Assembly (NCBI RefSeq): GCF_000743945.1
Contig: NZ_CP009238.1
Location: forward strand, 1,364,001 to 1,428,000
DNA from: Basilea psittacipulmonis DSM 24701
GTDB lineage: Bacteria > Pseudomonadota > Gammaproteobacteria > Burkholderiales > Burkholderiaceae_B
DNA length: 64,000 bases
Direction of reading: 5' to 3'
A program made the translations under genes and the position numbers. This document shows positions 1 through 64,000 of this stretch, one piece after another. The notes under the pieces are model-generated. The model searched no databases. It had not been told where the DNA came from and worked only from the letters and a program-made list of their open reading frames with translations. Every line of letters starts with the position of its first letter. Position 1 is the stretch's first letter.

Positions 1-3000
1 TGCTTTATAATGCAAGTTTGCTGTTAAGAATTGTTGCGTGATATTTGTTTTCTGCTTATCAATTACCGACTGCCAATCTTTTACTGCAGCAACCGTATAA
101 GTCAAGTCACTAGGTTCAGTCTCGCTATCCAAATCAGGACTAACAGTAGTCATCGCTTTATTCGATGATTTTACTTTCACCTGTTTACTTGCCAAATCAT
201 AAACCTTACCAATCGCTTCAGGAACACTTGATTTACCCGTACCACCGATATTACTAGCATCACTACTGATACCTAAGACATCATTCACTGAATTAGCCAA
301 TCGATCCACTTGAGCCTTAGTGACTGCATCATTTGCACCCGTCCCCTCAGCCAAATTCTGAATACGAACAGGTGTTCCAACTGTACCTAAGGTCAACTGA
401 TGACCATCTGACGATAAGGACACTGTACTTGTTGTATCGCCAAGGTTCACTTTCTCAGCTTCGACACGCTTTAACCCTTTCAGATTCTTAGATAATTGGA
501 TCGTCAAAAGATTTTCTTTAGCAGTTACCCCAATATTACCCTCACTCAGATCCGTACTTGGTGAACCGCCTTGAATATTCAAAGTTTCACCCAATTTTCT
601 TACCATAGCTTGACCACTATCATCAGTAAAGGTAATACCTCCTAACTGATTATTCCAAGCATTGGGATCAATATTTGAAGCATCTTTATCCGCTTTTTCA
701 CTTAAGGCATGATTGGTATCCGTAGGTAGGCTCTCCAACTTAGCTTTCAAAGCATCTGATAGTTTAATCTCAACGGTTCCATCTTCGCGAGACACTGTTT
801 CAATCTGTCCTTCAGTCCCTAAAATACTTAACGTACCGCTCTTCAAACTAATACTGCCGCCTGTTTGAGAATTACCTTGGTATTTCAAAGGTGCATCTTT
901 TACTTGAACGGTCGTTTTCGGCGCATCACTCCCTTCATGATCCTCTTTTTCAATAACGACCAAACCAAGTGCCACAATCGCTTCATTTATCGCTTTAGCA
1001 ACTTCTCCAGCATTCACATAATGAGCATTTGATGGTAGAGTTGATGAGGTTGTTGCGGTAACTTTTGAATCCTTATCGACGGATAAGGTCGCACCACGCA
1101 CACCGAACATAGCCACCGTTGATTCACCATTTTCACCACCATAATTAACCGTGGCTAGAGTTCCAATACCATTTTTAAAAGTAACAGTATCACCTGGTGT
1201 AACCGTTGCTTGACCTTGAGAGGAAGTAGCGATCCAACCACCACTAATAGTTTTCTCTAAATCTGCCAAAGCTGCTTCAGTCGCCACCTTCGTATTTGAG
1301 CCATAACCATCCGCACCCGCTTTACGAGTCGTGTCTAACCCAGTAATCTTATCAATACCCGTCAAATGAGTCGCTAATTGGTATGTAATACTACCATCAT
1401 CTTGAATCTTAGCCACTAAATTATCATTACCTGATTGGAAAGATAATCCTTGTGATAACGTGGTAGTCTTGGCAGGTTGTACACCATTGGCGGTATAACT
1501 TAAAGATGCCGATTCAAAACTTGACTTCGTCTCATCAGCTATCTTATCCACCTCAGATTGCCAGTTCTTGCCTGCCACTAAATAAGTAAGACGATCTGTA
1601 CTAGGTGTTACCGTAATATGATCACCTGCTGTTACTTGAACACGGCTATCTGTTGCTGTCTGACCAATCGTTTCTAAGGCTTGTTGAATCGTCGTAGCAC
1701 CTTCAACACCTGCAAAATCTTTAATTGTTACCGTACCATTTGAAGCAGTCGCTCCCTCACCTAACACTTGAGCCACTTCATCAGCCAATTGTGTTAACTG
1801 AGCATAATTCACCGCTTCCTGATCTGCGCTACCGGCTGCTACCCCATTTAAGGTTACTGCAGATGAATCAGTCGCTGAAGAGAGTTTTAATGTTGTCGCA
1901 TTATCACCGGTACTTAATTTAACATTGCCAATCTGTGCTGTTTCTGTTTGTACTGAAGTCAACCCTGTTAAACGTGAAGCCAGTTTCACTTCTAATTGTT
2001 GTGCTGATGCCGTCACAGCAATATTATTATCAGACAAATCTTCTGTCGTACCTGTATAAGCGCCACGAACTGTTAAAGAAGAACCCAAATGACGATCAAT
2101 AGCACCTGAATCTCCTGCAAAATTCAAAGCACCTACTGCAGTTTGCCATGTTTGACGATTAACATCTGTCACACTCGTTGCATCTTTATCCGCTTTACCC
2201 GCTAATAATTCATCTGCATGACCATTAACTGCCTGTAATTTTTCCTTGACACTGTCCACTAAATCAATCGTTATCACACCATCTGATTCAGCTTTTGTTT
2301 TCAAGTTCAGGTACTCAGCATCTTTTGTCACAAATCCAAACACATCACGGGTTAAACTTACTTGACCGGTTGTATGATCATCACCTGCTGTATTTAATAT
2401 TAAATGACTAACACGATCAGATAGACCTTGACTTGCATTACCCACTGCTTTATTGACTGCCTTAGCTATTTGTTGAGCTGTCACAAAACTATCTGATGCT
2501 GTTTCTGTATTTGAAGCAGTAACTGTCGAATCTGTTACCGTCAACTCATTTTGTTTTAAGGCGATATTAACTGAAGCACTGCCATCAGTAACATTTACAT
2601 TTGCTTGTGTTCCCTTACCATCTATAAATTTAACAGTTTTACCAGAAGTTACCGCAATACTAGAATGACCTTCGGTATTAGATGATAAAGACCAGCCTGT
2701 TACATTCACCTGATCAGATAATGCCTTAACAGCAGATTCCGTGGCAACACGTTGTTCATTACCCGCAACACCATAATTCTCAGTTGTACCTGCTTGACGT
2801 GTCGTATCTAACCCACTGATTGAACTAATACCTGTTAGGTTTTTATTTAAACTCAAAGTAACTTGACCATCTGCTGCTACCGAAGCAGTAATATTCTGAT
2901 CACCCGCAAAACTCAAGCCCTTATCTAAAGTAGTGGTATAGGCATTCGTGCCATCTGAATAAGCCAATGTAGCGGTCGTTGTTAAATTACTGACCGTATC

Positions 3001-6000
3001 TTTTGCGGCATTTTGAATATCAGAAGACCAATCACGTCCGCTGACTGTATAGGTATTACCTTCTTGACTCACGGTGACATATTCATTACCGGCTTCTACT
3101 TTTGTCTTAACCTTTGCCAACTCATAGGTTTTAGCAATCGCCTCTTCTACATTCCTTGCATTGGGTACATTTGCATAATTCTCTAATGTAACCGTACCGT
3201 TTGTCCCATCGTAAGTACTACCTTGACCTAAAGCTTGTGAAAGCTTGCTAAGCTGATTACCTAAATCTGCTACAGTTGCCGCATCAGTATCTTTTTTACC
3301 TCTTGCCACATTAGTTAATTTGACAGGTGAATCATCATTGCCTAACTTAAGTGAATCGCCATTCACAGTTAAATTAACATCACCGACCTGAGCTGCTATC
3401 GTCTTAACTGAGCTTAACCCTGTTATATCTTTGGCCAATTTCAAACTCAACTGCTGACCTGAGGCCTCCACCCCAATATTATTTGAAGTTAACTGACTCG
3501 CATCAGTCTGTCCGCCTTTTACTGTCAAAGTCGTACCGAGTTTGCGTTCAATCGTCGTTCCATTTTGATCAGCAAATTTAAAGCCACCTAATGCCGCTTG
3601 CCATTTTGCTGTCTCAATATTGGACGCGTCGATCTGAGCATAATCTTGTACAGCAGTCTGTGTACCCGCCTTACCTTCTGTCACGATATTTTGGATGATC
3701 TCATTAATAACATTGGTATAGTTTGTACCCGTCACAAAACCATCTGAATCACCACTATCAAGAGCCAACTGATTATGCTCATTTTTCAGTGTTGCTTGTT
3801 TCAACTGATAAGTCAAAGTTGTATCTTTCGAGGTAGGATCTTGAGACATACCAACCGTCAGACCGGTACCGGCTTTAAAGGTGACCTTATCATCTAAACC
3901 AATATTTGATTTTACCGTTGCTGCCGCACTGTCTTTTCCTGCTAAAACCCATGCTTGATTAGTTTGGTCCAACAGCGATTTCACTTCCGATTCAGTCACT
4001 GCCTGAGTAGCGTTATTACCTGTGGCATAGTCATCAGCTGTTGCCTCTTGACTATCGGCCAAAACAATTTTCTTCACCCCAGAAATGGTAGAACCCAAAT
4101 CATAACGCACTTGACCGTTCGCTTGTGCAATAACGTTTAGATTCTGATCACCTACCGTAAAATCTAAACCTTGATTTAAAGTCACTGTTTTCGCAGAGGC
4201 ATCTCCTTTAGCTTGGTAACTAAGGGGTTGATTCGCTAATTCTGCTACTAAAGCCGTTTTCGACTGGTTAATCTCTCCCGACCAATTCTTGTCAGATACG
4301 TTAAAATCATCGCCCGTTTGAGTTACTGTGATCAAACTATCCCCAGATTTAAGACTATTTTTCTTATTCGCAGCAGTCTGAGCATGGTTTAAAGCAGTCG
4401 TCAAATCCGTAGCAGCACCTTCTGCATCCAAAGAACCTACTTTCAAAGACCCATCTTCATTGACCGTAGTGCCGCCTCCAATCACATCTGCCAAACGTTG
4501 TGACAAGGCTTTAAGCTGAGACACATTAACCGCATCAGTATCTTCACTAGCTCCTGCCACATGAATTAACTGGCGAAGTTGACTATCGTTCCCCAAAGAA
4601 ACTGTATTCTCCAGCACCGCATGGCTATTAGAACCCAAAGCGATTGCATGAGCAGCCGTAGCCTTAGCGTTGGCACCGATAGCAATAGCTTGATCACCCG
4701 TCGCACCATTATTGGCATAATTAAGGGTTGTCGCGTCTGTTCCATTCGCATTCAATCCCACATAGCGCATAGGTACGCCCTTAGTGGCGATACTGACAAT
4801 AATTTCTTCTGTACCTTGTTCAACCTTAACATCCGTATTGTCATCACCGCTGACAAAATCAATACGTCCACCATGACTAATTGTCGCTGGTGTCGCTTGT
4901 TGAGCATCATCAGCACCCACATACCATTTCACCGCATTCTTGGCTAACGAAGCAATCTTATCGGATGCCTGACCCTCATTATCCAAATTCGATAAATGAC
5001 GATTGACTTTATCCGTTGCAGGCAAATCCGGCAATCGGTCTAATTTTTGTTTAAATTCATCATTCAAAGATAAAACAACGCTTTGACCTTTTACCTTAGT
5101 AGCAACATCATCTGTACTTTTAAAGATTAATACATTATCTTTTAAATTAAATGAACCACTGCTAACGCTTTTTTGTCCATTCTCATCAACCGCTTCTGCC
5201 GTGACATGTAGCTGCTTACTGTAACGATCCGTTAACTGATGTAATAATATCGCATCCGTTGAAGTGTTTGAAATCACCCCGTCCGAAACACCTGTCAATA
5301 ACACACCATTAGCAGGCATACTACTTGATGCCAGTGTTAAACCCGTATCGTTTGAAGATAAAGTAACATCATCCACTGTTACTTGGGAAAACACTGGGCG
5401 ATCAGATAAAGCAACTCGTAATACCCCGTTGTTATCAATGACTGTTTTCAGATTCTTACCTTTATAAGTACCATCCAAATCACTTGCCAATAAGTTAACC
5501 GTTGAGCCAAAGTAAAGCGTAGCACCACCCTCATTGCCTTTTAGCATCAAGCCACGATTCATCGCATGAATCAAGTTCTGAACTAATGTAACAGGTTGAT
5601 TACTTGTATTTTCTTCTTTTCCTAAAGAATTTTTCAAAGCATAAGTCTGAGTAGGCAAAGCAAATTGAACTGTTGTAGAATCATATGTCAATCCAATCTT
5701 ATCTGCTAACGCCTTGAGTTGTGAACCATTAATCGCATCTTCTGAATCATCGGCAATGCGACCAGCTGCCACATTTCCCACGACCAATGAATTACCCAAA
5801 GTTTCTGAATTTACATTGTTCGTCACGGTAGCATCTGTGTATGCTTGACGATTACTTTCATCAAAAGCACCCACTTTGACTTGCGAAATATCAAATGCCT
5901 GTCCTTCGACAATCGGTTCACCTGTTCTAGGGTTTACCGCATGGAATTTTTGGGTACCATAATCAAACTTCACCAATACTTTTTGACCAGATGTTTCTAC

Positions 6001-8025
6001 GTAATAACGCATACTCGGATTCGATGCAGCGTATTCCAATGCTTTAAGCTGACCAACGGTTGCGGCATCACTATCCAACGCACCTGGTGCTACATTGACA
6101 ATACGACGTGTCCCTATCTGACCGTTTTCATTAACCCAACCGCCTACTGAAACAATACCATCATTAGCATTGGTAGCCACTGCGTAGTTAGATCCTTTTG
6201 GCACATAAGGCGATAAGCCAAAAGCCGAAGTGCCTGTCGTTGTAGCCGTGCGTTCATCAGCCTTTCCACTGTAGAAATAATTAGTGGTAGAACGATAACC
6301 TAAAGCAATCGAATTTTCTAAATCAGATTGTGTATTATTACCGATTGCCATAGATGCCACACGAGAAGCAACCGCCCCCTGACCTATTACAAAACTTGAT
6401 TCAGCAGTTGAATTCGCTCCAACGCCAATCGCTAAAGCATTTTCACCTGATGCGAGTGAGGCGTACCCCAAAGCCATCGCATTGTTTGCTTTTGCTCTCG
6501 ATACAGCCCCCAAGGCCATACCGTTTACCCCATCAACATAAGAAGCTACGCCAATGGACATACCGTTGGTAGCAACATCTGTCACATAAGCATAAGAACC
6601 AATAGCAAGCGAGTTATTTGCATTAGCAAAAGTAGAATAACCCAAAGACATCGCATTATTTTTTAATGCTAATGTATAAGAGCCAATCGCTAAAGTATTT
6701 TTGACCATATTGCCCGAATCATCTTGCGCTCCTAATGTCTTCTTAATATCGACACCACCTACGGTCAAGTACACTTTACTGTCTTTTACAAAATCTACAG
6801 GTGTTAATTGACTAGAAGCCGATGCAATCTTATCTAATGCACTATCAGTCAATAAAGATTGAGCATTAATCTCAGAAGCAGCCATTAATGATTTTTTTAA
6901 GCTTTGCAAATGTTCATTAGTTGAGGCAATACGCACACCAGAATACGCACGCGTACCTAATGCAACCGCATTCGTTGCTGAAGCAGTTGAGCTATAACCA
7001 TAAGTGATCGCTCCTAATTCAGAAGCCTCAGTTGCATTACCAATCGCCACAGTATTAGATGCAAATACACGAGAAGCATTACCCACAGCAGTACCACCCA
7101 CTGCTGTATCACTTACAAAAGAACGCAATCCGAAAGCCGTTGCTCCTTGAGAAAATGCCATCGCCAAGGGACCTACAGCCGTACTAGCATCAGATAATGC
7201 AATTGAACGTCCTCCCAAAGCAATTGAACCCATACCAGAAGACACTGTCGGTGAATACTGACGCGCATTCGTATAACTAGTGTCAAAATAAGCAGATACT
7301 GTTTGACCTACTGAACTTGCCACATTGGTTAATAAATAATCGGGAATCCTAGACTTTAATAAACTTACCATATTCGGTGATAAAGCATCCGTATAACCAC
7401 CGGCATCCGCACCCAAATCATCACTACCAATCGCAATAGCTGAAGCACCTGAAGCATAAACTTCCGCTCCCAAAGCAACAGACTGTTCACCTGCGCCCGA
7501 GTTTTGGCCAAATACCACACCCTGATAATCGGCTCTAGCAAAAGAACCGACAGCAATACTACCTCCATCTGTACTAGTGGATCCTGGTTTAACATTGGCA
7601 TTAGCACCATAGCCTATCGCAATCGCATTACCAAGATTCGCTTGAGCATTCGCACCATAAGCAATAGACCCTAATTTATTTCCTTGAGCATTATTCCCAA
7701 TCACAACTGACTGACTACCTACAGCATTACATGCAACAGTGTGATCATAATTTGTGGGGTTCAAAGCCACACTCTGTCTATTATCATCATACGAACAATT
7801 ATCCGAAACACTTCCACGACTAATAGTCAAGGCAGCATAGGAACTAGGTGTCACTGACAGCAATAATAAAGTAAATAAAGAAAGTTTAAACTTTCTCATA
7901 CCCAGAATATCCCCAAAAATGCCGGAAGTTTTTTCTGAACTTTTACCATGATTCGATACCAATTCTGATACTACCACTGTGGCATTTCTCTCTTTTGAAA
8001 ACTTTGTTTTATAAATCTTATTCAT
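1..8025 (-). CDS. Giant trimeric autotransporter adhesin TAA1 (C-terminus outside window)
   Basis: The reading frame is open from the ATG at 8025 to the left edge, at least 2675 codons; I checked the frame by translation at several points (bases 1-120, 1981, 3961, 6001 and the N-terminus). It starts with the extended signal peptide region MNKIYKTKFSKERNATVVVS, then a hydrophobic core (about residues 48-58) and a likely cleavage site after SSYAA. A YadA-like head follows, made of 14-residue SxAxGxxAxAxxxxA repeats to about residue 600. After it comes a long stalk of repeated modules with AINGSQL-type necks and GDxxxxxxLGxxLxxKGG segments. The head is clearly paralogous to the next gene upstream (shared GAEVYASG...AIAIGSDDL and GGTAVGN.ARVFA.N.VAIGN). 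The protein should trimerise on the cell surface and mediate adhesion; the ligand is unknown. The membrane anchor would lie left of base 1. It is 59 bp downstream of TAA2, so the two are probably cotranscribed. An A/G-rich stretch (gaagaag) serves as ribosome binding site. Confidence 0.93.
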   Translation of the reverse strand, partial: MNKIYKTKFSKERNATVVVSELVSNHGKSSEKTSGIFGDILGMRKFKLSLFTLLLLSVTPSSYAALTISRGSVSDNCSYDDNRQSVALNPTNYDHTVACNAVGSQSVVIGNNAQGNKLGSIAYGANAQANLGNAIAIGYGANANVKPGSTSTDGGSIAVGSFARADYQGVVFGQNSGAGEQSVALGAEVYASGASAIAIGSDDLGADAGGYTDALSPNMVSLLKSRIPDYLLTNVASSVGQTVSAYFDTSYTNARQYSPTVSSGMGSIALGGRSIALSDASTAVGPLAMAFSQGATAFGLRSFVSDTAVGGTAVGNASRVFASNTVAIGNATEASELGAITYGYSSTASATNAVALGTRAYSGVRIASTNEHLQSLKKSLMAASEINAQSLLTDSALDKIASASSQLTPVDFVKDSKVYLTVGGVDIKKTLGAQDDSGNMVKNTLAIGSYTLALKNNAMSLGYSTFANANNSLAIGSYAYVTDVATNGMSIGVASYVDGVNGMALGAVSRAKANNAMALGYASLASGENALAIGVGANSTAESSFVIGQGAVASRVASMAIGNNTQSDLENSIALGYRSTTNYFYSGKADERTATTTGTSAFGLSPYVPKGSNYAVATNANDGIVSVGGWVNENGQIGTRRIVNVAPGALDSDAATVGQLKALEYAASNPSMRYYVETSGQKVLVKFDYGTQKFHAVNPRTGEPIVEGQAFDISQVKVGAFDESNRQAYTDATVTNNVNSETLGNSLVVGNVAAGRIADDSEDAINGSQLKALADKIGLTYDSTTVQFALPTQTYALKNSLGKEENTSNQPVTLVQNLIHAMNRGLMLKGNEGGATLYFGSTVNLLASDLDGTYKGKNLKTVIDNNGVLRVALSDRPVFSQVTVDDVTLSSNDTGLTLASSSMPANGVLLTGVSDGVISNTSTDAILLHQLTDRYSKQLHVTAEAVDENGQKSVSSGSFNLKDNVLIFKSTDDVATKVKGQSVVLSLNDEFKQKLDRLPDLPATDKVNRHLSNLDNEGQASDKIASLAKNAVKWYVGADDAQQATPATISHGGRIDFVSGDDNTDVKVEQGTEEIIVSIATKGVPMRYVGLNANGTDATTLNYANNGATGDQAIAIGANAKATAAHAIALGSNSHAVLENTVSLGNDSQLRQLIHVAGASEDTDAVNVSQLKALSQRLADVIGGGTTVNEDGSLKVGSLDAEGAATDLTTALNHAQTAANKKNSLKSGDSLITVTQTGDDFNVSDKNWSGEINQSKTALVAELANQPLSYQAKGDASAKTVTLNQGLDFTVGDQNLNVIAQANGQVRYDLGSTISGVKKIVLADSQEATADDYATGNNATQAVTESEVKSLLDQTNQAWVLAGKDSAAATVKSNIGLDDKVTFKAGTGLTVGMSQDPTSKDTTLTYQLKQATLKNEHNQLALDSGDSDGFVTGTNYTNVINEIIQNIVTEGKAGTQTAVQDYAQIDASNIETAKWQAALGGFKFADQNGTTIERKLGTTLTVKGGQTDASQLTSNNIGVEASGQQLSLKLAKDITGLSSVKTIAAQVGDVNLTVNGDSLKLGNDDSPVKLTNVARGKKDTDAATVADLGNQLSKLSQALGQGSTYDGTNGTVTLENYANVPNARNVEEAIAKTYELAKVKTKVEAGNEYVTVSQEGNTYTVSGRDWSSDIQNAAKDTVSNLTTTATLAYSDGTNAYTTTLDKGLSFAGDQNITASVAADGQVTLSLNKNLTGISSISGLDTTRQAGTTENYGVAGNEQRVATESAVKALSDQVNVTGWSLSSNTEGHSSIAVTSGKTVKFIDGKGTQANVNVTDGSASVNIALKQNELTVTDSTVTASNTETASDSFVTAQQIAKAVNKAVGNASQGLSDRVSHLILNTAGDDHTTGQVSLTRDVFGFVTKDAEYLNLKTKAESDGVITIDLVDSVKEKLQAVNGHADELLAGKADKDATSVTDVNRQTWQTAVGALNFAGDSGAIDRHLGSSLTVRGAYTGTTEDLSDNNIAVTASAQQLEVKLASRLTGLTSVQTETAQIGNVKLSTGDNATTLKLSSATDSSAVTLNGVAAGSADQEAVNYAQLTQLADEVAQVLGEGATASNGTVTIKDFAGVEGATTIQQALETIGQTATDSRVQVTAGDHITVTPSTDRLTYLVAGKNWQSEVDKIADETKSSFESASLSYTANGVQPAKTTTLSQGLSFQSGNDNLVAKIQDDGSITYQLATHLTGIDKITGLDTTRKAGADGYGSNTKVATEAALADLEKTISGGWIATSSQGQATVTPGDTVTFKNGIGTLATVNYGGENGESTVAMFGVRGATLSVDKDSKVTATTSSTLPSNAHYVNAGEVAKAINEAIVALGLVVIEKEDHEGSDAPKTTVQVKDAPLKYQGNSQTGGSISLKSGTLSILGTEGQIETVSREDGTVEIKLSDALKAKLESLPTDTNHALSEKADKDASNIDPNAWNNQLGGITFTDDSGQAMVRKLGETLNIQGGSPSTDLSEGNIGVTAKENLLTIQLSKNLKGLKRVEAEKVNLGDTTSTVSLSSDGHQLTLGTVGTPVRIQNLAEGTGANDAVTKAQVDRLANSVNDVLGISSDASNIGGTGKSSVPEAIGKVYDLASKQVKVKSSNKAMTTVSPDLDSETEPSDLTYTVAAVKDWQSVIDKQKTNITQQFLTANLHYKA

Positions 8026-8060
8026 TGACTTCTTCACACAAAAATTCGCGAGTTAAACTA

Positions 8061-8077
8061 CCCATATATCTTATGGG
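8061..8077. other. Small hairpin in the TAA2-TAA1 spacer
   Basis: CCCATA / TATGGG arms of 6 bp with a 5-base loop, 8 bases past the TAA2 stop codon. There is no T-run, so it is unlikely to terminate transcription. It could pause or process a TAA2-TAA1 message. Confidence 0.3.
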
Positions 8078-8084
8078 CATCCCC

Positions 8085-11000
8085 TTAGTTTCTATAAATG
8101 GTATAAAAAGCACTGACCGCACCCACTCGATCTCCGCTACTGGAATTACTTGACCCCATCACTCTAAATCCACGTTTACCATCATCACTAACACTCGTCA
8201 CACCAATTGCCATTGCTGTCTGCCCACGATAATTCGATATACCAACTGAAAACAAATTTTCTCCTGCTTTTACTTCTTTATTCAATGAGGCAAATGCAGT
8301 GGCTGCCGAAAGACCAGAAATATTTGATTTTCTAATATCAGAAATTTTCTTTTGTAAAGGCTGACTAGATGTCAACAACTGTCCCAATGTCAAAGCATCC
8401 GTATCATCAATACCTGGTGATACGTTTGTAATACGGTTACCACCATTATTTAACCCACGATTACTTAAAAAAACTTCTTTTGTTGGATCCGCTGAAGAAG
8501 GAGTAATAACAACAGCTTGATTATTAATTTGAGTTTTTACATCTTCACCATTCAACGTAATCATACCGTTACCTAATGAATCACCCTCTATACGAATAGC
8601 ATCTTTACCATCTTGGCCATCAGCCCCTTTAATATAAATTGTACCTTTTCCAGTTGACTCATCATGTTTGACCATCACGGTACCTTTTGTAGAACCTGTA
8701 ACCTCATCATTACGTCCCACGACTAAAGTGTCTTTTGCTCGCATGTTGATGCTAGATTGACTCTTAGCCAACTTGATAACAATATTGCCATCTTGATCGA
8801 CAGTTGTAATAACATTAGCAGTATTATATTTTGATAAATCAACATGTTGTTTACCTTTAAGTTTAATCTGTCCACCTAATGCTTTATGAGAGAAATTACC
8901 TGAATTAGCCGCAAAAGTTAACCCAGCTTGTGCCACTGCCTGCACATCCGCTACATTTACCACTTGTTTTAACTGTGATCCGCGAGCATTCATCAAGCCC
9001 CCTTCCGTTTTCTGAGTACCATCACTTTGAAGTACTGTTTTTCCTAAAACCACTTCCTGAGCCTCTTCAACAGCAATAGGAGTCGTTTGATTCAACCCTA
9101 AACCACTCGCAACCTGAGTCAAATTCAGCGCCTTACCGGTAGCAGAAGGATCTTTAAGTGCAACACTCACCACCTCAGGTGAAACTTCTTTTCCTGTACC
9201 ATCTGCTTTTGTATTAAAAACCTCTTTACCGTTCTTCATGACTTTAAAAACCTGTTTACCACTGCCATCTTGGTAAATCATTGGTAAAGCATCAGTCATC
9301 AAATCCTGAGTTATACCATCAACATCTGTTGCAATCGTAATAGCACCATTAGTATGCGTTAACTGTGTATGATTACCCGCATTCAATGTTAAGGTAGATG
9401 AATCTTTTTTGATTTCCGTTGAACTGGTTTCGCCATGATTATCGATACTGAGTTTCCAGCCTTTTTCCACCTCTGTACTTAAATTCGACAAAGTTGTATC
9501 ACTATTGTCCATCTTACCTTTCAGATTAGTCAGTGATGTATTGACATTACCCACTTTTTGTTCAACATAAGATTTAGTTGAAGCGTCGTTATCCTTTTCA
9601 GGTGCTTTTACATTGGTAATTGCTTGATTACCTGCATCAAATCCTGACGATTTCAAACTCACGGTAGTAGTGTCTTTTGTGATGGAGATACCATCTGCAC
9701 TGACTGTGGTAGTTGGTGTATCATTTGATGTTGTATCAACAAACTGTGCAGATTTTAAATTTTGCAAATCTTTAGCCAAACGTATTAACAATGCAGAGGT
9801 ATCGGCACTCACCCAGATATTACCTGAAGCTGTGTCATTATTGCTTAATGTTGTTCGATTACCTTGACCTTTTAGTGTCAATGACTCACCTAGATTCACA
9901 TGAACGCTTTGATCATCATTTCCCACAAAATCCATGCCTGCTTGAGCGACGGTCTGTAAGTCTGCAACATTTGCGGCATGATTCAGCTTAGCACCTGAAA
10001 TACTCAATAAATTCTGAACACGATCTACAGCAGTTGATGATGGTTCACCCCCTATCGCACTAGCCACATTTGATAAAGTAATGACCTGATTACCTGCATC
10101 GCCATTAGCATTCACTGCTGACAACACAACTGATGATGAATCTACTTTGGTCGGTATCACTTCTGTGGCAGCTGTTTTCAAACTACCATCTGCGTTTAAA
10201 TCTGAGGCTTTATACCATTTACCCTCTTTCTGGACTAATAAATTATCCGCATATCGAGCATCGCCTTCATAAGCCAAATAATATTCGCCATCAATCATCA
10301 TCAAACGTTGTCCAGAAGCAGTCGTATAGACTATATTTCCGGCTAAACCTTCACGTAAAGCCAATAATTGATCCGTTGCACTCTTACCATCTAAACCATC
10401 TTTACCAGCAGGAGAAGTTGGATCTGATTTACCTACCTGACTTGGACTACCAATAATTTCAGTAATTCGATTCAACTGCTTACGAGTAGCCAATGCCGTT
10501 GGATCATCACTTTCCGCAATATTCTTTAACTGAACCGGTTTATCGTTTGCATCCGATACGTTCAATACACCATCATCAGCAGACAACTTGATATAAGTCG
10601 TACTATCGCCGATCTTTAAGGTCTTCGTTTGAACTTGTTTCAACCCAATCAAATTCGCAGCGAGTTTCAACGTCAAGTTATCATTGTCCGCTACCACTGC
10701 AATATTATCGGCAGCAGAGCTAAAATCACTACCCGCCTCCTCACCTTGAAGGGTGAGCGTTTGAGCTAATCCACGTTTCAGTGTTCCTTGATTACCTGCA
10801 AAAGTGACACCTGTTTCCACCACTGCACGTAAATCTGCCACTGTGACTGCTTGTGTCAAACCATGTCCTGACTGTTTCAATAAATTAGCCACTTGTGTTT
10901 GGGCATTTTGTGAAATCTGATCAACAGAATCCAAGCCCAAGGCACTAGCAACATGACGTAACACAATCGGATCCGTTGTACCACCATTAGCATTCACCAA

Positions 11001-14000
11001 CGACAAGATAACCTGATCATCTGATACGGCATTCACCCCTGATTTGGGTTGACCTTTTTCATCGATATCACGTGTCAAATAGAATGACGACCCCACACGC
11101 ACTAAGCGTTCACCGGTTGTTGTGGTATAAATCACCGTACCGGCGCTACCCTGTCTTAATGCCAAAATCTGATCATTCAAAGACTTGCCATTTAGACCAT
11201 CTTGAGCCAAAGCAGAAGCATTGTCTATCGTGGCGGATGACACATCACCAATCTTATTCTTCAACTGATCTAACTGTGCTTTGGTCACTGCATCCGCATC
11301 AGCAGTACCAGCTTGAACATTCGTAACGCGAACTGGTTCATTCTCAGCACCTAAAACCAAGCTATTTTCACCCGCTTTTTTATTGAATGCGATAGGATTA
11401 TGTTGACCTAAATTCAATGTCTTCGTTGTTACCGATGTTAAACCCGTTAAAGCGTTCGACAACTTCACTATTAAACCATTGTCAGGATGACCGTTTACCT
11501 CTAAATAGGAAGCATCAAAAGCACTGGTATCGGTTATCGTACTGTCGCCTTTTATCGTTAATGACGTTCCTAGAGGACGATGAATTGTATCACCTGTATT
11601 CGCTTTAAAATCTAAACCTGCTTGAGCCAATACTTGCAAATCACCCACTGTTGCCGCTTGCGATACATCTAGACCTTCTGCATTCAAAGCTTTCAGTTTC
11701 GACTTCGCCTCATTAACGCTCAACGCCGTCTTATCCGTAATATCTAAACCACTAGCAATATTATTCAGTGAAATAGGCGCTTGGGTTGATCCTAAAGCAT
11801 TCACAGCCGCCAATCTTACTGAATCTGATGACACAGCAGCTCCTGAGACCATTGTCTGACCTTTTTCATCGACAGTAACTTCGGAACTACGGTAATACAC
11901 ACCATTTACCAACGTTAAACGATTGCCCTCTTCATCCACATAGACCAAATTACCTGCCAAACCATTACGTAAAGCCAATAACTGATCAGCCGCACTCTTA
12001 CCATCCAAACCATCCTTACCAGCTGGGCTATCTTGAGATGACTGTGGTGTAGCGCCCCCGATCTTCGTTTTCAGCTCACTCAACTGTCTCATGGTAATCA
12101 AATCAGATGATTGTGTACCGTCAGCAATATTTTCTATTTTTACAGAAGACCCACCATTTGAAGTCAAATTCAATGACCCCAACTCATCATCCATCGCAAT
12201 ATTCAAAATATTATCATCATTGCCAACTTTTAGCGTACCCGTAGCCACACTTGCCAAGTCTTTTAGTGTTTTGGCCAATTGGACTTTAAAGGTCTTAGAA
12301 GCCTCATCATAGATGATACCGATATTTCCATCCGTTAACTCAGTAGCTCCACCTTTTAGATTTAAGGTTTCTCCCATCATACGGGTAATCGTGGTAATAT
12401 CATGATCACCTTGATAACTCAGATTACCCAACTTCTCACGCCACGCTGTTTTCTGTGTATCCGAATTCAAATTACTCGCATCTACTTTAGCTAATGTCGT
12501 TTCTAAATCACTAATCGTAGCTTCATTAGAAAGGTTCTTCACAGCAGTATTTAACACCTTAGCCAAATTATCACTCGTTACATAGTTGCGTTCATCACCT
12601 GAAGCCACTGCTAGCTTATTGTCAGTCGTATGAGTCAAAGTTCCTGTATTAATATCAATTTTTACTGTCGCATTGGAATCCACGACATTCACTGTGGCTT
12701 TTGTACCATTTGCATCCACAAAACTAACTGTTTTAGCCGGTGCAAGTTTTGTACCCAATTCATCATTCGCAGCAATATTCCAAGCATTATTAGCCAGATC
12801 ATAAACTTCTTTGACAGCCGCTTCAGTCGCACCACGAGATATATGATCTCCGGTACCATAGCTATCAGCATCAGAAGCCTTACGTGCTGTTAACCCAGAA
12901 ACTTTTTCAATTCCAGTTAATTCTGATGTCAATGCATAATTAACCTGTCCACCCGTCTGACTGCTCGCTATTAAATTAGCACCGGAAACAAAGGTCAAGC
13001 CTGTACCTAAGTCAACTTTTTTAATATCCGTTTCACCATCTTTACGATATGAAAGCTCTGTTTTATCATACTGGTTATTCAGGTCTGTAACCGCCTGATT
13101 AATAGTAGCACTCCAATCTTTAGACGATACGGTATAAGTATCCGTCTTCGAATCATATGCCACCGTGACGTCTTTACCTGCTTTAACGACCGTTTTCTTA
13201 TCCGCCTCCGTTTTTGCTTTACCTAAAGCATCAGCAATACTCGTTGCCCCATTCACACCATAACCATTCGATAAAGTTAATTGACCCGTAGCAGGATCCT
13301 CACTAACTTCACTACCCAAAGAAGCCTTAATCGTGTCTTTGACAGTTTTAAGATTAGCTACCGTCGCCGCGTCATTATCCGCTTCAGCTTTAATATTGGT
13401 AACCGAAACAGGCGCATCATTCTGTCCCGACAATTTCACAGCATCATTGTCTTGTTGAATCGTTATACCGTTGATACTTAACTGTTCGCTCTCAACCGAC
13501 GTTAAACCATTTAGATTTTTTGCCAATTTAACGTTCAAGGTATCTGTTGACGATTGGCTGACTGCAATACTGTTTTCCAATAAATCCGATGAAGCACCCC
13601 CAGTAATACTGAGCGAGGATCCCAACAGATGCTCACTGTTACCAGCATCCCCTGCGACAGTCATCTTACCAAGTTGTTGACGCCAACTATCCACATCGAT
13701 CGCTTCTACACTCGGTATTACCGTTGTTTTCTGACTAATTGTAGTCGTTAAATCTTCAGGTAAATGATCTATCTTATTCTGTAAGGTTTCATCCAATGTA
13801 AGAGTAATCTGTCCCTTATCATCAGCTGTCGTACTCAACCCTGAATTGTCGGCACTAACTACGCCAAAAACGCCGGTAGCAATTTTGACAGTTTTGGCAG
13901 TTTCATCGGAATCAGCTTTATAACGTAGGTTGAAACTGTCAATATCCATGCCCGTTTCATCCAGAATATAACGAACCGCATCAGAAACAGCCTTAGCCAC

Positions 14001-17000
14001 ACTATCCGCAGTCGCATAACCTGGGGCCGTCTGACTGTAGGTATCGCTCACCGTAACACTACCGCCATCCGTTACGCTCAATCCCTTGGTTTGAAGATGA
14101 TAAGCGACATCCACTTGATCAGCTTGATTCGCTGTTTTCGCTACAGATACTGTTGCACCACTACCATTGACAAAACGTACTGTCGATCCAGTAGCCAATT
14201 TACTCGGCGTCGTGCTACCATTCTCACCGGCAATATTCCAACCCTCTAAGACTTTGGCATAAACCTGTTGAACAGCTGCCTGAGTAGCCGCATTACCTGC
14301 ATTCTCACCTTGACCATAGTCTGCTTGAGTTGACGGATCTCTAGATTGCGTTAAAGTAATACTCTCAATGCCCGTCAAATCACCTTCAACAGAGTAAGTG
14401 ATACCATTATCATTCCAAGAAGCCTCAGTATTCGCTCCATTAACAAAATTCAAACCTGATTGAAGTGACGTTTTCTTGCTCGTACCATTAGCTTGATATT
14501 TCAAAGCATTTTCAGCCAAGATCTCACTCTGCGTCTGTGTCTTTTTGTCCTGAATCGCTTGTGTCCAATCTTTACCCGTTACAGTATAAGTAGTTGTCTT
14601 CACATCTTGTTCATCAGTCGATTCTTTCGAGGTTACTGTTAAGCCATAAGACTCATTCGCCTGTTTTACAACGATTTTCTGATCAGACTGTGTCTTCGTC
14701 TGTTCAATCAAAGACGAAATACTTTGTGGATCAGCTGTTGACCCTTTGTTGATAGCAACTTGATGTGAAGCGTCACCTATAGTGGCAGGTGGCGTTCCGA
14801 TTGCACTTACGACAGAATTAGCTAAAGCCGTCAACTGTCCATAAACCAAACCACTGTTTGCATTGGTTCCTGCTTTGAGATGAGTCACGGTCACGTTGCC
14901 GCCATTTGCTGATAAATTCAAATGCGTTTTATCGGAAGCAGATAAAATAATCTCACCATCATCCTTAGCGATCTTCAGTTTTTCAGTCTGTACGTGATTA
15001 AGACCGTCTAACTGTTTCGCTAATTTCAGTGTTAACTCTTGTCCATCTGCCTGAACAGAGATTAAGCCCTCTACCGTATTGCTAGCACCCCCTTTAATTG
15101 GAAGTGGATTCTCTCCCAAACGACGATCAACACCATTGCCTAGATCTCCTTTGAAAGACAAAGCACCCAACTGTGTTTGCCATGCTGAAACATCGATATT
15201 ACTTGCATTTGCATCAGCTTTTTGGTTCAACTCAGCATTACTATCCGTCGGTATATGATTAAGTTTGTCTTGAGTACTTGATGACAACGATACGACAACC
15301 TTACCGTTTTCATCAACTTTGGTAACAATATTATCCCCACCTAAAATTTTCAGTTTTTCTGTTTTGATATTAATCTGCTTGGTCTCTTTATTCGTACTAC
15401 CAATATAAGACAAAGTAGCTTGAGCAACATTAGAATCATTATTTGAATTAGCATTGCTTACTGCCTGTGAAATAGCGGCAGCCACTTCTGAAGCTGTAGC
15501 AAAACTAGGTTTGCTCGTTGATGTATCACCTGCTACCACTGATTTATTCTGTTCATCATAAGATAAACTCGTGGTATTGACATTGAATTGATAAGCCAAC
15601 ACATCATTATCTGTGCTGACACGGGCAGAAGTCGTCCCCAAGCCATTATCCAAAGTCACTTGTTTACCTAAGCCAACTTGTTGCGCTGTCTGTGCATTAC
15701 CCTGTGTTCCTTGGATATTCCATGAAGCAGTGGCCTGTTCATACACCGATTTGACCGCAGCTTGTGTTGCCGCCTGATTCGCATGATCACCTACACCATA
15801 CCCCTCACTAGAAGGATTACGTTCATCAGTCAAGGTAATACTATCCAACCCTGTTAATTGACTATTTAACTGGTAATTCACCTTACCATTTTCATCTGTA
15901 CTAGCCGTTAAATTATCGCCTTTAAAAGTAAACCCTTTAGTTAAAGCTGTCTTCAACTTCTGTTCATCGGTTTGGCCCTCTATTCCATAGGCAATCTGCC
16001 GTGAGCCAAAAGTCGCCTTTTCTGCCTTAAGTGTATCCGCAATACGAGAAGTCCAATCCGTATTGTCATTCAAGGTATAAACCGTATCCCCCTCATCATC
16101 AGTAGAGACCGATGCTTGAATATAACGACCATCACCCTTAACTACAGTTTTATTTTCGGCAAGCGATTTAACCTCTGACAACGCCCCTGAAATCGTATTA
16201 GCGGATGTACCCGCCACTTGATTCTTCGTATAAGAACCGTCTGTTCCAACCGTAATATCGCTAGCTAATAAATTTTTAATCGTACCTTGCGTGTCTGTTA
16301 AATTTTCAAGAGTAGCTACATCCGCTATCTCCGTACCTTTACTTATGTTTGTGATACGAACCTGACGACTAAGATTTAAACCACCATCTGATGCTTCTGA
16401 TAGCGTCAGTGTGCCATCAGTACCCCCCCCCAGCTGTAATTCTCCTACTTCAACTGAATTTAACCCGCTCAATGAACGTGCTAACGCAATATTCAACGTA
16501 TTATTAGCAGCATCAGCCAAGACACCAATATTCCCTTCCGTTAACTTATTCGCTCCACCTTTGACCGTTAAGGTACCGCCTAAGTTCACATCTGTAGTCT
16601 GACCGCTATCACCCGCAAAACTAACAGGACCCAAGGCACTACGCCAATTTGTTATATTTGTATCAATATTACTGGCATCAGTTTTGGCATAATGTGCTAA
16701 TTGATCTGACAAATCATTTGTTATCTGTTCGCCCGCCTGAGTTTTTACCTGTTCAATCGTATCCTGAAGATCCTTAGCCGTCACGTAGCCTGCCCCATTT
16801 TGGGCAGTGGTCTGAGTGCCTGTATGACTTAAACCTGCTGAAGTAATATTGAATTTTACCGTTGGCTGATTATGATCAAAAAGGACATTTGATTCGATAC
16901 CGTTCTGACCTGAAATGATCACGGTTGTATCCGAAGCTACTTTCTCATTCTGATCATTAACCGTCATATTCCAACCAGCTCTGATCTTGTTATAAACAGT

Positions 17001-20000
17001 CTGAACAGCTTGCTCAGTCGCTAGACGATTCGCATTATCACCTTTTGCAAAATCACTTGCACTACTATCTCTGGCTTCTAGGCCTGTAATCTGCTTGATA
17101 TTTTTCAAATCTGAATTTAGACCTAACTTCATCACACCATCAGATGCTACACTGGCATTGATATTCGTACCATCAACGAAATTCAAACCTTCCGTTAAAG
17201 TAGTTTGTTTAGATGGTGTCACGCTCGACGAAGTATAAGACAAGGTAACTGTACTCTTGTTATTATTCACGCTATCAACAAGAGATTGAATCTCAGATGA
17301 CCAATTTTTACCGGTAATCGTATAGATAGCCACATCATAAGTAACACTATCAACATGATCACCTTTTGAGACAGTAATAGCTTTATTGGCGCGATCATTC
17401 AATGTACGAATCGTTTCCGCCAAGTTAATTGGAGTCTTACCATCACCTGTTGCGATACTGCCATCTGCGTTTGCGATCGCTCCGCCACCCAACACAGAAG
17501 CTAAATTTTGGGCAACAAATCTTAACTGTCTTAAATTTACCGCATCGGTATCTTGCGTTCCATCAGCCAAATTAGTAATGCGACGTTGCAAGCTATCAGA
17601 ACCAATAGATAAAACATTAGCACGTGTCACCGTTGAGTTTGAACCCAAAGCAATACTCGAGGTAGCATTACTATCTACGGACGCCCCCACACCCATAGCA
17701 ACTGACTGATCAGCCTTAGCTCCAGAATTATCGGCATTAACTAAATTAGGATCCGTATAATTGATACTAATAAAATGATTAGGAGTCACCGAAGAAGAAA
17801 TCTGTACCTTAGTATTGTTCGCGTTCGTTCCCGGAACAACATTAATATGCGTATCTTCATTACCCGCTTTAAATACTAAACGCTGACCTGACTTCAACGT
17901 CAAACCTGCATTAGTTTGTTGACTATCTGACCCAATCGTCCACGATAAATTTTCTTTTGCAATATCAGCAATCTTACTCTTACCGGTATCACTAATATTG
18001 TCTATGTCTTTCGTTAACCAATTCAGATTATTATACTTATCAAGTTTACCTACTTTATTTAAATACGTATCTGTCAAACTAATATTAATACGATTATCTT
18101 TAGCTTCTGTGGTCAACGTCGCCCCATCACCCAACACAGATAAAGATTGATTGGATAGATCAATATCACTTTCTGTCTTGGATGAGGATATACCATCATC
18201 TGCAATCTTTAAAATCTTACTATAGTCATTTAAAGTCGCTAACGTCAACAAAGCATTCGCCGTGCTTTCATCACGCTTCAAACCACTTAAATTACGATTT
18301 CCCAAACTGATCGTCTTATCACTATCAGAGACAGTCAACACCGTCTGACGAGCATCATTACCCACTGTTAAACTTGAGAACGATGGAGTCTGAGACACAG
18401 ACAAGGTAATCGTACTAGACCCTGTTGAATTATCACGCACCAATTTCGACGATAGATTCTTACCTTTATAATCATCCACATCACCTGCCACAACAGATAA
18501 TTTACCGCCAAGGTATTGGACATATTGGTTGGAATGATTATCTCGGTAAGTAATACCTTTATTCATCTGCGCCAGTGCAGCTTGTACCGCTATACCAATT
18601 CCTGTGTATGTTTGGGTACTTCCATCAGCTTGATTTAAAGCTGGCAGAGTAGATAATGGTTGTAATCGCTTAGCTTCACCATCCAAGGTCAAACCATTTA
18701 TTGATGACAAAAGTGCCTTCAACTGTGAGCCATTGATCGCTTCTTGAGAATTTAATGATACCTCACCTGCTTTAACACTACCCAACACCATACTGTCGCC
18801 CAGCGTTCTGACTGTTTGGTTCGCTGTAATAGCCTCATCTTGATAAGCATCAGAACCAAAGTAATTCTTTATACCAATCTTAACACTGGATGGATCATAA
18901 GCTTTTGCAGAAGTATTAGGGATACCACTTTGGGTATCAACAGAGTAAAACTTCTTCATTTGGTTGTCGTAGGTCACCTTAATCTTTTGACCATTTTCTT
19001 CGACATAGTACACCATATTGGCTTCACGGATAGTAAATTCCAAGGAACGCAATTGACCAACTGTCGCAATATCTGTATCCAAGGCACCCGGCGCCACATT
19101 CACAATACGACGTAAACCTACTGATGAAGTGCTATCATTACTTTCATTACCCGTAGCCCAACCGCCGACTGAAATCACACCCGCCGCATTTGAAGTATTA
19201 ATAAAATAATGTGAACCATCTGCAATATATGGCTTTAATGTCAAAGCACTCGTTCCACTTGTTTGTGGCTTACGAACATCAGATCCATTATAAAAATAAG
19301 TTGTTGTCGAGTCTGTTCCCAAGGCGACCGAATTAATAAGGCTTGCAGATGCATTTTTACCAATAGCTGTTGACTGCTGGGCATTTGAAGCAATTGAAGA
19401 GTCTTTACCTATCGCCAATGATGCAACAGATCCTGCCCCCGAGTTAATACCCACAGCCATCGCACGTTCAGCAGTCGCTTCAGATGAATAACCAAAAGCC
19501 AATGAATTTGTTGCTGTAGATCTGGTACCCGATCCCACCGCCATTCCACTAACACCGCTCACATAGGAAGCTACACCCATTGCCATACCATTATTGGCAC
19601 CCGCTTTCACATAAGAGTAAGGACTTAAAGCAAAAGAATTATCCGCATCAGCCAATACAGCATAACCAATTGCTAATGAGTTCTGCTTAATTGCAAAAGT
19701 ACTACTACCAATGGCAATAGCATTCTTAGCTCCTGCTTGCGACATACTCTTCTGAACAGATATGTTACCAATTGTTAAATAAACATTTGGCTGTTTTTTA
19801 AAATCAGTTGCTTTAATAGATTCAGCTTTGGCACCAATTTCATCTAATAAATTAGATTTTGCACCAAATAAGTCCTCCACCACCACATTCGTCGACGCTG
19901 TATAGGCTTTTGATAACTGAATAGAATTTGCATCTGTACCATCAGCTTTCGTTGTAGTATTAAATGTAGCACCTGCATAGACATTCGTACCCATCGCTAC

Positions 20001-21059
20001 CGAATTCTCAGCAACCGCTTTAGCATTATAACCATAGGCAACCGTACCCAAACTAGTAGCCTCAGTATAGTTACCGATTGCTACTGCATTGGCAGCAAAT
20101 ACACGTGCCTCATTACCAACTGCCGTACCACCTGTTGCAGATGCCTCCACAAAAGAACGCAAGCCCAAAGCCGTACCACCCTCAGCAAATGTCATTGCTA
20201 ATGGACCTACTGCCGTTGATACATTCCCTAAAGCAATAGCACGTCCACCGATCGCAATCGATCCAGTACCACCAGCTACTGCAGGAGACCATCTTCGACG
20301 ATCTGTACCATCACTACTTGTCCCCATATAACTCGAATCATACTTTGCTGAACTAATATAGTTACTAACCTTAGATTTCAAGGCGGTAATCAACGTGTCT
20401 TGCAAATAATCAGCATAGTCATTTGAAACCAAATCATCACTACCAATCACAATCGAAGAGTTACCCGAAGCGTAAACCTCAGCACCAACCGCGACAGATT
20501 GATCTGTTGCACCAGAGCTCATTCCCAAAACAACCGCTTGACTACCCTTACTGCTTGCTTGAGCACCAACCACAACTGCACCCTGACCACCAGCAGTACT
20601 AATGGTGGCATTTCGCCCAATAACAATACTATCTACCGTATCAGTTACCGCCTTATACCCCATTGCAATCGCACCCGTTGCAGTACCTATTGTTTCTCTA
20701 TCAGGAGTACTCGTAGCTATTGCTCCATTACCAATAGCAATCCCATAAGTATCAACATTACAAGGAGCTGCTACCCAATTGGTACTTTGTGGATTCAAAA
20801 AGATAGCGCGTTTCGATACATTACTGGATACAGTCATGCAATTATTTTGCCCCGCTGCGTGTAGATTCCCTGCATATAACTCGATATCTGCAGCATAGGC
20901 ATTATTAACACACAATGTTAGTAATGAAAAAGCAAAAAACACCCACTCAAAAAAGCCTTTGCCTTTCGATGTTATTTTTCCTTTACCTTTTACTAGTTCA
21001 GATACGACAACAACGCCCTTCTTTTCTTTAGAATACTTTGTTTTATAAATCTTATTCAT
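8085..21059 (-). CDS. Giant trimeric autotransporter adhesin TAA2 (4324 aa)
   Basis: Starts at the ATG of MNKIYKTKYSKEKKG at 21059; six extra in-frame codons upstream are unlikely because the ESPR motif begins at MNKIYK. ESPR residues 1-30, hydrophobic core about 36-50, likely cleavage after NAYAA (residue 57). YadA-like head repeats run to about residue 600. The stalk of about 3600 residues has repeated modules: LGxxSxxGD...LGxxLxxKGGA, W..A..Q or WxxxIxD segments, and GxxAxxAATQAAVxxVY. Three copies of a ~270-residue module start near residues 3010, 3283 and 3548, each with DG(L/N)GKSxxDQxLALRxGxAG. The C-terminal anchor is at about 4240-4324 (SxATAFASLN, YRGQTAMAIGVTS). The last strand ends in FYTIYRN rather than on an aromatic residue, which is unusual. 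A G9 run lies in frame near residue 1543. At about 4300 residues it is among the larger TAAs. Exported by Sec and inserted through BAM; host ligand unknown. Confidence 0.95.
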   Translation of the reverse strand: MNKIYKTKYSKEKKGVVVVSELVKGKGKITSKGKGFFEWVFFAFSLLTLCVNNAYAADIELYAGNLHAAGQNNCMTVSSNVSKRAIFLNPQSTNWVAAPCNVDTYGIAIGNGAIATSTPDRETIGTATGAIAMGYKAVTDTVDSIVIGRNATISTAGGQGAVVVGAQASSKGSQAVVLGMSSGATDQSVAVGAEVYASGNSSIVIGSDDLVSNDYADYLQDTLITALKSKVSNYISSAKYDSSYMGTSSDGTDRRRWSPAVAGGTGSIAIGGRAIALGNVSTAVGPLAMTFAEGGTALGLRSFVEASATGGTAVGNEARVFAANAVAIGNYTEATSLGTVAYGYNAKAVAENSVAMGTNVYAGATFNTTTKADGTDANSIQLSKAYTASTNVVVEDLFGAKSNLLDEIGAKAESIKATDFKKQPNVYLTIGNISVQKSMSQAGAKNAIAIGSSTFAIKQNSLAIGYAVLADADNSFALSPYSYVKAGANNGMAMGVASYVSGVSGMAVGSGTRSTATNSLAFGYSSEATAERAMAVGINSGAGSVASLAIGKDSSIASNAQQSTAIGKNASASLINSVALGTDSTTTYFYNGSDVRKPQTSGTSALTLKPYIADGSHYFINTSNAAGVISVGGWATGNESNDSTSSVGLRRIVNVAPGALDTDIATVGQLRSLEFTIREANMVYYVEENGQKIKVTYDNQMKKFYSVDTQSGIPNTSAKAYDPSSVKIGIKNYFGSDAYQDEAITANQTVRTLGDSMVLGSVKAGEVSLNSQEAINGSQLKALLSSINGLTLDGEAKRLQPLSTLPALNQADGSTQTYTGIGIAVQAALAQMNKGITYRDNHSNQYVQYLGGKLSVVAGDVDDYKGKNLSSKLVRDNSTGSSTITLSVSQTPSFSSLTVGNDARQTVLTVSDSDKTISLGNRNLSGLKRDESTANALLTLATLNDYSKILKIADDGISSSKTESDIDLSNQSLSVLGDGATLTTEAKDNRINISLTDTYLNKVGKLDKYNNLNWLTKDIDNISDTGKSKIADIAKENLSWTIGSDSQQTNAGLTLKSGQRLVFKAGNEDTHINVVPGTNANNTKVQISSSVTPNHFISINYTDPNLVNADNSGAKADQSVAMGVGASVDSNATSSIALGSNSTVTRANVLSIGSDSLQRRITNLADGTQDTDAVNLRQLRFVAQNLASVLGGGAIANADGSIATGDGKTPINLAETIRTLNDRANKAITVSKGDHVDSVTYDVAIYTITGKNWSSEIQSLVDSVNNNKSTVTLSYTSSSVTPSKQTTLTEGLNFVDGTNINASVASDGVMKLGLNSDLKNIKQITGLEARDSSASDFAKGDNANRLATEQAVQTVYNKIRAGWNMTVNDQNEKVASDTTVIISGQNGIESNVLFDHNQPTVKFNITSAGLSHTGTQTTAQNGAGYVTAKDLQDTIEQVKTQAGEQITNDLSDQLAHYAKTDASNIDTNITNWRSALGPVSFAGDSGQTTDVNLGGTLTVKGGANKLTEGNIGVLADAANNTLNIALARSLSGLNSVEVGELQLGGGTDGTLTLSEASDGGLNLSRQVRITNISKGTEIADVATLENLTDTQGTIKNLLASDITVGTDGSYTKNQVAGTSANTISGALSEVKSLAENKTVVKGDGRYIQASVSTDDEGDTVYTLNDNTDWTSRIADTLKAEKATFGSRQIAYGIEGQTDEQKLKTALTKGFTFKGDNLTASTDENGKVNYQLNSQLTGLDSITLTDERNPSSEGYGVGDHANQAATQAAVKSVYEQATASWNIQGTQGNAQTAQQVGLGKQVTLDNGLGTTSARVSTDNDVLAYQFNVNTTSLSYDEQNKSVVAGDTSTSKPSFATASEVAAAISQAVSNANSNNDSNVAQATLSYIGSTNKETKQINIKTEKLKILGGDNIVTKVDENGKVVVSLSSSTQDKLNHIPTDSNAELNQKADANASNIDVSAWQTQLGALSFKGDLGNGVDRRLGENPLPIKGGASNTVEGLISVQADGQELTLKLAKQLDGLNHVQTEKLKIAKDDGEIILSASDKTHLNLSANGGNVTVTHLKAGTNANSGLVYGQLTALANSVVSAIGTPPATIGDASHQVAINKGSTADPQSISSLIEQTKTQSDQKIVVKQANESYGLTVTSKESTDEQDVKTTTYTVTGKDWTQAIQDKKTQTQSEILAENALKYQANGTSKKTSLQSGLNFVNGANTEASWNDNGITYSVEGDLTGIESITLTQSRDPSTQADYGQGENAGNAATQAAVQQVYAKVLEGWNIAGENGSTTPSKLATGSTVRFVNGSGATVSVAKTANQADQVDVAYHLQTKGLSVTDGGSVTVSDTYSQTAPGYATADSVAKAVSDAVRYILDETGMDIDSFNLRYKADSDETAKTVKIATGVFGVVSADNSGLSTTADDKGQITLTLDETLQNKIDHLPEDLTTTISQKTTVIPSVEAIDVDSWRQQLGKMTVAGDAGNSEHLLGSSLSITGGASSDLLENSIAVSQSSTDTLNVKLAKNLNGLTSVESEQLSINGITIQQDNDAVKLSGQNDAPVSVTNIKAEADNDAATVANLKTVKDTIKASLGSEVSEDPATGQLTLSNGYGVNGATSIADALGKAKTEADKKTVVKAGKDVTVAYDSKTDTYTVSSKDWSATINQAVTDLNNQYDKTELSYRKDGETDIKKVDLGTGLTFVSGANLIASSQTGGQVNYALTSELTGIEKVSGLTARKASDADSYGTGDHISRGATEAAVKEVYDLANNAWNIAANDELGTKLAPAKTVSFVDANGTKATVNVVDSNATVKIDINTGTLTHTTDNKLAVASGDERNYVTSDNLAKVLNTAVKNLSNEATISDLETTLAKVDASNLNSDTQKTAWREKLGNLSYQGDHDITTITRMMGETLNLKGGATELTDGNIGIIYDEASKTFKVQLAKTLKDLASVATGTLKVGNDDNILNIAMDDELGSLNLTSNGGSSVKIENIADGTQSSDLITMRQLSELKTKIGGATPQSSQDSPAGKDGLDGKSAADQLLALRNGLAGNLVYVDEEGNRLTLVNGVYYRSSEVTVDEKGQTMVSGAAVSSDSVRLAAVNALGSTQAPISLNNIASGLDITDKTALSVNEAKSKLKALNAEGLDVSQAATVGDLQVLAQAGLDFKANTGDTIHRPLGTSLTIKGDSTITDTSAFDASYLEVNGHPDNGLIVKLSNALTGLTSVTTKTLNLGQHNPIAFNKKAGENSLVLGAENEPVRVTNVQAGTADADAVTKAQLDQLKNKIGDVSSATIDNASALAQDGLNGKSLNDQILALRQGSAGTVIYTTTTGERLVRVGSSFYLTRDIDEKGQPKSGVNAVSDDQVILSLVNANGGTTDPIVLRHVASALGLDSVDQISQNAQTQVANLLKQSGHGLTQAVTVADLRAVVETGVTFAGNQGTLKRGLAQTLTLQGEEAGSDFSSAADNIAVVADNDNLTLKLAANLIGLKQVQTKTLKIGDSTTYIKLSADDGVLNVSDANDKPVQLKNIAESDDPTALATRKQLNRITEIIGSPSQVGKSDPTSPAGKDGLDGKSATDQLLALREGLAGNIVYTTASGQRLMMIDGEYYLAYEGDARYADNLLVQKEGKWYKASDLNADGSLKTAATEVIPTKVDSSSVVLSAVNANGDAGNQVITLSNVASAIGGEPSSTAVDRVQNLLSISGAKLNHAANVADLQTVAQAGMDFVGNDDQSVHVNLGESLTLKGQGNRTTLSNNDTASGNIWVSADTSALLIRLAKDLQNLKSAQFVDTTSNDTPTTTVSADGISITKDTTTVSLKSSGFDAGNQAITNVKAPEKDNDASTKSYVEQKVGNVNTSLTNLKGKMDNSDTTLSNLSTEVEKGWKLSIDNHGETSSTEIKKDSSTLTLNAGNHTQLTHTNGAITIATDVDGITQDLMTDALPMIYQDGSGKQVFKVMKNGKEVFNTKADGTGKEVSPEVVSVALKDPSATGKALNLTQVASGLGLNQTTPIAVEEAQEVVLGKTVLQSDGTQKTEGGLMNARGSQLKQVVNVADVQAVAQAGLTFAANSGNFSHKALGGQIKLKGKQHVDLSKYNTANVITTVDQDGNIVIKLAKSQSSINMRAKDTLVVGRNDEVTGSTKGTVMVKHDESTGKGTIYIKGADGQDGKDAIRIEGDSLGNGMITLNGEDVKTQINNQAVVITPSSADPTKEVFLSNRGLNNGGNRITNVSPGIDDTDALTLGQLLTSSQPLQKKISDIRKSNISGLSAATAFASLNKEVKAGENLFSVGISNYRGQTAMAIGVTSVSDDGKRGFRVMGSSNSSSGDRVGAVSAFYTIYRN
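16423..16431 (-). repeat. Poly-G (G9) tract inside TAA2
   Basis: Nine consecutive C on the plus strand, read as G9 in the coding strand at the codons for LQLGGGTDG, about residue 1543 of 4324. The current length keeps the frame open. A change of one base would shift the frame and truncate the protein before its anchor. Confidence 0.85.
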
Positions 21060-21190
21060 TTCTCTTTTTAACCACAACTTTATCAGGTAAACTCACAATC
21101 AGTTCTTTTTACAACCTATAGTTCCCCTACTAAATGATTTTAACTATCATCAACGATACTAACAATTATATAAAATCCCTGACCATCTTG

Positions 21191-21219
21191 ATTATATACA
21201 AAAACAATTTTAGAATAAA
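21191..21219 (-). promoter_or_regulatory. Possible promoter for the TAA2-TAA1 unit
   Basis: On the minus strand a perfect TATAAT (21191-21196) has a weak TTTATT 17 bp upstream. Transcription would give a 5' leader of about 125 nt before TAA2. The -35 is poor and the region is AT-rich, so this is tentative. Confidence 0.3.
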
Positions 21220-21483
21220 CAAAATTCACACCTATCCTAGTTAGTAATCATTTAGATCTCTTGAATAAAAAGCTTCCCTGCAAATAAAAAACCTCTTTAG
21301 ACAATGTCCCTAGAAAATATATAGGATTATTTATCTTGATACAGTTTTAAAAAAATTGTAGTTGGAATAGAACATCAAGCTCCTAAAAACCTTATTGCAT
21401 AACAGCAACTATCATTAAATATCAAACAATGATGCTCTTATGTATCAAGAGTAGAGAACATTCTTGAACTGGAGAAAACCCCC

Positions 21484-21527
21484 TTTGGTCAGATAACTTT
21501 ATTAATGAATAAAGTTATCTGACCAAA
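21484..21527 (-). terminator. Long perfect inverted repeat, probable TAA3 terminator
   Basis: Two perfectly complementary 20-base arms (21484-21503 and 21508-21527) around a 4-base loop, 37 bases downstream of the TAA3 stop codon. CCCCC and GGGGG runs on either side could extend the stem. On the minus strand the stem is followed by a G-run and then TTTT, not a classical T-tract. Termination of TAA3 is the likeliest role. Confidence 0.6.
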
Positions 21528-21563
21528 AAAAGGGGGAGAGAGAAATGATAATGTGATTAAAAA

Positions 21564-24500
21564 TTACCAAATAAATCCAACACCTGCTCCAGCAGCATAT
21601 TTACCTCTTGAATCACGGCTAGCATTCGCTTTTAGAATCACTTTACCGTTTTCCATCGTACTAGAAACACCGACTGCAACAGCATTTTGACCTCTGTAAG
21701 TTGCTCCTGCAATCGCAAAGACACTCTTACCAGGCGCATATACTTGAGGTAAGCTAGCCACAGCCACTGCATTAGCTACTCCCGCTTTCATATCTTTTTC
21801 AAGTCTATTTAAGTTACCACTAATGGTATTAATCGCTTGAGCATTCTGAGCCACTTGCATATTCGTTGCATGTAACTGGCTACCATTAATCGCATCGGTA
21901 CTGGTGGCACTAATTTCGCCTGCTGCCACATTTTGAATACGGCGTTCAGAACCAGAAGCTCCCACACTAACCGCTCCAGTCGCTGTTGCACCTGCAAAAC
22001 CAGCATAAGTAATATTACCTACTGTTGCTGAATCTACCGTACCCGTAGTACCCGCTGTTGTCGTGTTTCCAGCATTACCACTACGATCTTTTGCGACTGT
22101 TCCTACCTTAGAACCCTCTGTAATGGCAGTTTCCGCTCCCAATGCTACTGAGTTATCAGCAGTCACGGTAACATTATTACCTACTACAAAGGTATTATTA
22201 GTAGATACCGTATTGTCATTACCTAGAGCATAACTAGCATCACCTGTCACAGTATTTGGATCACCAATCGCACCTGAATGGTTACCACTGACTACATTAC
22301 CCGTACCAATTGCCAAAGACTGCGTACCTTTTGCTTGAGAGCCATCACCCAATGCAATGGACTGAGCACCCGTTGCTTGTGCAGATGTACCTATCGCTAC
22401 CGCATTCTGACCACTTGCTTGTGTTTGGTTACCCAAAGCCACCGAATTTTCGCCTGTCGCATTCGCTTCTGAACCCATCGCTATCGCATTTTTAGCATCG
22501 GCTACAGCTTTGTAACCAACGGCTGCCGAATAAGATCCTGATGCACTAGAGTCAATTGTATTTTTATCTGAACCTTGGGTAGATTTCGTACCATCGTTGA
22601 CATGGAAGAACTTAATACCCTGTTCATTCATACGATAAATCGCAGACATCATGCTATTATCTGTCGTTTCTGTATTGCCTGAAACATCATAAGTCGTCAA
22701 GGCTTGTGAAACCGTTAATTTACTACCATCAGCGTTGGTATAAGGCGTTCCATCTGCTTTGGTAATATTACCGTCCTCATCTGTCCCCATCGATTTCTTG
22801 ATGTCGTCTGCAACCAGTTTCAACTGATCTTCTGTCGCCGCTTGTCCGCTAGTTATATCATCAGCATCCCAAGTGATATTGGTCAAACCAGAAACCGTAC
22901 CATTCGTACCATCAACCTTCACAGGTTTTCCATCAGTCGAACCGATCGTCACCCTATCAGACAGTTTAATATCCACTGTATTAGTACCACTATCAGAGGT
23001 ACCAATCAAAAGATTATTATCAGAACTACTGAAATTCAAGGTTTCGCCTAGTTTAACCGTATCTTCGGTAGAATCATCAGTATTACCTTTAACTTTGAAA
23101 CCTGTGTCTTTTAAATCAGACAGTTGATCGTTAAGTTTCGTGTACACATTTTTCAAATCGCCCACGTTAGCCACGTTGTTCAAAGCATCACCTGTTGCAT
23201 CGGCAATATCCGTACCATCCAAACCACTGGCCACATTAGTAATTGCATTACCACCGTTATTCAAACCAGAGCTGGTTAGGCTTACTGTTTTTGATGGATC
23301 AACGGTACCATCGTCTTTGACTGGCGTAATAGTGATACCATCACCCGTTACCGCTGTGGTGGTGTCATTAGCATCTTTGGTTGTTAAACCATCATTATTC
23401 ACCGTTGTATTGCCTGCTGTTAAGCTACCATCTTTGCTCAAATCAACGTCTTTAGCCAGTTTAACGGTCAAGGTACCGCTACTATCAGCCACGACACCGA
23501 TATTATCTTCAGTCAATGCATCCGTATCCGCACCGCCTTTAATCGTTACGGTATTGCCTAAAGCGACTGTTGCATTACCAGAGTCACCTGCAAACGTTAA
23601 GCCTTTATTCGTCAAAGAATTAGCTACGTTATTAATCGCATTCACCAAATCGCTACCGGTCACAAAGCTATTATCCGCTGTACCACCATTACCATCAGTG
23701 GCTTTAACCGTACCATTGGCATCAGTGGTCAAAGTCGCCTTGTTCACCGCTACTTGAATCGTCGTGACATTATTAGCTGTTGTACTGCTCACTGTCGTGC
23801 CGGTACCATTTGCAAAGTTAACCGTTTTATCTTTCGTAATGGTTTGATCATCGCTACCGTTAGTCTGCAAGGTCCATTTACTCGCATCACTAATCGCATC
23901 ATCCATCTGTTGCTTATTCACAGCATCAGTAGGATTAACCGCCTTGCCTACATTGGTAATCGTATTACCACCGTTATTCAAACCCTTATCCGTTAAGCTT
24001 ACCACTTTCGAGGTACCATCTGTACCATCAGCTTTTGTCGGTGTAATCGTCATTCCATTGCCATTAATAACGGTATTGGCACCACTTCCTGTAAATGTTG
24101 CACTCGTCAAACCGCTCAATGCTTTAGCCAACGCAATGGTAATCACACCCTTAGCATCCACTTGGGTCATAATATTTTGACCCGCATCAAAATCACCCCA
24201 AATCTTATTGCTGTCTGAACCTTTGATCGTGATTTTACTGTTTAATTTTGCTGCATAATCAGTACCGTCATTGGCCGCAAAACTTAACCCATCGTCCAAT
24301 GTCGCCACGGTATGCGAGGTGCCATTCGCATCTGCATACACCATACGCGTTGTGCTGTTACCATTCACATCTTTGGTACCATCCGCACCGTTAGTCGCAT
24401 CACTGCCATTCGGACCGACTACGCTCAACGCCGCTTTAGCCGAACCATCCGCACCATTTTGACCATCTTTACCATTCAAGGTCACAGAATTAGCCGTTAC

Positions 24501-27500
24501 ATCATCCGAGGTACTAATCATAATCTTACCTTCAGACTGGCTCAAATTAACGTTTTTGCCAGCGATAAAGGTGACGGTATCATCAGCACCAATCTTCTCG
24601 GAACTACCTGTTGCAGTACCCTCTGTTTTATCAACCGCCAAAGTCCAAGTCGCATTATTAGCCTTGTTCACTTCCTCTTGAAGCGTGAACAACTGACCAC
24701 CTGTCACCACGTCTTTACTACCCTTAGCAACCGTACCATCAGCAATATTCGTCAGTTTAGAACCGCCAAGATCTAACCCCTTGCCTGTGTTAGTGAAAGT
24801 AGTGGTATTAGCGCCATTACCCACCACTAATTTATCCGTCGCATTCACCGTACCACCGGTCAAGGTACTCGCTGTTACCGTGCCAGAAGCCGTAATGTCT
24901 TGCAATCCAGTCAAGGATTTAGCTAGTTTCACGATTAGGCTGCCTGAACCATCTGACACGACACCGATATTACCATCGCTTAGATCAGACTCAGTTGTAT
25001 TACCACCCTTGATCGTCAAGGTTTCACCTAGTTTTCGGGTAGAAGCTGTACCCGTATCGCCCTCAAACGTAATACCAGCTAAAGCATTTTGCCATGCTGC
25101 TTTATTCGCATCCGTTAAGTTAGATGCATCCGCTTTGGCATATTCTGTGGCTAAATTAGTCGTACCAGCAGCCGCTTTCAACTTATCACTATCGATACTT
25201 AATGTGTAGCTATTCGCCGTTAGATCGTTACTTTCTGTTTTGTTCAAAGTTAAAATACCTGTGCTATCACTGACATCTACCTTAGTTTTTGCTCCCGTTA
25301 CCGCATCATAAACCGCTTGAGCAGAAGCTACTTTATTCGTGTTGTTAGCAGTAGTATTATCAATCGCTTCTGCTACATTCACACTAATCGCAAAGTTTTT
25401 CGCTGCACCGTTTGAACCACCTGTTGTGGTCACGGTTGTGTAGTTATTGCCATTTGCGGTCACCAACCCTGTGACCACATCTTTACCAGCGTTGTTCAAG
25501 TTGCTTAGACTTTGATCTGCAGCATTGTCTAATTTATTTTTCGCAGTCGTATCTAAATCAATCGTAACTGTTTGATTGTTCACTGTGGTAGTAATATAGC
25601 CAGAACTACCATTGATCGATAAGGTTTGATTTTTCAGATCGATACTGCCCGTTGTACGGTTATCTCCAACCATATTCAATACCGAACTTAGGGAACCTGT
25701 TGCATTAGATACCGCACTATTAATCGCTGTGGCAATATCATTAGCTGTGACAAAAGAGTTGCCTGTATCGCCAGCCGTTACATTAGAACCATTCGTGGTT
25801 AATGTCGTGGTATTAATATCGTATTTCACAGTAGAGATACCTTTATTAGCACTCACACTTGCTGTCGTACCCGTACCATTGACAAAATTCACGGTATCGC
25901 CTGAAGCGACTTTAGTGCTAGTTCCGCTATTGGCTTGGATATTCCAACCTTTATCTAATTTTTGTTGAATATCGTATAACTGACCGCCTGTTACCGCATC
26001 TTTACTACCAGATGTTACTGAACCATTAGCAATATTCGTCAATTTAGAACCACCCAAGTCTAAGCCGTTGCCAGTGCTAGTCAACGTCGTGGCATTATTA
26101 CCATTACCCACTACTAATTTATCCGTGGCGTTCACGGTACCGCCAGTTAGTGTATCCGCTGTTACCGTGCCTGTAGCAGTGATATCTTGCAAACCTGTTA
26201 AAGATTTAGCCAGTTTCACGGTTAGGTTGCCTGCACCATCTGATACCACGCCGATATTATTATCGCTTAAACTTGATGCTCCACCCTTGATCGTTAAGGT
26301 TTCGCCCAGTTTTCTGGTAGAAGCTGTACCTGTGTCCCCCTCGAACGTAATGCCTGCTAAAGCATTTTGCCAAGCAGTTTTATTTGCATCCGTTAAGTTA
26401 GATGCATCTGCCTTAGCGTATTCAGTGGCTAAATTAGTAGTACCCACGGCTTCTTTTAGCTTGGTGCTATCAATACCTAATGTATAGTTGTTAGCATTTA
26501 GATCCGCACTTTCTGTTTTGTTCAAAGTTAAGATACCTGTACTATCACTCACTGATACCTTAGTTTTCGCCCCAGTTACCGCATCATAAACCGCCTGTGC
26601 AGAAGCCACTTTATTTGTGTTATTAGCAACGGTATTATCAATCGCTTCCGCTACATTTACGCTAATCGCAAAGTTTTTCGCCACACCGTTTGAACCACCT
26701 GTTGTGGTCACCGTTGTGTAACTATCGCCATTTGCAGTGATCAAACCAGTGACCACGTCTTTACCCGCACTAGTTAAATTGCTCAGATTGTTATCCGCTG
26801 CATTATCCAGTTTCGTTTTTGCTGTGCTATCTAAATCAATCGTCACCGCCTGACCGCTGGCACTGGTAGTAATATAGCCAGAGGTACCGTTGATGGCGAG
26901 TTTTTCAGATTTTAAATTCACACTGCCAGAAGAACTATTATCTCCTGTGATATTCAACACCGAACTTAACGAACTTGTTGCACTATTAATCGCATTAGCA
27001 ACACTTTCCGCTGTCGCAAAGTAATTACCTGCTTGACCTACTGTTACATTAGAACCATTCGTCGTTAATGTGGTAGTATTCACATCATACTTCACAGTAG
27101 AGACACCATTATTAGTACTCACGCTCGAAGTGGTACCGTTACCATTGGCAAAATTCACTTTGCTTGTCGGAGCAACATCGGCTACTTTAGTGCCATTACC
27201 CTGAATTTCCCAACCGGTAGTCGCATTATTTAATTTTGTTTGAATATCAGAACTTAATGCAACAGTATAAGTCGTTGCACCATTGTTATCTACTGATGAA
27301 GTAACGTTTAAGCCTGTACCCTCTGTTACATTTTCTTTTACCGCAGATGCCATTGTCGTTAAGGCGGTCGCTAAATCAGAAGCGGTCACAAAGGCATTAC
27401 CTGACATACCAGCTGTAATACTGGTAATACCGCCATTGCTAGTATTAGGCGTAACCGTTAAGTTTGATGTATTCACATTAAAGGAAACATTGGCACCATT

Positions 27501-29132
27501 CGTTGCAGTCGCTACATTCGCAGTCGTGCCATTACCATCTACAAAATTAACTTGGTTATTTGCTTTAATAGTCGCCACCTCAGTGGAGCTATTATTCCCT
27601 ACTTTCCAGCCATTGGATAGAGTGTTCACCGTGCTTTGCAAGGTTGAAATATTATTTGCATTCGTTGTAATATTCGCGGTGTTGTTAGCAATATTACCTG
27701 CGTTAGTTGAAATATTCGCCGTATTATTAGCGATATTTTGTTTATTGGTCTCAACTTGTTTCAAAGTAGTTTTAACCGAATCCGATAGATCTAATGTGTA
27801 ATCCGTCGTTTTAACGCCATTAGCATCTGTAGTGGGCGTAGTCGTTAAAGCAAGGTTAGTGGTATTAGCACTGACCGTTGTAGCATTAGCGTGTACAGTA
27901 TAAATAGCCTGACCTGTGGCTCCTGTTGTTTGTTTAACCACGGTATTTGAGCCAGCTTGAACCTCTGTTTTCGCTGCCGCAATCGCTTCATGAACAGTGG
28001 ATTTACCTGTATTACCAATATTAGTCATGGTAATCGTACCATCAGCACCCACAGCAGCATTACCGCCTAAGACACCTTTAATACTGCTCACCACATTACC
28101 TAAGTTCGTTGCAACCTCATAAAGCTGGCTGCCATTAATGGCATCAGTTGAAGAACTAGAAACACGCCCAGCTGCCACATTGGTAATGGTACGTTCACTA
28201 CCCGAAGCCCCCACGCTTACCGTTGAGTTAGGGTTAATGCCTGCAAAATTATCATATGTCATTCCACCTACCTCAAAATTTGAGGTACTGACTGTGGCGG
28301 CAGTGCTGGAATTTGCGCCTAAGGCAACACTATTTACATTGCTTGCCGTTGCGTTGTAACCTAACGCAAGTGCATTTTCTGCTGAAACATTTGCTACAGC
28401 CCCCAATGCCGTAGCATTTACAGCAGAAGCCATACTTCCTGCTCCTAACGCCGTAGAAGAGGTTTCAGTCGCTACTGATCCTGTACCAATCGCTACCGCC
28501 ATGATACCAGAAACATTAGAATAAATGCCCAAAGCCAAAGATAAGTCTTTTGTAGCTTGAGCGCCCATACCCACAGCAATACTACCTATTGCTGTAGAAT
28601 TAGTTCCAAGAAAAGAAATCGTTTTTTTAGTATAAGTAGTTAATAAAGAACGAACATCAGCAGAAAGTCCAACTGTATCATTCCTTGCATCACCTATATC
28701 ATCACCACCAATGGCAATGCTACTATAACCTGTTGCATTAATATTATTTCCTAAAGCTATGGCTTGACTGGCCTTAGCATTTGTAAGACTGCCTAAAGCA
28801 AGTGCTTGATCTCCCTCAGCTATAGCATTATTACCTAGGGCCACTGCACTATTAGTAAAACTCCCTGATGCTTTACTTCCCTTTCCAATTGCAATATCCA
28901 AATTGCTTCTTGATGCACTACCACCATCTCCTGTATAAGCCAATACCAGATTGCTCGCAAAGCAACTACTCAACACCAATGAAGCTATAACTGTTTTTCT
29001 TAGCGATATTTTTTTCTGTAAACTTGTCTGTTTTTCCACGCTAGTGGCTTTTTTCTGTCCCTTCGCCAACTCTGAAGTTACCACAAATTGTCCGGTTACT
29101 TTACTCCAAATAATTTTATAAATCTTATTCAT
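21564..29132 (-). CDS. Trimeric autotransporter adhesin TAA3 (2522 aa) with two head domains
   Basis: Start chosen at the ATG of MNKIYKIIWSKVTGQFVVTS, preceded by AAGGA; twelve upstream in-frame codons are rejected because the ESPR starts here. Hydrophobic core about residues 47-62, likely cleavage after VLA (residue 65). A first YadA-like head spans about residues 70-300, with AINGSQL necks. A heptad coiled coil at about 462-496 carries a sequon in nearly every heptad. Two copies of a 426-residue (1278 bp) stalk unit cover about 27255-25978 and 25977-24700. A second YadA-type head lies close to the membrane at about 2190-2345 (GSEANATGENSVALGNQTQA and similar). The last ~100 residues form a canonical anchor (YRGQNAVAVGVSSTMENGK, ending GVGFIW). 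Surface adhesin, ligand unknown. It differs from TAA1/TAA2 in stalk content and ends normally. It is separated from TAA2 by 504 bp and probably transcribed alone. Confidence 0.95.
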   Translation of the reverse strand: MNKIYKIIWSKVTGQFVVTSELAKGQKKATSVEKQTSLQKKISLRKTVIASLVLSSCFASNLVLAYTGDGGSASRSNLDIAIGKGSKASGSFTNSAVALGNNAIAEGDQALALGSLTNAKASQAIALGNNINATGYSSIAIGGDDIGDARNDTVGLSADVRSLLTTYTKKTISFLGTNSTAIGSIAVGMGAQATKDLSLALGIYSNVSGIMAVAIGTGSVATETSSTALGAGSMASAVNATALGAVANVSAENALALGYNATASNVNSVALGANSSTAATVSTSNFEVGGMTYDNFAGINPNSTVSVGASGSERTITNVAAGRVSSSSTDAINGSQLYEVATNLGNVVSSIKGVLGGNAAVGADGTITMTNIGNTGKSTVHEAIAAAKTEVQAGSNTVVKQTTGATGQAIYTVHANATTVSANTTNLALTTTPTTDANGVKTTDYTLDLSDSVKTTLKQVETNKQNIANNTANISTNAGNIANNTANITTNANNISTLQSTVNTLSNGWKVGNNSSTEVATIKANNQVNFVDGNGTTANVATATNGANVSFNVNTSNLTVTPNTSNGGITSITAGMSGNAFVTASDLATALTTMASAVKENVTEGTGLNVTSSVDNNGATTYTVALSSDIQTKLNNATTGWEIQGNGTKVADVAPTSKVNFANGNGTTSSVSTNNGVSTVKYDVNTTTLTTNGSNVTVGQAGNYFATAESVANAINSATSSLSSVLNITGDNSSSGSVNLKSEKLAINGTSGYITTSASGQAVTIDLDSTAKTKLDNAADNNLSNLTSAGKDVVTGLITANGDSYTTVTTTGGSNGVAKNFAISVNVAEAIDNTVANNTNKVASAQAVYDAVTGAKTKVSVSDSTGILTLNKTESADLNANNYTLGIDSTKLKEAVGTTNLATEYAKADASNLTDANKTAWQNALAGITFEGDTGTASTRKLGETLTIKGGASSLSDNNIGVVSDGAGNLTVKLAKSLTGLQDITATGTVTADTLTGGTVNATDKLVVGNGNNATTLTSTGNGLDLGGSKLTNIANGSVTSGSKDAVTGGQLYDIQQKLDKGWNIQANSGTSTKVASGDTVNFVNGTGTTASVSANKGISTVKYDINTTTLTTNGSNVTAGDTGNSFVTANDIATAINSAVSNATGSLSSVLNMVGDNRTTGSIDLKNQTLSINGSSGYITTTVNNQTVTIDLDTTAKNKLDNAADQSLSNLNNAGKDVVTGLVTANGNNYTTVTTTGGSNGAAKNFAISVNVAEAIDNTTANNTNKVASAQAVYDAVTGAKTKVDVSDSTGILTLNKTESNDLTANSYTLSIDSDKLKAAAGTTNLATEYAKADASNLTDANKAAWQNALAGITFEGDTGTASTRKLGETLTIKGGNTTESDLSDGNIGVVSDGSGSLIVKLAKSLTGLQDITASGTVTASTLTGGTVNATDKLVVGNGANTTTFTNTGKGLDLGGSKLTNIADGTVAKGSKDVVTGGQLFTLQEEVNKANNATWTLAVDKTEGTATGSSEKIGADDTVTFIAGKNVNLSQSEGKIMISTSDDVTANSVTLNGKDGQNGADGSAKAALSVVGPNGSDATNGADGTKDVNGNSTTRMVYADANGTSHTVATLDDGLSFAANDGTDYAAKLNSKITIKGSDSNKIWGDFDAGQNIMTQVDAKGVITIALAKALSGLTSATFTGSGANTVINGNGMTITPTKADGTDGTSKVVSLTDKGLNNGGNTITNVGKAVNPTDAVNKQQMDDAISDASKWTLQTNGSDDQTITKDKTVNFANGTGTTVSSTTANNVTTIQVAVNKATLTTDANGTVKATDGNGGTADNSFVTGSDLVNAINNVANSLTNKGLTFAGDSGNATVALGNTVTIKGGADTDALTEDNIGVVADSSGTLTVKLAKDVDLSKDGSLTAGNTTVNNDGLTTKDANDTTTAVTGDGITITPVKDDGTVDPSKTVSLTSSGLNNGGNAITNVASGLDGTDIADATGDALNNVANVGDLKNVYTKLNDQLSDLKDTGFKVKGNTDDSTEDTVKLGETLNFSSSDNNLLIGTSDSGTNTVDIKLSDRVTIGSTDGKPVKVDGTNGTVSGLTNITWDADDITSGQAATEDQLKLVADDIKKSMGTDEDGNITKADGTPYTNADGSKLTVSQALTTYDVSGNTETTDNSMMSAIYRMNEQGIKFFHVNDGTKSTQGSDKNTIDSSASGSYSAAVGYKAVADAKNAIAMGSEANATGENSVALGNQTQASGQNAVAIGTSAQATGAQSIALGDGSQAKGTQSLAIGTGNVVSGNHSGAIGDPNTVTGDASYALGNDNTVSTNNTFVVGNNVTVTADNSVALGAETAITEGSKVGTVAKDRSGNAGNTTTAGTTGTVDSATVGNITYAGFAGATATGAVSVGASGSERRIQNVAAGEISATSTDAINGSQLHATNMQVAQNAQAINTISGNLNRLEKDMKAGVANAVAVASLPQVYAPGKSVFAIAGATYRGQNAVAVGVSSTMENGKVILKANASRDSRGKYAAGAGVGFIW
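24700..27255 (-). repeat. Two tandem 1278-bp repeats within TAA3
   Basis: Matching landmarks such as the segment encoding ADASNLTDAN.(T/A)AWQNALAG recur exactly 1278 bp (426 codons) apart, for example at plus-strand 25081 and 26359. The copies are highly similar at DNA level but not identical. Unit edges are approximate. Confidence 0.8.
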
Positions 29133-29382
29133 TCTTATTTTTCCTTCAAAATTGCCTAAAACAGGCAAAATAAAAACCTCTTAATTTTCTATATCTAAAA
29201 AAATGAGAATTATATATAAAAGACGATAAATCTAGCTTTTATCTACCTAATAACGAGGATAATTTATACACTTTGAAACAATTTCGTTGTAAAATAAACA
29301 CAAAACTAAATATAAAAACAAAATAAACATCAATTTTTTCATTCTTTTATTTAACAATATGATTAAGTTATTTTCTTTTAAC

Positions 29383-30231
29383 CTATCTGGCCACACCCCA
29401 AGCACAAAGTGCACCTGAAAATACAATCAGCGACATTCCTAACCAGCTTAACCAGTCAAGCGAATGATCCCAAAGAAAAAAAGCAATCACCGCTGAAAAT
29501 ATAATTGTCGTATATTGCAAGGTAGCTGTTAAAACCGTTGAACCATAACTAAAAGAACGTGTTAAACCAATCTGCCCCAACAAACCAAAAATACCGATTC
29601 CTAATAAATATCCTATCGTTTGTATATCTTGCTCGTATTGATCCGCCCAAATTACGCCAAATAAGCCGCTTACCGTTACAGATAATGAAAAGTAAAAGAC
29701 CGTTCTAAAAACCGGCTCACCCACCTTACCTAAGTTTTTAACCGATAACATCGCCCCCGTTCCCATAACCCCTGCCATCAATCCAATCAAAATTGGGAAC
29801 CATTGCTGATCTTCAACACTAGGACGTAATACAAACAACACACCACTAAAACCAATCAGAACAGCGATACATTGAATCGGATTTCTGGCCGTCACAGTCG
29901 TGATCACTAACCAAGTGGTAATAAATAAAGTCGTGCTATAGTTCAAACTCGTTGCTGTCTCTAATGGTAAATGAGCATAGGCATAAAACCCACACCACAT
30001 GGACAAAACCCCACAAATACTGCGATGAAGATGCGATTTCATGTAGAGGGTTTTAAAACTTTTTTGTTGGTAAATCGCCCAAACCAAAATAAGAAAAATA
30101 GATGGCAATCCTCGAGCAAATATAATCGCACCATGGCTTGCTCCTTCTAAAGCGGAAAGTTTAATAAACGCCGCCATCACGGCAAAACTGGCACTTGCCA
30201 TAATCATCCAAAGTGATTGTAAAATACCCAT
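29383..30231 (-). CDS. EamA/RhaT-type (DMT superfamily) transporter
   Basis: About 282 residues and very hydrophobic, with a pattern consistent with ten transmembrane helices in two EamA repeats, the usual length of this family. The first half carries a conserved basic loop; the second half begins near PILIGLMAGVMGTGAMLSVK. Such proteins export amino acids, nucleobases or other small metabolites from the cytoplasm. The substrate cannot be read from the sequence. Start taken at the second ATG of ATG-ATA-ATG because GGGGA lies 7 bases before it; the first ATG two codons earlier is almost on top of that site. It lies 251 bp downstream of the TAA3 start on the same strand, so the direction is away from the adhesins. 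No recognisable partner gene is adjacent. Confidence 0.85.
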   Translation of the reverse strand: MGILQSLWMIMASASFAVMAAFIKLSALEGASHGAIIFARGLPSIFLILVWAIYQQKSFKTLYMKSHLHRSICGVLSMWCGFYAYAHLPLETATSLNYSTTLFITTWLVITTVTARNPIQCIAVLIGFSGVLFVLRPSVEDQQWFPILIGLMAGVMGTGAMLSVKNLGKVGEPVFRTVFYFSLSVTVSGLFGVIWADQYEQDIQTIGYLLGIGIFGLLGQIGLTRSFSYGSTVLTATLQYTTIIFSAVIAFFLWDHSLDWLSWLGMSLIVFSGALCAWGVAR

Positions 30232-30237
30232 TATCAT

Positions 30238-30719
30238 TTCCCCATCATCGAGGCAACATTTTACCGTTTTTAAATATTAAAGACTTCACTTTGCCACAGA
30301 AGTAATAATGAAAGAATCTTATCTCTTGTGATTTTCAAGTTTTCACATACACCATCACCTCATCAACACCCTCTACCCCAATAGCTAAGCTTTATTATGA
30401 ATCTCACCGCATCGATATCATCCTCACTTCACTATCTGCCATGATTACGATTTTCTTTTTTTTAATTTCTAACCTCACCCCCATCTCTTCACTATATATT
30501 CATCCCTATTAATTTCTCTACACTCATTCACAAACGATGTGAGTTTATTGCTTCTCATCATAACTTGAACATGCTTGATTTCTTTTACACCACCCCCATC
30601 TTCCATTTAGTGACCTAAATAAGCTAAGATATAGGCACATCATAAAATTGGACTCAATTGGAATTTACTTCTCGCAGTCCCATAAATGTCAACAGAATTT
30701 AAATAGTGAGCCATAAACC
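30238..30719. other. Intergenic region upstream of htpX
   Basis: About 480 bp between divergent genes. From about 30330 to 30600 the plus strand is strikingly poor in G and rich in CA/CT (many CATC, CACC and CTC words). No coding region or clear repeat unit was seen. The right end carries the heat-shock-like htpX promoter at 30657-30687. Confidence 0.6.
30657..30687 (+). promoter_or_regulatory. Sigma-32-like heat-shock promoter for htpX
   Basis: ATTGGAA (30657-30663) followed after about 15 bases by tCCCATAAAT (30678-30687). This resembles the sigma-32 consensus CTTGAAA - 13 to 17 bases - CCCCATNT. It lies 33 bp upstream of the htpX start. htpX is a known heat-shock gene in E. coli, so the context agrees; the assignment is by eye. 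Confidence 0.5.
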
Positions 30720-31634
30720 ATGACCAGAATTTTTCTTTTTGTAATGACCAATATTGCTGTTGTAGCATTATTAAGCCTAATCATTAATATCCTAGGGCTG
30801 AACTACTATCTCGAAGCCAATGGTATTAATTATCTGATGCTTTTAGGCTTTGCCTTAATCTTTGGGTTTGGCGGATCTTTCATCTCCCTATTGATGAGTA
30901 AAACCATGGCAAAAGCCAGTGTAGGTGCCAAGGTTATTGACCCCAACAACCCTGCTAATCAAACTGAAAGATGGTTAGTCAGTGTTGTCTATGATTTAGC
31001 CGACAAGGCAAAAATCGGACGTCCTGAAGTAGCTATTTATCAAGGAGCACCGAATGCCTTTGCAACAGGTGCTTTTAAAGACAAATCGCTAGTGGCCGTT
31101 TCCACTGGATTATTAGAAAGTATGACAAAAGAAGAAGTCACCGCCGTGCTAGGGCATGAGGTCGCTCACGTCGCAAATGGCGATATGGTAACGTCTGCTT
31201 TGTTACAAGGGGTTTTAAATACCTTTGTGATTTTCTTATCTCGCGTCATTGCCCAAATCGTTAGTGTCGCACTACAAAGCAAAAATCAACAGAGCGATGA
31301 AGAACAAAGTGGCTCATCACTTGGCATGGGAATGAGCTATTACATGGTAAGCATGGTATTAGAAATGGTATTTGGTGTGTTCGCCAGCATCATAGTAGCT
31401 TGGTTCTCTCGTTACCGTGAATATCGTGCTGATGCAGGTTCTGCTCATTTATTAGGCAGTACCACACCGATGATTCACGCATTAGAACGATTAGGTGGCA
31501 TTAGCAGCTCCACTAAAAACACCTTACCTGCTAGCTTAAATGCATTCGGCATTACAGGAGGATTATTATCCAATCTCTTTGCTTCTCACCCACCGATTGC
31601 TAAACGTATCGAAGCACTTAAATCTGTTCGTTGA
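30720..31634 (+). CDS. htpX: Membrane zinc metalloprotease HtpX
   Basis: 304 residues, the usual HtpX size. Two N-terminal transmembrane helices (about residues 4-26 and 36-56), then the zinc site HEVAH in [12 protein letters not shown] near residue 146. Two more hydrophobic segments (about 160-180 and 205-235) precede the third-ligand region [17 protein letters not shown]. It degrades damaged inner-membrane proteins together with FtsH, which is also encoded in this window. Transcribed alone on the plus strand, with a heat-shock-like promoter just upstream and a bidirectional terminator about 130 bp downstream. The ATG is the only reasonable start because the hydrophobic N-terminus follows directly. 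Confidence 0.97.
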
Positions 31635-31969
31635 TGTTTTAAGGGAAGTGACTGGCTACACGATCGAATTAATGATGGATTAAATTGATAATATCAAGTA
31701 ACAACAAGCCTGAAGAGACGTTGATTGTGAATACAATTCGATCATCTTTAAATTGATAAACTAAAAAGAGTTGGCTAAATACCAACTCTTTTTTATCGCT
31801 CATTCTTTTTAACTTTTACATACTTTAAATGAAGTGACCTAATGTTGCAAGATAGTAAACAAACATCATGACGAGCTTTATCTAAACGTTACCTAAATCC
31901 GCCTATCCACCCACATGAACATCCGATTTTTAAAACATCCCATATATCGTTGTTTCAGGCATGTATCCC
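31635..31969. other. Intergenic region between htpX and polA
   Basis: 335 bp between converging genes. It holds the terminator at 31763-31795. The remainder is AT-rich with nothing recognised. Confidence 0.6.
31763..31795. terminator. Bidirectional terminator between htpX and polA
   Basis: AAAGAGTTGG / CCAACTCTTT stem of 10 bp (31765-31774 with 31782-31791), 7-base loop, T-run on both strands. It serves htpX (plus) and polA (minus), which converge here. Confidence 0.85.
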
Positions 31970-34708
31970 TTAATGAGCTTGTCCCCAATTATCACCGACA
32001 CCGACTTCCACCTCTAATGGAACGTTAAATTTAGCAACAGAACACATCAATTCTGGCAATTTTGTTTTCACTAATTCCAACTCTTCTTGAGGCACTTCTA
32101 ACAATAATTCATCATGCACTTGCAACACTAATTTAGTACGTAAGGATGACTGTTCAAGCCATTGTTGAACGGCCACCATTGCTTTTTTGATTAAATCTGC
32201 GGCAGTGCCTTGCATCGGTGCATTGATGGCCACACGTTCTGCCCTGGCACGTACAGCACCGCTAGATGCTAATTCTCTCAACCATAAACGTCGTCCAAAC
32301 AACGTTTCCACGTATAAATGAGCAACGGCTTCTTGTTTGATACGTTCCATATAACTGGCCACACCAGGATAACGAGCAAAATACAGATCAATATACGTTT
32401 TTGCAGCTTCACGTGTAATGCCTAGGTTTTGAGATAAACCAAAGCTACTCATCCCATAAATCAAACCAAAATTAATCGCTTTTGCAGCACGACGTTGATC
32501 AGCCGTCACTTCGTCCAATGGCACACCAAAAATTTCAGAGGCCGTCGCTTTGTGAATATCTTGGCCACTTAAAAAAGCCGCTTGTAAATTCGCATCGCCC
32601 GAAATTTGAGCCATGATACGCAACTCAATTTGCGAATAATCAGCCGAGACAATTTTGCATCCCGATTGAGCAATAAACGCGTCTCGGACCAATTTACCCT
32701 CCGCGGTACGGATCGGAATATTTTGTAGGTTGGGATTAGAAGAAGCCAGACGGCCCGTATAAACAGCGGCTTGAGCAAAATGCGTATGAACACGACGTGT
32801 CTGTGCATTCACCATCTCAGGTAATTTATCAGTATAAGTCGATTTCAACTTATTGAGACTACGATAGGCAAGAATAACTTGAGGCAAAGGAAAATCACGA
32901 GCCAATTCCGTCAAGGTATCCTCATCTGTAGAGGGCGTTCCTGACTTCGTTTTCTTGATAATCGGCATCCCTAATTTCTCAAAGAAAATCGTCGCCATTT
33001 GTTTCGGTGAATTAAGGTTAAATGTCTCACCTGCTAACTCATAAGCTTGTTTTTCCAACTGTTCCAATTCCACACTTAAATGTTGGCTTTGTTGCTTTAA
33101 CGCTTGGCTATCTAAGGCCACCCCGTTTCGTTCCATTTTAAACAACACATCAGAAACCGCCATCTCAAGCTGATAAATAGGCTCCAAGCCCTTTTGAATC
33201 ATGGGGTACAAAATCTGATGAATCTGCAACGTGAAATCTGTGTCCTCGCAAGCATATTGGGTAGCGGCCTTAATATCGACCTGATCAAACGTAATTTGTT
33301 TTGCCCCTTTACCACACAGTTCTTCATAACTGATGCCTGTTTTACCCAAGTAACGTAAGGCCATTTTTTCCAGAGAAACTGAGGCAGTCGAGTCCAATAC
33401 ATACTCTTGGAGCATGGTATCATGAGCGATACCTCTTAATGTGATGCCTTCATTTGCCAATACATGAGCATCAAACTTCGCATGATGCAGAACTTTCAGA
33501 TGATCGGCACTTTCTAACCAAGGCTTTAATCGTTCCAGCGTCTCTTGCATCGGCAACTGTTCGATCGTATCTAACAGATGATGAGCCAAAGGTAAATACC
33601 ACGCTTTACCTGCTTCTGTACAAAAACTAATGCCTACCAGCCTTGAGGTCATATTGTCTAAGCCCACCGTTTCTGTATCGACCGCTGTCAAAGACGCAGA
33701 TGAAATCTCTTGAATCAACTCATCTAACAATGCTTGACTATTAACCGTGCGATAAAGCTGATGTTCTGGGGCTTTCACGGCAGACGGCTTAAATTCATCA
33801 GCAGCATCCATGGCAAATAAACTGCCTTGTGCCGATTGACTCAAACGTTCTTGCGTTTCTTTATACCAAGTTCTAAATTCATATTCTTTAAAAATCTCGG
33901 ACAAGGTCTTCAAATCAGCTTCTCGAGGCTCTAAACCTTTCCAATTCGTAAAACAATCCGTAAGATCACAATCTGTTTTAATCGTAATCAGCTGTTTGCT
34001 GAGATCGAACAATCCTGCTTGAATATGATCTCTTAGTTTCTCACCAATCTTGCCTTTAATCTCTGATGAATGAGCAATCAGATTATCTACCGTATCGTAC
34101 TGTTCAAGCCATTTAACCGCTGTTTTTTCCCCACATCCATTCACACCAGGAATATTATCGACTGAATCCCCTTTTAACATGAGAAAATCAATGATTTGAT
34201 CAGGGCGAACACCAAATTTTTTCTGTACCCCCTCAATATTCAAAATCTCATTATTCATGGTGTTGACCAAAGTGACTTGTTCATTCACTAATTGAGCTAA
34301 GTCTTTATCACCTGTTGAAATCCATGTCTGAAAACCCTCAGCCGTAGCGAGTTTTGCCATGGTGCCGATCACATCATCGGCCTCCACCCCAGATTTAATC
34401 ATCAAAGGCCAACCCATTGCTTCCAATGTTTTAAAGATAATCGGAATCTGCGTACTTAAATCCTCTGGCATTGATTGGCGAGTTGCCTTGTAATCCGCGT
34501 AAATATCATCGCGAAATGTTTTACCTTTTGCATCAAACACACATGCGATATATTGGGCTGGATAATCTTGCAAAATTCTTCTCATCATATTAACCATGCC
34601 GTATATGGCACCTGTCGGCTGACCACTACCATTACGCAAATCTGGCATCGCGTGAAACGCACGATATAAGTAACTCGAACCATCTACAAGTAATAATGTT
34701 TTTTCCAT
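31970..34708 (-). CDS. polA: DNA polymerase I
   Basis: 912 residues, full length. The 5'-nuclease domain (about 1-290) starts LLLVDGSSYLYRAFHA and has the GVEADDVIGT and LKGDSVDNIPGV acidic motifs. The 3'-5' exonuclease domain (about 320-510) keeps its acidic residues (AVDTET, HHAKFDAHVL, YACEDTDF), so proofreading is expected; this differs from Taq-like enzymes. The polymerase domain (about 530-912) shows DYSQIELRI, RRAAKAINFGLIYG and QVHDELLLEV. It fills gaps and removes primers in repair and lagging-strand synthesis. The gene stands alone on the minus strand, converging on htpX. The ATG at 34708 begins the conserved N-terminus. Confidence 0.98.
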   Translation of the reverse strand: MEKTLLLVDGSSYLYRAFHAMPDLRNGSGQPTGAIYGMVNMMRRILQDYPAQYIACVFDAKGKTFRDDIYADYKATRQSMPEDLSTQIPIIFKTLEAMGWPLMIKSGVEADDVIGTMAKLATAEGFQTWISTGDKDLAQLVNEQVTLVNTMNNEILNIEGVQKKFGVRPDQIIDFLMLKGDSVDNIPGVNGCGEKTAVKWLEQYDTVDNLIAHSSEIKGKIGEKLRDHIQAGLFDLSKQLITIKTDCDLTDCFTNWKGLEPREADLKTLSEIFKEYEFRTWYKETQERLSQSAQGSLFAMDAADEFKPSAVKAPEHQLYRTVNSQALLDELIQEISSASLTAVDTETVGLDNMTSRLVGISFCTEAGKAWYLPLAHHLLDTIEQLPMQETLERLKPWLESADHLKVLHHAKFDAHVLANEGITLRGIAHDTMLQEYVLDSTASVSLEKMALRYLGKTGISYEELCGKGAKQITFDQVDIKAATQYACEDTDFTLQIHQILYPMIQKGLEPIYQLEMAVSDVLFKMERNGVALDSQALKQQSQHLSVELEQLEKQAYELAGETFNLNSPKQMATIFFEKLGMPIIKKTKSGTPSTDEDTLTELARDFPLPQVILAYRSLNKLKSTYTDKLPEMVNAQTRRVHTHFAQAAVYTGRLASSNPNLQNIPIRTAEGKLVRDAFIAQSGCKIVSADYSQIELRIMAQISGDANLQAAFLSGQDIHKATASEIFGVPLDEVTADQRRAAKAINFGLIYGMSSFGLSQNLGITREAAKTYIDLYFARYPGVASYMERIKQEAVAHLYVETLFGRRLWLRELASSGAVRARAERVAINAPMQGTAADLIKKAMVAVQQWLEQSSLRTKLVLQVHDELLLEVPQEELELVKTKLPELMCSVAKFNVPLEVEVGVGDNWGQAH

Positions 34709-34798
34709 CTCTTACTGAACCTATTTATTTTACGTTTGCTTCACGCAGACTATTTCATAAAATGCTTTTTGTCCTTTCTCAAAGGTTTTGTAGCAGGT

Positions 34799-34960
34799 GT
34801 CTGTGAGAATCAAGATTTGGCGGTGTTTAACGACTGATTCCTCTCCGCTTAGACCCGTTGAGAATCAAGATTTCGCGGTGTTTGACGACATCCCTCTTCA
34901 CCTAACCCCGTTGAGAATCAGGATTTCACAGTGTTTGACGACTGATTCCTCTCATTAAAG
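34799..34960. repeat. Three tandem copies of a ~54-bp intergenic repeat
   Basis: The core GAGAATCAAGATTT...GCGGTGTTTAACGAC recurs at 34805, 34860 and 34913 (spacing 55 and 53 bp), with point differences. Located in the 292-bp gap between the polA start and the tautomerase stop. The gap holds nothing else except the terminator at 34966-34993. Confidence 0.8.
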
Positions 34961-34965
34961 CGAAG

Positions 34966-34993
34966 AAAAAAGCGACCTAAAAAGTGTCGCTTT
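34966..34993 (-). terminator. Terminator of the dapA-bamC-tautomerase operon
   Basis: AAAGCGAC / GTCGCTTT stem (34969-34976 with 34986-34993), 9-base loop, followed on the minus strand by a T-run, just after the tautomerase stop at 35001. Confidence 0.85.
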
Positions 34994-35000
34994 GATTGTT

Positions 35001-35339
35001 TTAACAAAACGTTCCATCCACTAAATCATGTATCATGATTCGATATGACGATTTTTCGATATGCAACGTTTTTTCTATCACATCAGACAAAGCGGCCAAT
35101 AAAGCCTGCTTTAACGCCAACGACCGCCCCTCTTTCAAATTAGTATTCACCAACACTAAAGGTGCCGCCATCTTTCCTGCCACAAAAGTTTGATGTGAAG
35201 ACAATATATTTAACGTCACCACAATACGTTCAACAGGGGCTGACAAAGACGTTTCTGTCGCCTTTGCCAAACCCTCGATTAAAGCTTCTTGCTGAGCGAC
35301 ATCCAGTGCCAAATTCGTTTGAACTTGTAAAAAAGGCAT
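35001..35339 (-). CDS. MIF/tautomerase-superfamily protein
   Basis: 112 residues, the length of macrophage migration inhibitory factor-type tautomerases. The conserved start MPFLQVQTNL places Pro at position 2, which becomes the catalytic N-terminal proline after methionine removal. A region around NILSSHQTFVAGKMAAPLV and the C-terminal YRIMIHDL strand fit the two beta-alpha-beta repeats of the fold. Such enzymes form trimers and tautomerise keto-enol substrates; the physiological substrate is unknown. The start codon overlaps the bamC stop by one base (TAATG), so it is translationally coupled to bamC and is the last gene of the dapA operon. The family match is good; a specific function is not claimed. 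Confidence 0.75.
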   Translation of the reverse strand: MPFLQVQTNLALDVAQQEALIEGLAKATETSLSAPVERIVVTLNILSSHQTFVAGKMAAPLVLVNTNLKEGRSLALKQALLAALSDVIEKTLHIEKSSYRIMIHDLVDGTFC

Positions 35340-36481
35340 TAACGTACTCCCAATTTTTCAAGCACCACGGTCAGAATACGACGTTTAGTCAACACATCAT
35401 CTTCTTTATCTGCCGAAATCGTCACAGATGTTTCATTCGTGGCCAGTTCTTTGAAATTCAAGGTGTAAGGCAATGGTTTGACATTTCCATCCGATCCAAA
35501 TAAACGCAATATTGCATTACCATCTTTACGTTTTTTACCATTGTCAGTATCCAAATAACGTACCACGATTGCACCTGCTTGTTCATCAGCCGAATCAATG
35601 GTAAATCCAGCATTCGTTAAAGCTTGTTTTACCGCTGCAAAACTATCTTTGACATTATGATGTAACACTAATACATCACCATTTAAAGTCGCTTCACTTG
35701 GGCTGACCGCATGATTTGTGGCAGACGTTGCAGATTGTTCAGCCGCCTGCATTTTTGCTTTGGCCGCTTCTCTGTTCTCACCCAAATACACCATCAACTG
35801 TGTCAATACCTGTGCATTTAAATTTTGGTCCTCGTCAACTGGCACCCATTTAAATTCCACATCATTTTTCAAACGTGACACATCTTTTTCTTCGCGTCTT
35901 TCGTGAGAAACATAAACTCTTGTTTTGCCCCCATCACGTTCAAAACGTGTTGTAAAGCGGTCTCGAATACCACTATCAGCCATCGCAGAACCTAGGAAAC
36001 CCAAAGCTCTTTGAATGAATCCAGGATTAATGCCTGCTTTATTCTCAGCCCAATCTGTCACTAAAATACCTGCTTCTGGCTGATTTTTAGCAATCGTAAA
36101 TCCCTCTGATGTCCAAAAAGACTCCACTTTAGGATAGACTGTATCGGCATCGGCATCCACCACCAATACACGTCTATCACCTTGACGTTCAATCTTCATA
36201 CCTTTGATTTCAGGCAATACCGCCACTCTTGAGCCAACCTTTGCTTGTTGATTTTGTAAGGCCTGATATTCATTGTACGTCGCATTCTTAGGCATCACAT
36301 ACACAGGCTGGATTTGGCTAGAAGACATACCAGGTGGCAATGATAACGGATCCGCTGTTACAGTGCTTTTGTAATTAATGGCATTCTCCGCATCAAACGT
36401 CTCTTGTATCGTATCGCACGCAGTCAACGCCAAAACGGCCGATAATGTAAGGGTCAATTTTGATAATTTACCAATATACAT
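35339..36481 (-). CDS. bamC: Outer-membrane assembly lipoprotein BamC (NlpB)
   Basis: 380 residues with a lipoprotein signal, lipobox LTAC, and mature Cys near residue 22. An unstructured N-terminal stretch with DPLSLPPGM is typical of the BamC segment that binds BamD. Two helix-grip domains follow (about residues 95-210 and 265-380), each with a conserved VLVVDADADTVYPKVESFW- or AAVKQALTNAGFTIDSADE-like start. Part of the BAM complex that inserts beta-barrel proteins, which would include the TAA anchors and the Opa-like protein of this window. It lies 20 bp downstream of dapA, the usual dapA-bamC order in proteobacteria. AAGGAA precedes the ATG. Confidence 0.93.
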   Translation of the reverse strand: MYIGKLSKLTLTLSAVLALTACDTIQETFDAENAINYKSTVTADPLSLPPGMSSSQIQPVYVMPKNATYNEYQALQNQQAKVGSRVAVLPEIKGMKIERQGDRRVLVVDADADTVYPKVESFWTSEGFTIAKNQPEAGILVTDWAENKAGINPGFIQRALGFLGSAMADSGIRDRFTTRFERDGGKTRVYVSHERREEKDVSRLKNDVEFKWVPVDEDQNLNAQVLTQLMVYLGENREAAKAKMQAAEQSATSATNHAVSPSEATLNGDVLVLHHNVKDSFAAVKQALTNAGFTIDSADEQAGAIVVRYLDTDNGKKRKDGNAILRLFGSDGNVKPLPYTLNFKELATNETSVTISADKEDDVLTKRRILTVVLEKLGVR

Positions 36482-36501
36482 ACTGTCTTTCCTTATGAAT
36501 C

Positions 36502-37401
36502 TTATAAAATACCTGCTACCCTCATGGCAGCACGCACGACATTTTTATTCTCTTCACGCATACCTACCAATGGTAAACGATAGCCTAACTGCGTCAAGCC
36601 CAGTTCTGCAACCGCCCATTTTACAGGAATTGGATTCGCTTCTACAAACAACGCTTTATTTAAATCGCACAAACGAGCATTTAACGTTCTAACAGTCGCC
36701 ACATCGCCCTCGTACGCGGCCATACACAAAGCGTGCATTAAAGCTGGTGCTACGTTAGCCGTCACCGAAATATTCGCTGTAGCACCCAGTAAAATCAATG
36801 CTGCCGCCGTGGGATCATCCCCACTATAAACCTCAAACTCATCAGATTTATAAGCTAGCAATTCCGCACCTTTTGCCAAATCGCCTGTCGCATCTTTAAT
36901 CCCAAGCACATTAGGCAATTCAGCTAATTTTAAAATCGTTTCATTAGTCAAACTGACCACCGTGCGACCTGGGACATTATAAAGAATCACAGGCAAATCA
37001 CTTGATTCAGCAATCGTCTTAAAATGCTCATAAAGTCCAGCTTGCGTAGGTTTATTGTAGTAAGGCACCACGCTTAAACCCGCCGTTGCACCCGCTTTAG
37101 CCGCATGCTTATGCAAACGCACGGCTTCTTTAGTAGCATTGGCCCCCGTTCCAGCAATGACTGGCACACGTCCATCCACATATTCTACCGCTAATGCAAT
37201 CAATTTCTCATGTTCGTCAAAGTCTATTGTCGGCGACTCACCTGATGTACCCACCACCACCAAACCATCTGAACCTTGTTCAATGTGCCAATCAATTAAC
37301 TTCTTATAAGCCTCATAATCGATATTACCAGCATTATCCATCGGTGTCACAAGAGCGGGAATACTACCTTTAATCACAGGCGTATAGACTTCATTAGACA
37401 T
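36502..37401 (-). CDS. dapA: 4-hydroxy-tetrahydrodipicolinate synthase
   Basis: 299 residues, standard for DapA. Condenses pyruvate with aspartate semialdehyde in lysine and peptidoglycan (diaminopimelate) synthesis in the cytoplasm. Visible motifs: [10 protein letters not shown] (substrate loop), YNVPGRT with the catalytic Tyr near residue 140, and GIKDATGD with the Schiff-base Lys near residue 168. First gene of dapA-bamC-tautomerase. AAGGA lies 6 bases upstream of the ATG. A fragment of a methyltransferase gene begins about 125 bp upstream of the start, so its promoter must lie in that short interval or within the fragment. Confidence 0.97.
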
Positions 37402-37527
37402 AAAAAATCCTTACATTACTTGATACATCTCTGCAATTTTACAATGTTTAAAATCGATTTTGGTTTCATGCCCCTATCCGTGCTATTTTCGTTTATTGAC
37501 AGACAGAGTGAGTGTGAGTAGTTAGTT

Positions 37528-37618
37528 ATCAAAATCCCAAGCCTATCAGCAATTCGGTAACAGCGTTGCGATTCCCGTGTTAAAAGCCTTGTTAAAAGAA
37601 ATTGAAGCGATTCAATGA
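37528..37618 (+). pseudogene. 3' fragment of a duplicated C5-methyltransferase gene
   Basis: These bases reproduce, with two silent-position-like changes, the last ~29 codons of the methyltransferase at 37870-38838 (SQAYQQFGNSVAIPVLKALL to the TGA stop). No start or catalytic region is present. It is the left part of a 172-bp direct repeat. A minus-strand open frame of 83 codons covering it is an antisense shadow. Confidence 0.88.
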
Positions 37619-37699
37619 GGATAAGACGAGGATTAAAGTGATTCAATGCTGAGGCCAAGAGATTCAATGAGGATAAAGGTGGCGGGTTGAGGGGGATTC
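37528..37699. repeat. Left copy of 172-bp direct repeat (methyltransferase end plus tRNA-Ser 3' end)
   Basis: Matches 38748-38919 with three mismatches in 172 bases, offset 1220 bp. Its last 20 bases (37680-37699) equal the 3' end of the tRNA-Ser gene, including the CCA, and then identity stops at GATTC. The rest of the gap to 37869 is AT-rich upstream sequence of the methyltransferase with short GATTCAATGAGGATAA-like repeats. Confidence 0.95.
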
Positions 37700-37869
37700 A
37701 ATGAAGATAAGGTGGTTAATTATTTTGTTAAAATAGCATTGCTTTTGCTTATTCAATCACTAAAAATGCACGGAATTACACAGTATTCAACGTAAAGGTG
37801 GGACACCTGATCCAACGTCATTACAATTTAAAATAAAACCTTTATCTTTATTCACTGAATAACACACGT

Positions 37870-38838
37870 ATGAACCTTAAAGATCTGACTTTTATTGACT
37901 TATTTGCAGGAATTGGTGGCTTTCATCAAGCACTAAGCAGTGTGGGAGCAAACTGTGTGTATGCCAGCGAGTGGGATAAGCATGCCGCAAAAACTTATTA
38001 CGAAAACTATCACATCATGCCAGTAGGTGATATTACACAGATAAAAGCGGAAGATATTCCCACACACGACATTTTATGTGCAGGTTTTCCTTGCCAAGCT
38101 TTTTCTATTTCTGGCAAACAACGCGGTTTTGAAGACACAAGAGGTACTTTATTTTTTGATATCGCCAGAATTGTGGCACATCATCATCCAAAAATATTAC
38201 TTCTGGAAAATGTTAAAAATTTGGTAAAACATAATAATGGCCACACATTAAGCACCATTGTTTCTACTTTAAAAGAGCTAAAATACGATGTTTACTATCA
38301 GGTGTTAAATGCCAGTCATTTTGGTGTTCCTCAAAATCGTGAACGTATTTATTTCGTAGCATTTCGACAAGATCTAAATGTAAAACGGTTTCATATGCCT
38401 AAACCTCCTCACACACCTGTGACGTTAATAGATTTTTTAGAGGCACACCCCGACATTCGCCCGATTACTCGATCTGATATTTCCATTAATAAATCATATC
38501 AAGCAGAAACAGATATGTTTGGCAATCCTATCGCACCGAATCGTCCTATTCAAATCGGTTTTTTAGGCAAAGGTGGCCAAGGCGAACGTATTTATCACCC
38601 TTTAGGACATGCGATTACATTATCTGCTTATGGAGGTGGGGTTGGAGCCAAAACTGGTTTATATCAAATCAATGGACAAATCAGAAAACTAACACCCAGA
38701 GAATGTGCTAGATTACAAGGCTTTCCAGACAACTTCAAAATCACTGCATCAAAATCCCAAGCCTATCAGCAATTCGGAAACAGCGTTGCGATTCCTGTGT
38801 TAAAAGCCTTGTTAAAAGAAATTGAAGCGATTCAATGA
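37870..38838 (+). CDS. DNA (cytosine-5) methyltransferase, HhaI-like (predicted GCGC)
   Basis: 322 residues with all core C5-methyltransferase motifs in order: FIDLFAGIGGF (SAM binding), GFPCQAFSISGKQ with catalytic Cys75, ENV at 113-115, QNRERIYF at 155-162, RKLTPRECARLQGFP, and QQFGNSVAIPVL. The target-recognition segment at 230-264 (GFLGKGGQGERIY...AITLSAYGGG) closely resembles M.HhaI, including Gln237 and Arg240 that read GCGC in that enzyme. GCGC specificity is therefore a reasoned prediction. No restriction endonuclease is encoded next to it, so it is a solo enzyme here, possibly regulatory or anti-restriction. It sits beside tRNA-Ser inside a direct repeat, suggesting acquisition or duplication at that site. 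Confidence 0.95.
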   Translation: MNLKDLTFIDLFAGIGGFHQALSSVGANCVYASEWDKHAAKTYYENYHIMPVGDITQIKAEDIPTHDILCAGFPCQAFSISGKQRGFEDTRGTLFFDIARIVAHHHPKILLLENVKNLVKHNNGHTLSTIVSTLKELKYDVYYQVLNASHFGVPQNRERIYFVAFRQDLNVKRFHMPKPPHTPVTLIDFLEAHPDIRPITRSDISINKSYQAETDMFGNPIAPNRPIQIGFLGKGGQGERIYHPLGHAITLSAYGGGVGAKTGLYQINGQIRKLTPRECARLQGFPDNFKITASKSQAYQQFGNSVAIPVLKALLKEIEAIQ

Positions 38839-38919
38839 GGATAAGACGGGGATTAAAGTGATTCAATGCTGAGGCCAAGAGATTCAATGAGGATAAAGGT
38901 GGCGGGTTGAGGGGGATTC
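38748..38919. repeat. Right copy of 172-bp direct repeat
   Basis: Spans the last ~30 codons of the intact methyltransferase, its 61-bp spacer and the first 20 bases of the minus-strand tRNA-Ser gene (3' end). See the left copy at 37528-37699. Confidence 0.95.
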
Positions 38920-38987
38920 GAACCCCCGAAACGTTTCCGTTTACACGCTTTCCAAGCGTGCGCCTTCAGCCACTCGGCCATCGACCC
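38900..38987 (-). tRNA. tRNA-Ser(GGA)
   Basis: 88 nt with an encoded CCA. The D arm begins GGCCGAGTGG, the anticodon stem CACGC/GCGTG holds the loop TTGGAAA (anticodon GGA, reading UCC/UCU), a long variable arm is present, and the T arm is GGGGG-TTCGAAT-CCCCC. The acceptor strands GGGTCGA and TCAACCC pair except for a C5-A68 mismatch. The 3' 20 bases are duplicated upstream of the methyltransferase. Confidence 0.95.
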
Positions 38988-39062
38988 AAGCCCAATATTT
39001 TAACCGTTATTAACTCGATACACAAGCCGAGTTTTTATTTGAGCATTTTCTATTTCGCCCAA

Positions 39063-39093
39063 TAAAAAAGAGGGTTATATTCAATAACCCTCT
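39063..39093 (-). terminator. Terminator of the Opa-like gene
   Basis: AGAGGGTTAT / ATAACCCTCT perfect 10-bp stem (39069-39078 with 39084-39093), 5-base loop, T-run on the minus strand. It lies 29 bases after the stop. Confidence 0.9.
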
Positions 39094-39121
39094 CCTTATC
39101 GCTACAACATCAGCGATTTGC

Positions 39122-39940
39122 TTAGAATCGGTACGTTACACCAACACGAGTAGCAATATTGTGTTCAAGTTTGATCTTGCCACTGTAATCGTTATAAGCA
39201 GATAAACGAATGCTTCCAAACACTTTGTTATATTCAATCGAAGCATCTAAAGAGAGATTATTTGTTAGATGATATTGCGTACCTGCAATCAAGCCTAAAC
39301 CAAATAAGGTTTTAGTTTTTGAATCACTGAACTTGACTGTTTTATCAGAAATTTGTGCCTTTTCTAAAAGTGCATTAACCACATCATCAAATTTTGCTGT
39401 AATATTGGCTTCAGCTTTTACACGATTTAAAGACGCACGAACGCCTACATAAGGTGTCCATTTACGATCCAAATCAAAGTCGTAAAAGAATGACACGCCT
39501 AAAGATTGAGCTTTAACTTTACCCCAACCATAAACATCAACAGGAACTTCTTTTTTAACTAATGCCAAATAACCGTCCACATCAGTTTTATATTGAACAA
39601 TACTAGGTTTCAGAGCTACAAAATAATCCCATAGCTTCCATTCGTCCGCATTTAATGTCGTTCCTGTTTTATATTCTGATTTTTTTGCTTTACCCATGTC
39701 TGTATAATCAACCGCGATGCGATATTGACCAAAATCATACCCTACCGAAAGACGTGGAGAGAAGTTTGATCCAGACCCAGAACGACTTTCATTACTGAAG
39801 TTATTGCTTCCGTGACCTTTGCCTGAGATATAAGACCAGCCTAGTTCAGTAGAAACGTAAATCCCCCCCCCCGACTGTGCAACTGCAACATTGCTAGCGA
39901 AAGCGAGGCCTACTGCGGAAACTAAAATGAGTTTTTTCAT
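39122..39940 (-). CDS. Opa-like (opacity family) outer-membrane beta-barrel protein, phase-variable
   Basis: 272 residues from the ATG of MKKLILVSAVGLAFASNVAV at 39940, preceded by GGGAG; 35 in-frame codons upstream are rejected because they would place the signal peptide internally. Signal peptide cleaved near AVA-QS (residue 22/23). The mature protein shows alternating beta-strand character (RLSVGYDFGQYRIAVDYTD, LGVSFFYDFDLDRKWTPYVG) and ends in GVTYRF, a BAM C-terminal signal. This resembles the eight-stranded opacity/porin family of Neisseria-like bacteria, which bind host receptors; the ligand here is unknown. Codons 24-27 contain a G10 run that is in frame now; slippage would turn the protein off. 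Single-gene unit with its own terminator. Confidence 0.85.
   Translation of the reverse strand: MKKLILVSAVGLAFASNVAVAQSGGGIYVSTELGWSYISGKGHGSNNFSNESRSGSGSNFSPRLSVGYDFGQYRIAVDYTDMGKAKKSEYKTGTTLNADEWKLWDYFVALKPSIVQYKTDVDGYLALVKKEVPVDVYGWGKVKAQSLGVSFFYDFDLDRKWTPYVGVRASLNRVKAEANITAKFDDVVNALLEKAQISDKTVKFSDSKTKTLFGLGLIAGTQYHLTNNLSLDASIEYNKVFGSIRLSAYNDYSGKIKLEHNIATRVGVTYRF
39863..39872 (-). repeat. Poly-G (G10) tract in the Opa-like gene
   Basis: Ten C on the plus strand, read as TCG-GGG-GGG-GGG directly after the signal peptide. Position and length are classic for slipped-strand phase variation. The frame is open with 10 bases. Confidence 0.92.
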
Positions 39941-40192
39941 AATATACTCCCATATAAAATAAAATATATTAACATTTGTTTCATTAGAAACAATACCCCG
40001 TATTTTTAACACAAAAATACAAATAAAGTGTGAAATATTATTCACTTATCTTTAAAAAAGAGATTTATTATACTTTATTTTTTTTCGCATTGTAACAACA
40101 TAGCTGACCGTGGCTTTCAACATTGATTCTGGTGTCTGAAACGCATAAAATACCGCTTAACTACTGCTTTACTAAACTAAAATAGGATAAGT

Positions 40193-40762
40193 ATGATTCA
40201 AGCTATTTCTTTAGATAAATACTACCGTTTGTTAAATATCGGCCCAACGGTATTAGTGTCATCTAAGCACGAAGAGAAAGAAAATGTCATGGCGGCCGCA
40301 TGGGCTGGCATCGTGGACTTTTACCCCACCCCTAAAGTCAGTGTCATTTTAGATAAATCGAGTTACACACGCGAGTTAATCGAAAAAAGCGGATATTTTG
40401 CATTGCAAATTCCAGTAGCTCGACAAGCGGAAATGGTGTTAGCATTAGGCGAAATCAGTGGTAAAACACATCCTGATAAACTTAGGACTTGTAAAACTGA
40501 ATTGTTTTACCGAGAACACGACAACATCCCTTTAGTCAAAGGCTGTGCAGGCTGGATTTTATGCGAACGTTTACCGCAAACAGACAATGAACAACAACAC
40601 GATCTATTCATCGGCAAGGTGATAGCATGTTATGCGGATGATGAGATTTTTGACGGTCACTGGAAGTTTGAAACGGCCGATAAAGGTTGGCGAACCTTGC
40701 ACTACGTTGCAGGTGGGCATTTTTACACGATTGGCGATCCCTTAATCGTAGAAAAAAATTAA
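40193..40762 (+). CDS. Flavin reductase-like (FMN-binding split-barrel) protein
   Basis: 189 residues that match the DIM6/NTAB flavin reductase-like family in length and layout. An N-terminal strand region PTVLVSSKHEEKENVMAAAW precedes a conserved DKSSYTRELIEKSGYFAL segment (flavin-phosphate-contacting in relatives) and a C-terminal GGHFYTIGDPL. Members bind FMN and use NAD(P)H to supply reduced flavin or reduce small substrates in the cytoplasm. The partner enzyme is not evident. It stands alone on the plus strand and is followed at once by a terminator. The preceding TAGGATAAGT gives a modest ribosome binding site. Confidence 0.82.
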   Translation: MIQAISLDKYYRLLNIGPTVLVSSKHEEKENVMAAAWAGIVDFYPTPKVSVILDKSSYTRELIEKSGYFALQIPVARQAEMVLALGEISGKTHPDKLRTCKTELFYREHDNIPLVKGCAGWILCERLPQTDNEQQHDLFIGKVIACYADDEIFDGHWKFETADKGWRTLHYVAGGHFYTIGDPLIVEKN

Positions 40763-40773
40763 TTTTCATCATC

Positions 40774-40809
40774 AAAAAAAACGGATACTTATTCAAAGAT
40801 CCGTTTTTT
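40774..40809 (+). terminator. Terminator of the flavin reductase gene
   Basis: AAAAAACGGAT / ATCCGTTTTTT stem with a 13-base loop and terminal T-run, 12 bases past the stop. Confidence 0.9.
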
Positions 40810-41027
40810 GATTACACCATCACCCACTCTACATCCTCACAAAACCTCACTCTCCACCCATCCTTTCTATCACCCACCTCTCCATCTTCTCCATATCAAG
40901 TATTTAACCTCACTCTACATCCCTCATCAACCCTCATTCTTGAGAGTCTTTTTCATCACCCCAATAAAAAACGTTCATCCCATCATTGCTGATAAGATGA
41001 ACGTGTGACTCGTGTCAATCGAATCAA
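40810..41027. other. G-depleted intergenic stretch
   Basis: Plus strand 40815-40950 is almost free of G and consists of CATC, CTC and CACCC words. Predicted short open frames here are compositional artefacts. The right end holds the glycosyltransferase terminator. Confidence 0.6.
40965..41004 (-). terminator. Terminator of the N-glycosyltransferase gene
   Basis: ACGTTCATC / GATGAACGT stem (40971-40979 with 40996-41004) followed by a T-run on the minus strand, 24 bases after the stop. Confidence 0.85.
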
Positions 41028-43061
41028 TTATTTTTTGGAACGTTTAGATGTTCTTTTACCTGTCGATTTTTTCGTAGTCGTTTTGGTCGCAACAACACCT
41101 TCTTTGTCCATCGCGGCAGATCCTTTATCCATCTCAACACTTGCCTGAGTCGAGCTTGTCTCTGATGTCGCTGGTTTTTCTGATGAGTCGGATGCTAAGG
41201 TCACCTTATTATCTTTTGCCCATTCTTGTAATTTTGCATATAACACTTGACCCAATGGACGAGGATCGCCTGTAAATAAGGTTTTCAGGCCATTATTCTC
41301 AATAATCTGTTTACGTAATTGCAAACGTTCCTCATGGTGTTCGGCCAAATAAATCGCATTTTCAATGTATTGTTCGATTGTTTTCGCCACTAACCAATCA
41401 GGTAATTTCAAGCGTTTAAACAAGGCTTCATCAATATGCTCATGCACTTCATCGCCTGTTTTGCACACGCCTACCAACCCCAATGTCACCATATCAATGA
41501 TACCGTTAGTATTGCCAAATGGGAATGGATTTAACATCATATCGCATTGTTCCAATATCTTTAAGTATTGGTCATACGGTTTATGTGGATGAGCCATCGC
41601 ATCATCTCCCAAATAAGTTTTAATCAATCTTTCAACGTAAGGATGAACAATACCTGTTGACTGACCCAAAGCAAAATGAAAATGCACTTTGACTTTTGCA
41701 CGATCGCGAATAATTCTCAATGTTTCTAAAAATTGCGGATTGATTTTCATGGTGGTGGCCGCAATACCAATCTGCACCACTTCTGGACGTTCTCTTAATT
41801 GGATATGAATATCTTTTGGTAAAGCACTTGACGGTACATAAGGCAAAGCATCTTTAGGCAATCGCAACAAGGTTTCACTAAAGCAATCTTCAGATCCCAC
41901 GTAGTCATCTTCAACCACAACATACTCAATATAATCCGAATGCGTAGTGGCTGGATGGCCTAACGCCACGACTTGAATAGGTGCCAAACGTGTGTTACTC
42001 GCATAAATAGTATATAAGTGCATACCAATACTAGGCATATAAAGCACCGCTACACCTTTGCTTTCACACAATGCTTTTATCTCTTCAAAGTTTTGATAAA
42101 AATCATTATGCGTTAAAGGATAATATTCATCAAAGATATGTGTGGCGGCTTTATCAACGTTATAGTCGCCCATACCGATGACATGGAAATGTTCTTTTGC
42201 GGCAACGATGGAAGTTGAATGGGTTCGGTAAATCGAATGATAGGTATTAAAGTGTTCTAGCAATACCAACATCACGGGCTTGCCTTGATGATAGCCTAAC
42301 GATTTGATGTTTTGACGGTCTTCCCAACCCAATGAAAGAAGATGTCGACGAATCAAATGATTTAAAGACTTTTTGACATCATGTTTATTTTTGGCGGTAT
42401 CGTAGCTACAATGCATATACACATCATGAATGATACCGTTGGGCAAAAGATGTAAATCAGGAAAAGCATCGAGTTTATTTGATGACAGCCATTGCAAGAT
42501 AGCGGCACGTTTTGAGAATGCACCCGGTGTGCCAATAAATCGAGGCGATTGTAAGGCAAAACACAAACTAGCACATGTCAACGGATCGATCTCCCAAGCC
42601 TTATCTAATGACAAGACAACGTTTGATTCACCCGTATATAAGATGCAAAACTTAATCAATGCTTTGACTGAATTTTCAATATGAATATCGTCTGGATCGT
42701 TCGGTTCAGGATTCACGTTAAAAACACGCAAAATATGATCCGCATTCACAAAAGGCGATGATGAAAATATATTACTCAACCAACGATGATAAGTGAAAAA
42801 CGTGCGTGCACCCGCTGGCGTAATTTCTAAATTAGGATCTTGGAATAATTTTGTAATCGCTACCGCTACACGCGTACAAAAATACACCATCGTGTCAGTA
42901 GGCAACACCGATAACTGTTGTGGAACATCTATTTCGATGTTAGCAATGCTTCCGAAATTATTATCTAATTCGCCTAAAATATTAAATAATTCTTTGCATG
43001 CTTGTTCGTAATGTTTAGCATCTACTTCTTTTTCAAATCGATTAACACTTGCTTTTTTCAT
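41028..43061 (-). CDS. HMW1C-like cytoplasmic N-glycosyltransferase (GT41)
   Basis: 677 residues. An N-terminal all-alpha domain (about 1-230) is followed by a GT-B catalytic region. Signature stretches of the HMW1C / A. pleuropneumoniae NGT family are plain: LAPIQVVALGHPATTH, EYVVVEDDYVGSEDCFSE, GIAATTMKINPQ with the UDP-sugar-binding Lys near residue 439, NPFPFGNTNGIIDMVTLG, and NNGLKTLFTGDPRPLGQV. These enzymes transfer a hexose from UDP-Glc or UDP-Gal to Asn in N-X-S/T sequons in the cytoplasm before export; known targets are HMW1-type and trimeric autotransporters. The TAAs of this window are the obvious candidate substrates. The last ~60 residues are a low-complexity Ser/Thr/Lys tail ending KRTSKRSKK, extra to the ~620-residue relatives. 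AAGGAAG precedes the ATG. It follows the Sel1 gene by 138 bp on the same strand. Confidence 0.95.
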   Translation of the reverse strand: MKKASVNRFEKEVDAKHYEQACKELFNILGELDNNFGSIANIEIDVPQQLSVLPTDTMVYFCTRVAVAITKLFQDPNLEITPAGARTFFTYHRWLSNIFSSSPFVNADHILRVFNVNPEPNDPDDIHIENSVKALIKFCILYTGESNVVLSLDKAWEIDPLTCASLCFALQSPRFIGTPGAFSKRAAILQWLSSNKLDAFPDLHLLPNGIIHDVYMHCSYDTAKNKHDVKKSLNHLIRRHLLSLGWEDRQNIKSLGYHQGKPVMLVLLEHFNTYHSIYRTHSTSIVAAKEHFHVIGMGDYNVDKAATHIFDEYYPLTHNDFYQNFEEIKALCESKGVAVLYMPSIGMHLYTIYASNTRLAPIQVVALGHPATTHSDYIEYVVVEDDYVGSEDCFSETLLRLPKDALPYVPSSALPKDIHIQLRERPEVVQIGIAATTMKINPQFLETLRIIRDRAKVKVHFHFALGQSTGIVHPYVERLIKTYLGDDAMAHPHKPYDQYLKILEQCDMMLNPFPFGNTNGIIDMVTLGLVGVCKTGDEVHEHIDEALFKRLKLPDWLVAKTIEQYIENAIYLAEHHEERLQLRKQIIENNGLKTLFTGDPRPLGQVLYAKLQEWAKDNKVTLASDSSEKPATSETSSTQASVEMDKGSAAMDKEGVVATKTTTKKSTGKRTSKRSKK

Positions 43062-43199
43062 CTTCCTTGCCTCAACTTGTCAAATTTTAATTATGAAGTC
43101 TGTTATATGACAACGAGAACAAACCAGTCGTACTGCTTTTTTCTGATTCAATACCTCGTTTAAAATTTTTAATTAATGGATTCATTCGTTCATATGATT

Positions 43200-44018
43200 T
43201 CATTGGGTATTTAAACGTCTATATTCGTCACAGGCTGATTGTAAGCCTCTATCACAAGCCTGTCCATAATATTCTTTGGCTTGATTAATATCTTTTTTTA
43301 CACCATTACCATATTCATAAATGAGTCCTAATGACACCAAAGCAGCATCATTACCGCTAATCGCGGCTTTTTGAAACCAATATCTTGATTGTGCAAAATC
43401 TTGTTTCACGCCTTTTCCTTGTGCAAACATAACACCCAAGTTATATTGGGCTTTTGCATGGCCTTGAGCAGCTGATTTTTTGTACCATTGGACGGCTTGT
43501 TCATCACTTTGTGTCACGCCACGACCATTCACATACATCATGCCCAGTGCGAACTCGGCCTCAGAATCACCTTGTAACGCCGCTCGTTCATACCATTGAA
43601 CCGCCAACGCTAAATCTTTTTTCAGACCATTACCATTCTCATACATCGACCCCAATGCATACTGTGCAGAGGGCAAGCCTTTCATGGCCGCTTTGCGATA
43701 CCAAAACGAGGCCTCATAATAATCTTGCTTCACGCCAAGACCACTATCATACAGACCCGCTAAAAAGTATTGACCATATACATCGCCTTGATCAGCTGAT
43801 TTTTTCCACCATTCTTTTGCTTTTTGATAATCTTGTTTAACACTTAAACCGCCAAAATACATCGCACCTAGTCGATTTTGAGCTTTAATATCGCCTTTTT
43901 CAGCTAAGGCTAATGTCGTCTTGAAATCGGCCAATCCATTTGCCCAAGCCACTTCTATCATCACAATATTCATGAATAGCGACACAAAGATGATGCGTAA
44001 TTTCTTTTTTAGATCCAT
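43200..44018 (-). CDS. Secreted Sel1-repeat (TPR-like) protein
   Basis: 272 residues. Signal peptide MDLKKKLRIIFVSLFMNIVM with cleavage after VAWA or nearby, so periplasmic or exported. Then about six Sel1-like repeats of 36 residues follow from residue 40 onward, each with A...LG.MY..G.GVKQD...A..W..KAA..G. Such solenoids are protein-binding scaffolds; no catalytic motif is present. The final unit contains two Cys (ACDRGLQSAC) that may form a disulfide. It lies upstream of the N-glycosyltransferase on the same strand with a 138-bp gap, so cotranscription is possible; there is no terminator between them. Its partner is unknown. Confidence 0.9.
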   Translation of the reverse strand: MDLKKKLRIIFVSLFMNIVMIEVAWANGLADFKTTLALAEKGDIKAQNRLGAMYFGGLSVKQDYQKAKEWWKKSADQGDVYGQYFLAGLYDSGLGVKQDYYEASFWYRKAAMKGLPSAQYALGSMYENGNGLKKDLALAVQWYERAALQGDSEAEFALGMMYVNGRGVTQSDEQAVQWYKKSAAQGHAKAQYNLGVMFAQGKGVKQDFAQSRYWFQKAAISGNDAALVSLGLIYEYGNGVKKDINQAKEYYGQACDRGLQSACDEYRRLNTQ

Positions 44019-44255
44019 TACCTTTTCCCAATCATGCGACTTTTGTCCTTTTTCTCATCACTCAAACAATACAATTTATCAACACAGCGGATATTTGTGG
44101 ACTCCTATCACGCGATAATCGTGATGATTGGACTTGCTTTCATATCTCATAACGTTCAGTATTTTACTACGTTTACCTTATCCTTAATCATCTCCCAAGT
44201 TCTTAACCCCCTGAATAGACATGAAATGTAACCATTCTGTTATCATTTGCAACAT

Positions 44256-44433
44256 ATCCCTGACTTCTGTACCGCTGCGTTGTGGTTTTAAAAGTCATCC
44301 ATTCCCCTTTATCCACTTATATAAACGAACACTCTATATCCACTGGCTTCTTCACAGGCTTTGCCACCCATTCAACACCCGCCTTATCCCTGACTTCTGT
44401 ACCGACGCGTTGGGGTTTTAAAATCCTCCATCT
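44256..44433. repeat. Two copies of a ~130-bp intergenic repeat
   Basis: ATCCCTGACTTCTGTACCG followed by CGTTG.GGTTTTAAAA and a CCAT-rich tail occurs at 44256 and 44386, spacing 130 bp. The conserved core is about 45 bp. Confidence 0.75.
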
Positions 44434-44441
44434 GCACCCAT

Positions 44442-44473
44442 AAAAAAGCCCTCCAAACTAAGCAGAGGGCTTT
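44442..44473 (-). terminator. secA terminator
   Basis: GCCCTC / GAGGGC stem with an 11-base loop, extended by AAA/TTT, and a TTTTTT run on the minus strand. It lies about 20 bases after the secA stop. Confidence 0.9.
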
Positions 44474-44490
44474 ATTCTTTGCAAATTAAT

Positions 44491-47172
44491 TTAGTTTAAC
44501 TTACCGTGACAATGCTTGTATTTCTTGCCACTGCCACATGGACATAATTCATTACGTCCTGTCCCAAAATACGGATCATCACTATTTTCAATGACCTTAA
44601 CAGATTGTTGAGACTGAGCTTGAACCTGTTCGGCTGCTTCTTCAACCACTTCTGGCTGTTGAATCACGACATTTAACAATACACGAACAAACTCATCGCG
44701 AATACGTTCCAACATATCTGCAAACATATTAAACGCTTCACGCTTAAATGCTTGTTTAGGATCTTGTTGAGCATAGCTACGCAATCCAATCCCTTGACGT
44801 AAATGATCAAGTAAAGACAGATGTTCACGCCATTTAGTATCGATAATATTTAACAATACCGAACGTTCAAAATCATGCCAATTATCACCTGCTAACAACA
44901 GCTTGGTTTCGTAGTTTTCTTTTCCTGCGTTCAACACACTATCAAGAATATCTTCTTCACCTTTTGACTCATCTTTCAATAATTCTGTCAAAGACACGCG
45001 AAGTCCCCATTCGTTTTCAAGCACTTGTTCTAATGCAGGAATATTCCATTGTTCTTCCATCGAATGTTCTGGCACATATTGGCGAACCACCGCTGTCAGT
45101 GCTGCATCACGCAAGCTAGCAACCATCTCTGCGTTCTGTTCATTCGTATTTTCTAATACTTCATTACGCTGTCCATAAATGACTTTACGCTGGTCGTTAG
45201 AGACATCATCATATTCCAACAACTGTTTACGAATATCAAAGTTACGTCCCTCTACCTTGCGTTGGGCTGATTCAATCGAACGAGATACCATTCTTGCTTC
45301 AATCGGTTCTCCATCATGCCCCAAACGCGTCATCAAGCCACGGATTCTATCACCTGCGAAAATACGCATTAGATTATCATCCAAAGACAAGTAAAAACGA
45401 GAAGAACCGGGATCGCCTTGTCGTCCTGCACGTCCACGCAACTGGTTATCAATACGACGCGACTCATGACGTTCCGTACCAATAATTCTCAAACCGCCTG
45501 AGGCTTTAACCTGTTCATTCAACGGTTTCCAAGTTTCACGAACATGAAGAATTTTCTTCTCTTTTTCGTCCTCAGACAAGGACTCGTCTGCACGAATCAT
45601 CTGAATCTGTTTCTCAATACTACCGCCTAAAACAATATCGGTACCACGTCCTGCCATGTTCGTCGCAATCGTGATATGGCCTGGCTTGCCAGCTTCCGCA
45701 ACAATCTCCGCTTCTCTAGCATGTTGTTTAGCGTTTAATACATCATGCTTCAAGCCCTCTTTTTTCAGAAGATTAGAAATTAATTCTGAGTTTTCAATAC
45801 TGGTTGTTCCCACCAATACTGGCTGTCCACGGCTATGACAATCTTTAATATCACGGATGATGGCTTCGTACTTATGTTTATCATCAATGAAAATTTGGTC
45901 ATTTTGGTCCTGACGAATCATAGGCAAATTCGTTGGAATAATCACGGTTTCCAAACCATAAATCTGCTGGAACTCATAAGCTTCTGTATCAGCCGTCCCC
46001 GTCATACCTGATAGTTTTTGATACATACGGAAATAGTTCTGGAACGTGATAGATGCGAGTGTTTGGTTTTCATTTTGGATAGCCACACCCTCTTTAGCCT
46101 CAATCGCTTGATGCAGACCATCTGACCAACGACGGCCCTCCATAAAACGACCTGTAAATTCATCCACAATCACGATTTCACCGTTTAACACAACGTATTG
46201 CTGATCGCGATGGAATAAATTATGTGCACGCAATGCCACGTTTAAATGATGCAATAACAAGATATTACGCGGATCATAAAGTGATTGTCCTTCTGGCAAT
46301 ATCCCTAATTTACTCAACACCTGTTCTGCTTTTTCGTGACCTGCATCTGAAAGATAAACCTGCTGATTCTTCTCATCAATCCAGAAATCTCCCTCTGGTT
46401 CAGGTTCTTGTGGCTTAGGTTCAGATTCCATCTTCGTCAGCATCGCTGGCACTTGGTTCATCTTACGATATAGTTCTGTGTTATCGTCTGCTTGACCTGA
46501 GATAATCAAAGGTGTACGAGCTTCATCAATTAAGATCGAGTCCACCTCATCCACAATGGCATAATTTAAACCACGCTGACGACGGCTAGCCACGCTGTAT
46601 TCCATATTATCACGCAGATAATCAAAACCATATTCGTTGTTCGTACCATAGGTAATATCACAACGATATGCCTGCATTTTCTCGTCATTCGACTGTTGAG
46701 GAACAACCACACCGACGGTCAACCCTAGGAAATGATACAAACGGCCGTTATTCTGGGCATCACGACGAGCCAAATAATCGTTCACCGTCACCACGTGAAC
46801 ACCTTTACCTGACAAAGCATTCAAATAAACAGGTAAGGTACTCATCAACGTTTTACCCTCACCTGTACGCATTTCTGCAATTTTGCCATAGTGCAACACA
46901 ATACCACCGATTAGCTGCACATCAAAGTGACGCATACCCAGTACACGCACCGCTGCTTCTCTAACCGTTGCAAACGCTTCAGGTAACAAATCATCTAACG
47001 TCTCACCTTTGGCAAGACGTTCTTTAAATTCTGTTGTTTTTGCTTTCAGCGCTTCATCACTTAATGCCTGCATACTAGGCTCAAGTGCATTAATCTGTTT
47101 AACAATCTTTCGATACTGTTTAAGTAGTCTGTCGTTTCGACTACCAAATATTTTTTTAAGGATTGAACCCAT
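44491..47172 (-). CDS. secA: Preprotein translocase ATPase SecA
   Basis: 893 residues, full length. Walker [10 protein letters not shown], the Walker B/DEAD-like [16 protein letters not shown], and the helicase motif [11 protein letters not shown] are all visible. The C-terminal zinc-binding tail [13 protein letters not shown] binds SecB. It drives Sec-dependent secretion at the inner membrane and would move the TAAs, BamC and the Opa-like protein. It is transcribed divergently from the DUF721 gene with a 46-bp gap, an arrangement common in betaproteobacteria. It ends in a clear terminator. Confidence 0.98.
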
Positions 47173-47218
47173 TTTCTATTACTTTTTGATTACAATAAAC
47201 TTTCTGATTTTATCACAA

Positions 47219-47590
47219 ATGAAGATTGTAGCCATGATAAAAGTGATTAAACCGACAAGGAAAAGTAGGGTTCAAAAAGCACCTGTGCCGATTGGTCAAA
47301 TACTCGAACGAATGCGACAAATACCTCAGTTTGCTAACAAAACTCATGTCGTGTTCTCACAGGCTAAACAAATTTACGAATTAGAAAATATCATTAAAAG
47401 AGAACTTCACTTTCCGCATATTCAGGACATTAAAATTATGAAAATCGATCAAGGTGAAGTCTTTATCGGCTCAAAAAACTTACTCATCGCTGCCAAAATC
47501 AAAAATCGATTAAAGTCTATCAGAGAGGTACTAGAAGCTCACGGCGTGGTGGTAAAAAACATTGAAAGCCGCGTATTACCTCAAGATTAG
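47219..47590 (+). CDS. DUF721 (DciA-like) protein
   Basis: About 123 residues, basic at the N-terminus (KPTRKSRVQK) with a later segment resembling the DUF721 fold (LLIAAKIKNRLKSIREVL). A small DUF721 protein divergent from secA is usual in this order, which supports the call more than the weak sequence match. Relatives of DciA load the replicative helicase, but I do not claim that activity here. The frame continues upstream across the secA start on the opposite strand, so that part is discounted; ATG at 47219 or 47234 are the real candidates, and neither has a good ribosome binding site. Confidence 0.6.
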   Translation: MKIVAMIKVIKPTRKSRVQKAPVPIGQILERMRQIPQFANKTHVVFSQAKQIYELENIIKRELHFPHIQDIKIMKIDQGEVFIGSKNLLIAAKIKNRLKSIREVLEAHGVVVKNIESRVLPQD

Positions 47591-47632
47591 CCTTTTCGCG
47601 TGTTTCGTGGCGGGGATTAGGGTGTTGGATAT

Positions 47633-47677
47633 AAAAAAAAGACTTTATCCATAAATAGTAGGGATAAAGCCTTTTTT
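47633..47677. terminator. Bidirectional terminator
   Basis: CTTTATCC / GGATAAAG stem (47643-47650 with 47662-47669) with A-run before and T-run after. It serves the DUF721 gene (plus) and the SWIB gene (minus). Confidence 0.85.
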
Positions 47678-47698
47678 AGACAATTAAACTATCGTAAA

Positions 47699-47959
47699 TT
47701 ACTTAGTTAAGTGTTTGCTCACTAATTTAGTCATTTCAAACATACTTACTTGATCTTTACCAAAGATAGGACGTAATTTAGCATCTGCATTAATCTGACG
47801 TTTATCTTTAGCGTCTTGTAATTTATTAGCTTTAATATAGTCCCACAATTTTTTAGTTACTTCTGTACGTGGCAATGGATTAGCACCTACGATTGCCGCT
47901 AATTCTTTACTAGGCTTCAAAGGTTGCATAAATGCGGAATTTGCTTTCTTTTCTGACAT
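47699..47959 (-). CDS. SWIB/MDM2-domain protein
   Basis: 86 residues forming a single SWIB domain: PLKPSKELAAIVG, PRTEVTKKLWDYIKAN, LQDAKDKRQINADAKL, IFGKDQVSMFEMTKLVSKHL. Short stand-alone SWIB proteins occur in Chlamydia and several betaproteobacteria; a DNA/chromatin-related role is suspected, but no function is established. The start is the ATG at 47959 because GGAG sits 8 bases upstream; an in-frame GTG three codons earlier overlaps that site. Monocistronic, converging on the DUF721 gene through a shared terminator. Confidence 0.9.
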   Translation of the reverse strand: MSEKKANSAFMQPLKPSKELAAIVGANPLPRTEVTKKLWDYIKANKLQDAKDKRQINADAKLRPIFGKDQVSMFEMTKLVSKHLTK

Positions 47960-48181
47960 ATTCGTCACTCCAAATTAAAAATTTTCCATTATTAGGCTTG
48001 TGCTATATATTAGCATTGTTTATAAACAAAATAAAAGGTAAGCCCTCAATCTGACCGAAATTCAATTTTTTCCTCACACATGATCTCAAAAGAAATCACG
48101 TTTAGCCCCTATTTTAGTCGATTCAAAGTCGTCACATGTCCATATCGTTAAAAAAGAATCCAACCTCACTCACACAACATA

Positions 48182-49078
48182 TCAAGCATCCGCTTCCTCG
48201 CGTAATTTTTCGACCACCACACGTAATGCAGGTGAAATCTGGCGATCGGGATAATACAAATAAAAACTCGATAAGCTTTTACTATATTCTTGTAACACAC
48301 GAATAAGCTGTCTGTTTTCCAACTCTTTGCTCACAATATCTTCAGGTTCGTAAGCTAATCCAATTCCTAGTTTAGCCGCATTCATCAAAGTGACTGAATC
48401 ATTAAACACCCAGCTATTTTGAGGGGTGTGATGAACGATACGACCTTTGTCCTCTAACTCCCAATCATAAATCCTGCCTGTTTGAAACTGATACGCCAAA
48501 CATGGAAACTTCTTTAAATCCTCTGGCTTTTTAGGAAAACCGTATCGTTTGAAAAATTCAGGGGTCGCCACTGCAGCCATCTTTATTTTTGGGCTAATGC
48601 GAACGGCCACCATTCCATCACCCACCGCAGAACCTAATCTCACGCCTGCATCAAAACGTTCATCAATAATATCTACAAAACGATTATCCTCAATCAAAGC
48701 TAATTGAATATCTGGATAATCATTCATCAAAGGTGCTAATTTTGGCAGTAGAATGCGATCAATCACGTGACGACTGGCACTGATACGCACCGTGCCTTTG
48801 GGTGACTGTCTTAAATCTTCCAAGCGATTGAGACTTTTTTCTAATTGATAAAAACTTTCTAAAGCGGTTTGATAAAGGTTCTCACCCGCATGAGTCAACG
48901 ATAAACGGCGTGTCGTACGTTGCAATAATTTCATCTCTAGATGATGTTCTAATTCTTTAATACTGCGACTAACTGCTGCCTGTGAAGTATTGAGTTTATC
49001 CGCCGCAGCAGTGAAGCTACCCATCTTGGCCACCCACATAAATTGGTACAAGGCACTTAAATAGTGTTTATCAAGCAT
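48182..49078 (-). CDS. LysR-type transcriptional regulator
   Basis: 298 residues. N-terminal winged helix-turn-helix (about 1-60: GSFTAAADKLNTSQAAVSRS, IKELEHHLEMKLLQRTTR), then a periplasmic-binding-protein-like effector domain (about 90-295), in the layout of the CrgA/PecT-like branch. It is divergent from a secreted alpha/beta hydrolase with a 106-bp gap holding a perfect T-N11-A palindrome at 49090-49104, so it probably represses or activates that hydrolase and controls itself. The effector is unknown. Confidence 0.92.
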   Translation of the reverse strand: MLDKHYLSALYQFMWVAKMGSFTAAADKLNTSQAAVSRSIKELEHHLEMKLLQRTTRRLSLTHAGENLYQTALESFYQLEKSLNRLEDLRQSPKGTVRISASRHVIDRILLPKLAPLMNDYPDIQLALIEDNRFVDIIDERFDAGVRLGSAVGDGMVAVRISPKIKMAAVATPEFFKRYGFPKKPEDLKKFPCLAYQFQTGRIYDWELEDKGRIVHHTPQNSWVFNDSVTLMNAAKLGIGLAYEPEDIVSKELENRQLIRVLQEYSKSLSSFYLYYPDRQISPALRVVVEKLREEADA

Positions 49079-49089
49079 AACGTTTATTT

Positions 49090-49104
49090 ATATCAATTTG
49101 ATAT
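49090..49104. promoter_or_regulatory. LysR box in the divergent intergenic region
   Basis: ATATCAA-T-TTGATAT, a perfect inverted repeat with the T-N11-A form of LysR-type operators. It lies 12 bp upstream of the regulator gene start and between the divergent pair. Confidence 0.65.
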
Positions 49105-49184
49105 TTATATTATCACAAAATCAGTATTTATCCTTATTTTTGTTTTAAATACAATCTTACTTATTCATCAACAAAGGAATTTTT

Positions 49185-50264
49185 ATGAAACTAAAAACTT
49201 TAACGCAAGCATTAGTATTAAGTTCAACATTGATGGGAGGTATCGCCATGTCACAAACATCTGCAACGGTTATTGAAATTCCTGCTCAAACCATTCAATT
49301 AACCCAAGAATGGGACAAAACATTCCCCAAAAGCGATCAGGTTAATCATCGCAAAGTCACGTTTAAAAATCGTTATGGCATCGTTTTAGCCGCGGATCTA
49401 TACATCCCTAAAAACCATCCTGCTGGCAAACTACCTGCTATTGCGGTTAGTGGTCCATTTGGTGCGGTAAAAGAACAATCCTCTGGTCTATATGCACAGA
49501 CTTTAGCTGAACGTGGTTTTGTAACCTTAGCTTTTGATCCCTCTTATACAGGCGAAAGTAGCGGTTTACCTCGCGATCAAGCCTCCCCTGAAATCAATAC
49601 AGAAGACTTTAGTGCTGCGGTTGATTTTTTAGGAAGTTTAGATGAAGTTGATCGTGACAAAATCGGCATTTTGGGCGTTTGCGGATGGGGTGGTTTCGCG
49701 TTAAATGCGGCCGCGATTGATACTCGCATTAAAGCAGTGGCTACCAGCACCATGTACGACATGACACGTGTTATGCGTTATGGTTATAACGATAGCAACA
49801 CCCCTGCTCAACAAGAAAAAATGAAACAAGATCTCAACAATGCTCGTTGGGAAGCTGCCCAAACCGCTTATAGCCAATTAGGGCCTAATCTTAATATTCA
49901 AGCTGATCAAATTACAGAAGATACGCCAGAATTTATCGCTGGTTATTCTCGATATTACACTACTAAACGAGGCTATCACCCACGTTCTATCAATTCAACC
50001 AGAGCTTGGACAACGGTCAGTGCTTTAGCATTTTTGAACATGCCTATCTTACAGCATGCCGATGAAATTAATATACCGACTTTGATTGTGGCGGGTGAAA
50101 AAGCTCATTCTCGCTATTTCTCCGAAGATGCATTCAAACAAGTGGGTAGTCATCAAAAAGAACTGGTCATTGTGCCTAATGCGGTCCACACAGATTTATA
50201 CGACAATTTGCAAAAAATTCCTTTTGATAAATTTGAGGCATTCTTCAAAACGAATTTGAACTAA
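49185..50264 (+). CDS. Exported alpha/beta hydrolase (YcjY/dienelactone-hydrolase-like)
   Basis: 359 residues. Signal peptide MKLKTLTQALVLSSTLMGGI with cleavage near AMS or SQTSA, so periplasmic. The alpha/beta-hydrolase core has an oxyanion region AVSGPFGAVKEQSSG and the nucleophile elbow GVCGWGG, in which the nucleophile is Cys, not Ser, as in dienelactone hydrolase. VAGEKAHSRYF is near the acid residue, and NAVHTDLYD contains the catalytic His. Related proteins such as E. coli YcjY have no firm substrate. It lies divergent from a LysR regulator with a shared operator. AAAGGAA precedes the ATG by 5 bases. Confidence 0.85.
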   Translation: MKLKTLTQALVLSSTLMGGIAMSQTSATVIEIPAQTIQLTQEWDKTFPKSDQVNHRKVTFKNRYGIVLAADLYIPKNHPAGKLPAIAVSGPFGAVKEQSSGLYAQTLAERGFVTLAFDPSYTGESSGLPRDQASPEINTEDFSAAVDFLGSLDEVDRDKIGILGVCGWGGFALNAAAIDTRIKAVATSTMYDMTRVMRYGYNDSNTPAQQEKMKQDLNNARWEAAQTAYSQLGPNLNIQADQITEDTPEFIAGYSRYYTTKRGYHPRSINSTRAWTTVSALAFLNMPILQHADEINIPTLIVAGEKAHSRYFSEDAFKQVGSHQKELVIVPNAVHTDLYDNLQKIPFDKFEAFFKTNLN

Positions 50265-50290
50265 GCTACCCAACTATCGAGCTAAACCAA

Positions 50291-50329
50291 CGGATGTAAG
50301 CATGAGAGGATCTTGATGACTTACATCCG
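50291..50329. other. Hairpin downstream of the hydrolase
   Basis: Perfect 10-bp stem CGGATGTAAG / CTTACATCCG with a 19-base loop and no T-run, 27 bases past the hydrolase stop and 72 bp before the acetyltransferase. It could be a weak terminator or attenuator. Confidence 0.4.
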
Positions 50330-50400
50330 ACCCAATGATGAATTCACACATATTTGAACGATCAGAAAATTACTTGAGTTAAATATATTTTTTTGGACAC

Positions 50401-50961
50401 ATGATGCACACTTATCCTTTAAACCAAACCATTTTGCCAGACAGCGATTGGTTTCGCGATATTCACGACATTCAAGCTGAAAACCAAAAACGCTTAATGG
50501 CCTTAAACCAAACGCAACCCTCACCAGACGCGATTCGACTACAACTTCAAGAGATTACTGGTAGCAAAATAGAGGAAAGCGTAAACGTTTTATTGCCGTT
50601 TTACAGTGATTTTGGTCGCCATATTCGGATGGGCAAAAATATTTTTATCAATACAGGGGCGATGTTTACTGACTTAGGTGGCATCACCATTGAGGATAAT
50701 GTATTGATTGGACCTCGAGTCAATCTGATTACGGTTAACCATCCGATCGATCCGAAAGAAAGACGAGGAATTATTCTTTCTCCTATTCATATCAAAAAAA
50801 ATGCATGGATTGGTGCTAATGCCACGATTTTGCCAGGTGTCACGATTGGCGAAAATGCCATCGTTGCTGCAGGATCAATCGTCAATAAAGACGTGCCTGA
50901 CAACACTATCGTAGGCGGTGTACCTGCAAAAGTATTGAAAAACATTGAATCTAACAGATGA
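50401..50961 (+). CDS. Maltose/galactoside-type sugar O-acetyltransferase (LbH fold)
   Basis: 186 residues. N-terminal maltose-acetyltransferase-like helical region (1-60), then left-handed beta-helix hexapeptide repeats (about 75-180: IFINTGAMFTDLGGITIEDN, ILPGVTIGENAIVAAGSIVN). The conserved His in TVNHPIDPKERR is the likely catalytic base. It transfers acetyl from acetyl-CoA to a sugar hydroxyl in the cytoplasm; the acceptor is unknown. Its stop overlaps the start of the cyclophilin-like gene (ATGA), so the two are coupled. Confidence 0.9.
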   Translation: MMHTYPLNQTILPDSDWFRDIHDIQAENQKRLMALNQTQPSPDAIRLQLQEITGSKIEESVNVLLPFYSDFGRHIRMGKNIFINTGAMFTDLGGITIEDNVLIGPRVNLITVNHPIDPKERRGIILSPIHIKKNAWIGANATILPGVTIGENAIVAAGSIVNKDVPDNTIVGGVPAKVLKNIESNR

Positions 50962-51362
50962 TCGTATATATTTTTTTATTATTAAATATTATTTTCTCAC
51001 AGGCTCATGCTATGGATATTATCATTACTTTAGACCAACAATCTTTTCCTGCAAAATTAGCGGACAACCCTACCAGTCGCGATTTATATAATCATTTACC
51101 TTTAACCTTACCATTGGATGATTTTGCACATGAAAAAATCGCTTCTTTGGACAAACGATTAAGTATTGAACAAGCTCCCTCACACTATCAAGGCAAAGCC
51201 AATGATATTACCTATTATGCCCCTTGGGGAAATCTGGCGATATTCTATGGGGGTGGACCTAATGCAAAAGGATTAATTTTTTTGGGACGTTTTCAAGAAG
51301 ATGTACGTGATGTATTACCCCACGCTCGCACCATTCGCATTGAAAAAGTAACTGAAAAATAA
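50958..51362 (+). CDS. Exported cyclophilin-like fold protein
   Basis: 134 residues. Short signal peptide MIVYIFLLLNIIFSQAHA, then about 116 residues with DIIITLDQQSFPAKLADNPT, DLYNHLPLTLPLDDF, and YAPWGNLAIFYGGG. These features match the bacterial cyclophilin-like domain often found beside flavodoxins or acetyltransferases. No isomerase activity is claimed. Overlaps the preceding acetyltransferase by 4 bases. Followed by a 99-bp repeat array and a terminator. Confidence 0.82.
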   Translation: MIVYIFLLLNIIFSQAHAMDIIITLDQQSFPAKLADNPTSRDLYNHLPLTLPLDDFAHEKIASLDKRLSIEQAPSHYQGKANDITYYAPWGNLAIFYGGGPNAKGLIFLGRFQEDVRDVLPHARTIRIEKVTEK

Positions 51363-51622
51363 GTTTAAAAACTGCATAAAACCTGATGCTCCATGTATTT
51401 AGGGTTTGAAAATAAATGGTACCTTGATGAATGTTTTTATATTAACAACATATCCCAACATCCTTAAAAGACAGATAAACACTCAGCTTTCACGTGTTTA
51501 GGTTTAAGAATAGATGCTACTTTGATGAATGTTTTTATATCAATCACATATCCCAACATCTTTAAAAGACACATAAACACTCAGCTTTCACGTATTTAGG
51601 TTTCTACAAAAAATATACTTAT
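51363..51622. other. Intergenic region after the cyclophilin-like gene
   Basis: No gene; about 210 bp are occupied by the 99-bp tandem repeat at 51395-51605, followed by the terminator at 51623-51661. Confidence 0.7.
51395..51605. repeat. 99-bp tandem repeat, two copies plus partial
   Basis: Units start at 51395, 51494 and 51593 with TTTAGG, and share TTGATGAATGTTTTTATAT, CATATCCCAACATC and AACACTCAGCTTTCACGT. Period exactly 99 bp twice. Confidence 0.85.
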
Positions 51623-51661
51623 AAAAAAAGCCCAATATCCATGACAGATACTAGGCTTTTT
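51623..51661. terminator. Bidirectional terminator
   Basis: AAAAAGCC / GGCTTTTT stem (51625-51632 with 51654-51661), T-run on either strand. It lies between the cyclophilin-like gene and the decayed yagU. Confidence 0.75.
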
Positions 51662-51685
51662 AACTTATTACAACAGCTATTAATG

Positions 51686-52117
51686 TTACGCCTTTTGTTC
51701 GAGTTCCGCACTTTCATAGCCTGCCCATCTTGCACGCAAGTAAGCACGAACGATCTCGATTGTCCAAATCCAAATAAAAGAACCACCGATCTCTGATACA
51801 AAGCCCAACCATTGGAAAGGTGCATAAATGCCCAAGATTGGGAATACAATGTAATGAGAACCTAAAGCGACTGCATAACCATATACAGCACCTTGCCATA
51901 GTTTTACTTTAGGAAAGCGTTCTGCCAAGACACAATACAAGACAGCAAATACAATCGAGAACAGAATATGAACGCCATTGCCACCCTAATTCACCGTCAT
52001 ATCTAACCATGAAAAGGTCAATTTTGAGACTTCAATACCCATCATGTTCAGCAATTCAATCGGCGCGGAATTTAGTTAGGACTGCGAGCGGGAACAATAT
52101 CTTCCCCACCATTCGAC
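51686..52117 (-). pseudogene. yagU: Degraded yagU (DUF1440 membrane protein)
   Basis: The minus strand encodes, in pieces, a YagU-like inner-membrane protein: GGEDIVPARSPN, then after a frame change near 52070-52080 NSAPIELLNMMGIEVSKLTF, then in the same frame a TAG at 51986-51988, then GGNGVHILFSIVFAVLYCVL and the rest to the stop at 51686. In relatives a Trp precedes GGNGV, so the TAG looks like a TGG-to-TAG change. The first ~25 residues of the normal ~200 are missing next to the OlsB terminator. YagU affects acid resistance in E. coli. The longest open piece (84 codons, TTG start) is unlikely to be functional. Confidence 0.85.
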
Positions 52118-52127
52118 TCACTTCAAT

Positions 52128-52166
52128 AAAAAAAGCGTCATCTATTCAAAAACAGACAACGCTTTT
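52128..52166 (-). terminator. Terminator of the glmM-OlsB unit
   Basis: AAAAGCGT / ACGCTTTT stem (52131-52138 with 52159-52166) with a T-run on the minus strand, 19 bases after the OlsB-like stop. Confidence 0.85.
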
Positions 52167-52184
52167 ATCATTAAAACAAACTCA

Positions 52185-52931
52185 TCATAAACCAAAATGA
52201 TGGCGATAACGAGCCGTCATTCGTTCCACATCAACTAAGATAGGAAAATCAACGGCATTAAAGTCTTTATCCCAAGCAGGATAGCCACAAACACTACCCC
52301 CCATGCTTAAATAACCTTTAATCAAAGGAGAAATTTTGATATCCGAATTCGGATCGATAAGTTTTTCTAATTCATCAATAGGATAAGGATGTAGCGGGAT
52401 CATCAAGTTTTCTGCTTTCGCAACATCCCTGACTTTGTACCAAACCTGAGCTGCTTGCAAACCACCATCACTAAGACTTGTACTGGCACAACCTAGGATA
52501 TAGCGACATTTATATGTTCTCAAGAAATAAGCAAGTCCCATCCATAACAAACGAATCGTCCCACCACTACGATAGTCTGGATGCGTGCACGAACGTCCGC
52601 ATTCACATAGAATATCGCGGTTCGGCAACAACTTAGAAATATCAAATTCAGATTCAGTGTAATAGCCACGGATCTTTGCTTGTTCGGGCAACATCACACG
52701 ATAGGTACCTACAATTTTATTTTTCTTGGCATCCACTACCATCAAATGCTGGCAATAGGGATCATAAGAGTCTTTATCGACACCATCCTCAGCCTCAGGA
52801 AAATGAACACCCATATCCTGTGTATAAACTTCATATCTTAGTCTTTGGATTTGTTCTATTTCCTGTTCAGTATCAGCAATACCCAAAATTAACTGTGTAT
52901 CAGCATCATCTACTCGAAAGATTTCTTTCAT
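52185..52931 (-). CDS. OlsB-like GNAT acyltransferase
   Basis: 248 residues of the OlsB/hemolysin-like GNAT family: LRYEVYTQDMGVHFPEAE, YCQHLMVVDAKKNKIVGTYR, ECGRSCTHPDYRSGGTIRLL, and YILGCASTSLSDGG. OlsB acylates ornithine from 3-hydroxyacyl-ACP, the first step of ornithine lipid synthesis; the second enzyme OlsA is not in the window, so the assignment rests on sequence alone. It could instead be a related acyl-ACP-using GNAT. It follows glmM by 19 bp and is the last gene of folP-glmM-OlsB. AAGGATG precedes the ATG. Confidence 0.75.
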   Translation of the reverse strand: MKEIFRVDDADTQLILGIADTEQEIEQIQRLRYEVYTQDMGVHFPEAEDGVDKDSYDPYCQHLMVVDAKKNKIVGTYRVMLPEQAKIRGYYTESEFDISKLLPNRDILCECGRSCTHPDYRSGGTIRLLWMGLAYFLRTYKCRYILGCASTSLSDGGLQAAQVWYKVRDVAKAENLMIPLHPYPIDELEKLIDPNSDIKISPLIKGYLSMGGSVCGYPAWDKDFNAVDFPILVDVERMTARYRHHFGL

Positions 52932-52950
52932 GCTTTATTTCATCCTTTTC

Positions 52951-54276
52951 TTATAATTGTACACTAGCTAATCTTTCTGCTGCAGTTTTTGCCATTGATT
53001 TTGTTTCGGCTTCCACCATATAACGTATGATAGGTTCTGTACCCGAAGCACGAATTAACACCCTACCTTTACCCTGCAACTCTTTTTCAATAGCGGCTTT
53101 TACCGCATTTAATTCAGAATTATTTTGCCAATCGGTACCAGGAATAAGCGGTACATTGATCAAACATTGAGGATACATATGCAAATCTTTAATCCATTCA
53201 GACAAACTGGTTTGTTCATCTACAATGGCTCTAAAAACCTGTAATGCGGCAATAATACCATCGCCTGTACTATGACAATCTAAAAACAGCAAATGTCCAG
53301 AACTTTCGCCACCATATAAAAAATGATGTTTTTTCAATTCTTCCATGACATAGCGATCGCCAACTTTTGCACGAATAAAAGGGATTTCCCAACTCTGAAC
53401 CGCTTTTTCAAGACCGTAATTCGTCATTAATGTACCGACCACGCCCGTAACAGATGATTTTGATCTTCTATGTTTCAATACCGCATACAACAGCTCATCG
53501 CCATTATATACACGTCCTGAGGCATCCACCAACTGAATACGATCGGCATCGCCATCTAAAGCAATACCATAGTCGGCACCATATTCTTTGACTGATTTGA
53601 CTAAATTTTCTGGATGCAACGCACCGACTCCGCGATTAATATTAAATCCATCTGGCTGGCAAGCAATCACGTGAACTTTGGCACCTAATTCTCTAAACAC
53701 GTGAGGAGCAATGTTATAAGCCGCACCATTAGCAGCATCCACCACCAGTGTTAAATCGCTCAAATCCAAATCGCTTGGGAAAGTGCTTTTGCAAAACTCA
53801 ATATATCGACCTGCCGCATCATCAATACGATAAGCTTTGCCTAAATGCTCCGATTCTACACATTCAAAGTCCGCTTCTAGCTTAGCCTCAATCGCTTCTT
53901 CTAATTCATCTGGTAACTTTGTTCCCTCTGATGAAAAGAACTTAATCCCATTATCATAGTAAGGATTGTGTGAAGCACTAATCACAATCCCCATTCCTAA
54001 CCTGAGTGCTTTCGTTAAATATGCAACGGCGGGAGTGGGAATCGGTCCAGCCAAATAAACATCCACGCCAGCACTTGATAAACCCGCCTCTAAGGCAGAC
54101 TCTAACATATAACCAGAAATTCGTGTATCTTTACCAATGAGCACTGCTGGGCGTTTACCTGAAGCGACTAAAATGCGACCTGCCGCATAACCCAGTTTTA
54201 ATGCAAACTCAGGATTAATCACTGAGTGTCCAACTTTTCCTCGGATACCATCTGTCCCAAAATATTTACGGCTCAT
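52951..54276 (-). CDS. glmM: Phosphoglucosamine mutase
   Basis: 441 residues. [13 protein letters not shown] at the N-terminus, the phosphorylated serine in VISASHNP (Ser102), the metal loop LDGDADR near residue 241, the sugar-binding GGESSGH, and the phosphate-binding [10 protein letters not shown]. Interconverts glucosamine-6- and -1-phosphate for UDP-GlcNAc synthesis. Start overlaps the folP stop by 11 bp, the usual folP-glmM coupling. Confidence 0.98.
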
Positions 54277-55105
54277 TATTTTTCCTTTCTTCTATCGTTT
54301 GCCATATTTTCAAAGCCTGAACATGTGCTTTTACATCATGCACTCTTAATATATTTGCACCCTGTATTATACTAAAAAGTCCAGCTGAAATCGTACCAAA
54401 CACTCTTTCTTGAGGGGGGAGGTTTAAGACTTGACCAATCATCGATTTTCTCGAAACCCCTACTAAAATAGGGCATTCCAAATATTGAAAATACGCCAAA
54501 TGAGCCAATAAATCATAATTGTCTTTTAGACTTTTTCCAAAACAAAACCCTGGATCAATGCAGATTCTATTCTTATCAATACCCTGTTTAAGCAAGGCAT
54601 TCACTCGTTCTTCTAAAAATTTTGCGACACTTAGAGTGACATTCGGCTGATAATCAGGTAATTTATCTTGCATAGTTTTAGGATGTCCTGCCATGTGCAT
54701 TAAACCAATTCCTTTATCAGGATATTGGGCAAGCAAAGCAACGGCCCCCTCGTCTCGTAATGCAAAAACATCATTGATCATATCCGCCCCTGCTTCCAAC
54801 ACCTCTTTCATGACAGGCGTTTTCAAGGTATCAATCGAAACGGGAACGCCTGCATTTTTAACCGCTTCCAACACAGGCATCACTCTATCCAATTCTTCTT
54901 GAACAGAAACAGGATCGGCACCTGGTCGCGTGGACTCCCCGCCAATATCCAGAATATCCGCTCCCTCCTCAATCAAACGTAGAGCATGTTCAACACCGTG
55001 ATACTGACCGCCATCAGAAAAAGAATCAGGCGTTACATTCACAATCCCCATTACTTTTGGAACACTCAAATCTAGCTCAAAACGCCCACATTTTAATTTT
55101 TTCAT
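54266..55105 (-). CDS. folP: Dihydropteroate synthase
   Basis: 279 residues. [25 protein letters not shown], the IDPGFCFGK pterin site, GVSRKSMIG, and the C-terminal RVHDV are all present. Makes dihydropteroate from p-aminobenzoate and the pterin diphosphate; target of sulfonamides. Follows ftsH on the same strand, but a strong terminator lies between, so it probably has its own promoter in the 162-bp gap. Confidence 0.97.
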
Positions 55106-55210
55106 ACATTCAACTTTTATTTAACATCATTGTTACATCCCTATTTTACTCGCCTTGCTTCACTACGTCATCTTTTTTACAACCCATTAACGTGCAAACA
55201 AAAGCAGGTA

Positions 55211-55249
55211 AAAAAATACCGACCTTGTATCTTCAAGTACTAAGGTCGG
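55211..55249 (-). terminator. ftsH terminator
   Basis: CCGACCTT / AAGGTCGG 8-bp stem (55219-55226 with 55242-55249), 15-base loop, T-run on the minus strand. It lies 19 bases after the ftsH stop. Confidence 0.9.
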
Positions 55250-55267
55250 CGTGTTGGAACAAAAGAT

Positions 55268-57154
55268 TTATGAATTATCTTTTACTTCTGGATCGGGAAT
55301 TATTTCCAATGTTTCCACTGCATCCAACGGCTGTTCTGGTGGTTTAGGAGGACTAGGTTCTTTGCCAGCCAAAATCTCGTCAATTTGGTCAGCATCGATA
55401 GTTTCCCACTCCAACAAGGCTTTTGCCATCATATGCATCTTGTCGCTATTATCCTCGATAATCTTACGAGCCACTGCATACTGTTCATCCAAAATACGAC
55501 GAATTTCTGCATCAATTCTTTGCTGAGTCGCTTCTGAAACATGCGTAGTCTTCGTCACACTGCGACCCAAGAACACCTCGTTTTCATTTTCAGCGTACAC
55601 CATCGTACCCAAAGCATCGGTCATACCATAACGAGTCACCATATCTTTGGCAATATTGGTCGCACGTTCAAAATCGTTTGAAGCCCCTGTCGTCATTTGG
55701 TTCATAAACACTTCTTCTGCAATACGACCACCAAATAATACGGCAATCGTACTAAGCAAACGAACTTTATCGTAGCTATAACGGTCAGCCTCGGGCAATT
55801 GCATCGTCACACCCAAAGCACGGCCACGAGGAATAATCGTCACTTTATGAACAGGATCAGTCTTAGGTAACAACTTCGCTACAATTGCGTGGCCTGCTTC
55901 ATGATAAGCTGTGTTTTTGCGTTCTTCCTCACTCATGACCATCGAACGACGTTCAGCACCCATAATAATCTTGTCGCGTGCTTTTTCAAAATCAACTGCA
56001 TCCACCGCACGGCCATTGCGACGAGCTGCAAACAAAGCCGCTTCATTCACCAAGTTAGCTAAATCCGCACCAGAGAAACTTGCGGTACCTCGTGCAATAA
56101 TCTTAGGATCCACGTTTTTAGCCAAAGGCACTTTACGCAAATGAACATTCAAAATCTGCTCACGACCACGTAGATCAGGAAGTGGGACCGTTACTTGACG
56201 ATCAAAGCGACCTGGTCTTAACAAAGCTGGATCTAATACATCGGGACGGTTAGTCGCTGCAATCACAATCACGCTTTGACCTGTTTCAAAACCATCCATC
56301 TCAACCAACATCTGGTTTAATGTCTGCTCACGCTCATCATTACCGCCACCTACGCCTGCACCACGTTGGCGACCGACTGCATCGATCTCATCAATAAAAA
56401 TAATGCACGGTGCATTTCGTTTAGCTGTCTCAAACATATCGCGAACACGAGATGCACCCACCCCGACAAACATTTCAACAAAATCAGAACCTGAAATGGT
56501 AAAAAACGGAACTTTTGCTTCACCTGCAATCGCTTTTGCTAACAAGGTTTTACCAGTACCAGGCTGACCCACCATCAAAACACCGCGAGGAATACGACCA
56601 CCTAAACGTTGGAAACGGCTAGGATCTCTCAAAAACTCAACGATCTCGCCTACTTCTTCTTTCGCTTCGTCACAACCTGCCACATCAGCAAACGTCAATT
56701 TGTTGTTTTTAGGATCTAACATCTTGGCACGTGACTTACCAAAACCGAAAGCCCCGCCTTTGGAGCCACCGCCTTGCATTTGTCTCATAAAGAAAATACA
56801 AATAGCAATGAAAATAATCATCGGCATCCAAGACATTAAAACCGTTGTAAATAAAGACGGTTTTTCAATCGGTTTCGCTTTGACCTCAACATTTAGTGCC
56901 ATCAATTCTTCAACCATATTCATATCACCTGGAGAAGTAATCTGGTACTCACTTCCTGATACAGGCTGAACCGTAATCTCGTCTCCTTGGATAATGACAC
57001 TTTTAATCTTTCCTGCCTTTGCATCATTCATCATTTGAGTATAGCTAGGCACGTCAGAAGACAGTTCATTAGAGTCAAACCGCTTAAATACACTAAACAA
57101 CATGAGGGCAATCGCTACCCAAATAATCACTTTAGAAAAATTCGATTTTTTCAA
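55268..57154 (-). CDS. ftsH: ATP-dependent zinc metalloprotease FtsH
   Basis: 628 residues. Two N-terminal transmembrane helices (about 9-25 and 102-124) around a periplasmic domain, the AAA module (Walker A GQPGTGKT, Walker [11 protein letters not shown], second region of homology [19 protein letters not shown]), and the protease zinc site HEAGH near residue 420. Degrades membrane proteins and sigma-32. The start is TTG: the frame has no ATG near, GGAG lies about 9 bases before it, and the only nearby ATG (ATG-GAG-CGT-TAA) opens a three-codon frame. It lies downstream of rlmE with a 61-bp gap. Confidence 0.97.
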
Positions 57155-57215
57155 AGCTTAACGCTCCATAAAAACAACAATAAATCACCAATTTTACATT
57201 AAATGAGGGCAATGA

Positions 57216-57851
57216 TTAGTTTTTCAAGCCCTTACCAATAATAAAGGTTTCAGCCGATTTATCTCGTGATGCCTTTGGCTTACGTTCTACCACTTTGCGA
57301 AAAACTTTTTTAAATTCTTCAACAATTTGCGAAAAACCACTACCATGAAATGCTTTCACAATTAAAGCCCCCTCAGGTGTCAAATGATGTTTAGCAAAAT
57401 CCAAAGCCAATTCACAGATATGCTGAATTCTAGCAGAATCCGCACTGGCCACACCTGACAAATTAGGTGCCATATCTGAAATCACGACATTAACAGCCTG
57501 TTGACCGACTCTAGCCTCTAATTCATGTAATACGGCATCCTCTCGGAAATCTCCTTGAATAAATTCCACGCCTGCAATCGGCTCCATAGGCAATAAATCC
57601 AAAGAAATAATTCGACCATTAATCGTACCATCTTTATTGACCAAACGCTCTCTAACGACCTGTGACCAGCTTCCAGGCGAGGCACCCAGATCAACCACAA
57701 TATCCCCCTTGCGTATTAATCTTTCAGACTCTATAATTTCAATTAATTTAAATGCTGCTCTAGCACGATAGCCTTTTTGCTGTGCCATTTTGACGTAGGG
57801 ATCATTAATATGTTGATGAACCCATGCCTTTGAAAATTTATTTTTGGCCAT
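57216..57851 (-). CDS. rlmE: 23S rRNA 2'-O-ribose methyltransferase (RlmE/RrmJ/FtsJ)
   Basis: 211 residues from the ATG at 57851 ([14 protein letters not shown]); 22 codons upstream are rejected because they overlap the divergent yhbY start. SAM motif [27 protein letters not shown], and the catalytic Lys in [10 protein letters not shown]. Methylates U2552 of 23S rRNA. Heat-shock partner of ftsH in E. coli and in the same order here. Confidence 0.97.
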
Positions 57852-57860
57852 TTTATTACT

Positions 57861-58376
57861 ATGCCTATACTTGAAATTGACTCTAAAAAACGCAGTGAAC
57901 TTAAAGCCACTGCCCACTCATTAAAACCCGTCGTCCTAATTGGCGATGCAGGTTTAACCCCCTCTGTCCTGAAAGAAGTAGATACCAATCTTACTGCCCA
58001 TGGACTCATCAAAGTACGTGTTGCAGGCGATGAACGAGAAGCTCGCATCGAGATTTTAAATGAAATCTGCGAATCTTTATCGGCTGCAAAAGTTGCACTA
58101 TTAGGAAAGATTCTTATTTTATATCGTCCTAAACCTGAAAAACAGACATCGCCATCGAAATCGAAAAAGTCTGAACAATACACGCCTAAGAAACTTGCGG
58201 CGGTTGGCAAAAAAGTCAGCGATGTCAAACGTCGTCGTCAGATCAAAGGGAATGATGATATCATCCAAAAACCCAAGAAACCGCGTGTTGTCACAGGACG
58301 AATCAGTGTTAACAAAAAAGGGGCTTCTAAACAAAATCCTTTAGGTTTCGTTGCACGCATTCAAAAACGCAAATAA
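57861..58376 (+). CDS. yhbY: YhbY-type CRM-domain RNA-binding protein with long basic tail
   Basis: 171 residues. The CRM domain (about 1-95) has [13 protein letters not shown] (GxxG-like loop), [19 protein letters not shown] and [12 protein letters not shown]. The last ~75 residues are Lys/Arg/Ser-rich ([22 protein letters not shown]) and probably bind RNA or the ribosome; E. coli YhbY lacks this. Involved in late 50S assembly. Starts 9 bp from rlmE on the opposite strand, the usual divergent pair. Confidence 0.93.
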
Positions 58377-58511
58377 TCTTCTATCAGGAGTATTCGTTAT
58401 TCTTTGATATTGAATACTCCCTCACCGCCTACCTATCGTTATCAAATTGATCGTCACCATGCTTCACGTAGCATTCACAGAAGTGAAGTTTTGTTTTAAC
58501 CATCCCACCCA

Positions 58512-58968
58512 TTCATCATCCGAAACACCGTAAACTAACGGTTCTCAGATCATATGAATATTAATGAATACTGGCATATCATGTGAAAAAATATTTGTAT
58601 CATTCACCCATCATCTGAAACACCGTAAACTAGCGGTTATCAGGGACATATGAACATTAATAAATACTCACATATCATATGAAAAAATATTCGTATCACT
58701 CATTCATCATCCGAAACACCGTAAACTAACGGTTCTCGGGAGCATATAAATATTAATGAATACTCACATATCATATGAAAAATATTCGTATCACCCACTC
58801 ATCATCTGAAACACCGTAAACTGACGGTTCTCATGATCATATGAACATTAATAAATACTCACATATCATATGAAAAAATATTTGTATCATTCACCCATCA
58901 TCTGAAACACCGTAAACTAGTGATTCTCTGGAGCATATGAATATTAATGAATACTCACATATCATACG
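58512..58968. repeat. 95-bp tandem repeat, five copies
   Basis: ACACCGTAAACTAACGGTT recurs at 58526, 58621, 58717, 58812 and 58908 (spacing 95-96 bp), each followed by CATATGAA.ATTAAT.AATACTCACATATCATATGAAAAA-like sequence. Each unit has a small CCGT/ACGG hairpin and a CATATG palindrome. Copies differ by a few bases. Confidence 0.92.
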
Positions 58969-58996
58969 AAAAAAGGGGAAAAACTTCCCCTCTTTT
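58969..58996 (-). terminator. greA terminator
   Basis: GGGGAA / TTCCCC stem (58975-58980 with 58985-58990) with a T-run on the minus strand, 45 bases after the greA stop. Confidence 0.8.
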
Positions 58997-59040
58997 GTCA
59001 AAACCATTGACTCATTACCAATAGTGTCAATACCTTTTTT

Positions 59041-59520
59041 TTAGATATATTGCACTTCAATGATTTCGTATTCTTTTTCACCTGATGGAACGGTTACATT
59101 CACCACATCACCCTCCATCTTGCCCACCAATGCACGGCCAACAGGGCTTGTCACACTGATTAAATTCTGGCGAATATCAGATTCTGCATCACCGACTAAC
59201 TGATAGGTTAATTCATCGCCAGTGTCTAAATCTTCAATCGTCACGGTTGCACCAAAAACAACTCTACCTTCTTCTACATCAAGCGTACTCGGATCGATCA
59301 CATTAGAATTAGACAAAATACTTTCTAACTCTTTAATTCTACCTTCAATAAAACCTTGACGTTCACGTGCTGCGTCGTACTCAGCATTTTCAGACAAATC
59401 ACCATGTGAACGTGCTTCTGCAATCGCTTCAATCACAGCTGGACGTTCTACTGTTTTAAGATTCTTTAATTCTTCTTCCAAACGCTTGGACCCTTTTAAT
59501 GTCAATGGAATCGCATTCAT
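59041..59520 (-). CDS. greA: Transcription elongation factor GreA
   Basis: 159 residues. N-terminal coiled coil (about 1-75) with EARSHGDLSENAEYDAARE at the tip; its acidic DLSENAEY loop rescues backtracked RNA polymerase. The C-terminal FKBP-like domain (about 80-159) starts VVFGATVTI. GGAG lies 8 bases before the ATG. It is preceded by its own promoter and a terminator-like hairpin, so expression may be attenuated. Confidence 0.97.
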   Translation of the reverse strand: MNAIPLTLKGSKRLEEELKNLKTVERPAVIEAIAEARSHGDLSENAEYDAARERQGFIEGRIKELESILSNSNVIDPSTLDVEEGRVVFGATVTIEDLDTGDELTYQLVGDAESDIRQNLISVTSPVGRALVGKMEGDVVNVTVPSGEKEYEIIEVQYI

Positions 59521-59534
59521 TATTTCTCCAAACT

Positions 59535-59567
59535 AAAAAAAGTGAACCCCAACAAAATGGGGTTCGC
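59535..59567 (-). terminator. Terminator/attenuator hairpin in the greA leader
   Basis: GTGAACCCC / GGGGTTCGC 9-bp stem with one wobble pair (59542-59550 with 59559-59567), 8-base loop, then seven T on the minus strand. It lies between the greA promoter at 59590-59619 and the greA ribosome binding site. Confidence 0.8.
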
Positions 59568-59589
59568 TCAATACTTCTTAATGCTCATT

Positions 59590-59619
59590 ATTGTATATGA
59601 AAAAGTACTATATTTTCAA
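59590..59619 (-). promoter_or_regulatory. Probable greA promoter
   Basis: TTGAAA (59614-59619) and TACAAT (59590-59595) with an 18-bp spacer on the minus strand, giving a transcript start near 59583 and a leader of about 60 nt before greA. Confidence 0.55.
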
Positions 59620-59689
59620 GTGTTATCAATCAAATCCATCACTGCATACACATCATGATATACCCAACTTTATCGTTTTCATCCAGTCG

Positions 59690-60135
59690 TCATTAAACTA
59701 ATCACACTCACCACTTCGCGACACTCGCACCCAAGAACAAGAACACCACACACATTCACTACTATGCAGGGTTGTCACTCATCAAACAGTGCAGATGAAC
59801 TCATCATTAGGCTAATCAGTTCACCACTTCGTGACGCTTGCATCCAAGAACAAGAACACCACACACATTCACTACTATGCAGGGTTGTCAGTCATCAAAC
59901 AGTGCAGATGAACTCATCATTAGGCTAATCACACTCACCACTTCGCGACACTCGCACCCAAGAACAAGAACACCACACACATTCACTACTATGCAGGGGT
60001 TGTCACTCATCAAACAGTGCAGATGAACTCATCATTAGGCTAATCACATTCACCACTTCGTGACGCTTGCACCCTAGAACAAGAACACCACACACATTCA
60101 CTACTATGCAGGCTGATTACCCCTCAAACAGTACC
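59690..60135. repeat. ~114-bp tandem repeat, four copies
   Basis: CACCACTTCG recurs at 59709, 59822, 59936 and 60051 (spacing 113-115 bp), each with AAGAACAAGAACACCACACA, CATTCACTACTATGCAGG and (first three) ATCAAACAGTGCAGATGAAC. The fourth copy diverges after TATGCAGG. Confidence 0.92.
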
Positions 60136-60164
60136 GCTCACACTATCAAGAACCACTGATTCAA

Positions 60165-60917
60165 TCACACTAAATGATATGGTTTAGTACGATTGCCTAG
60201 TCCCAAATAGCTTTCAACAATACGTTTATCATTCGCTAACTCTTGTGCTTTACCCTCTAAGACAACTTCGCCCATTTCCAGTACATAGGCTCTATCAGCC
60301 ACTTGCAAAGCCGCTCTGGCATTTTGTTCAACTAATAAGATGGAAACACCATTATCTCTAAGTCGTTCGATGATTTGAAAAATTTCTTTAATAATCAAAG
60401 GAGCCAAGCCCAAACTAGGTTCGTCCAACATCAATAATTTAGGCTTTGACATTAAGGCTCTCCCCAATGCCAACATCTGTCTTTCTCCACCTGACAAGGT
60501 ACCTGCTTCTTGTTTTCTTCTCTCTTGCAAACGTGGAAAAATCTGATAAACCTCTTCCAACAAAGACTTTCTCAACGATGTATCAGCCAAGCGAAATGAA
60601 CCCAACATCAAATTATCTTCTACCGTCATAGAAGTAAATAATTCTCTTTTTTCAGGAACCAAGCAAAAGCCCGCCGATACACGTTCTTGGATAGGCATCA
60701 AACGCATAATTTCTTGGCAATAATACACCTCTCCTGTGAACTTTGCTTTTGATGGCAAAGAACCCATGATTGCGTTTAATAAGGTTGATTTTCCAGCTCC
60801 ATTGGCACCGATAACCGTCACCACTTCTGCCTCTTTCATATGGATAGAGACATCCTGCAAAGCCTGTACCTGACCGTAAAACACATTTAAGGATTTCGTT
60901 TCTAAAATATTCATCAT
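60165..60917 (-). CDS. livF: Branched-chain amino-acid ABC transporter ATPase LivF
   Basis: About 250 residues. Walker A GANGAGKST, signature LSGGERQMLALGRAL, Walker B LLMLDEPSLGL, and the LivF-type VEQNARAAL switch region. The start overlaps the fused LivM-LivG stop (TGATG); two further Met codons lie alongside, so the exact start is uncertain by one to two codons. Energises uptake of branched-chain or related amino acids. Last gene of livK-livH-livMG-livF. Confidence 0.95.
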   Translation of the reverse strand: MMNILETKSLNVFYGQVQALQDVSIHMKEAEVVTVIGANGAGKSTLLNAIMGSLPSKAKFTGEVYYCQEIMRLMPIQERVSAGFCLVPEKRELFTSMTVEDNLMLGSFRLADTSLRKSLLEEVYQIFPRLQERRKQEAGTLSGGERQMLALGRALMSKPKLLMLDEPSLGLAPLIIKEIFQIIERLRDNGVSILLVEQNARAALQVADRAYVLEMGEVVLEGKAQELANDKRIVESYLGLGNRTKPYHLV

Positions 60918-62680
60918 CACCCCAAATACGCTTCTAATACCACAGGATTGGTCTGAATCTCTTTAGGAGTACCTTGAGCAATAACAGTACCAAATTCAAC
61001 CACCACGATATGATCGGTCAGCTGCATCACAAAATCCATATCATGTTCGACCAACAGAATACTTAACCCCTCACGTCTGAGGTTCACTAATACTTGTGCC
61101 AAAGCTTCTTTTTCTTTAAATCGCAACCCTGCTGCAGGCTCATCCAACAACAGTAATTTAGGATCCAAAGCCAATGCTCGTGCAATCTCAACAATCCGTT
61201 GTTTACCTAATGGCAAGCTTCCCGCCAAAGCATCTAAACAATCACCTAGCCCAACACGTTCACACTGCATTTTGGCTTCTTGCAAAAGTTGAGCTTCACT
61301 TTTACGTTCAAGATGAAACAATGCTTGCAAGATCGAACTATTCGCACGAAGATGGGCCCCCAAAGCGACATTTTCTAAAACAGTCATATCGGACATCAGC
61401 TGAACATGTTGAAATGTCCTAGCCATGCCTAATTCAGCGATTTGTCTTGCATCCAGATGCGTAATATCTTGTCCCATAAAAGAAACGCGACCACTGCTTA
61501 ATGGCAAAACACCTGTCAATAAATTAAACGTGGTACTTTTTCCCGCACCATTTGGACCAATTAAACCTACAATTTGTCCAGCTTTTAAATTAAAACTGAC
61601 ATCATTGACCGCCACTAAACCACCAAACGCTTTTCTTGCCTTATCGACCTCTAAAATACATTCGCCATGCGTAGGTTTTTCTTTCTTTGGCAAAGGTGAC
61701 ACTTTTTTGGAAAGCATCCCACCAAAATGATGCTCGTCTTTTTTAAAGAAACGACAGAACATCGGCCAGATACCCTCTCTAGCATAGTGCAAAATCAAAA
61801 TCACCAAAACACCAAAAACAATCACCTCTGTGTTGCCGTTGATATGAAACAATCTTGGCATAATATCTTGGATTTGGTCACGTAATACTGTCACTAAGAC
61901 AGTGCCTAACACCGCTCCCCAAATATAACCAGCACCGCCAATCACCGCCATGAACAAATATTCAATACCATAATGCAAACTAAAGCTACTAGGACTCACC
62001 GCTCTTTGTTCATGTGCATACAACCAGCCTGCAATCCCTGCCAACACCGCAGAGAACACAAACGCGACTAATTTATAATGAAATAAGTTCACCCCGAACG
62101 ATGATGCCATTCCCGATTTATTAGGCAAAGAACGAATGGCCCTACCATTGCGAGAATTCAGTAAATTTCTGCTTACCCAGATAGCCAACAATACAAATAA
62201 GCAAATCAATACATAGTTGTAACGAGCGGATAACAAGGATATTCCAAAGAACTCAATCGGAGGCAGTCCACTTAATCCATCATGTCCGCCTAAAAAAGAC
62301 ATATTGCCGTACAAGTAATAAAACACCAGACACACCGCGATCGTGCCTAATGCCAAATAATGACCTGATAATCTTAACGTGATTTGTCCCAATAACCAAG
62401 CGATTAAAAAACTAATGATCACGGCGGCCAACAAGCCTATCCAAGGTGAAAGCCCATAGGCAGTCGTTAAATAAGCACTTGCATACGCCCCCAAACCTAC
62501 AAACGTCGCCTGTCCAAAAGAGGTCAACCCTGCTACCCCCGTCAAAATCACTAAACCGATGACGACTAAACTTGAGATACCGATGCTGTTTAATAAATTA
62601 ATCCAAAACTCTGGAATCTGCGGAAACAAAGGCAATACTAAAATCAGAAGAACAAATGTTATCGTTAAAATTCGTTTCAT
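60917..62680 (-). CDS. Fused LivM permease-LivG ATPase
   Basis: 587 residues in one frame. The N-terminal half (about 1-300) is LivM: signal-anchor-like start, several transmembrane helices, GLTSFGQATFVGLGAYASAY and the GGAGYIWGAVLG permease motif. A 40-residue linker leads into LivG (about 345-587): Walker A GLIGPNGAGKST near residue 373, signature LPLGKQRIVEIARAL, and Walker B LLLLDEPAAGL with LVEHDMDFVM. In most bacteria these are separate genes. It abuts livH by its start and livF by overlap, so it is a genuine operon member and not a frameshift artefact. Confidence 0.95.
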   Translation of the reverse strand: MKRILTITFVLLILVLPLFPQIPEFWINLLNSIGISSLVVIGLVILTGVAGLTSFGQATFVGLGAYASAYLTTAYGLSPWIGLLAAVIISFLIAWLLGQITLRLSGHYLALGTIAVCLVFYYLYGNMSFLGGHDGLSGLPPIEFFGISLLSARYNYVLICLFVLLAIWVSRNLLNSRNGRAIRSLPNKSGMASSFGVNLFHYKLVAFVFSAVLAGIAGWLYAHEQRAVSPSSFSLHYGIEYLFMAVIGGAGYIWGAVLGTVLVTVLRDQIQDIMPRLFHINGNTEVIVFGVLVILILHYAREGIWPMFCRFFKKDEHHFGGMLSKKVSPLPKKEKPTHGECILEVDKARKAFGGLVAVNDVSFNLKAGQIVGLIGPNGAGKSTTFNLLTGVLPLSSGRVSFMGQDITHLDARQIAELGMARTFQHVQLMSDMTVLENVALGAHLRANSSILQALFHLERKSEAQLLQEAKMQCERVGLGDCLDALAGSLPLGKQRIVEIARALALDPKLLLLDEPAAGLRFKEKEALAQVLVNLRREGLSILLVEHDMDFVMQLTDHIVVVEFGTVIAQGTPKEIQTNPVVLEAYLG

Positions 62681-63721
62681 TTATTCATCCTCGCTATGTT
62701 TTTTGTTTGTTATCGATAAAATCAATAACACAGGAATAATCACTCCAAAGACAATGACTTCTTTATAATCACTGGCCCAGAATGTACTAAAAGCCTCTAC
62801 TATTCCTACTAAAATCGCACTCGTGGCAGCCACAACATAGCTTGCTAATCCACCAATAATGGCCCCCACAAAGCCTTTCAGACCAATCATAAAACCAGTC
62901 TGATAATCAATCGTCACAAAAGACACTAACATAATGCCCGATATCACACCGATTAAAGAGGCCAAAAAGAAACTTAATCGTCCAGACATCGAGGTACTAA
63001 TGCCTACCAATCTTGCCCCCGTTCTATTTACCGCAGTGGCTCGCAATGCCTTACCATATAATGTTTTGCGGAAAAATAAAGACAAAGAAAGGATGATCAA
63101 CACGGTCATGCCGATCACGAATAATGATTGATACGTCCAAGTTAAACCAAACACCTCTACTTCACCTGAGAAAAAAGGTGTAGAAACCAAGGTTCCCTCT
63201 GGACCAAACATAATCAACCCTGTACCTACAAAAGCAAAGTGAACCGCAATACTCACGATTAACAGTGTTAATAGGGATTGATCCGCGACGGGTTCATAAA
63301 CCAAACGATAAATCATCGGCCCCATAGGAACGACAATTAAAATCGTTAATAATGCTTTGATCCAAATAGAGGGATCCATGGCTAATATCCAAGGCGTGCA
63401 AAAAATTAAACATAATGGATAGACGATATTCCCCAACAAAGGCCATAACATTAGTTTTAAAGGCTTACCTTTAAAATAAATAGGCAAGCCTTTTAAAAAT
63501 AAAATGACCCCCAGAAATAAAGGAATATATCGAATCACGGGCACTTGGGCCTGCATCATCGAAGCAAAGGTCAATGCACCAAAACTTAGGAATTCTCCTT
63601 GGGCGATAAAAACGACTCGAGTAACGGTAAACACAAGCACCAATGCTAGTGCCATTAATGCGTAAATAACGCCCGTCGTCAGACCATCTTGTAATAAAAT
63701 TTTTGCGATTGACCAATCCAT
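62681..63721 (-). CDS. livH: Branched-chain amino-acid permease LivH
   Basis: 346 residues. Starts MDWSIAKILLQDGLTTGVIY with eight or more transmembrane helices; VFTVTRVVFIAQGEFLSFGA, RATAVNRTGARLVGIS and the GLKGFVGAIIGGLASY permease motif are present. It is about 40-50 residues longer than typical LivH owing to an inserted hydrophobic segment at about residues 55-105 (IPLFLGVILFLKGLPIYFKG). The stop is immediately followed by the LivMG start. Confidence 0.93.
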   Translation of the reverse strand: MDWSIAKILLQDGLTTGVIYALMALALVLVFTVTRVVFIAQGEFLSFGALTFASMMQAQVPVIRYIPLFLGVILFLKGLPIYFKGKPLKLMLWPLLGNIVYPLCLIFCTPWILAMDPSIWIKALLTILIVVPMGPMIYRLVYEPVADQSLLTLLIVSIAVHFAFVGTGLIMFGPEGTLVSTPFFSGEVEVFGLTWTYQSLFVIGMTVLIILSLSLFFRKTLYGKALRATAVNRTGARLVGISTSMSGRLSFFLASLIGVISGIMLVSFVTIDYQTGFMIGLKGFVGAIIGGLASYVVAATSAILVGIVEAFSTFWASDYKEVIVFGVIIPVLLILSITNKKHSEDE

Positions 63722-63761
63722 TCTTGCACACTATTGGGAGATAAACAAAAATTATAAAAGA

Positions 63762-64000
63762 TTAATTTAAGTCGGGATCTAAAAACCACTGACCGTCTTT
63801 AATCTTAACAACCACACGCGAACGTTTGTCTAAACCATTATGATCGCTTGCACTAATGTTAAAGACACCGTCCACGCCTACGACGTTTTGAGTGTTCTCA
63901 AGTGCTTGTCTAAGTGCTTCACGAAACTCATCTGTACCAGGTTTGGCACCCGTTTCCAGTGCTTTAGGAATCGCATTATTCAACAATAACGCCGCATCCC
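63762..64000 (-). CDS. C-terminal part of a branched-chain amino-acid binding protein (LivK-like), cut by window edge
   Basis: About 79 codons of a periplasmic-binding-protein C-terminus (ALETGAKPGTDEFREALRQA, VVVKIKDGQWFLDPDLN). Reads off the right edge in the same frame. It lies 40 bp upstream of livH, as expected for the substrate-binding component of this transporter. Confidence 0.8.
   Translation of the reverse strand, partial: DAALLLNNAIPKALETGAKPGTDEFREALRQALENTQNVVGVDGVFNISASDHNGLDKRSRVVVKIKDGQWFLDPDLN

Follow-up and report, generated by a model that had tools for sequence, protein, structure and literature searches.

Orphan N-glycosyltransferases (NGTs) that act on trimeric autotransporters (TAAs) are established: both Kingella kingae and Aggregatibacter aphrophilus have orphan HMW1C homologues whose substrates are TAAs (Rempe et al. 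2015, as cited in the available parts of PMC9592894 and PMC5303269). A review of the HMW1C family, in the sections available, treats as open both which proteins are modified by enzymes without a co-transcribed tpsA and how such enzymes choose their targets (PMC3983070). Here we analyse a window of 64,000 nucleotides from Basilea psittacipulmonis DSM 24701, the whole stretch of DNA under study, together with the adhesins of its genome; positions are those of the window unless prefixed by C1. Two things are new: an NGT of Pasteurellaceae-like type within a small genome of the Burkholderiales group, and a way to pick out candidate clients from sequence. We propose, with a probability of roughly 0.7, that the HMW1C-type NGT encoded at 41028-43061 glucosylates N-x-T sites of selected TAAs before export, chiefly those of TAA4 and probably those of TAA5.

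A predicted HMW1C-type NGT and its surroundings

The reading frame at 41028-43061 on the minus strand, here called ngt, encodes 677 residues and matches the NCBIfam model NF049992, 'UDP-glucose:protein N-beta-glucosyltransferase', at 1057.5 bits against a cut-off of 1000. Its product also matches both Pfam HMW1C_N and HMw1_D2 and aligns at full length to the NGT chains 3q3e, 8p0o, 8p0q and 8j30 (E ~1e-277 to 1e-279), with 3q3e covering residues 3-618. These matches bear out the initial annotation, which had seen a clear HMW1C/NGT enzyme here, and by homology the product is clearly classed as a full-length HMW1C/NGT of the GT41 subfamily. The general GT41 model, Pfam Glyco_transf_41 (PF13844), gives no score on this product, unlike most of the 119 relatives listed, in which it is present. 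The AaNGT residues that recognise Thr or Ser at +2 (Arg177, His214 and Asp215) are kept, by motifs and alignment, as Arg174, His212 and Asp213, and the UDP-sugar residues His276, Ser277, Arg280, Thr437, Lys440, His494, Asn520 and Asp524 of AaNGT are kept as His275, Ser276, Arg279, Thr436, Lys439, His493, Asn519 and Asp523. The single change at a UDP contact is from AaNGT Ser495 to Lys494, a position that holds A, S, T or V in the relatives whose motif pattern was read. The genome encodes a UDP-glucose pyrophosphorylase (galU; 370.2 bits against a cut-off of 326.8), and the ngt product is predicted to transfer glucose from UDP-Glc to the Asn of N-X-S/T. Its basic, Lys/Thr-rich C-terminal tail was considered as a novelty and set aside, since tails of 13-71 residues with a median net charge of +10 follow the core among the 119 closest relatives listed.

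In a tree built without three fragment frames (L050, L056 and L062) and with no Neisseriaceae sequence knowingly included, ngt groups with 19 Pasteurellaceae sequences (100*) but branches off outside these (85, unstarred); the tree carries warnings of long branches, and this placement fixes no donor. NGTs on plasmids (38-44% identity in the rows listed) and in genome contigs (42-45%, with Avibacterium at 58%) are more distant than the 119 closest relatives listed. The Avibacterium copy itself seems to carry internal stops, as seen in G456, which the anchor position suggests is the same genome. A lateral origin of ngt, from a source resembling Pasteurellaceae, is probable.

Sel1-repeat and SecA genes lie upstream of ngt and a convergent flavin-reductase gene lies downstream. 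Directly after the ngt stop codon, at 40971-41004 on the minus strand, stands a terminator-like hairpin with a 15-pair stem and a T run, a consensus match only, of a kind found at 4 sites against 2.5 expected in shuffles. The neighbours scanned include neither rimO upstream nor agt downstream, nor any agt-like extender. Across the genome, Glycos_transf_1 has one match above the cut-off (C1:740454) and one below. The window holds no TPS match, so that ngt adjoins neither tpsA nor tpsB; the closest TpsA gene is 369 kb off.

Adhesins and their sequons

Genome-wide we found seven YadA anchors (TAA1-TAA7) and four TpsA, each of the latter adjoining a TpsB with ShlB/POTRA domains. The initial annotation had noted the lack of an HMW1-type two-partner adhesin, which holds for the window and fails for the genome, and its argument for TAAs as clients by exclusion fails because these four TpsA exist elsewhere. 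Three TAAs lie on the minus strand of the window. TAA4 (21564-29132; 2522 aa from the likely ATG, with the ORF listed to 29168) begins with an ESPR at ORF residues 13-55, followed by YadA head, stalk and anchor. The giant TAA3 (8085-21077; 4330 aa) has the same parts, its YadA anchor scoring 22.7 bits, just at the cut-off; both proteins thus have the extended signal peptide, head and stalk, and C-terminal anchor of type Vc TAAs. The giant TAA2 is present as its 5' part (1-8037), the gene ending outside the window near C1:1359100 with a YadA anchor at C1:1359111. TAA5 (C1:1009156-1021143) lies outside the window and is 48% identical to TAA6 over ~3500 columns. All six giant TAAs are closer to Pasteurellaceae than to Burkholderiales TAAs in a comparison set of 119 versus 19. 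Joint acquisition of TAA4 and ngt was considered and is not supported, the best TAA4 match in this set coming from an NGT-lacking genome (G469). The gap from ngt to the nearest TAA measures 11.9 kb, in agreement with the 12 kb first given, and such proximity is weak evidence because published orphan NGTs act on distantly encoded TAAs (PMC5303269, available parts).

The window's TAAs had been described as rich in sequons, and their raw N-x-S/T counts are indeed high (88 in TAA4, 69 in TAA3 and 56 in the whole of TAA2), with an excess over composition in one of the three, TAA4. Raw number was discarded as evidence, as TAAs rich in N, S and T reach dozens of sequons by chance: 64 are expected in TAA3 and 60 in TAA2. 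The observed/expected ratio is 0.96 for TAA1, 0.93 for TAA2, 1.07 for TAA3 and 1.20 for TAA6, against 1.38 for TAA4 (z 3.7) and 1.61 for TAA5 (z 5.5), and it spans 0.88-1.19 in the four TpsA, whose N-x-T z is at most 1.1. TAA4 is clearly enriched in N-x-T: after repeat masking it has 51 such sites against 32 expected, with z of 3.3-3.8 across runs (3.8; 3.5; 3.3 and 3.7). Under local 40-residue shuffles the figures are 51/33 (z 3.7), and 28/34 for the mirror motif T-x-N. The enrichment of TAA5 is probable, and weaker after repeat masking (25 against 17 expected, z 2.0; z 1.7-2.0 across runs). The Opa-like protein at 39122-40045, named earlier as a possible substrate, was tried as a client and makes no strong case: counted from the likely Met, it has 5 sequons where 2.1 are expected (P 0.038 without correction), and most are N-x-S.

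In segments aligned with TAAs of NGT-lacking genomes, N-x-T counts stand at 762:347 for TAA4 (2.20x) and 1065:508 for TAA5 (2.1x), whereas TAA1, 2, 3 and 6 have fewer than their homologous segments (0.74-0.85; TAA3 0.78). Part of the TAA4 excess over homologues reflects composition, because the ratios of N-x-x-T (1.62), D-x-T (1.43), T-x-N (1.29) and N-x-S (1.28) are raised too. A Thr at +3, reported as favourable for NGTs (PMC10507012), follows 12/50 N-x-T in TAA4 versus 21/189 for other first residues (p 0.035), and is found at 314/2130 in TAAs of NGT-bearing genomes versus 111/988 in those of NGT-lacking Pasteurellaceae; we regard this preference as suggestive and do not count it as support.

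Calibration on other genomes

The N-x-T signature was calibrated on 138 TAAs from other genomes, a subset of the TAAs in those genomes chosen by anchor score and frame length, blind to sequons: 66 from NGT-bearing (NGT+) Pasteurellaceae, 53 from NGT-lacking (NGT-) Pasteurellaceae and 19 from NGT- Burkholderiales. NGT+ denotes an NGT match at E<=1e-50, and NGT- Pasteurellaceae the remainder of 140 genomes, 26 assigned by complement only. Genomes whose NGT match was flagged for internal stops were left out, except G487 (one TAG; three TAAs); G465 (48% NGT) and genus g367 (58%) were counted as NGT+, and some TAAs (L117, L155, L165 and L167) reach the end of their contig and are possibly incomplete. 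At z>=2.5, a threshold chosen after the data were seen, an N-x-T excess appears in 26/66 NGT+ Pasteurellaceae TAAs (26/63 without G487), 0/53 NGT- Pasteurellaceae TAAs and 0/19 NGT- Burkholderiales TAAs (0/72 NGT-), and among Pasteurellaceae genera in 17/24 with an NGT versus 0/17 without. Stricter masking gives 23/66, 1/53 and 0/19 (1/72 NGT-), local shuffles give 25/66, 0/53 and 0/19, and control motifs separate NGT+ from NGT- TAAs little or not at all. Within genera, mean N-x-T is higher with an NGT in 10/12 (p 0.016) and runs in the opposite direction in 2/12. Batch 1 comprised 35 NGT+, 25 NGT- Pasteurellaceae and 19 Burkholderiales TAAs; taken by itself, batch 2 has medians that do not differ (1.12 for 31 NGT+ versus 1.17 for 28 NGT-, p 0.74) and upper tails that do (6/31 versus 0/28, Fisher p 0.025). 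The masked excess of TAA5 (z 1.7-2.0) is within reach of NGT- TAAs, because 3/72 of these attain z>=2. Eight Pseudomonas-type loci served as a positive control: the adhesin frame upstream of their ngt, which has a TPS domain in 7/8, gives N-x-T ratios of 1.37-2.15; z 2.5 is attained in 2/8 only, and the mirror motif is raised as well (1.09-1.50).

Discussion

The signature singles out TAA4, and less surely TAA5, as likely clients. The initial proposal of TAAs as leading substrates is supported in part, the excess being missing from TAA1-3, whose sequons are at chance. It is unlikely, by our reckoning, that the NGT instead modifies all TAAs, and perhaps the TpsA and the Opa-like protein, at whatever sequons are exposed, the excess recording the age of the association rather than client choice. 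NGTs recognise a short motif, each of TAA1-3 retains 52-66 unique N-x-S/T sites once repeats are masked, and among NGT+ Pasteurellaceae a minority of TAAs is enriched, all of which speaks for this broader activity; against it, sequon numbers do not exceed chance in TAA1-3 or in the TpsA, and TAA1, 2, 3 and 6 fall below their own homologues in N-x-T.

That the TAA4 excess is unconnected with the NGT, and arises instead from a composition rich in N and T, from repeats or from stalk motifs, seems to us quite improbable. TAA4 does contain 10.5% N and 14.6% T, and its N-x-x-T is mildly raised (z 1.8-2.1), as it is relative to homologues, but the N-x-T excess survives local shuffling while T-x-N does not rise, and an excess of z 2.5 is nearly confined to NGT+ TAAs under every masking and shuffling scheme used. 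We give still less credence to a classical HMW1 arrangement from which ngt has moved away, with one of the four TpsA as true client and the TAAs as bystanders. Four TpsA/TpsB pairs are available, and the first published NGT category acts on TpsA (PMC3983070, available sections), but none of these TpsA lies within 360 kb of ngt and none has a sequon excess, in contrast to the ngt-adjoining adhesins of the Pseudomonas-type loci.

In the selective glucosylation that we favour, the cytoplasmic NGT would use UDP-Glc as donor and attach single glucoses at Asn-X-Thr of TAA4 and TAA5 while their passengers are unfolded or partly folded, and the glycosylated TAAs would then pass through Sec and their own anchors. 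The sugars may stabilise the passenger or tune adhesion, like reports on Kingella Knh. For TAA1-3, TAA6, TAA7 and the four TpsA we predict little modification, or modification at chance sequons only. More tentatively, and with slightly less than even confidence, we suggest that NGT clients bear an imprint readable in the genome, their surplus of N-x-T, and that here an NGT of Pasteurellaceae-like type, gained by lateral transfer, has changed the spelling of TAA4 and TAA5 and not that of their paralogues. If so, the clients of orphan NGTs could be named from sequence alone, and an NGT can re-spell a subset of surface adhesins. The signature offers a cheap ranking of one genome's adhesins as likely or unlikely clients, and a genome with enriched and unenriched TAAs, such as TAA5 and TAA6, is a natural place for checking it. 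If our main reading is correct, cytoplasmic N-glucosylation of TAAs extends to a lineage for which we found no report in the literature searched.

Among known systems, that of H. influenzae HMW1ABC and of TPS-linked NGTs such as EtpC shares enzyme family and chemistry with ours (PMC3983070 and PMC8151025, available parts), and differs in that no tpsA or tpsB lies in our window and the genome's own TpsA lack a sequon excess. The A. pleuropneumoniae system, rimO-ngt-agt with AtaC, resembles ours in enzyme family, represented by 3q3e, and in having a TAA acceptor (PMC5303269, available parts), whereas our ngt has other neighbours in place of rimO and agt. The orphan HMW1C systems of K. kingae and A. 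aphrophilus share with ours a lone ngt without a tps locus and have TAA clients, also distant ones, in the sources as available; the A. aphrophilus NGT belongs to the same family, its chain aligning over residues 2-618 of the ngt product. Our locus differs from these in belonging to another bacterial family, in having TAAs side by side with a sequon excess in one or two of them, and in having its clients predicted from sequence.

Results

The gene ngt (41028-43061, minus strand) encodes a protein of 677 residues, and its initial annotation as a clear HMW1C/NGT-family enzyme is borne out: this HMW1C-type N-glycosyltransferase (NGT) scores 1057.5 bits against the NCBIfam model NF049992 (UDP-glucose:protein N-beta-glucosyltransferase), above the curated cut-off of 1000, contains both the HMW1C_N and HMw1_D2 domains, and can be aligned from residue 3 to residue 618 with 3q3e, the HMW1C-like glycosyltransferase of A. 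pleuropneumoniae. Residues 2-618 also align to 8p0q, and the general GT41 Pfam model gave no score on the 677-aa protein. NGT keeps the residues described for +2 Thr/Ser sequon recognition and UDP binding in the A. aphrophilus NGT (PMC10507012), with the sole exception of Ser495, a uracil contact in that description, which is Lys494 here; the position is variable, occupied by A, S, T or V in the relatives with a motif pattern read. The ATG of ngt is preceded by AAGGAAG and a short spacer, and a consensus-matching, terminator-like hairpin lies 3' of the stop. The gene stands just downstream of, and on the same strand as, genes for a Sel1-repeat protein and SecA (43200-47172), and a neighbour scan placed a convergent flavin-reductase gene downstream of it. 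A C5-cytosine DNA methyltransferase is encoded at 37870-38838, and a scan of nearby ORFs showed no evident restriction enzyme to accompany it.

Basilea psittacipulmonis is described as a parakeet-lung isolate with a 1.93 Mb genome, 40% G+C and YadA-like genes (PMC4028982), and seven fibrillar-adhesin-like proteins are on record for it (PMC8286594). The assembly, a single contig (C1) of 1,959,069 bases with G+C near 40%, on which the window spans C1:1364001-1428000, holds one NGT, seven YadA anchors and four TPS domains, and each of the four two-partner adhesins (TpsA) adjoins a TpsB that contains ShlB and POTRA domains. The YadA anchors belong to seven trimeric autotransporters (TAAs), given here by open-frame limits: TAA1 (C1:1345865-1359028), TAA2 (C1:1359102-1372052), TAA3 (window 8085-21077), TAA4 (window 21564-29168, likely ATG at 29132), TAA5 (C1:1009156-1021143, locus L036), TAA6 (C1:1713732-1726322, locus L037) and TAA7 (C1:790690-792102). 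TAA1, TAA2 and TAA3 (window 1-21077 and C1:1345865-1363999; loci L035 and L043) lie in tandem as collinear paralogues, each about 4300-4400 aa long, with end-to-end identity of 32-34%; because the gaps between their frames are only about 70 and 30 bp, they possibly form one 39-kb transcription unit. TAA5 and TAA6 share 48% identity across about 3500 columns, N-x-T richness being confined to TAA5, where NAT/NAS sites follow one another in the repeats of the N-terminal head. At one TpsA locus (L040:2520-12123), a 2600-aa TpsA is followed by two near-identical tandem ORFs of 285 and 283 aa. Conceivably these serve the TpsA tip as immunity-like partners; the 285-aa ORF has no NCBIfam match.

Relative to composition shuffles, N-x-S/T sequons are enriched in TAA4 (observed/expected ratio 1.38, z 3.7) and TAA5 (1.61, z 5.5), with ratios of 0.96 in TAA1, 0.93 in TAA2, 1.07 in TAA3, 1.20 in TAA6 and 0.87 in TAA7; the four TpsA range over 0.88-1.19, and 22 other window proteins, pooled, give 0.83. 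After masking of repeated 6-mers, TAA4 retains 51 N-x-T sites against 32 expected (z 3.8), and TAA5 retains 25 against 17 (z 2.0), or 44 N-x-S/T sites against 31 (z 2.7); the TAA5 excess is inflated by repeats. The 88 sites of TAA4, divided at limits that we set around Pfam domain matches, fall mainly in residues 331-2220 (70), with 9 in the N-terminal head (81-330), 8 in a second head (2221-2430), 1 in the anchor and none in the signal part. Among the three window TAAs earlier proposed as leading substrates, the sequon excess is confined to TAA4; TAA2 and TAA3 stand at chance.

We calibrated this measure on 138 TAAs from genomes with (NGT+) and without (NGT-) an NGT match at E<=1e-50. In the first batch (79 TAAs), the median N-x-T ratio was 1.55 in NGT+ Pasteurellaceae (n=35) versus 0.98 in NGT- Pasteurellaceae (n=25; p 1.2e-7), and 1.07 in NGT- Burkholderiales (n=19); the mirror motif (T-x-N type), D-x-S/T and N-x-x-S/T controls showed no difference between groups, and K-x-S/T did (0.80 versus 1.00, p 0.002). 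The second batch, 31 NGT+ and 28 NGT- TAAs picked for within-genus contrasts, had similar medians when taken alone (1.12 versus 1.17, p 0.74) and differed in the tail, with z>=2.5 in 6/31 versus 0/28 (Fisher p 0.025). Across both batches, per-genome medians were 1.53 in 47 NGT+ genomes and 1.09 in 34 NGT- genomes (p 1.1e-6), and genus means were higher with NGT in 10 of the 12 genera holding both kinds (p 0.016), two genera (g341 and g367) being opposite; the pooled mirror motif differed too, less strongly (0.94 versus 0.83, p 0.017). At z>=2.5, a threshold chosen once the data had been seen, the excess marked 26/66 NGT+ TAAs and none of the NGT- TAAs from Pasteurellaceae (0/53) or Burkholderiales (0/19); by Pasteurellaceae genus, the counts were 17/24 NGT+ versus 0/17 NGT-. 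Stricter masking gave 23/66, 1/53 and 0/19, and local 40-residue shuffles 25/66, 0/53 and 0/19. A strong N-x-T excess is therefore a one-sided mark: it signals an NGT, and its absence is compatible with one, because only some TAAs of NGT+ genomes carry it. With the global shuffle, no NGT- TAA scores above z 2.3; TAA4 (z 3.3-3.8) surpasses them all, and TAA5, at z 1.7-2.0 once repeats are masked, falls within their range.

Counts in homologous segments involve no composition model. N-x-T sites numbered 762 in TAA4 versus 347 in the segments of 62 NGT- TAAs aligned to it (TAA4 ahead of 55 and behind 2) and 1065 in TAA5 versus 508 for 63 NGT- TAAs (TAA5 ahead of 47 and behind 12), counts that are not independent because the subjects are related and the segments overlap. 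TAA1, TAA2, TAA3 and TAA6 have 0.74-0.85 of the N-x-T sites of aligned NGT- segments. TAA4 is also raised, to a smaller degree, in other motifs (N-x-S 1.28, T-x-N 1.29, D-x-T 1.43, N-x-x-T 1.62), and composition therefore accounts for part of its N-x-T ratio; against aligned NGT+ TAAs, the ratios are 1.43 for TAA4 and 1.20 for TAA5. The homologous segments agree with the shuffles in pointing to an N-x-T excess in TAA4 and TAA5.

The true client of NGT might instead be a TpsA elsewhere in the genome, the TAAs being bystanders. Eight Pseudomonas-type loci (one labelled Bowmanella), all close kin, have a large adhesin frame upstream of ngt with N-x-T ratios of 1.37-2.15; seven of these frames hold a TPS domain and the eighth is truncated by a contig end. 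Their N-x-T excess reaches z 2.5 in 2/8, and the mirror motif is raised as well (1.09-1.50). In B. psittacipulmonis itself, none of the four TpsA shows a sequon excess or lies near ngt. Taken with the Pseudomonas-type loci, this argues moderately against a TpsA client.

An NGT of the same kind was absent from all 60 genomes sampled from the same family and order, which represent other genera; 13 of the 60 gave some match at E<=0.001, the best (genome G033) with 29% identity across residues 13-574 and the others shorter, C-terminal and 21-28% identical. Among 369 genomes drawn from the class, four, including this one, had a match at E<=1e-100. In the best 120 of 1873 protein matches, identities were 61-68%, the query itself aside, and those carrying an organism name were Pasteurellaceae; 94/140 genomes of that family matched at E<=1e-50. 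In a quick tree, NGT joins 19 Pasteurellaceae rows (100*) but is placed outside these (85, not starred). The simplest reading is that NGT was acquired laterally from a Pasteurellaceae-like source. In each of three genomes from one Pasteurellaceae genus (g335; G444:C7, G446:C1 and G447:C39), a divergently transcribed TAA lies about 2.4-2.5 kb from ngt, a closer linkage than in the window; a stop is flagged in the G447 ngt match.

Discussion

The genome contains galU, and we propose that cytoplasmic NGT, with UDP-glucose as donor, would add glucose to TAA4, and probably also to TAA5, at N-x-T sites, after which the adhesins would undergo Sec export, trimerisation and surface display. Past gene content and sequon statistics, this most likely mechanism is modelled on accounts of Kingella (PMC9592894) and A. 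pleuropneumoniae (PMC5303269) and on reviews (PMC8151025, PMC3983070). In the literature searched, where most matches were judged by their listing or the beginning of the abstract, we found no sequence test for NGT clients. Orphan NGTs that modify TAAs, distant ones included, are described as a known kind of system (PMC5303269); what is new here is that an orphan NGT with predicted TAA clients occurs in a different order, and that such clients are ranked by a sequence test.
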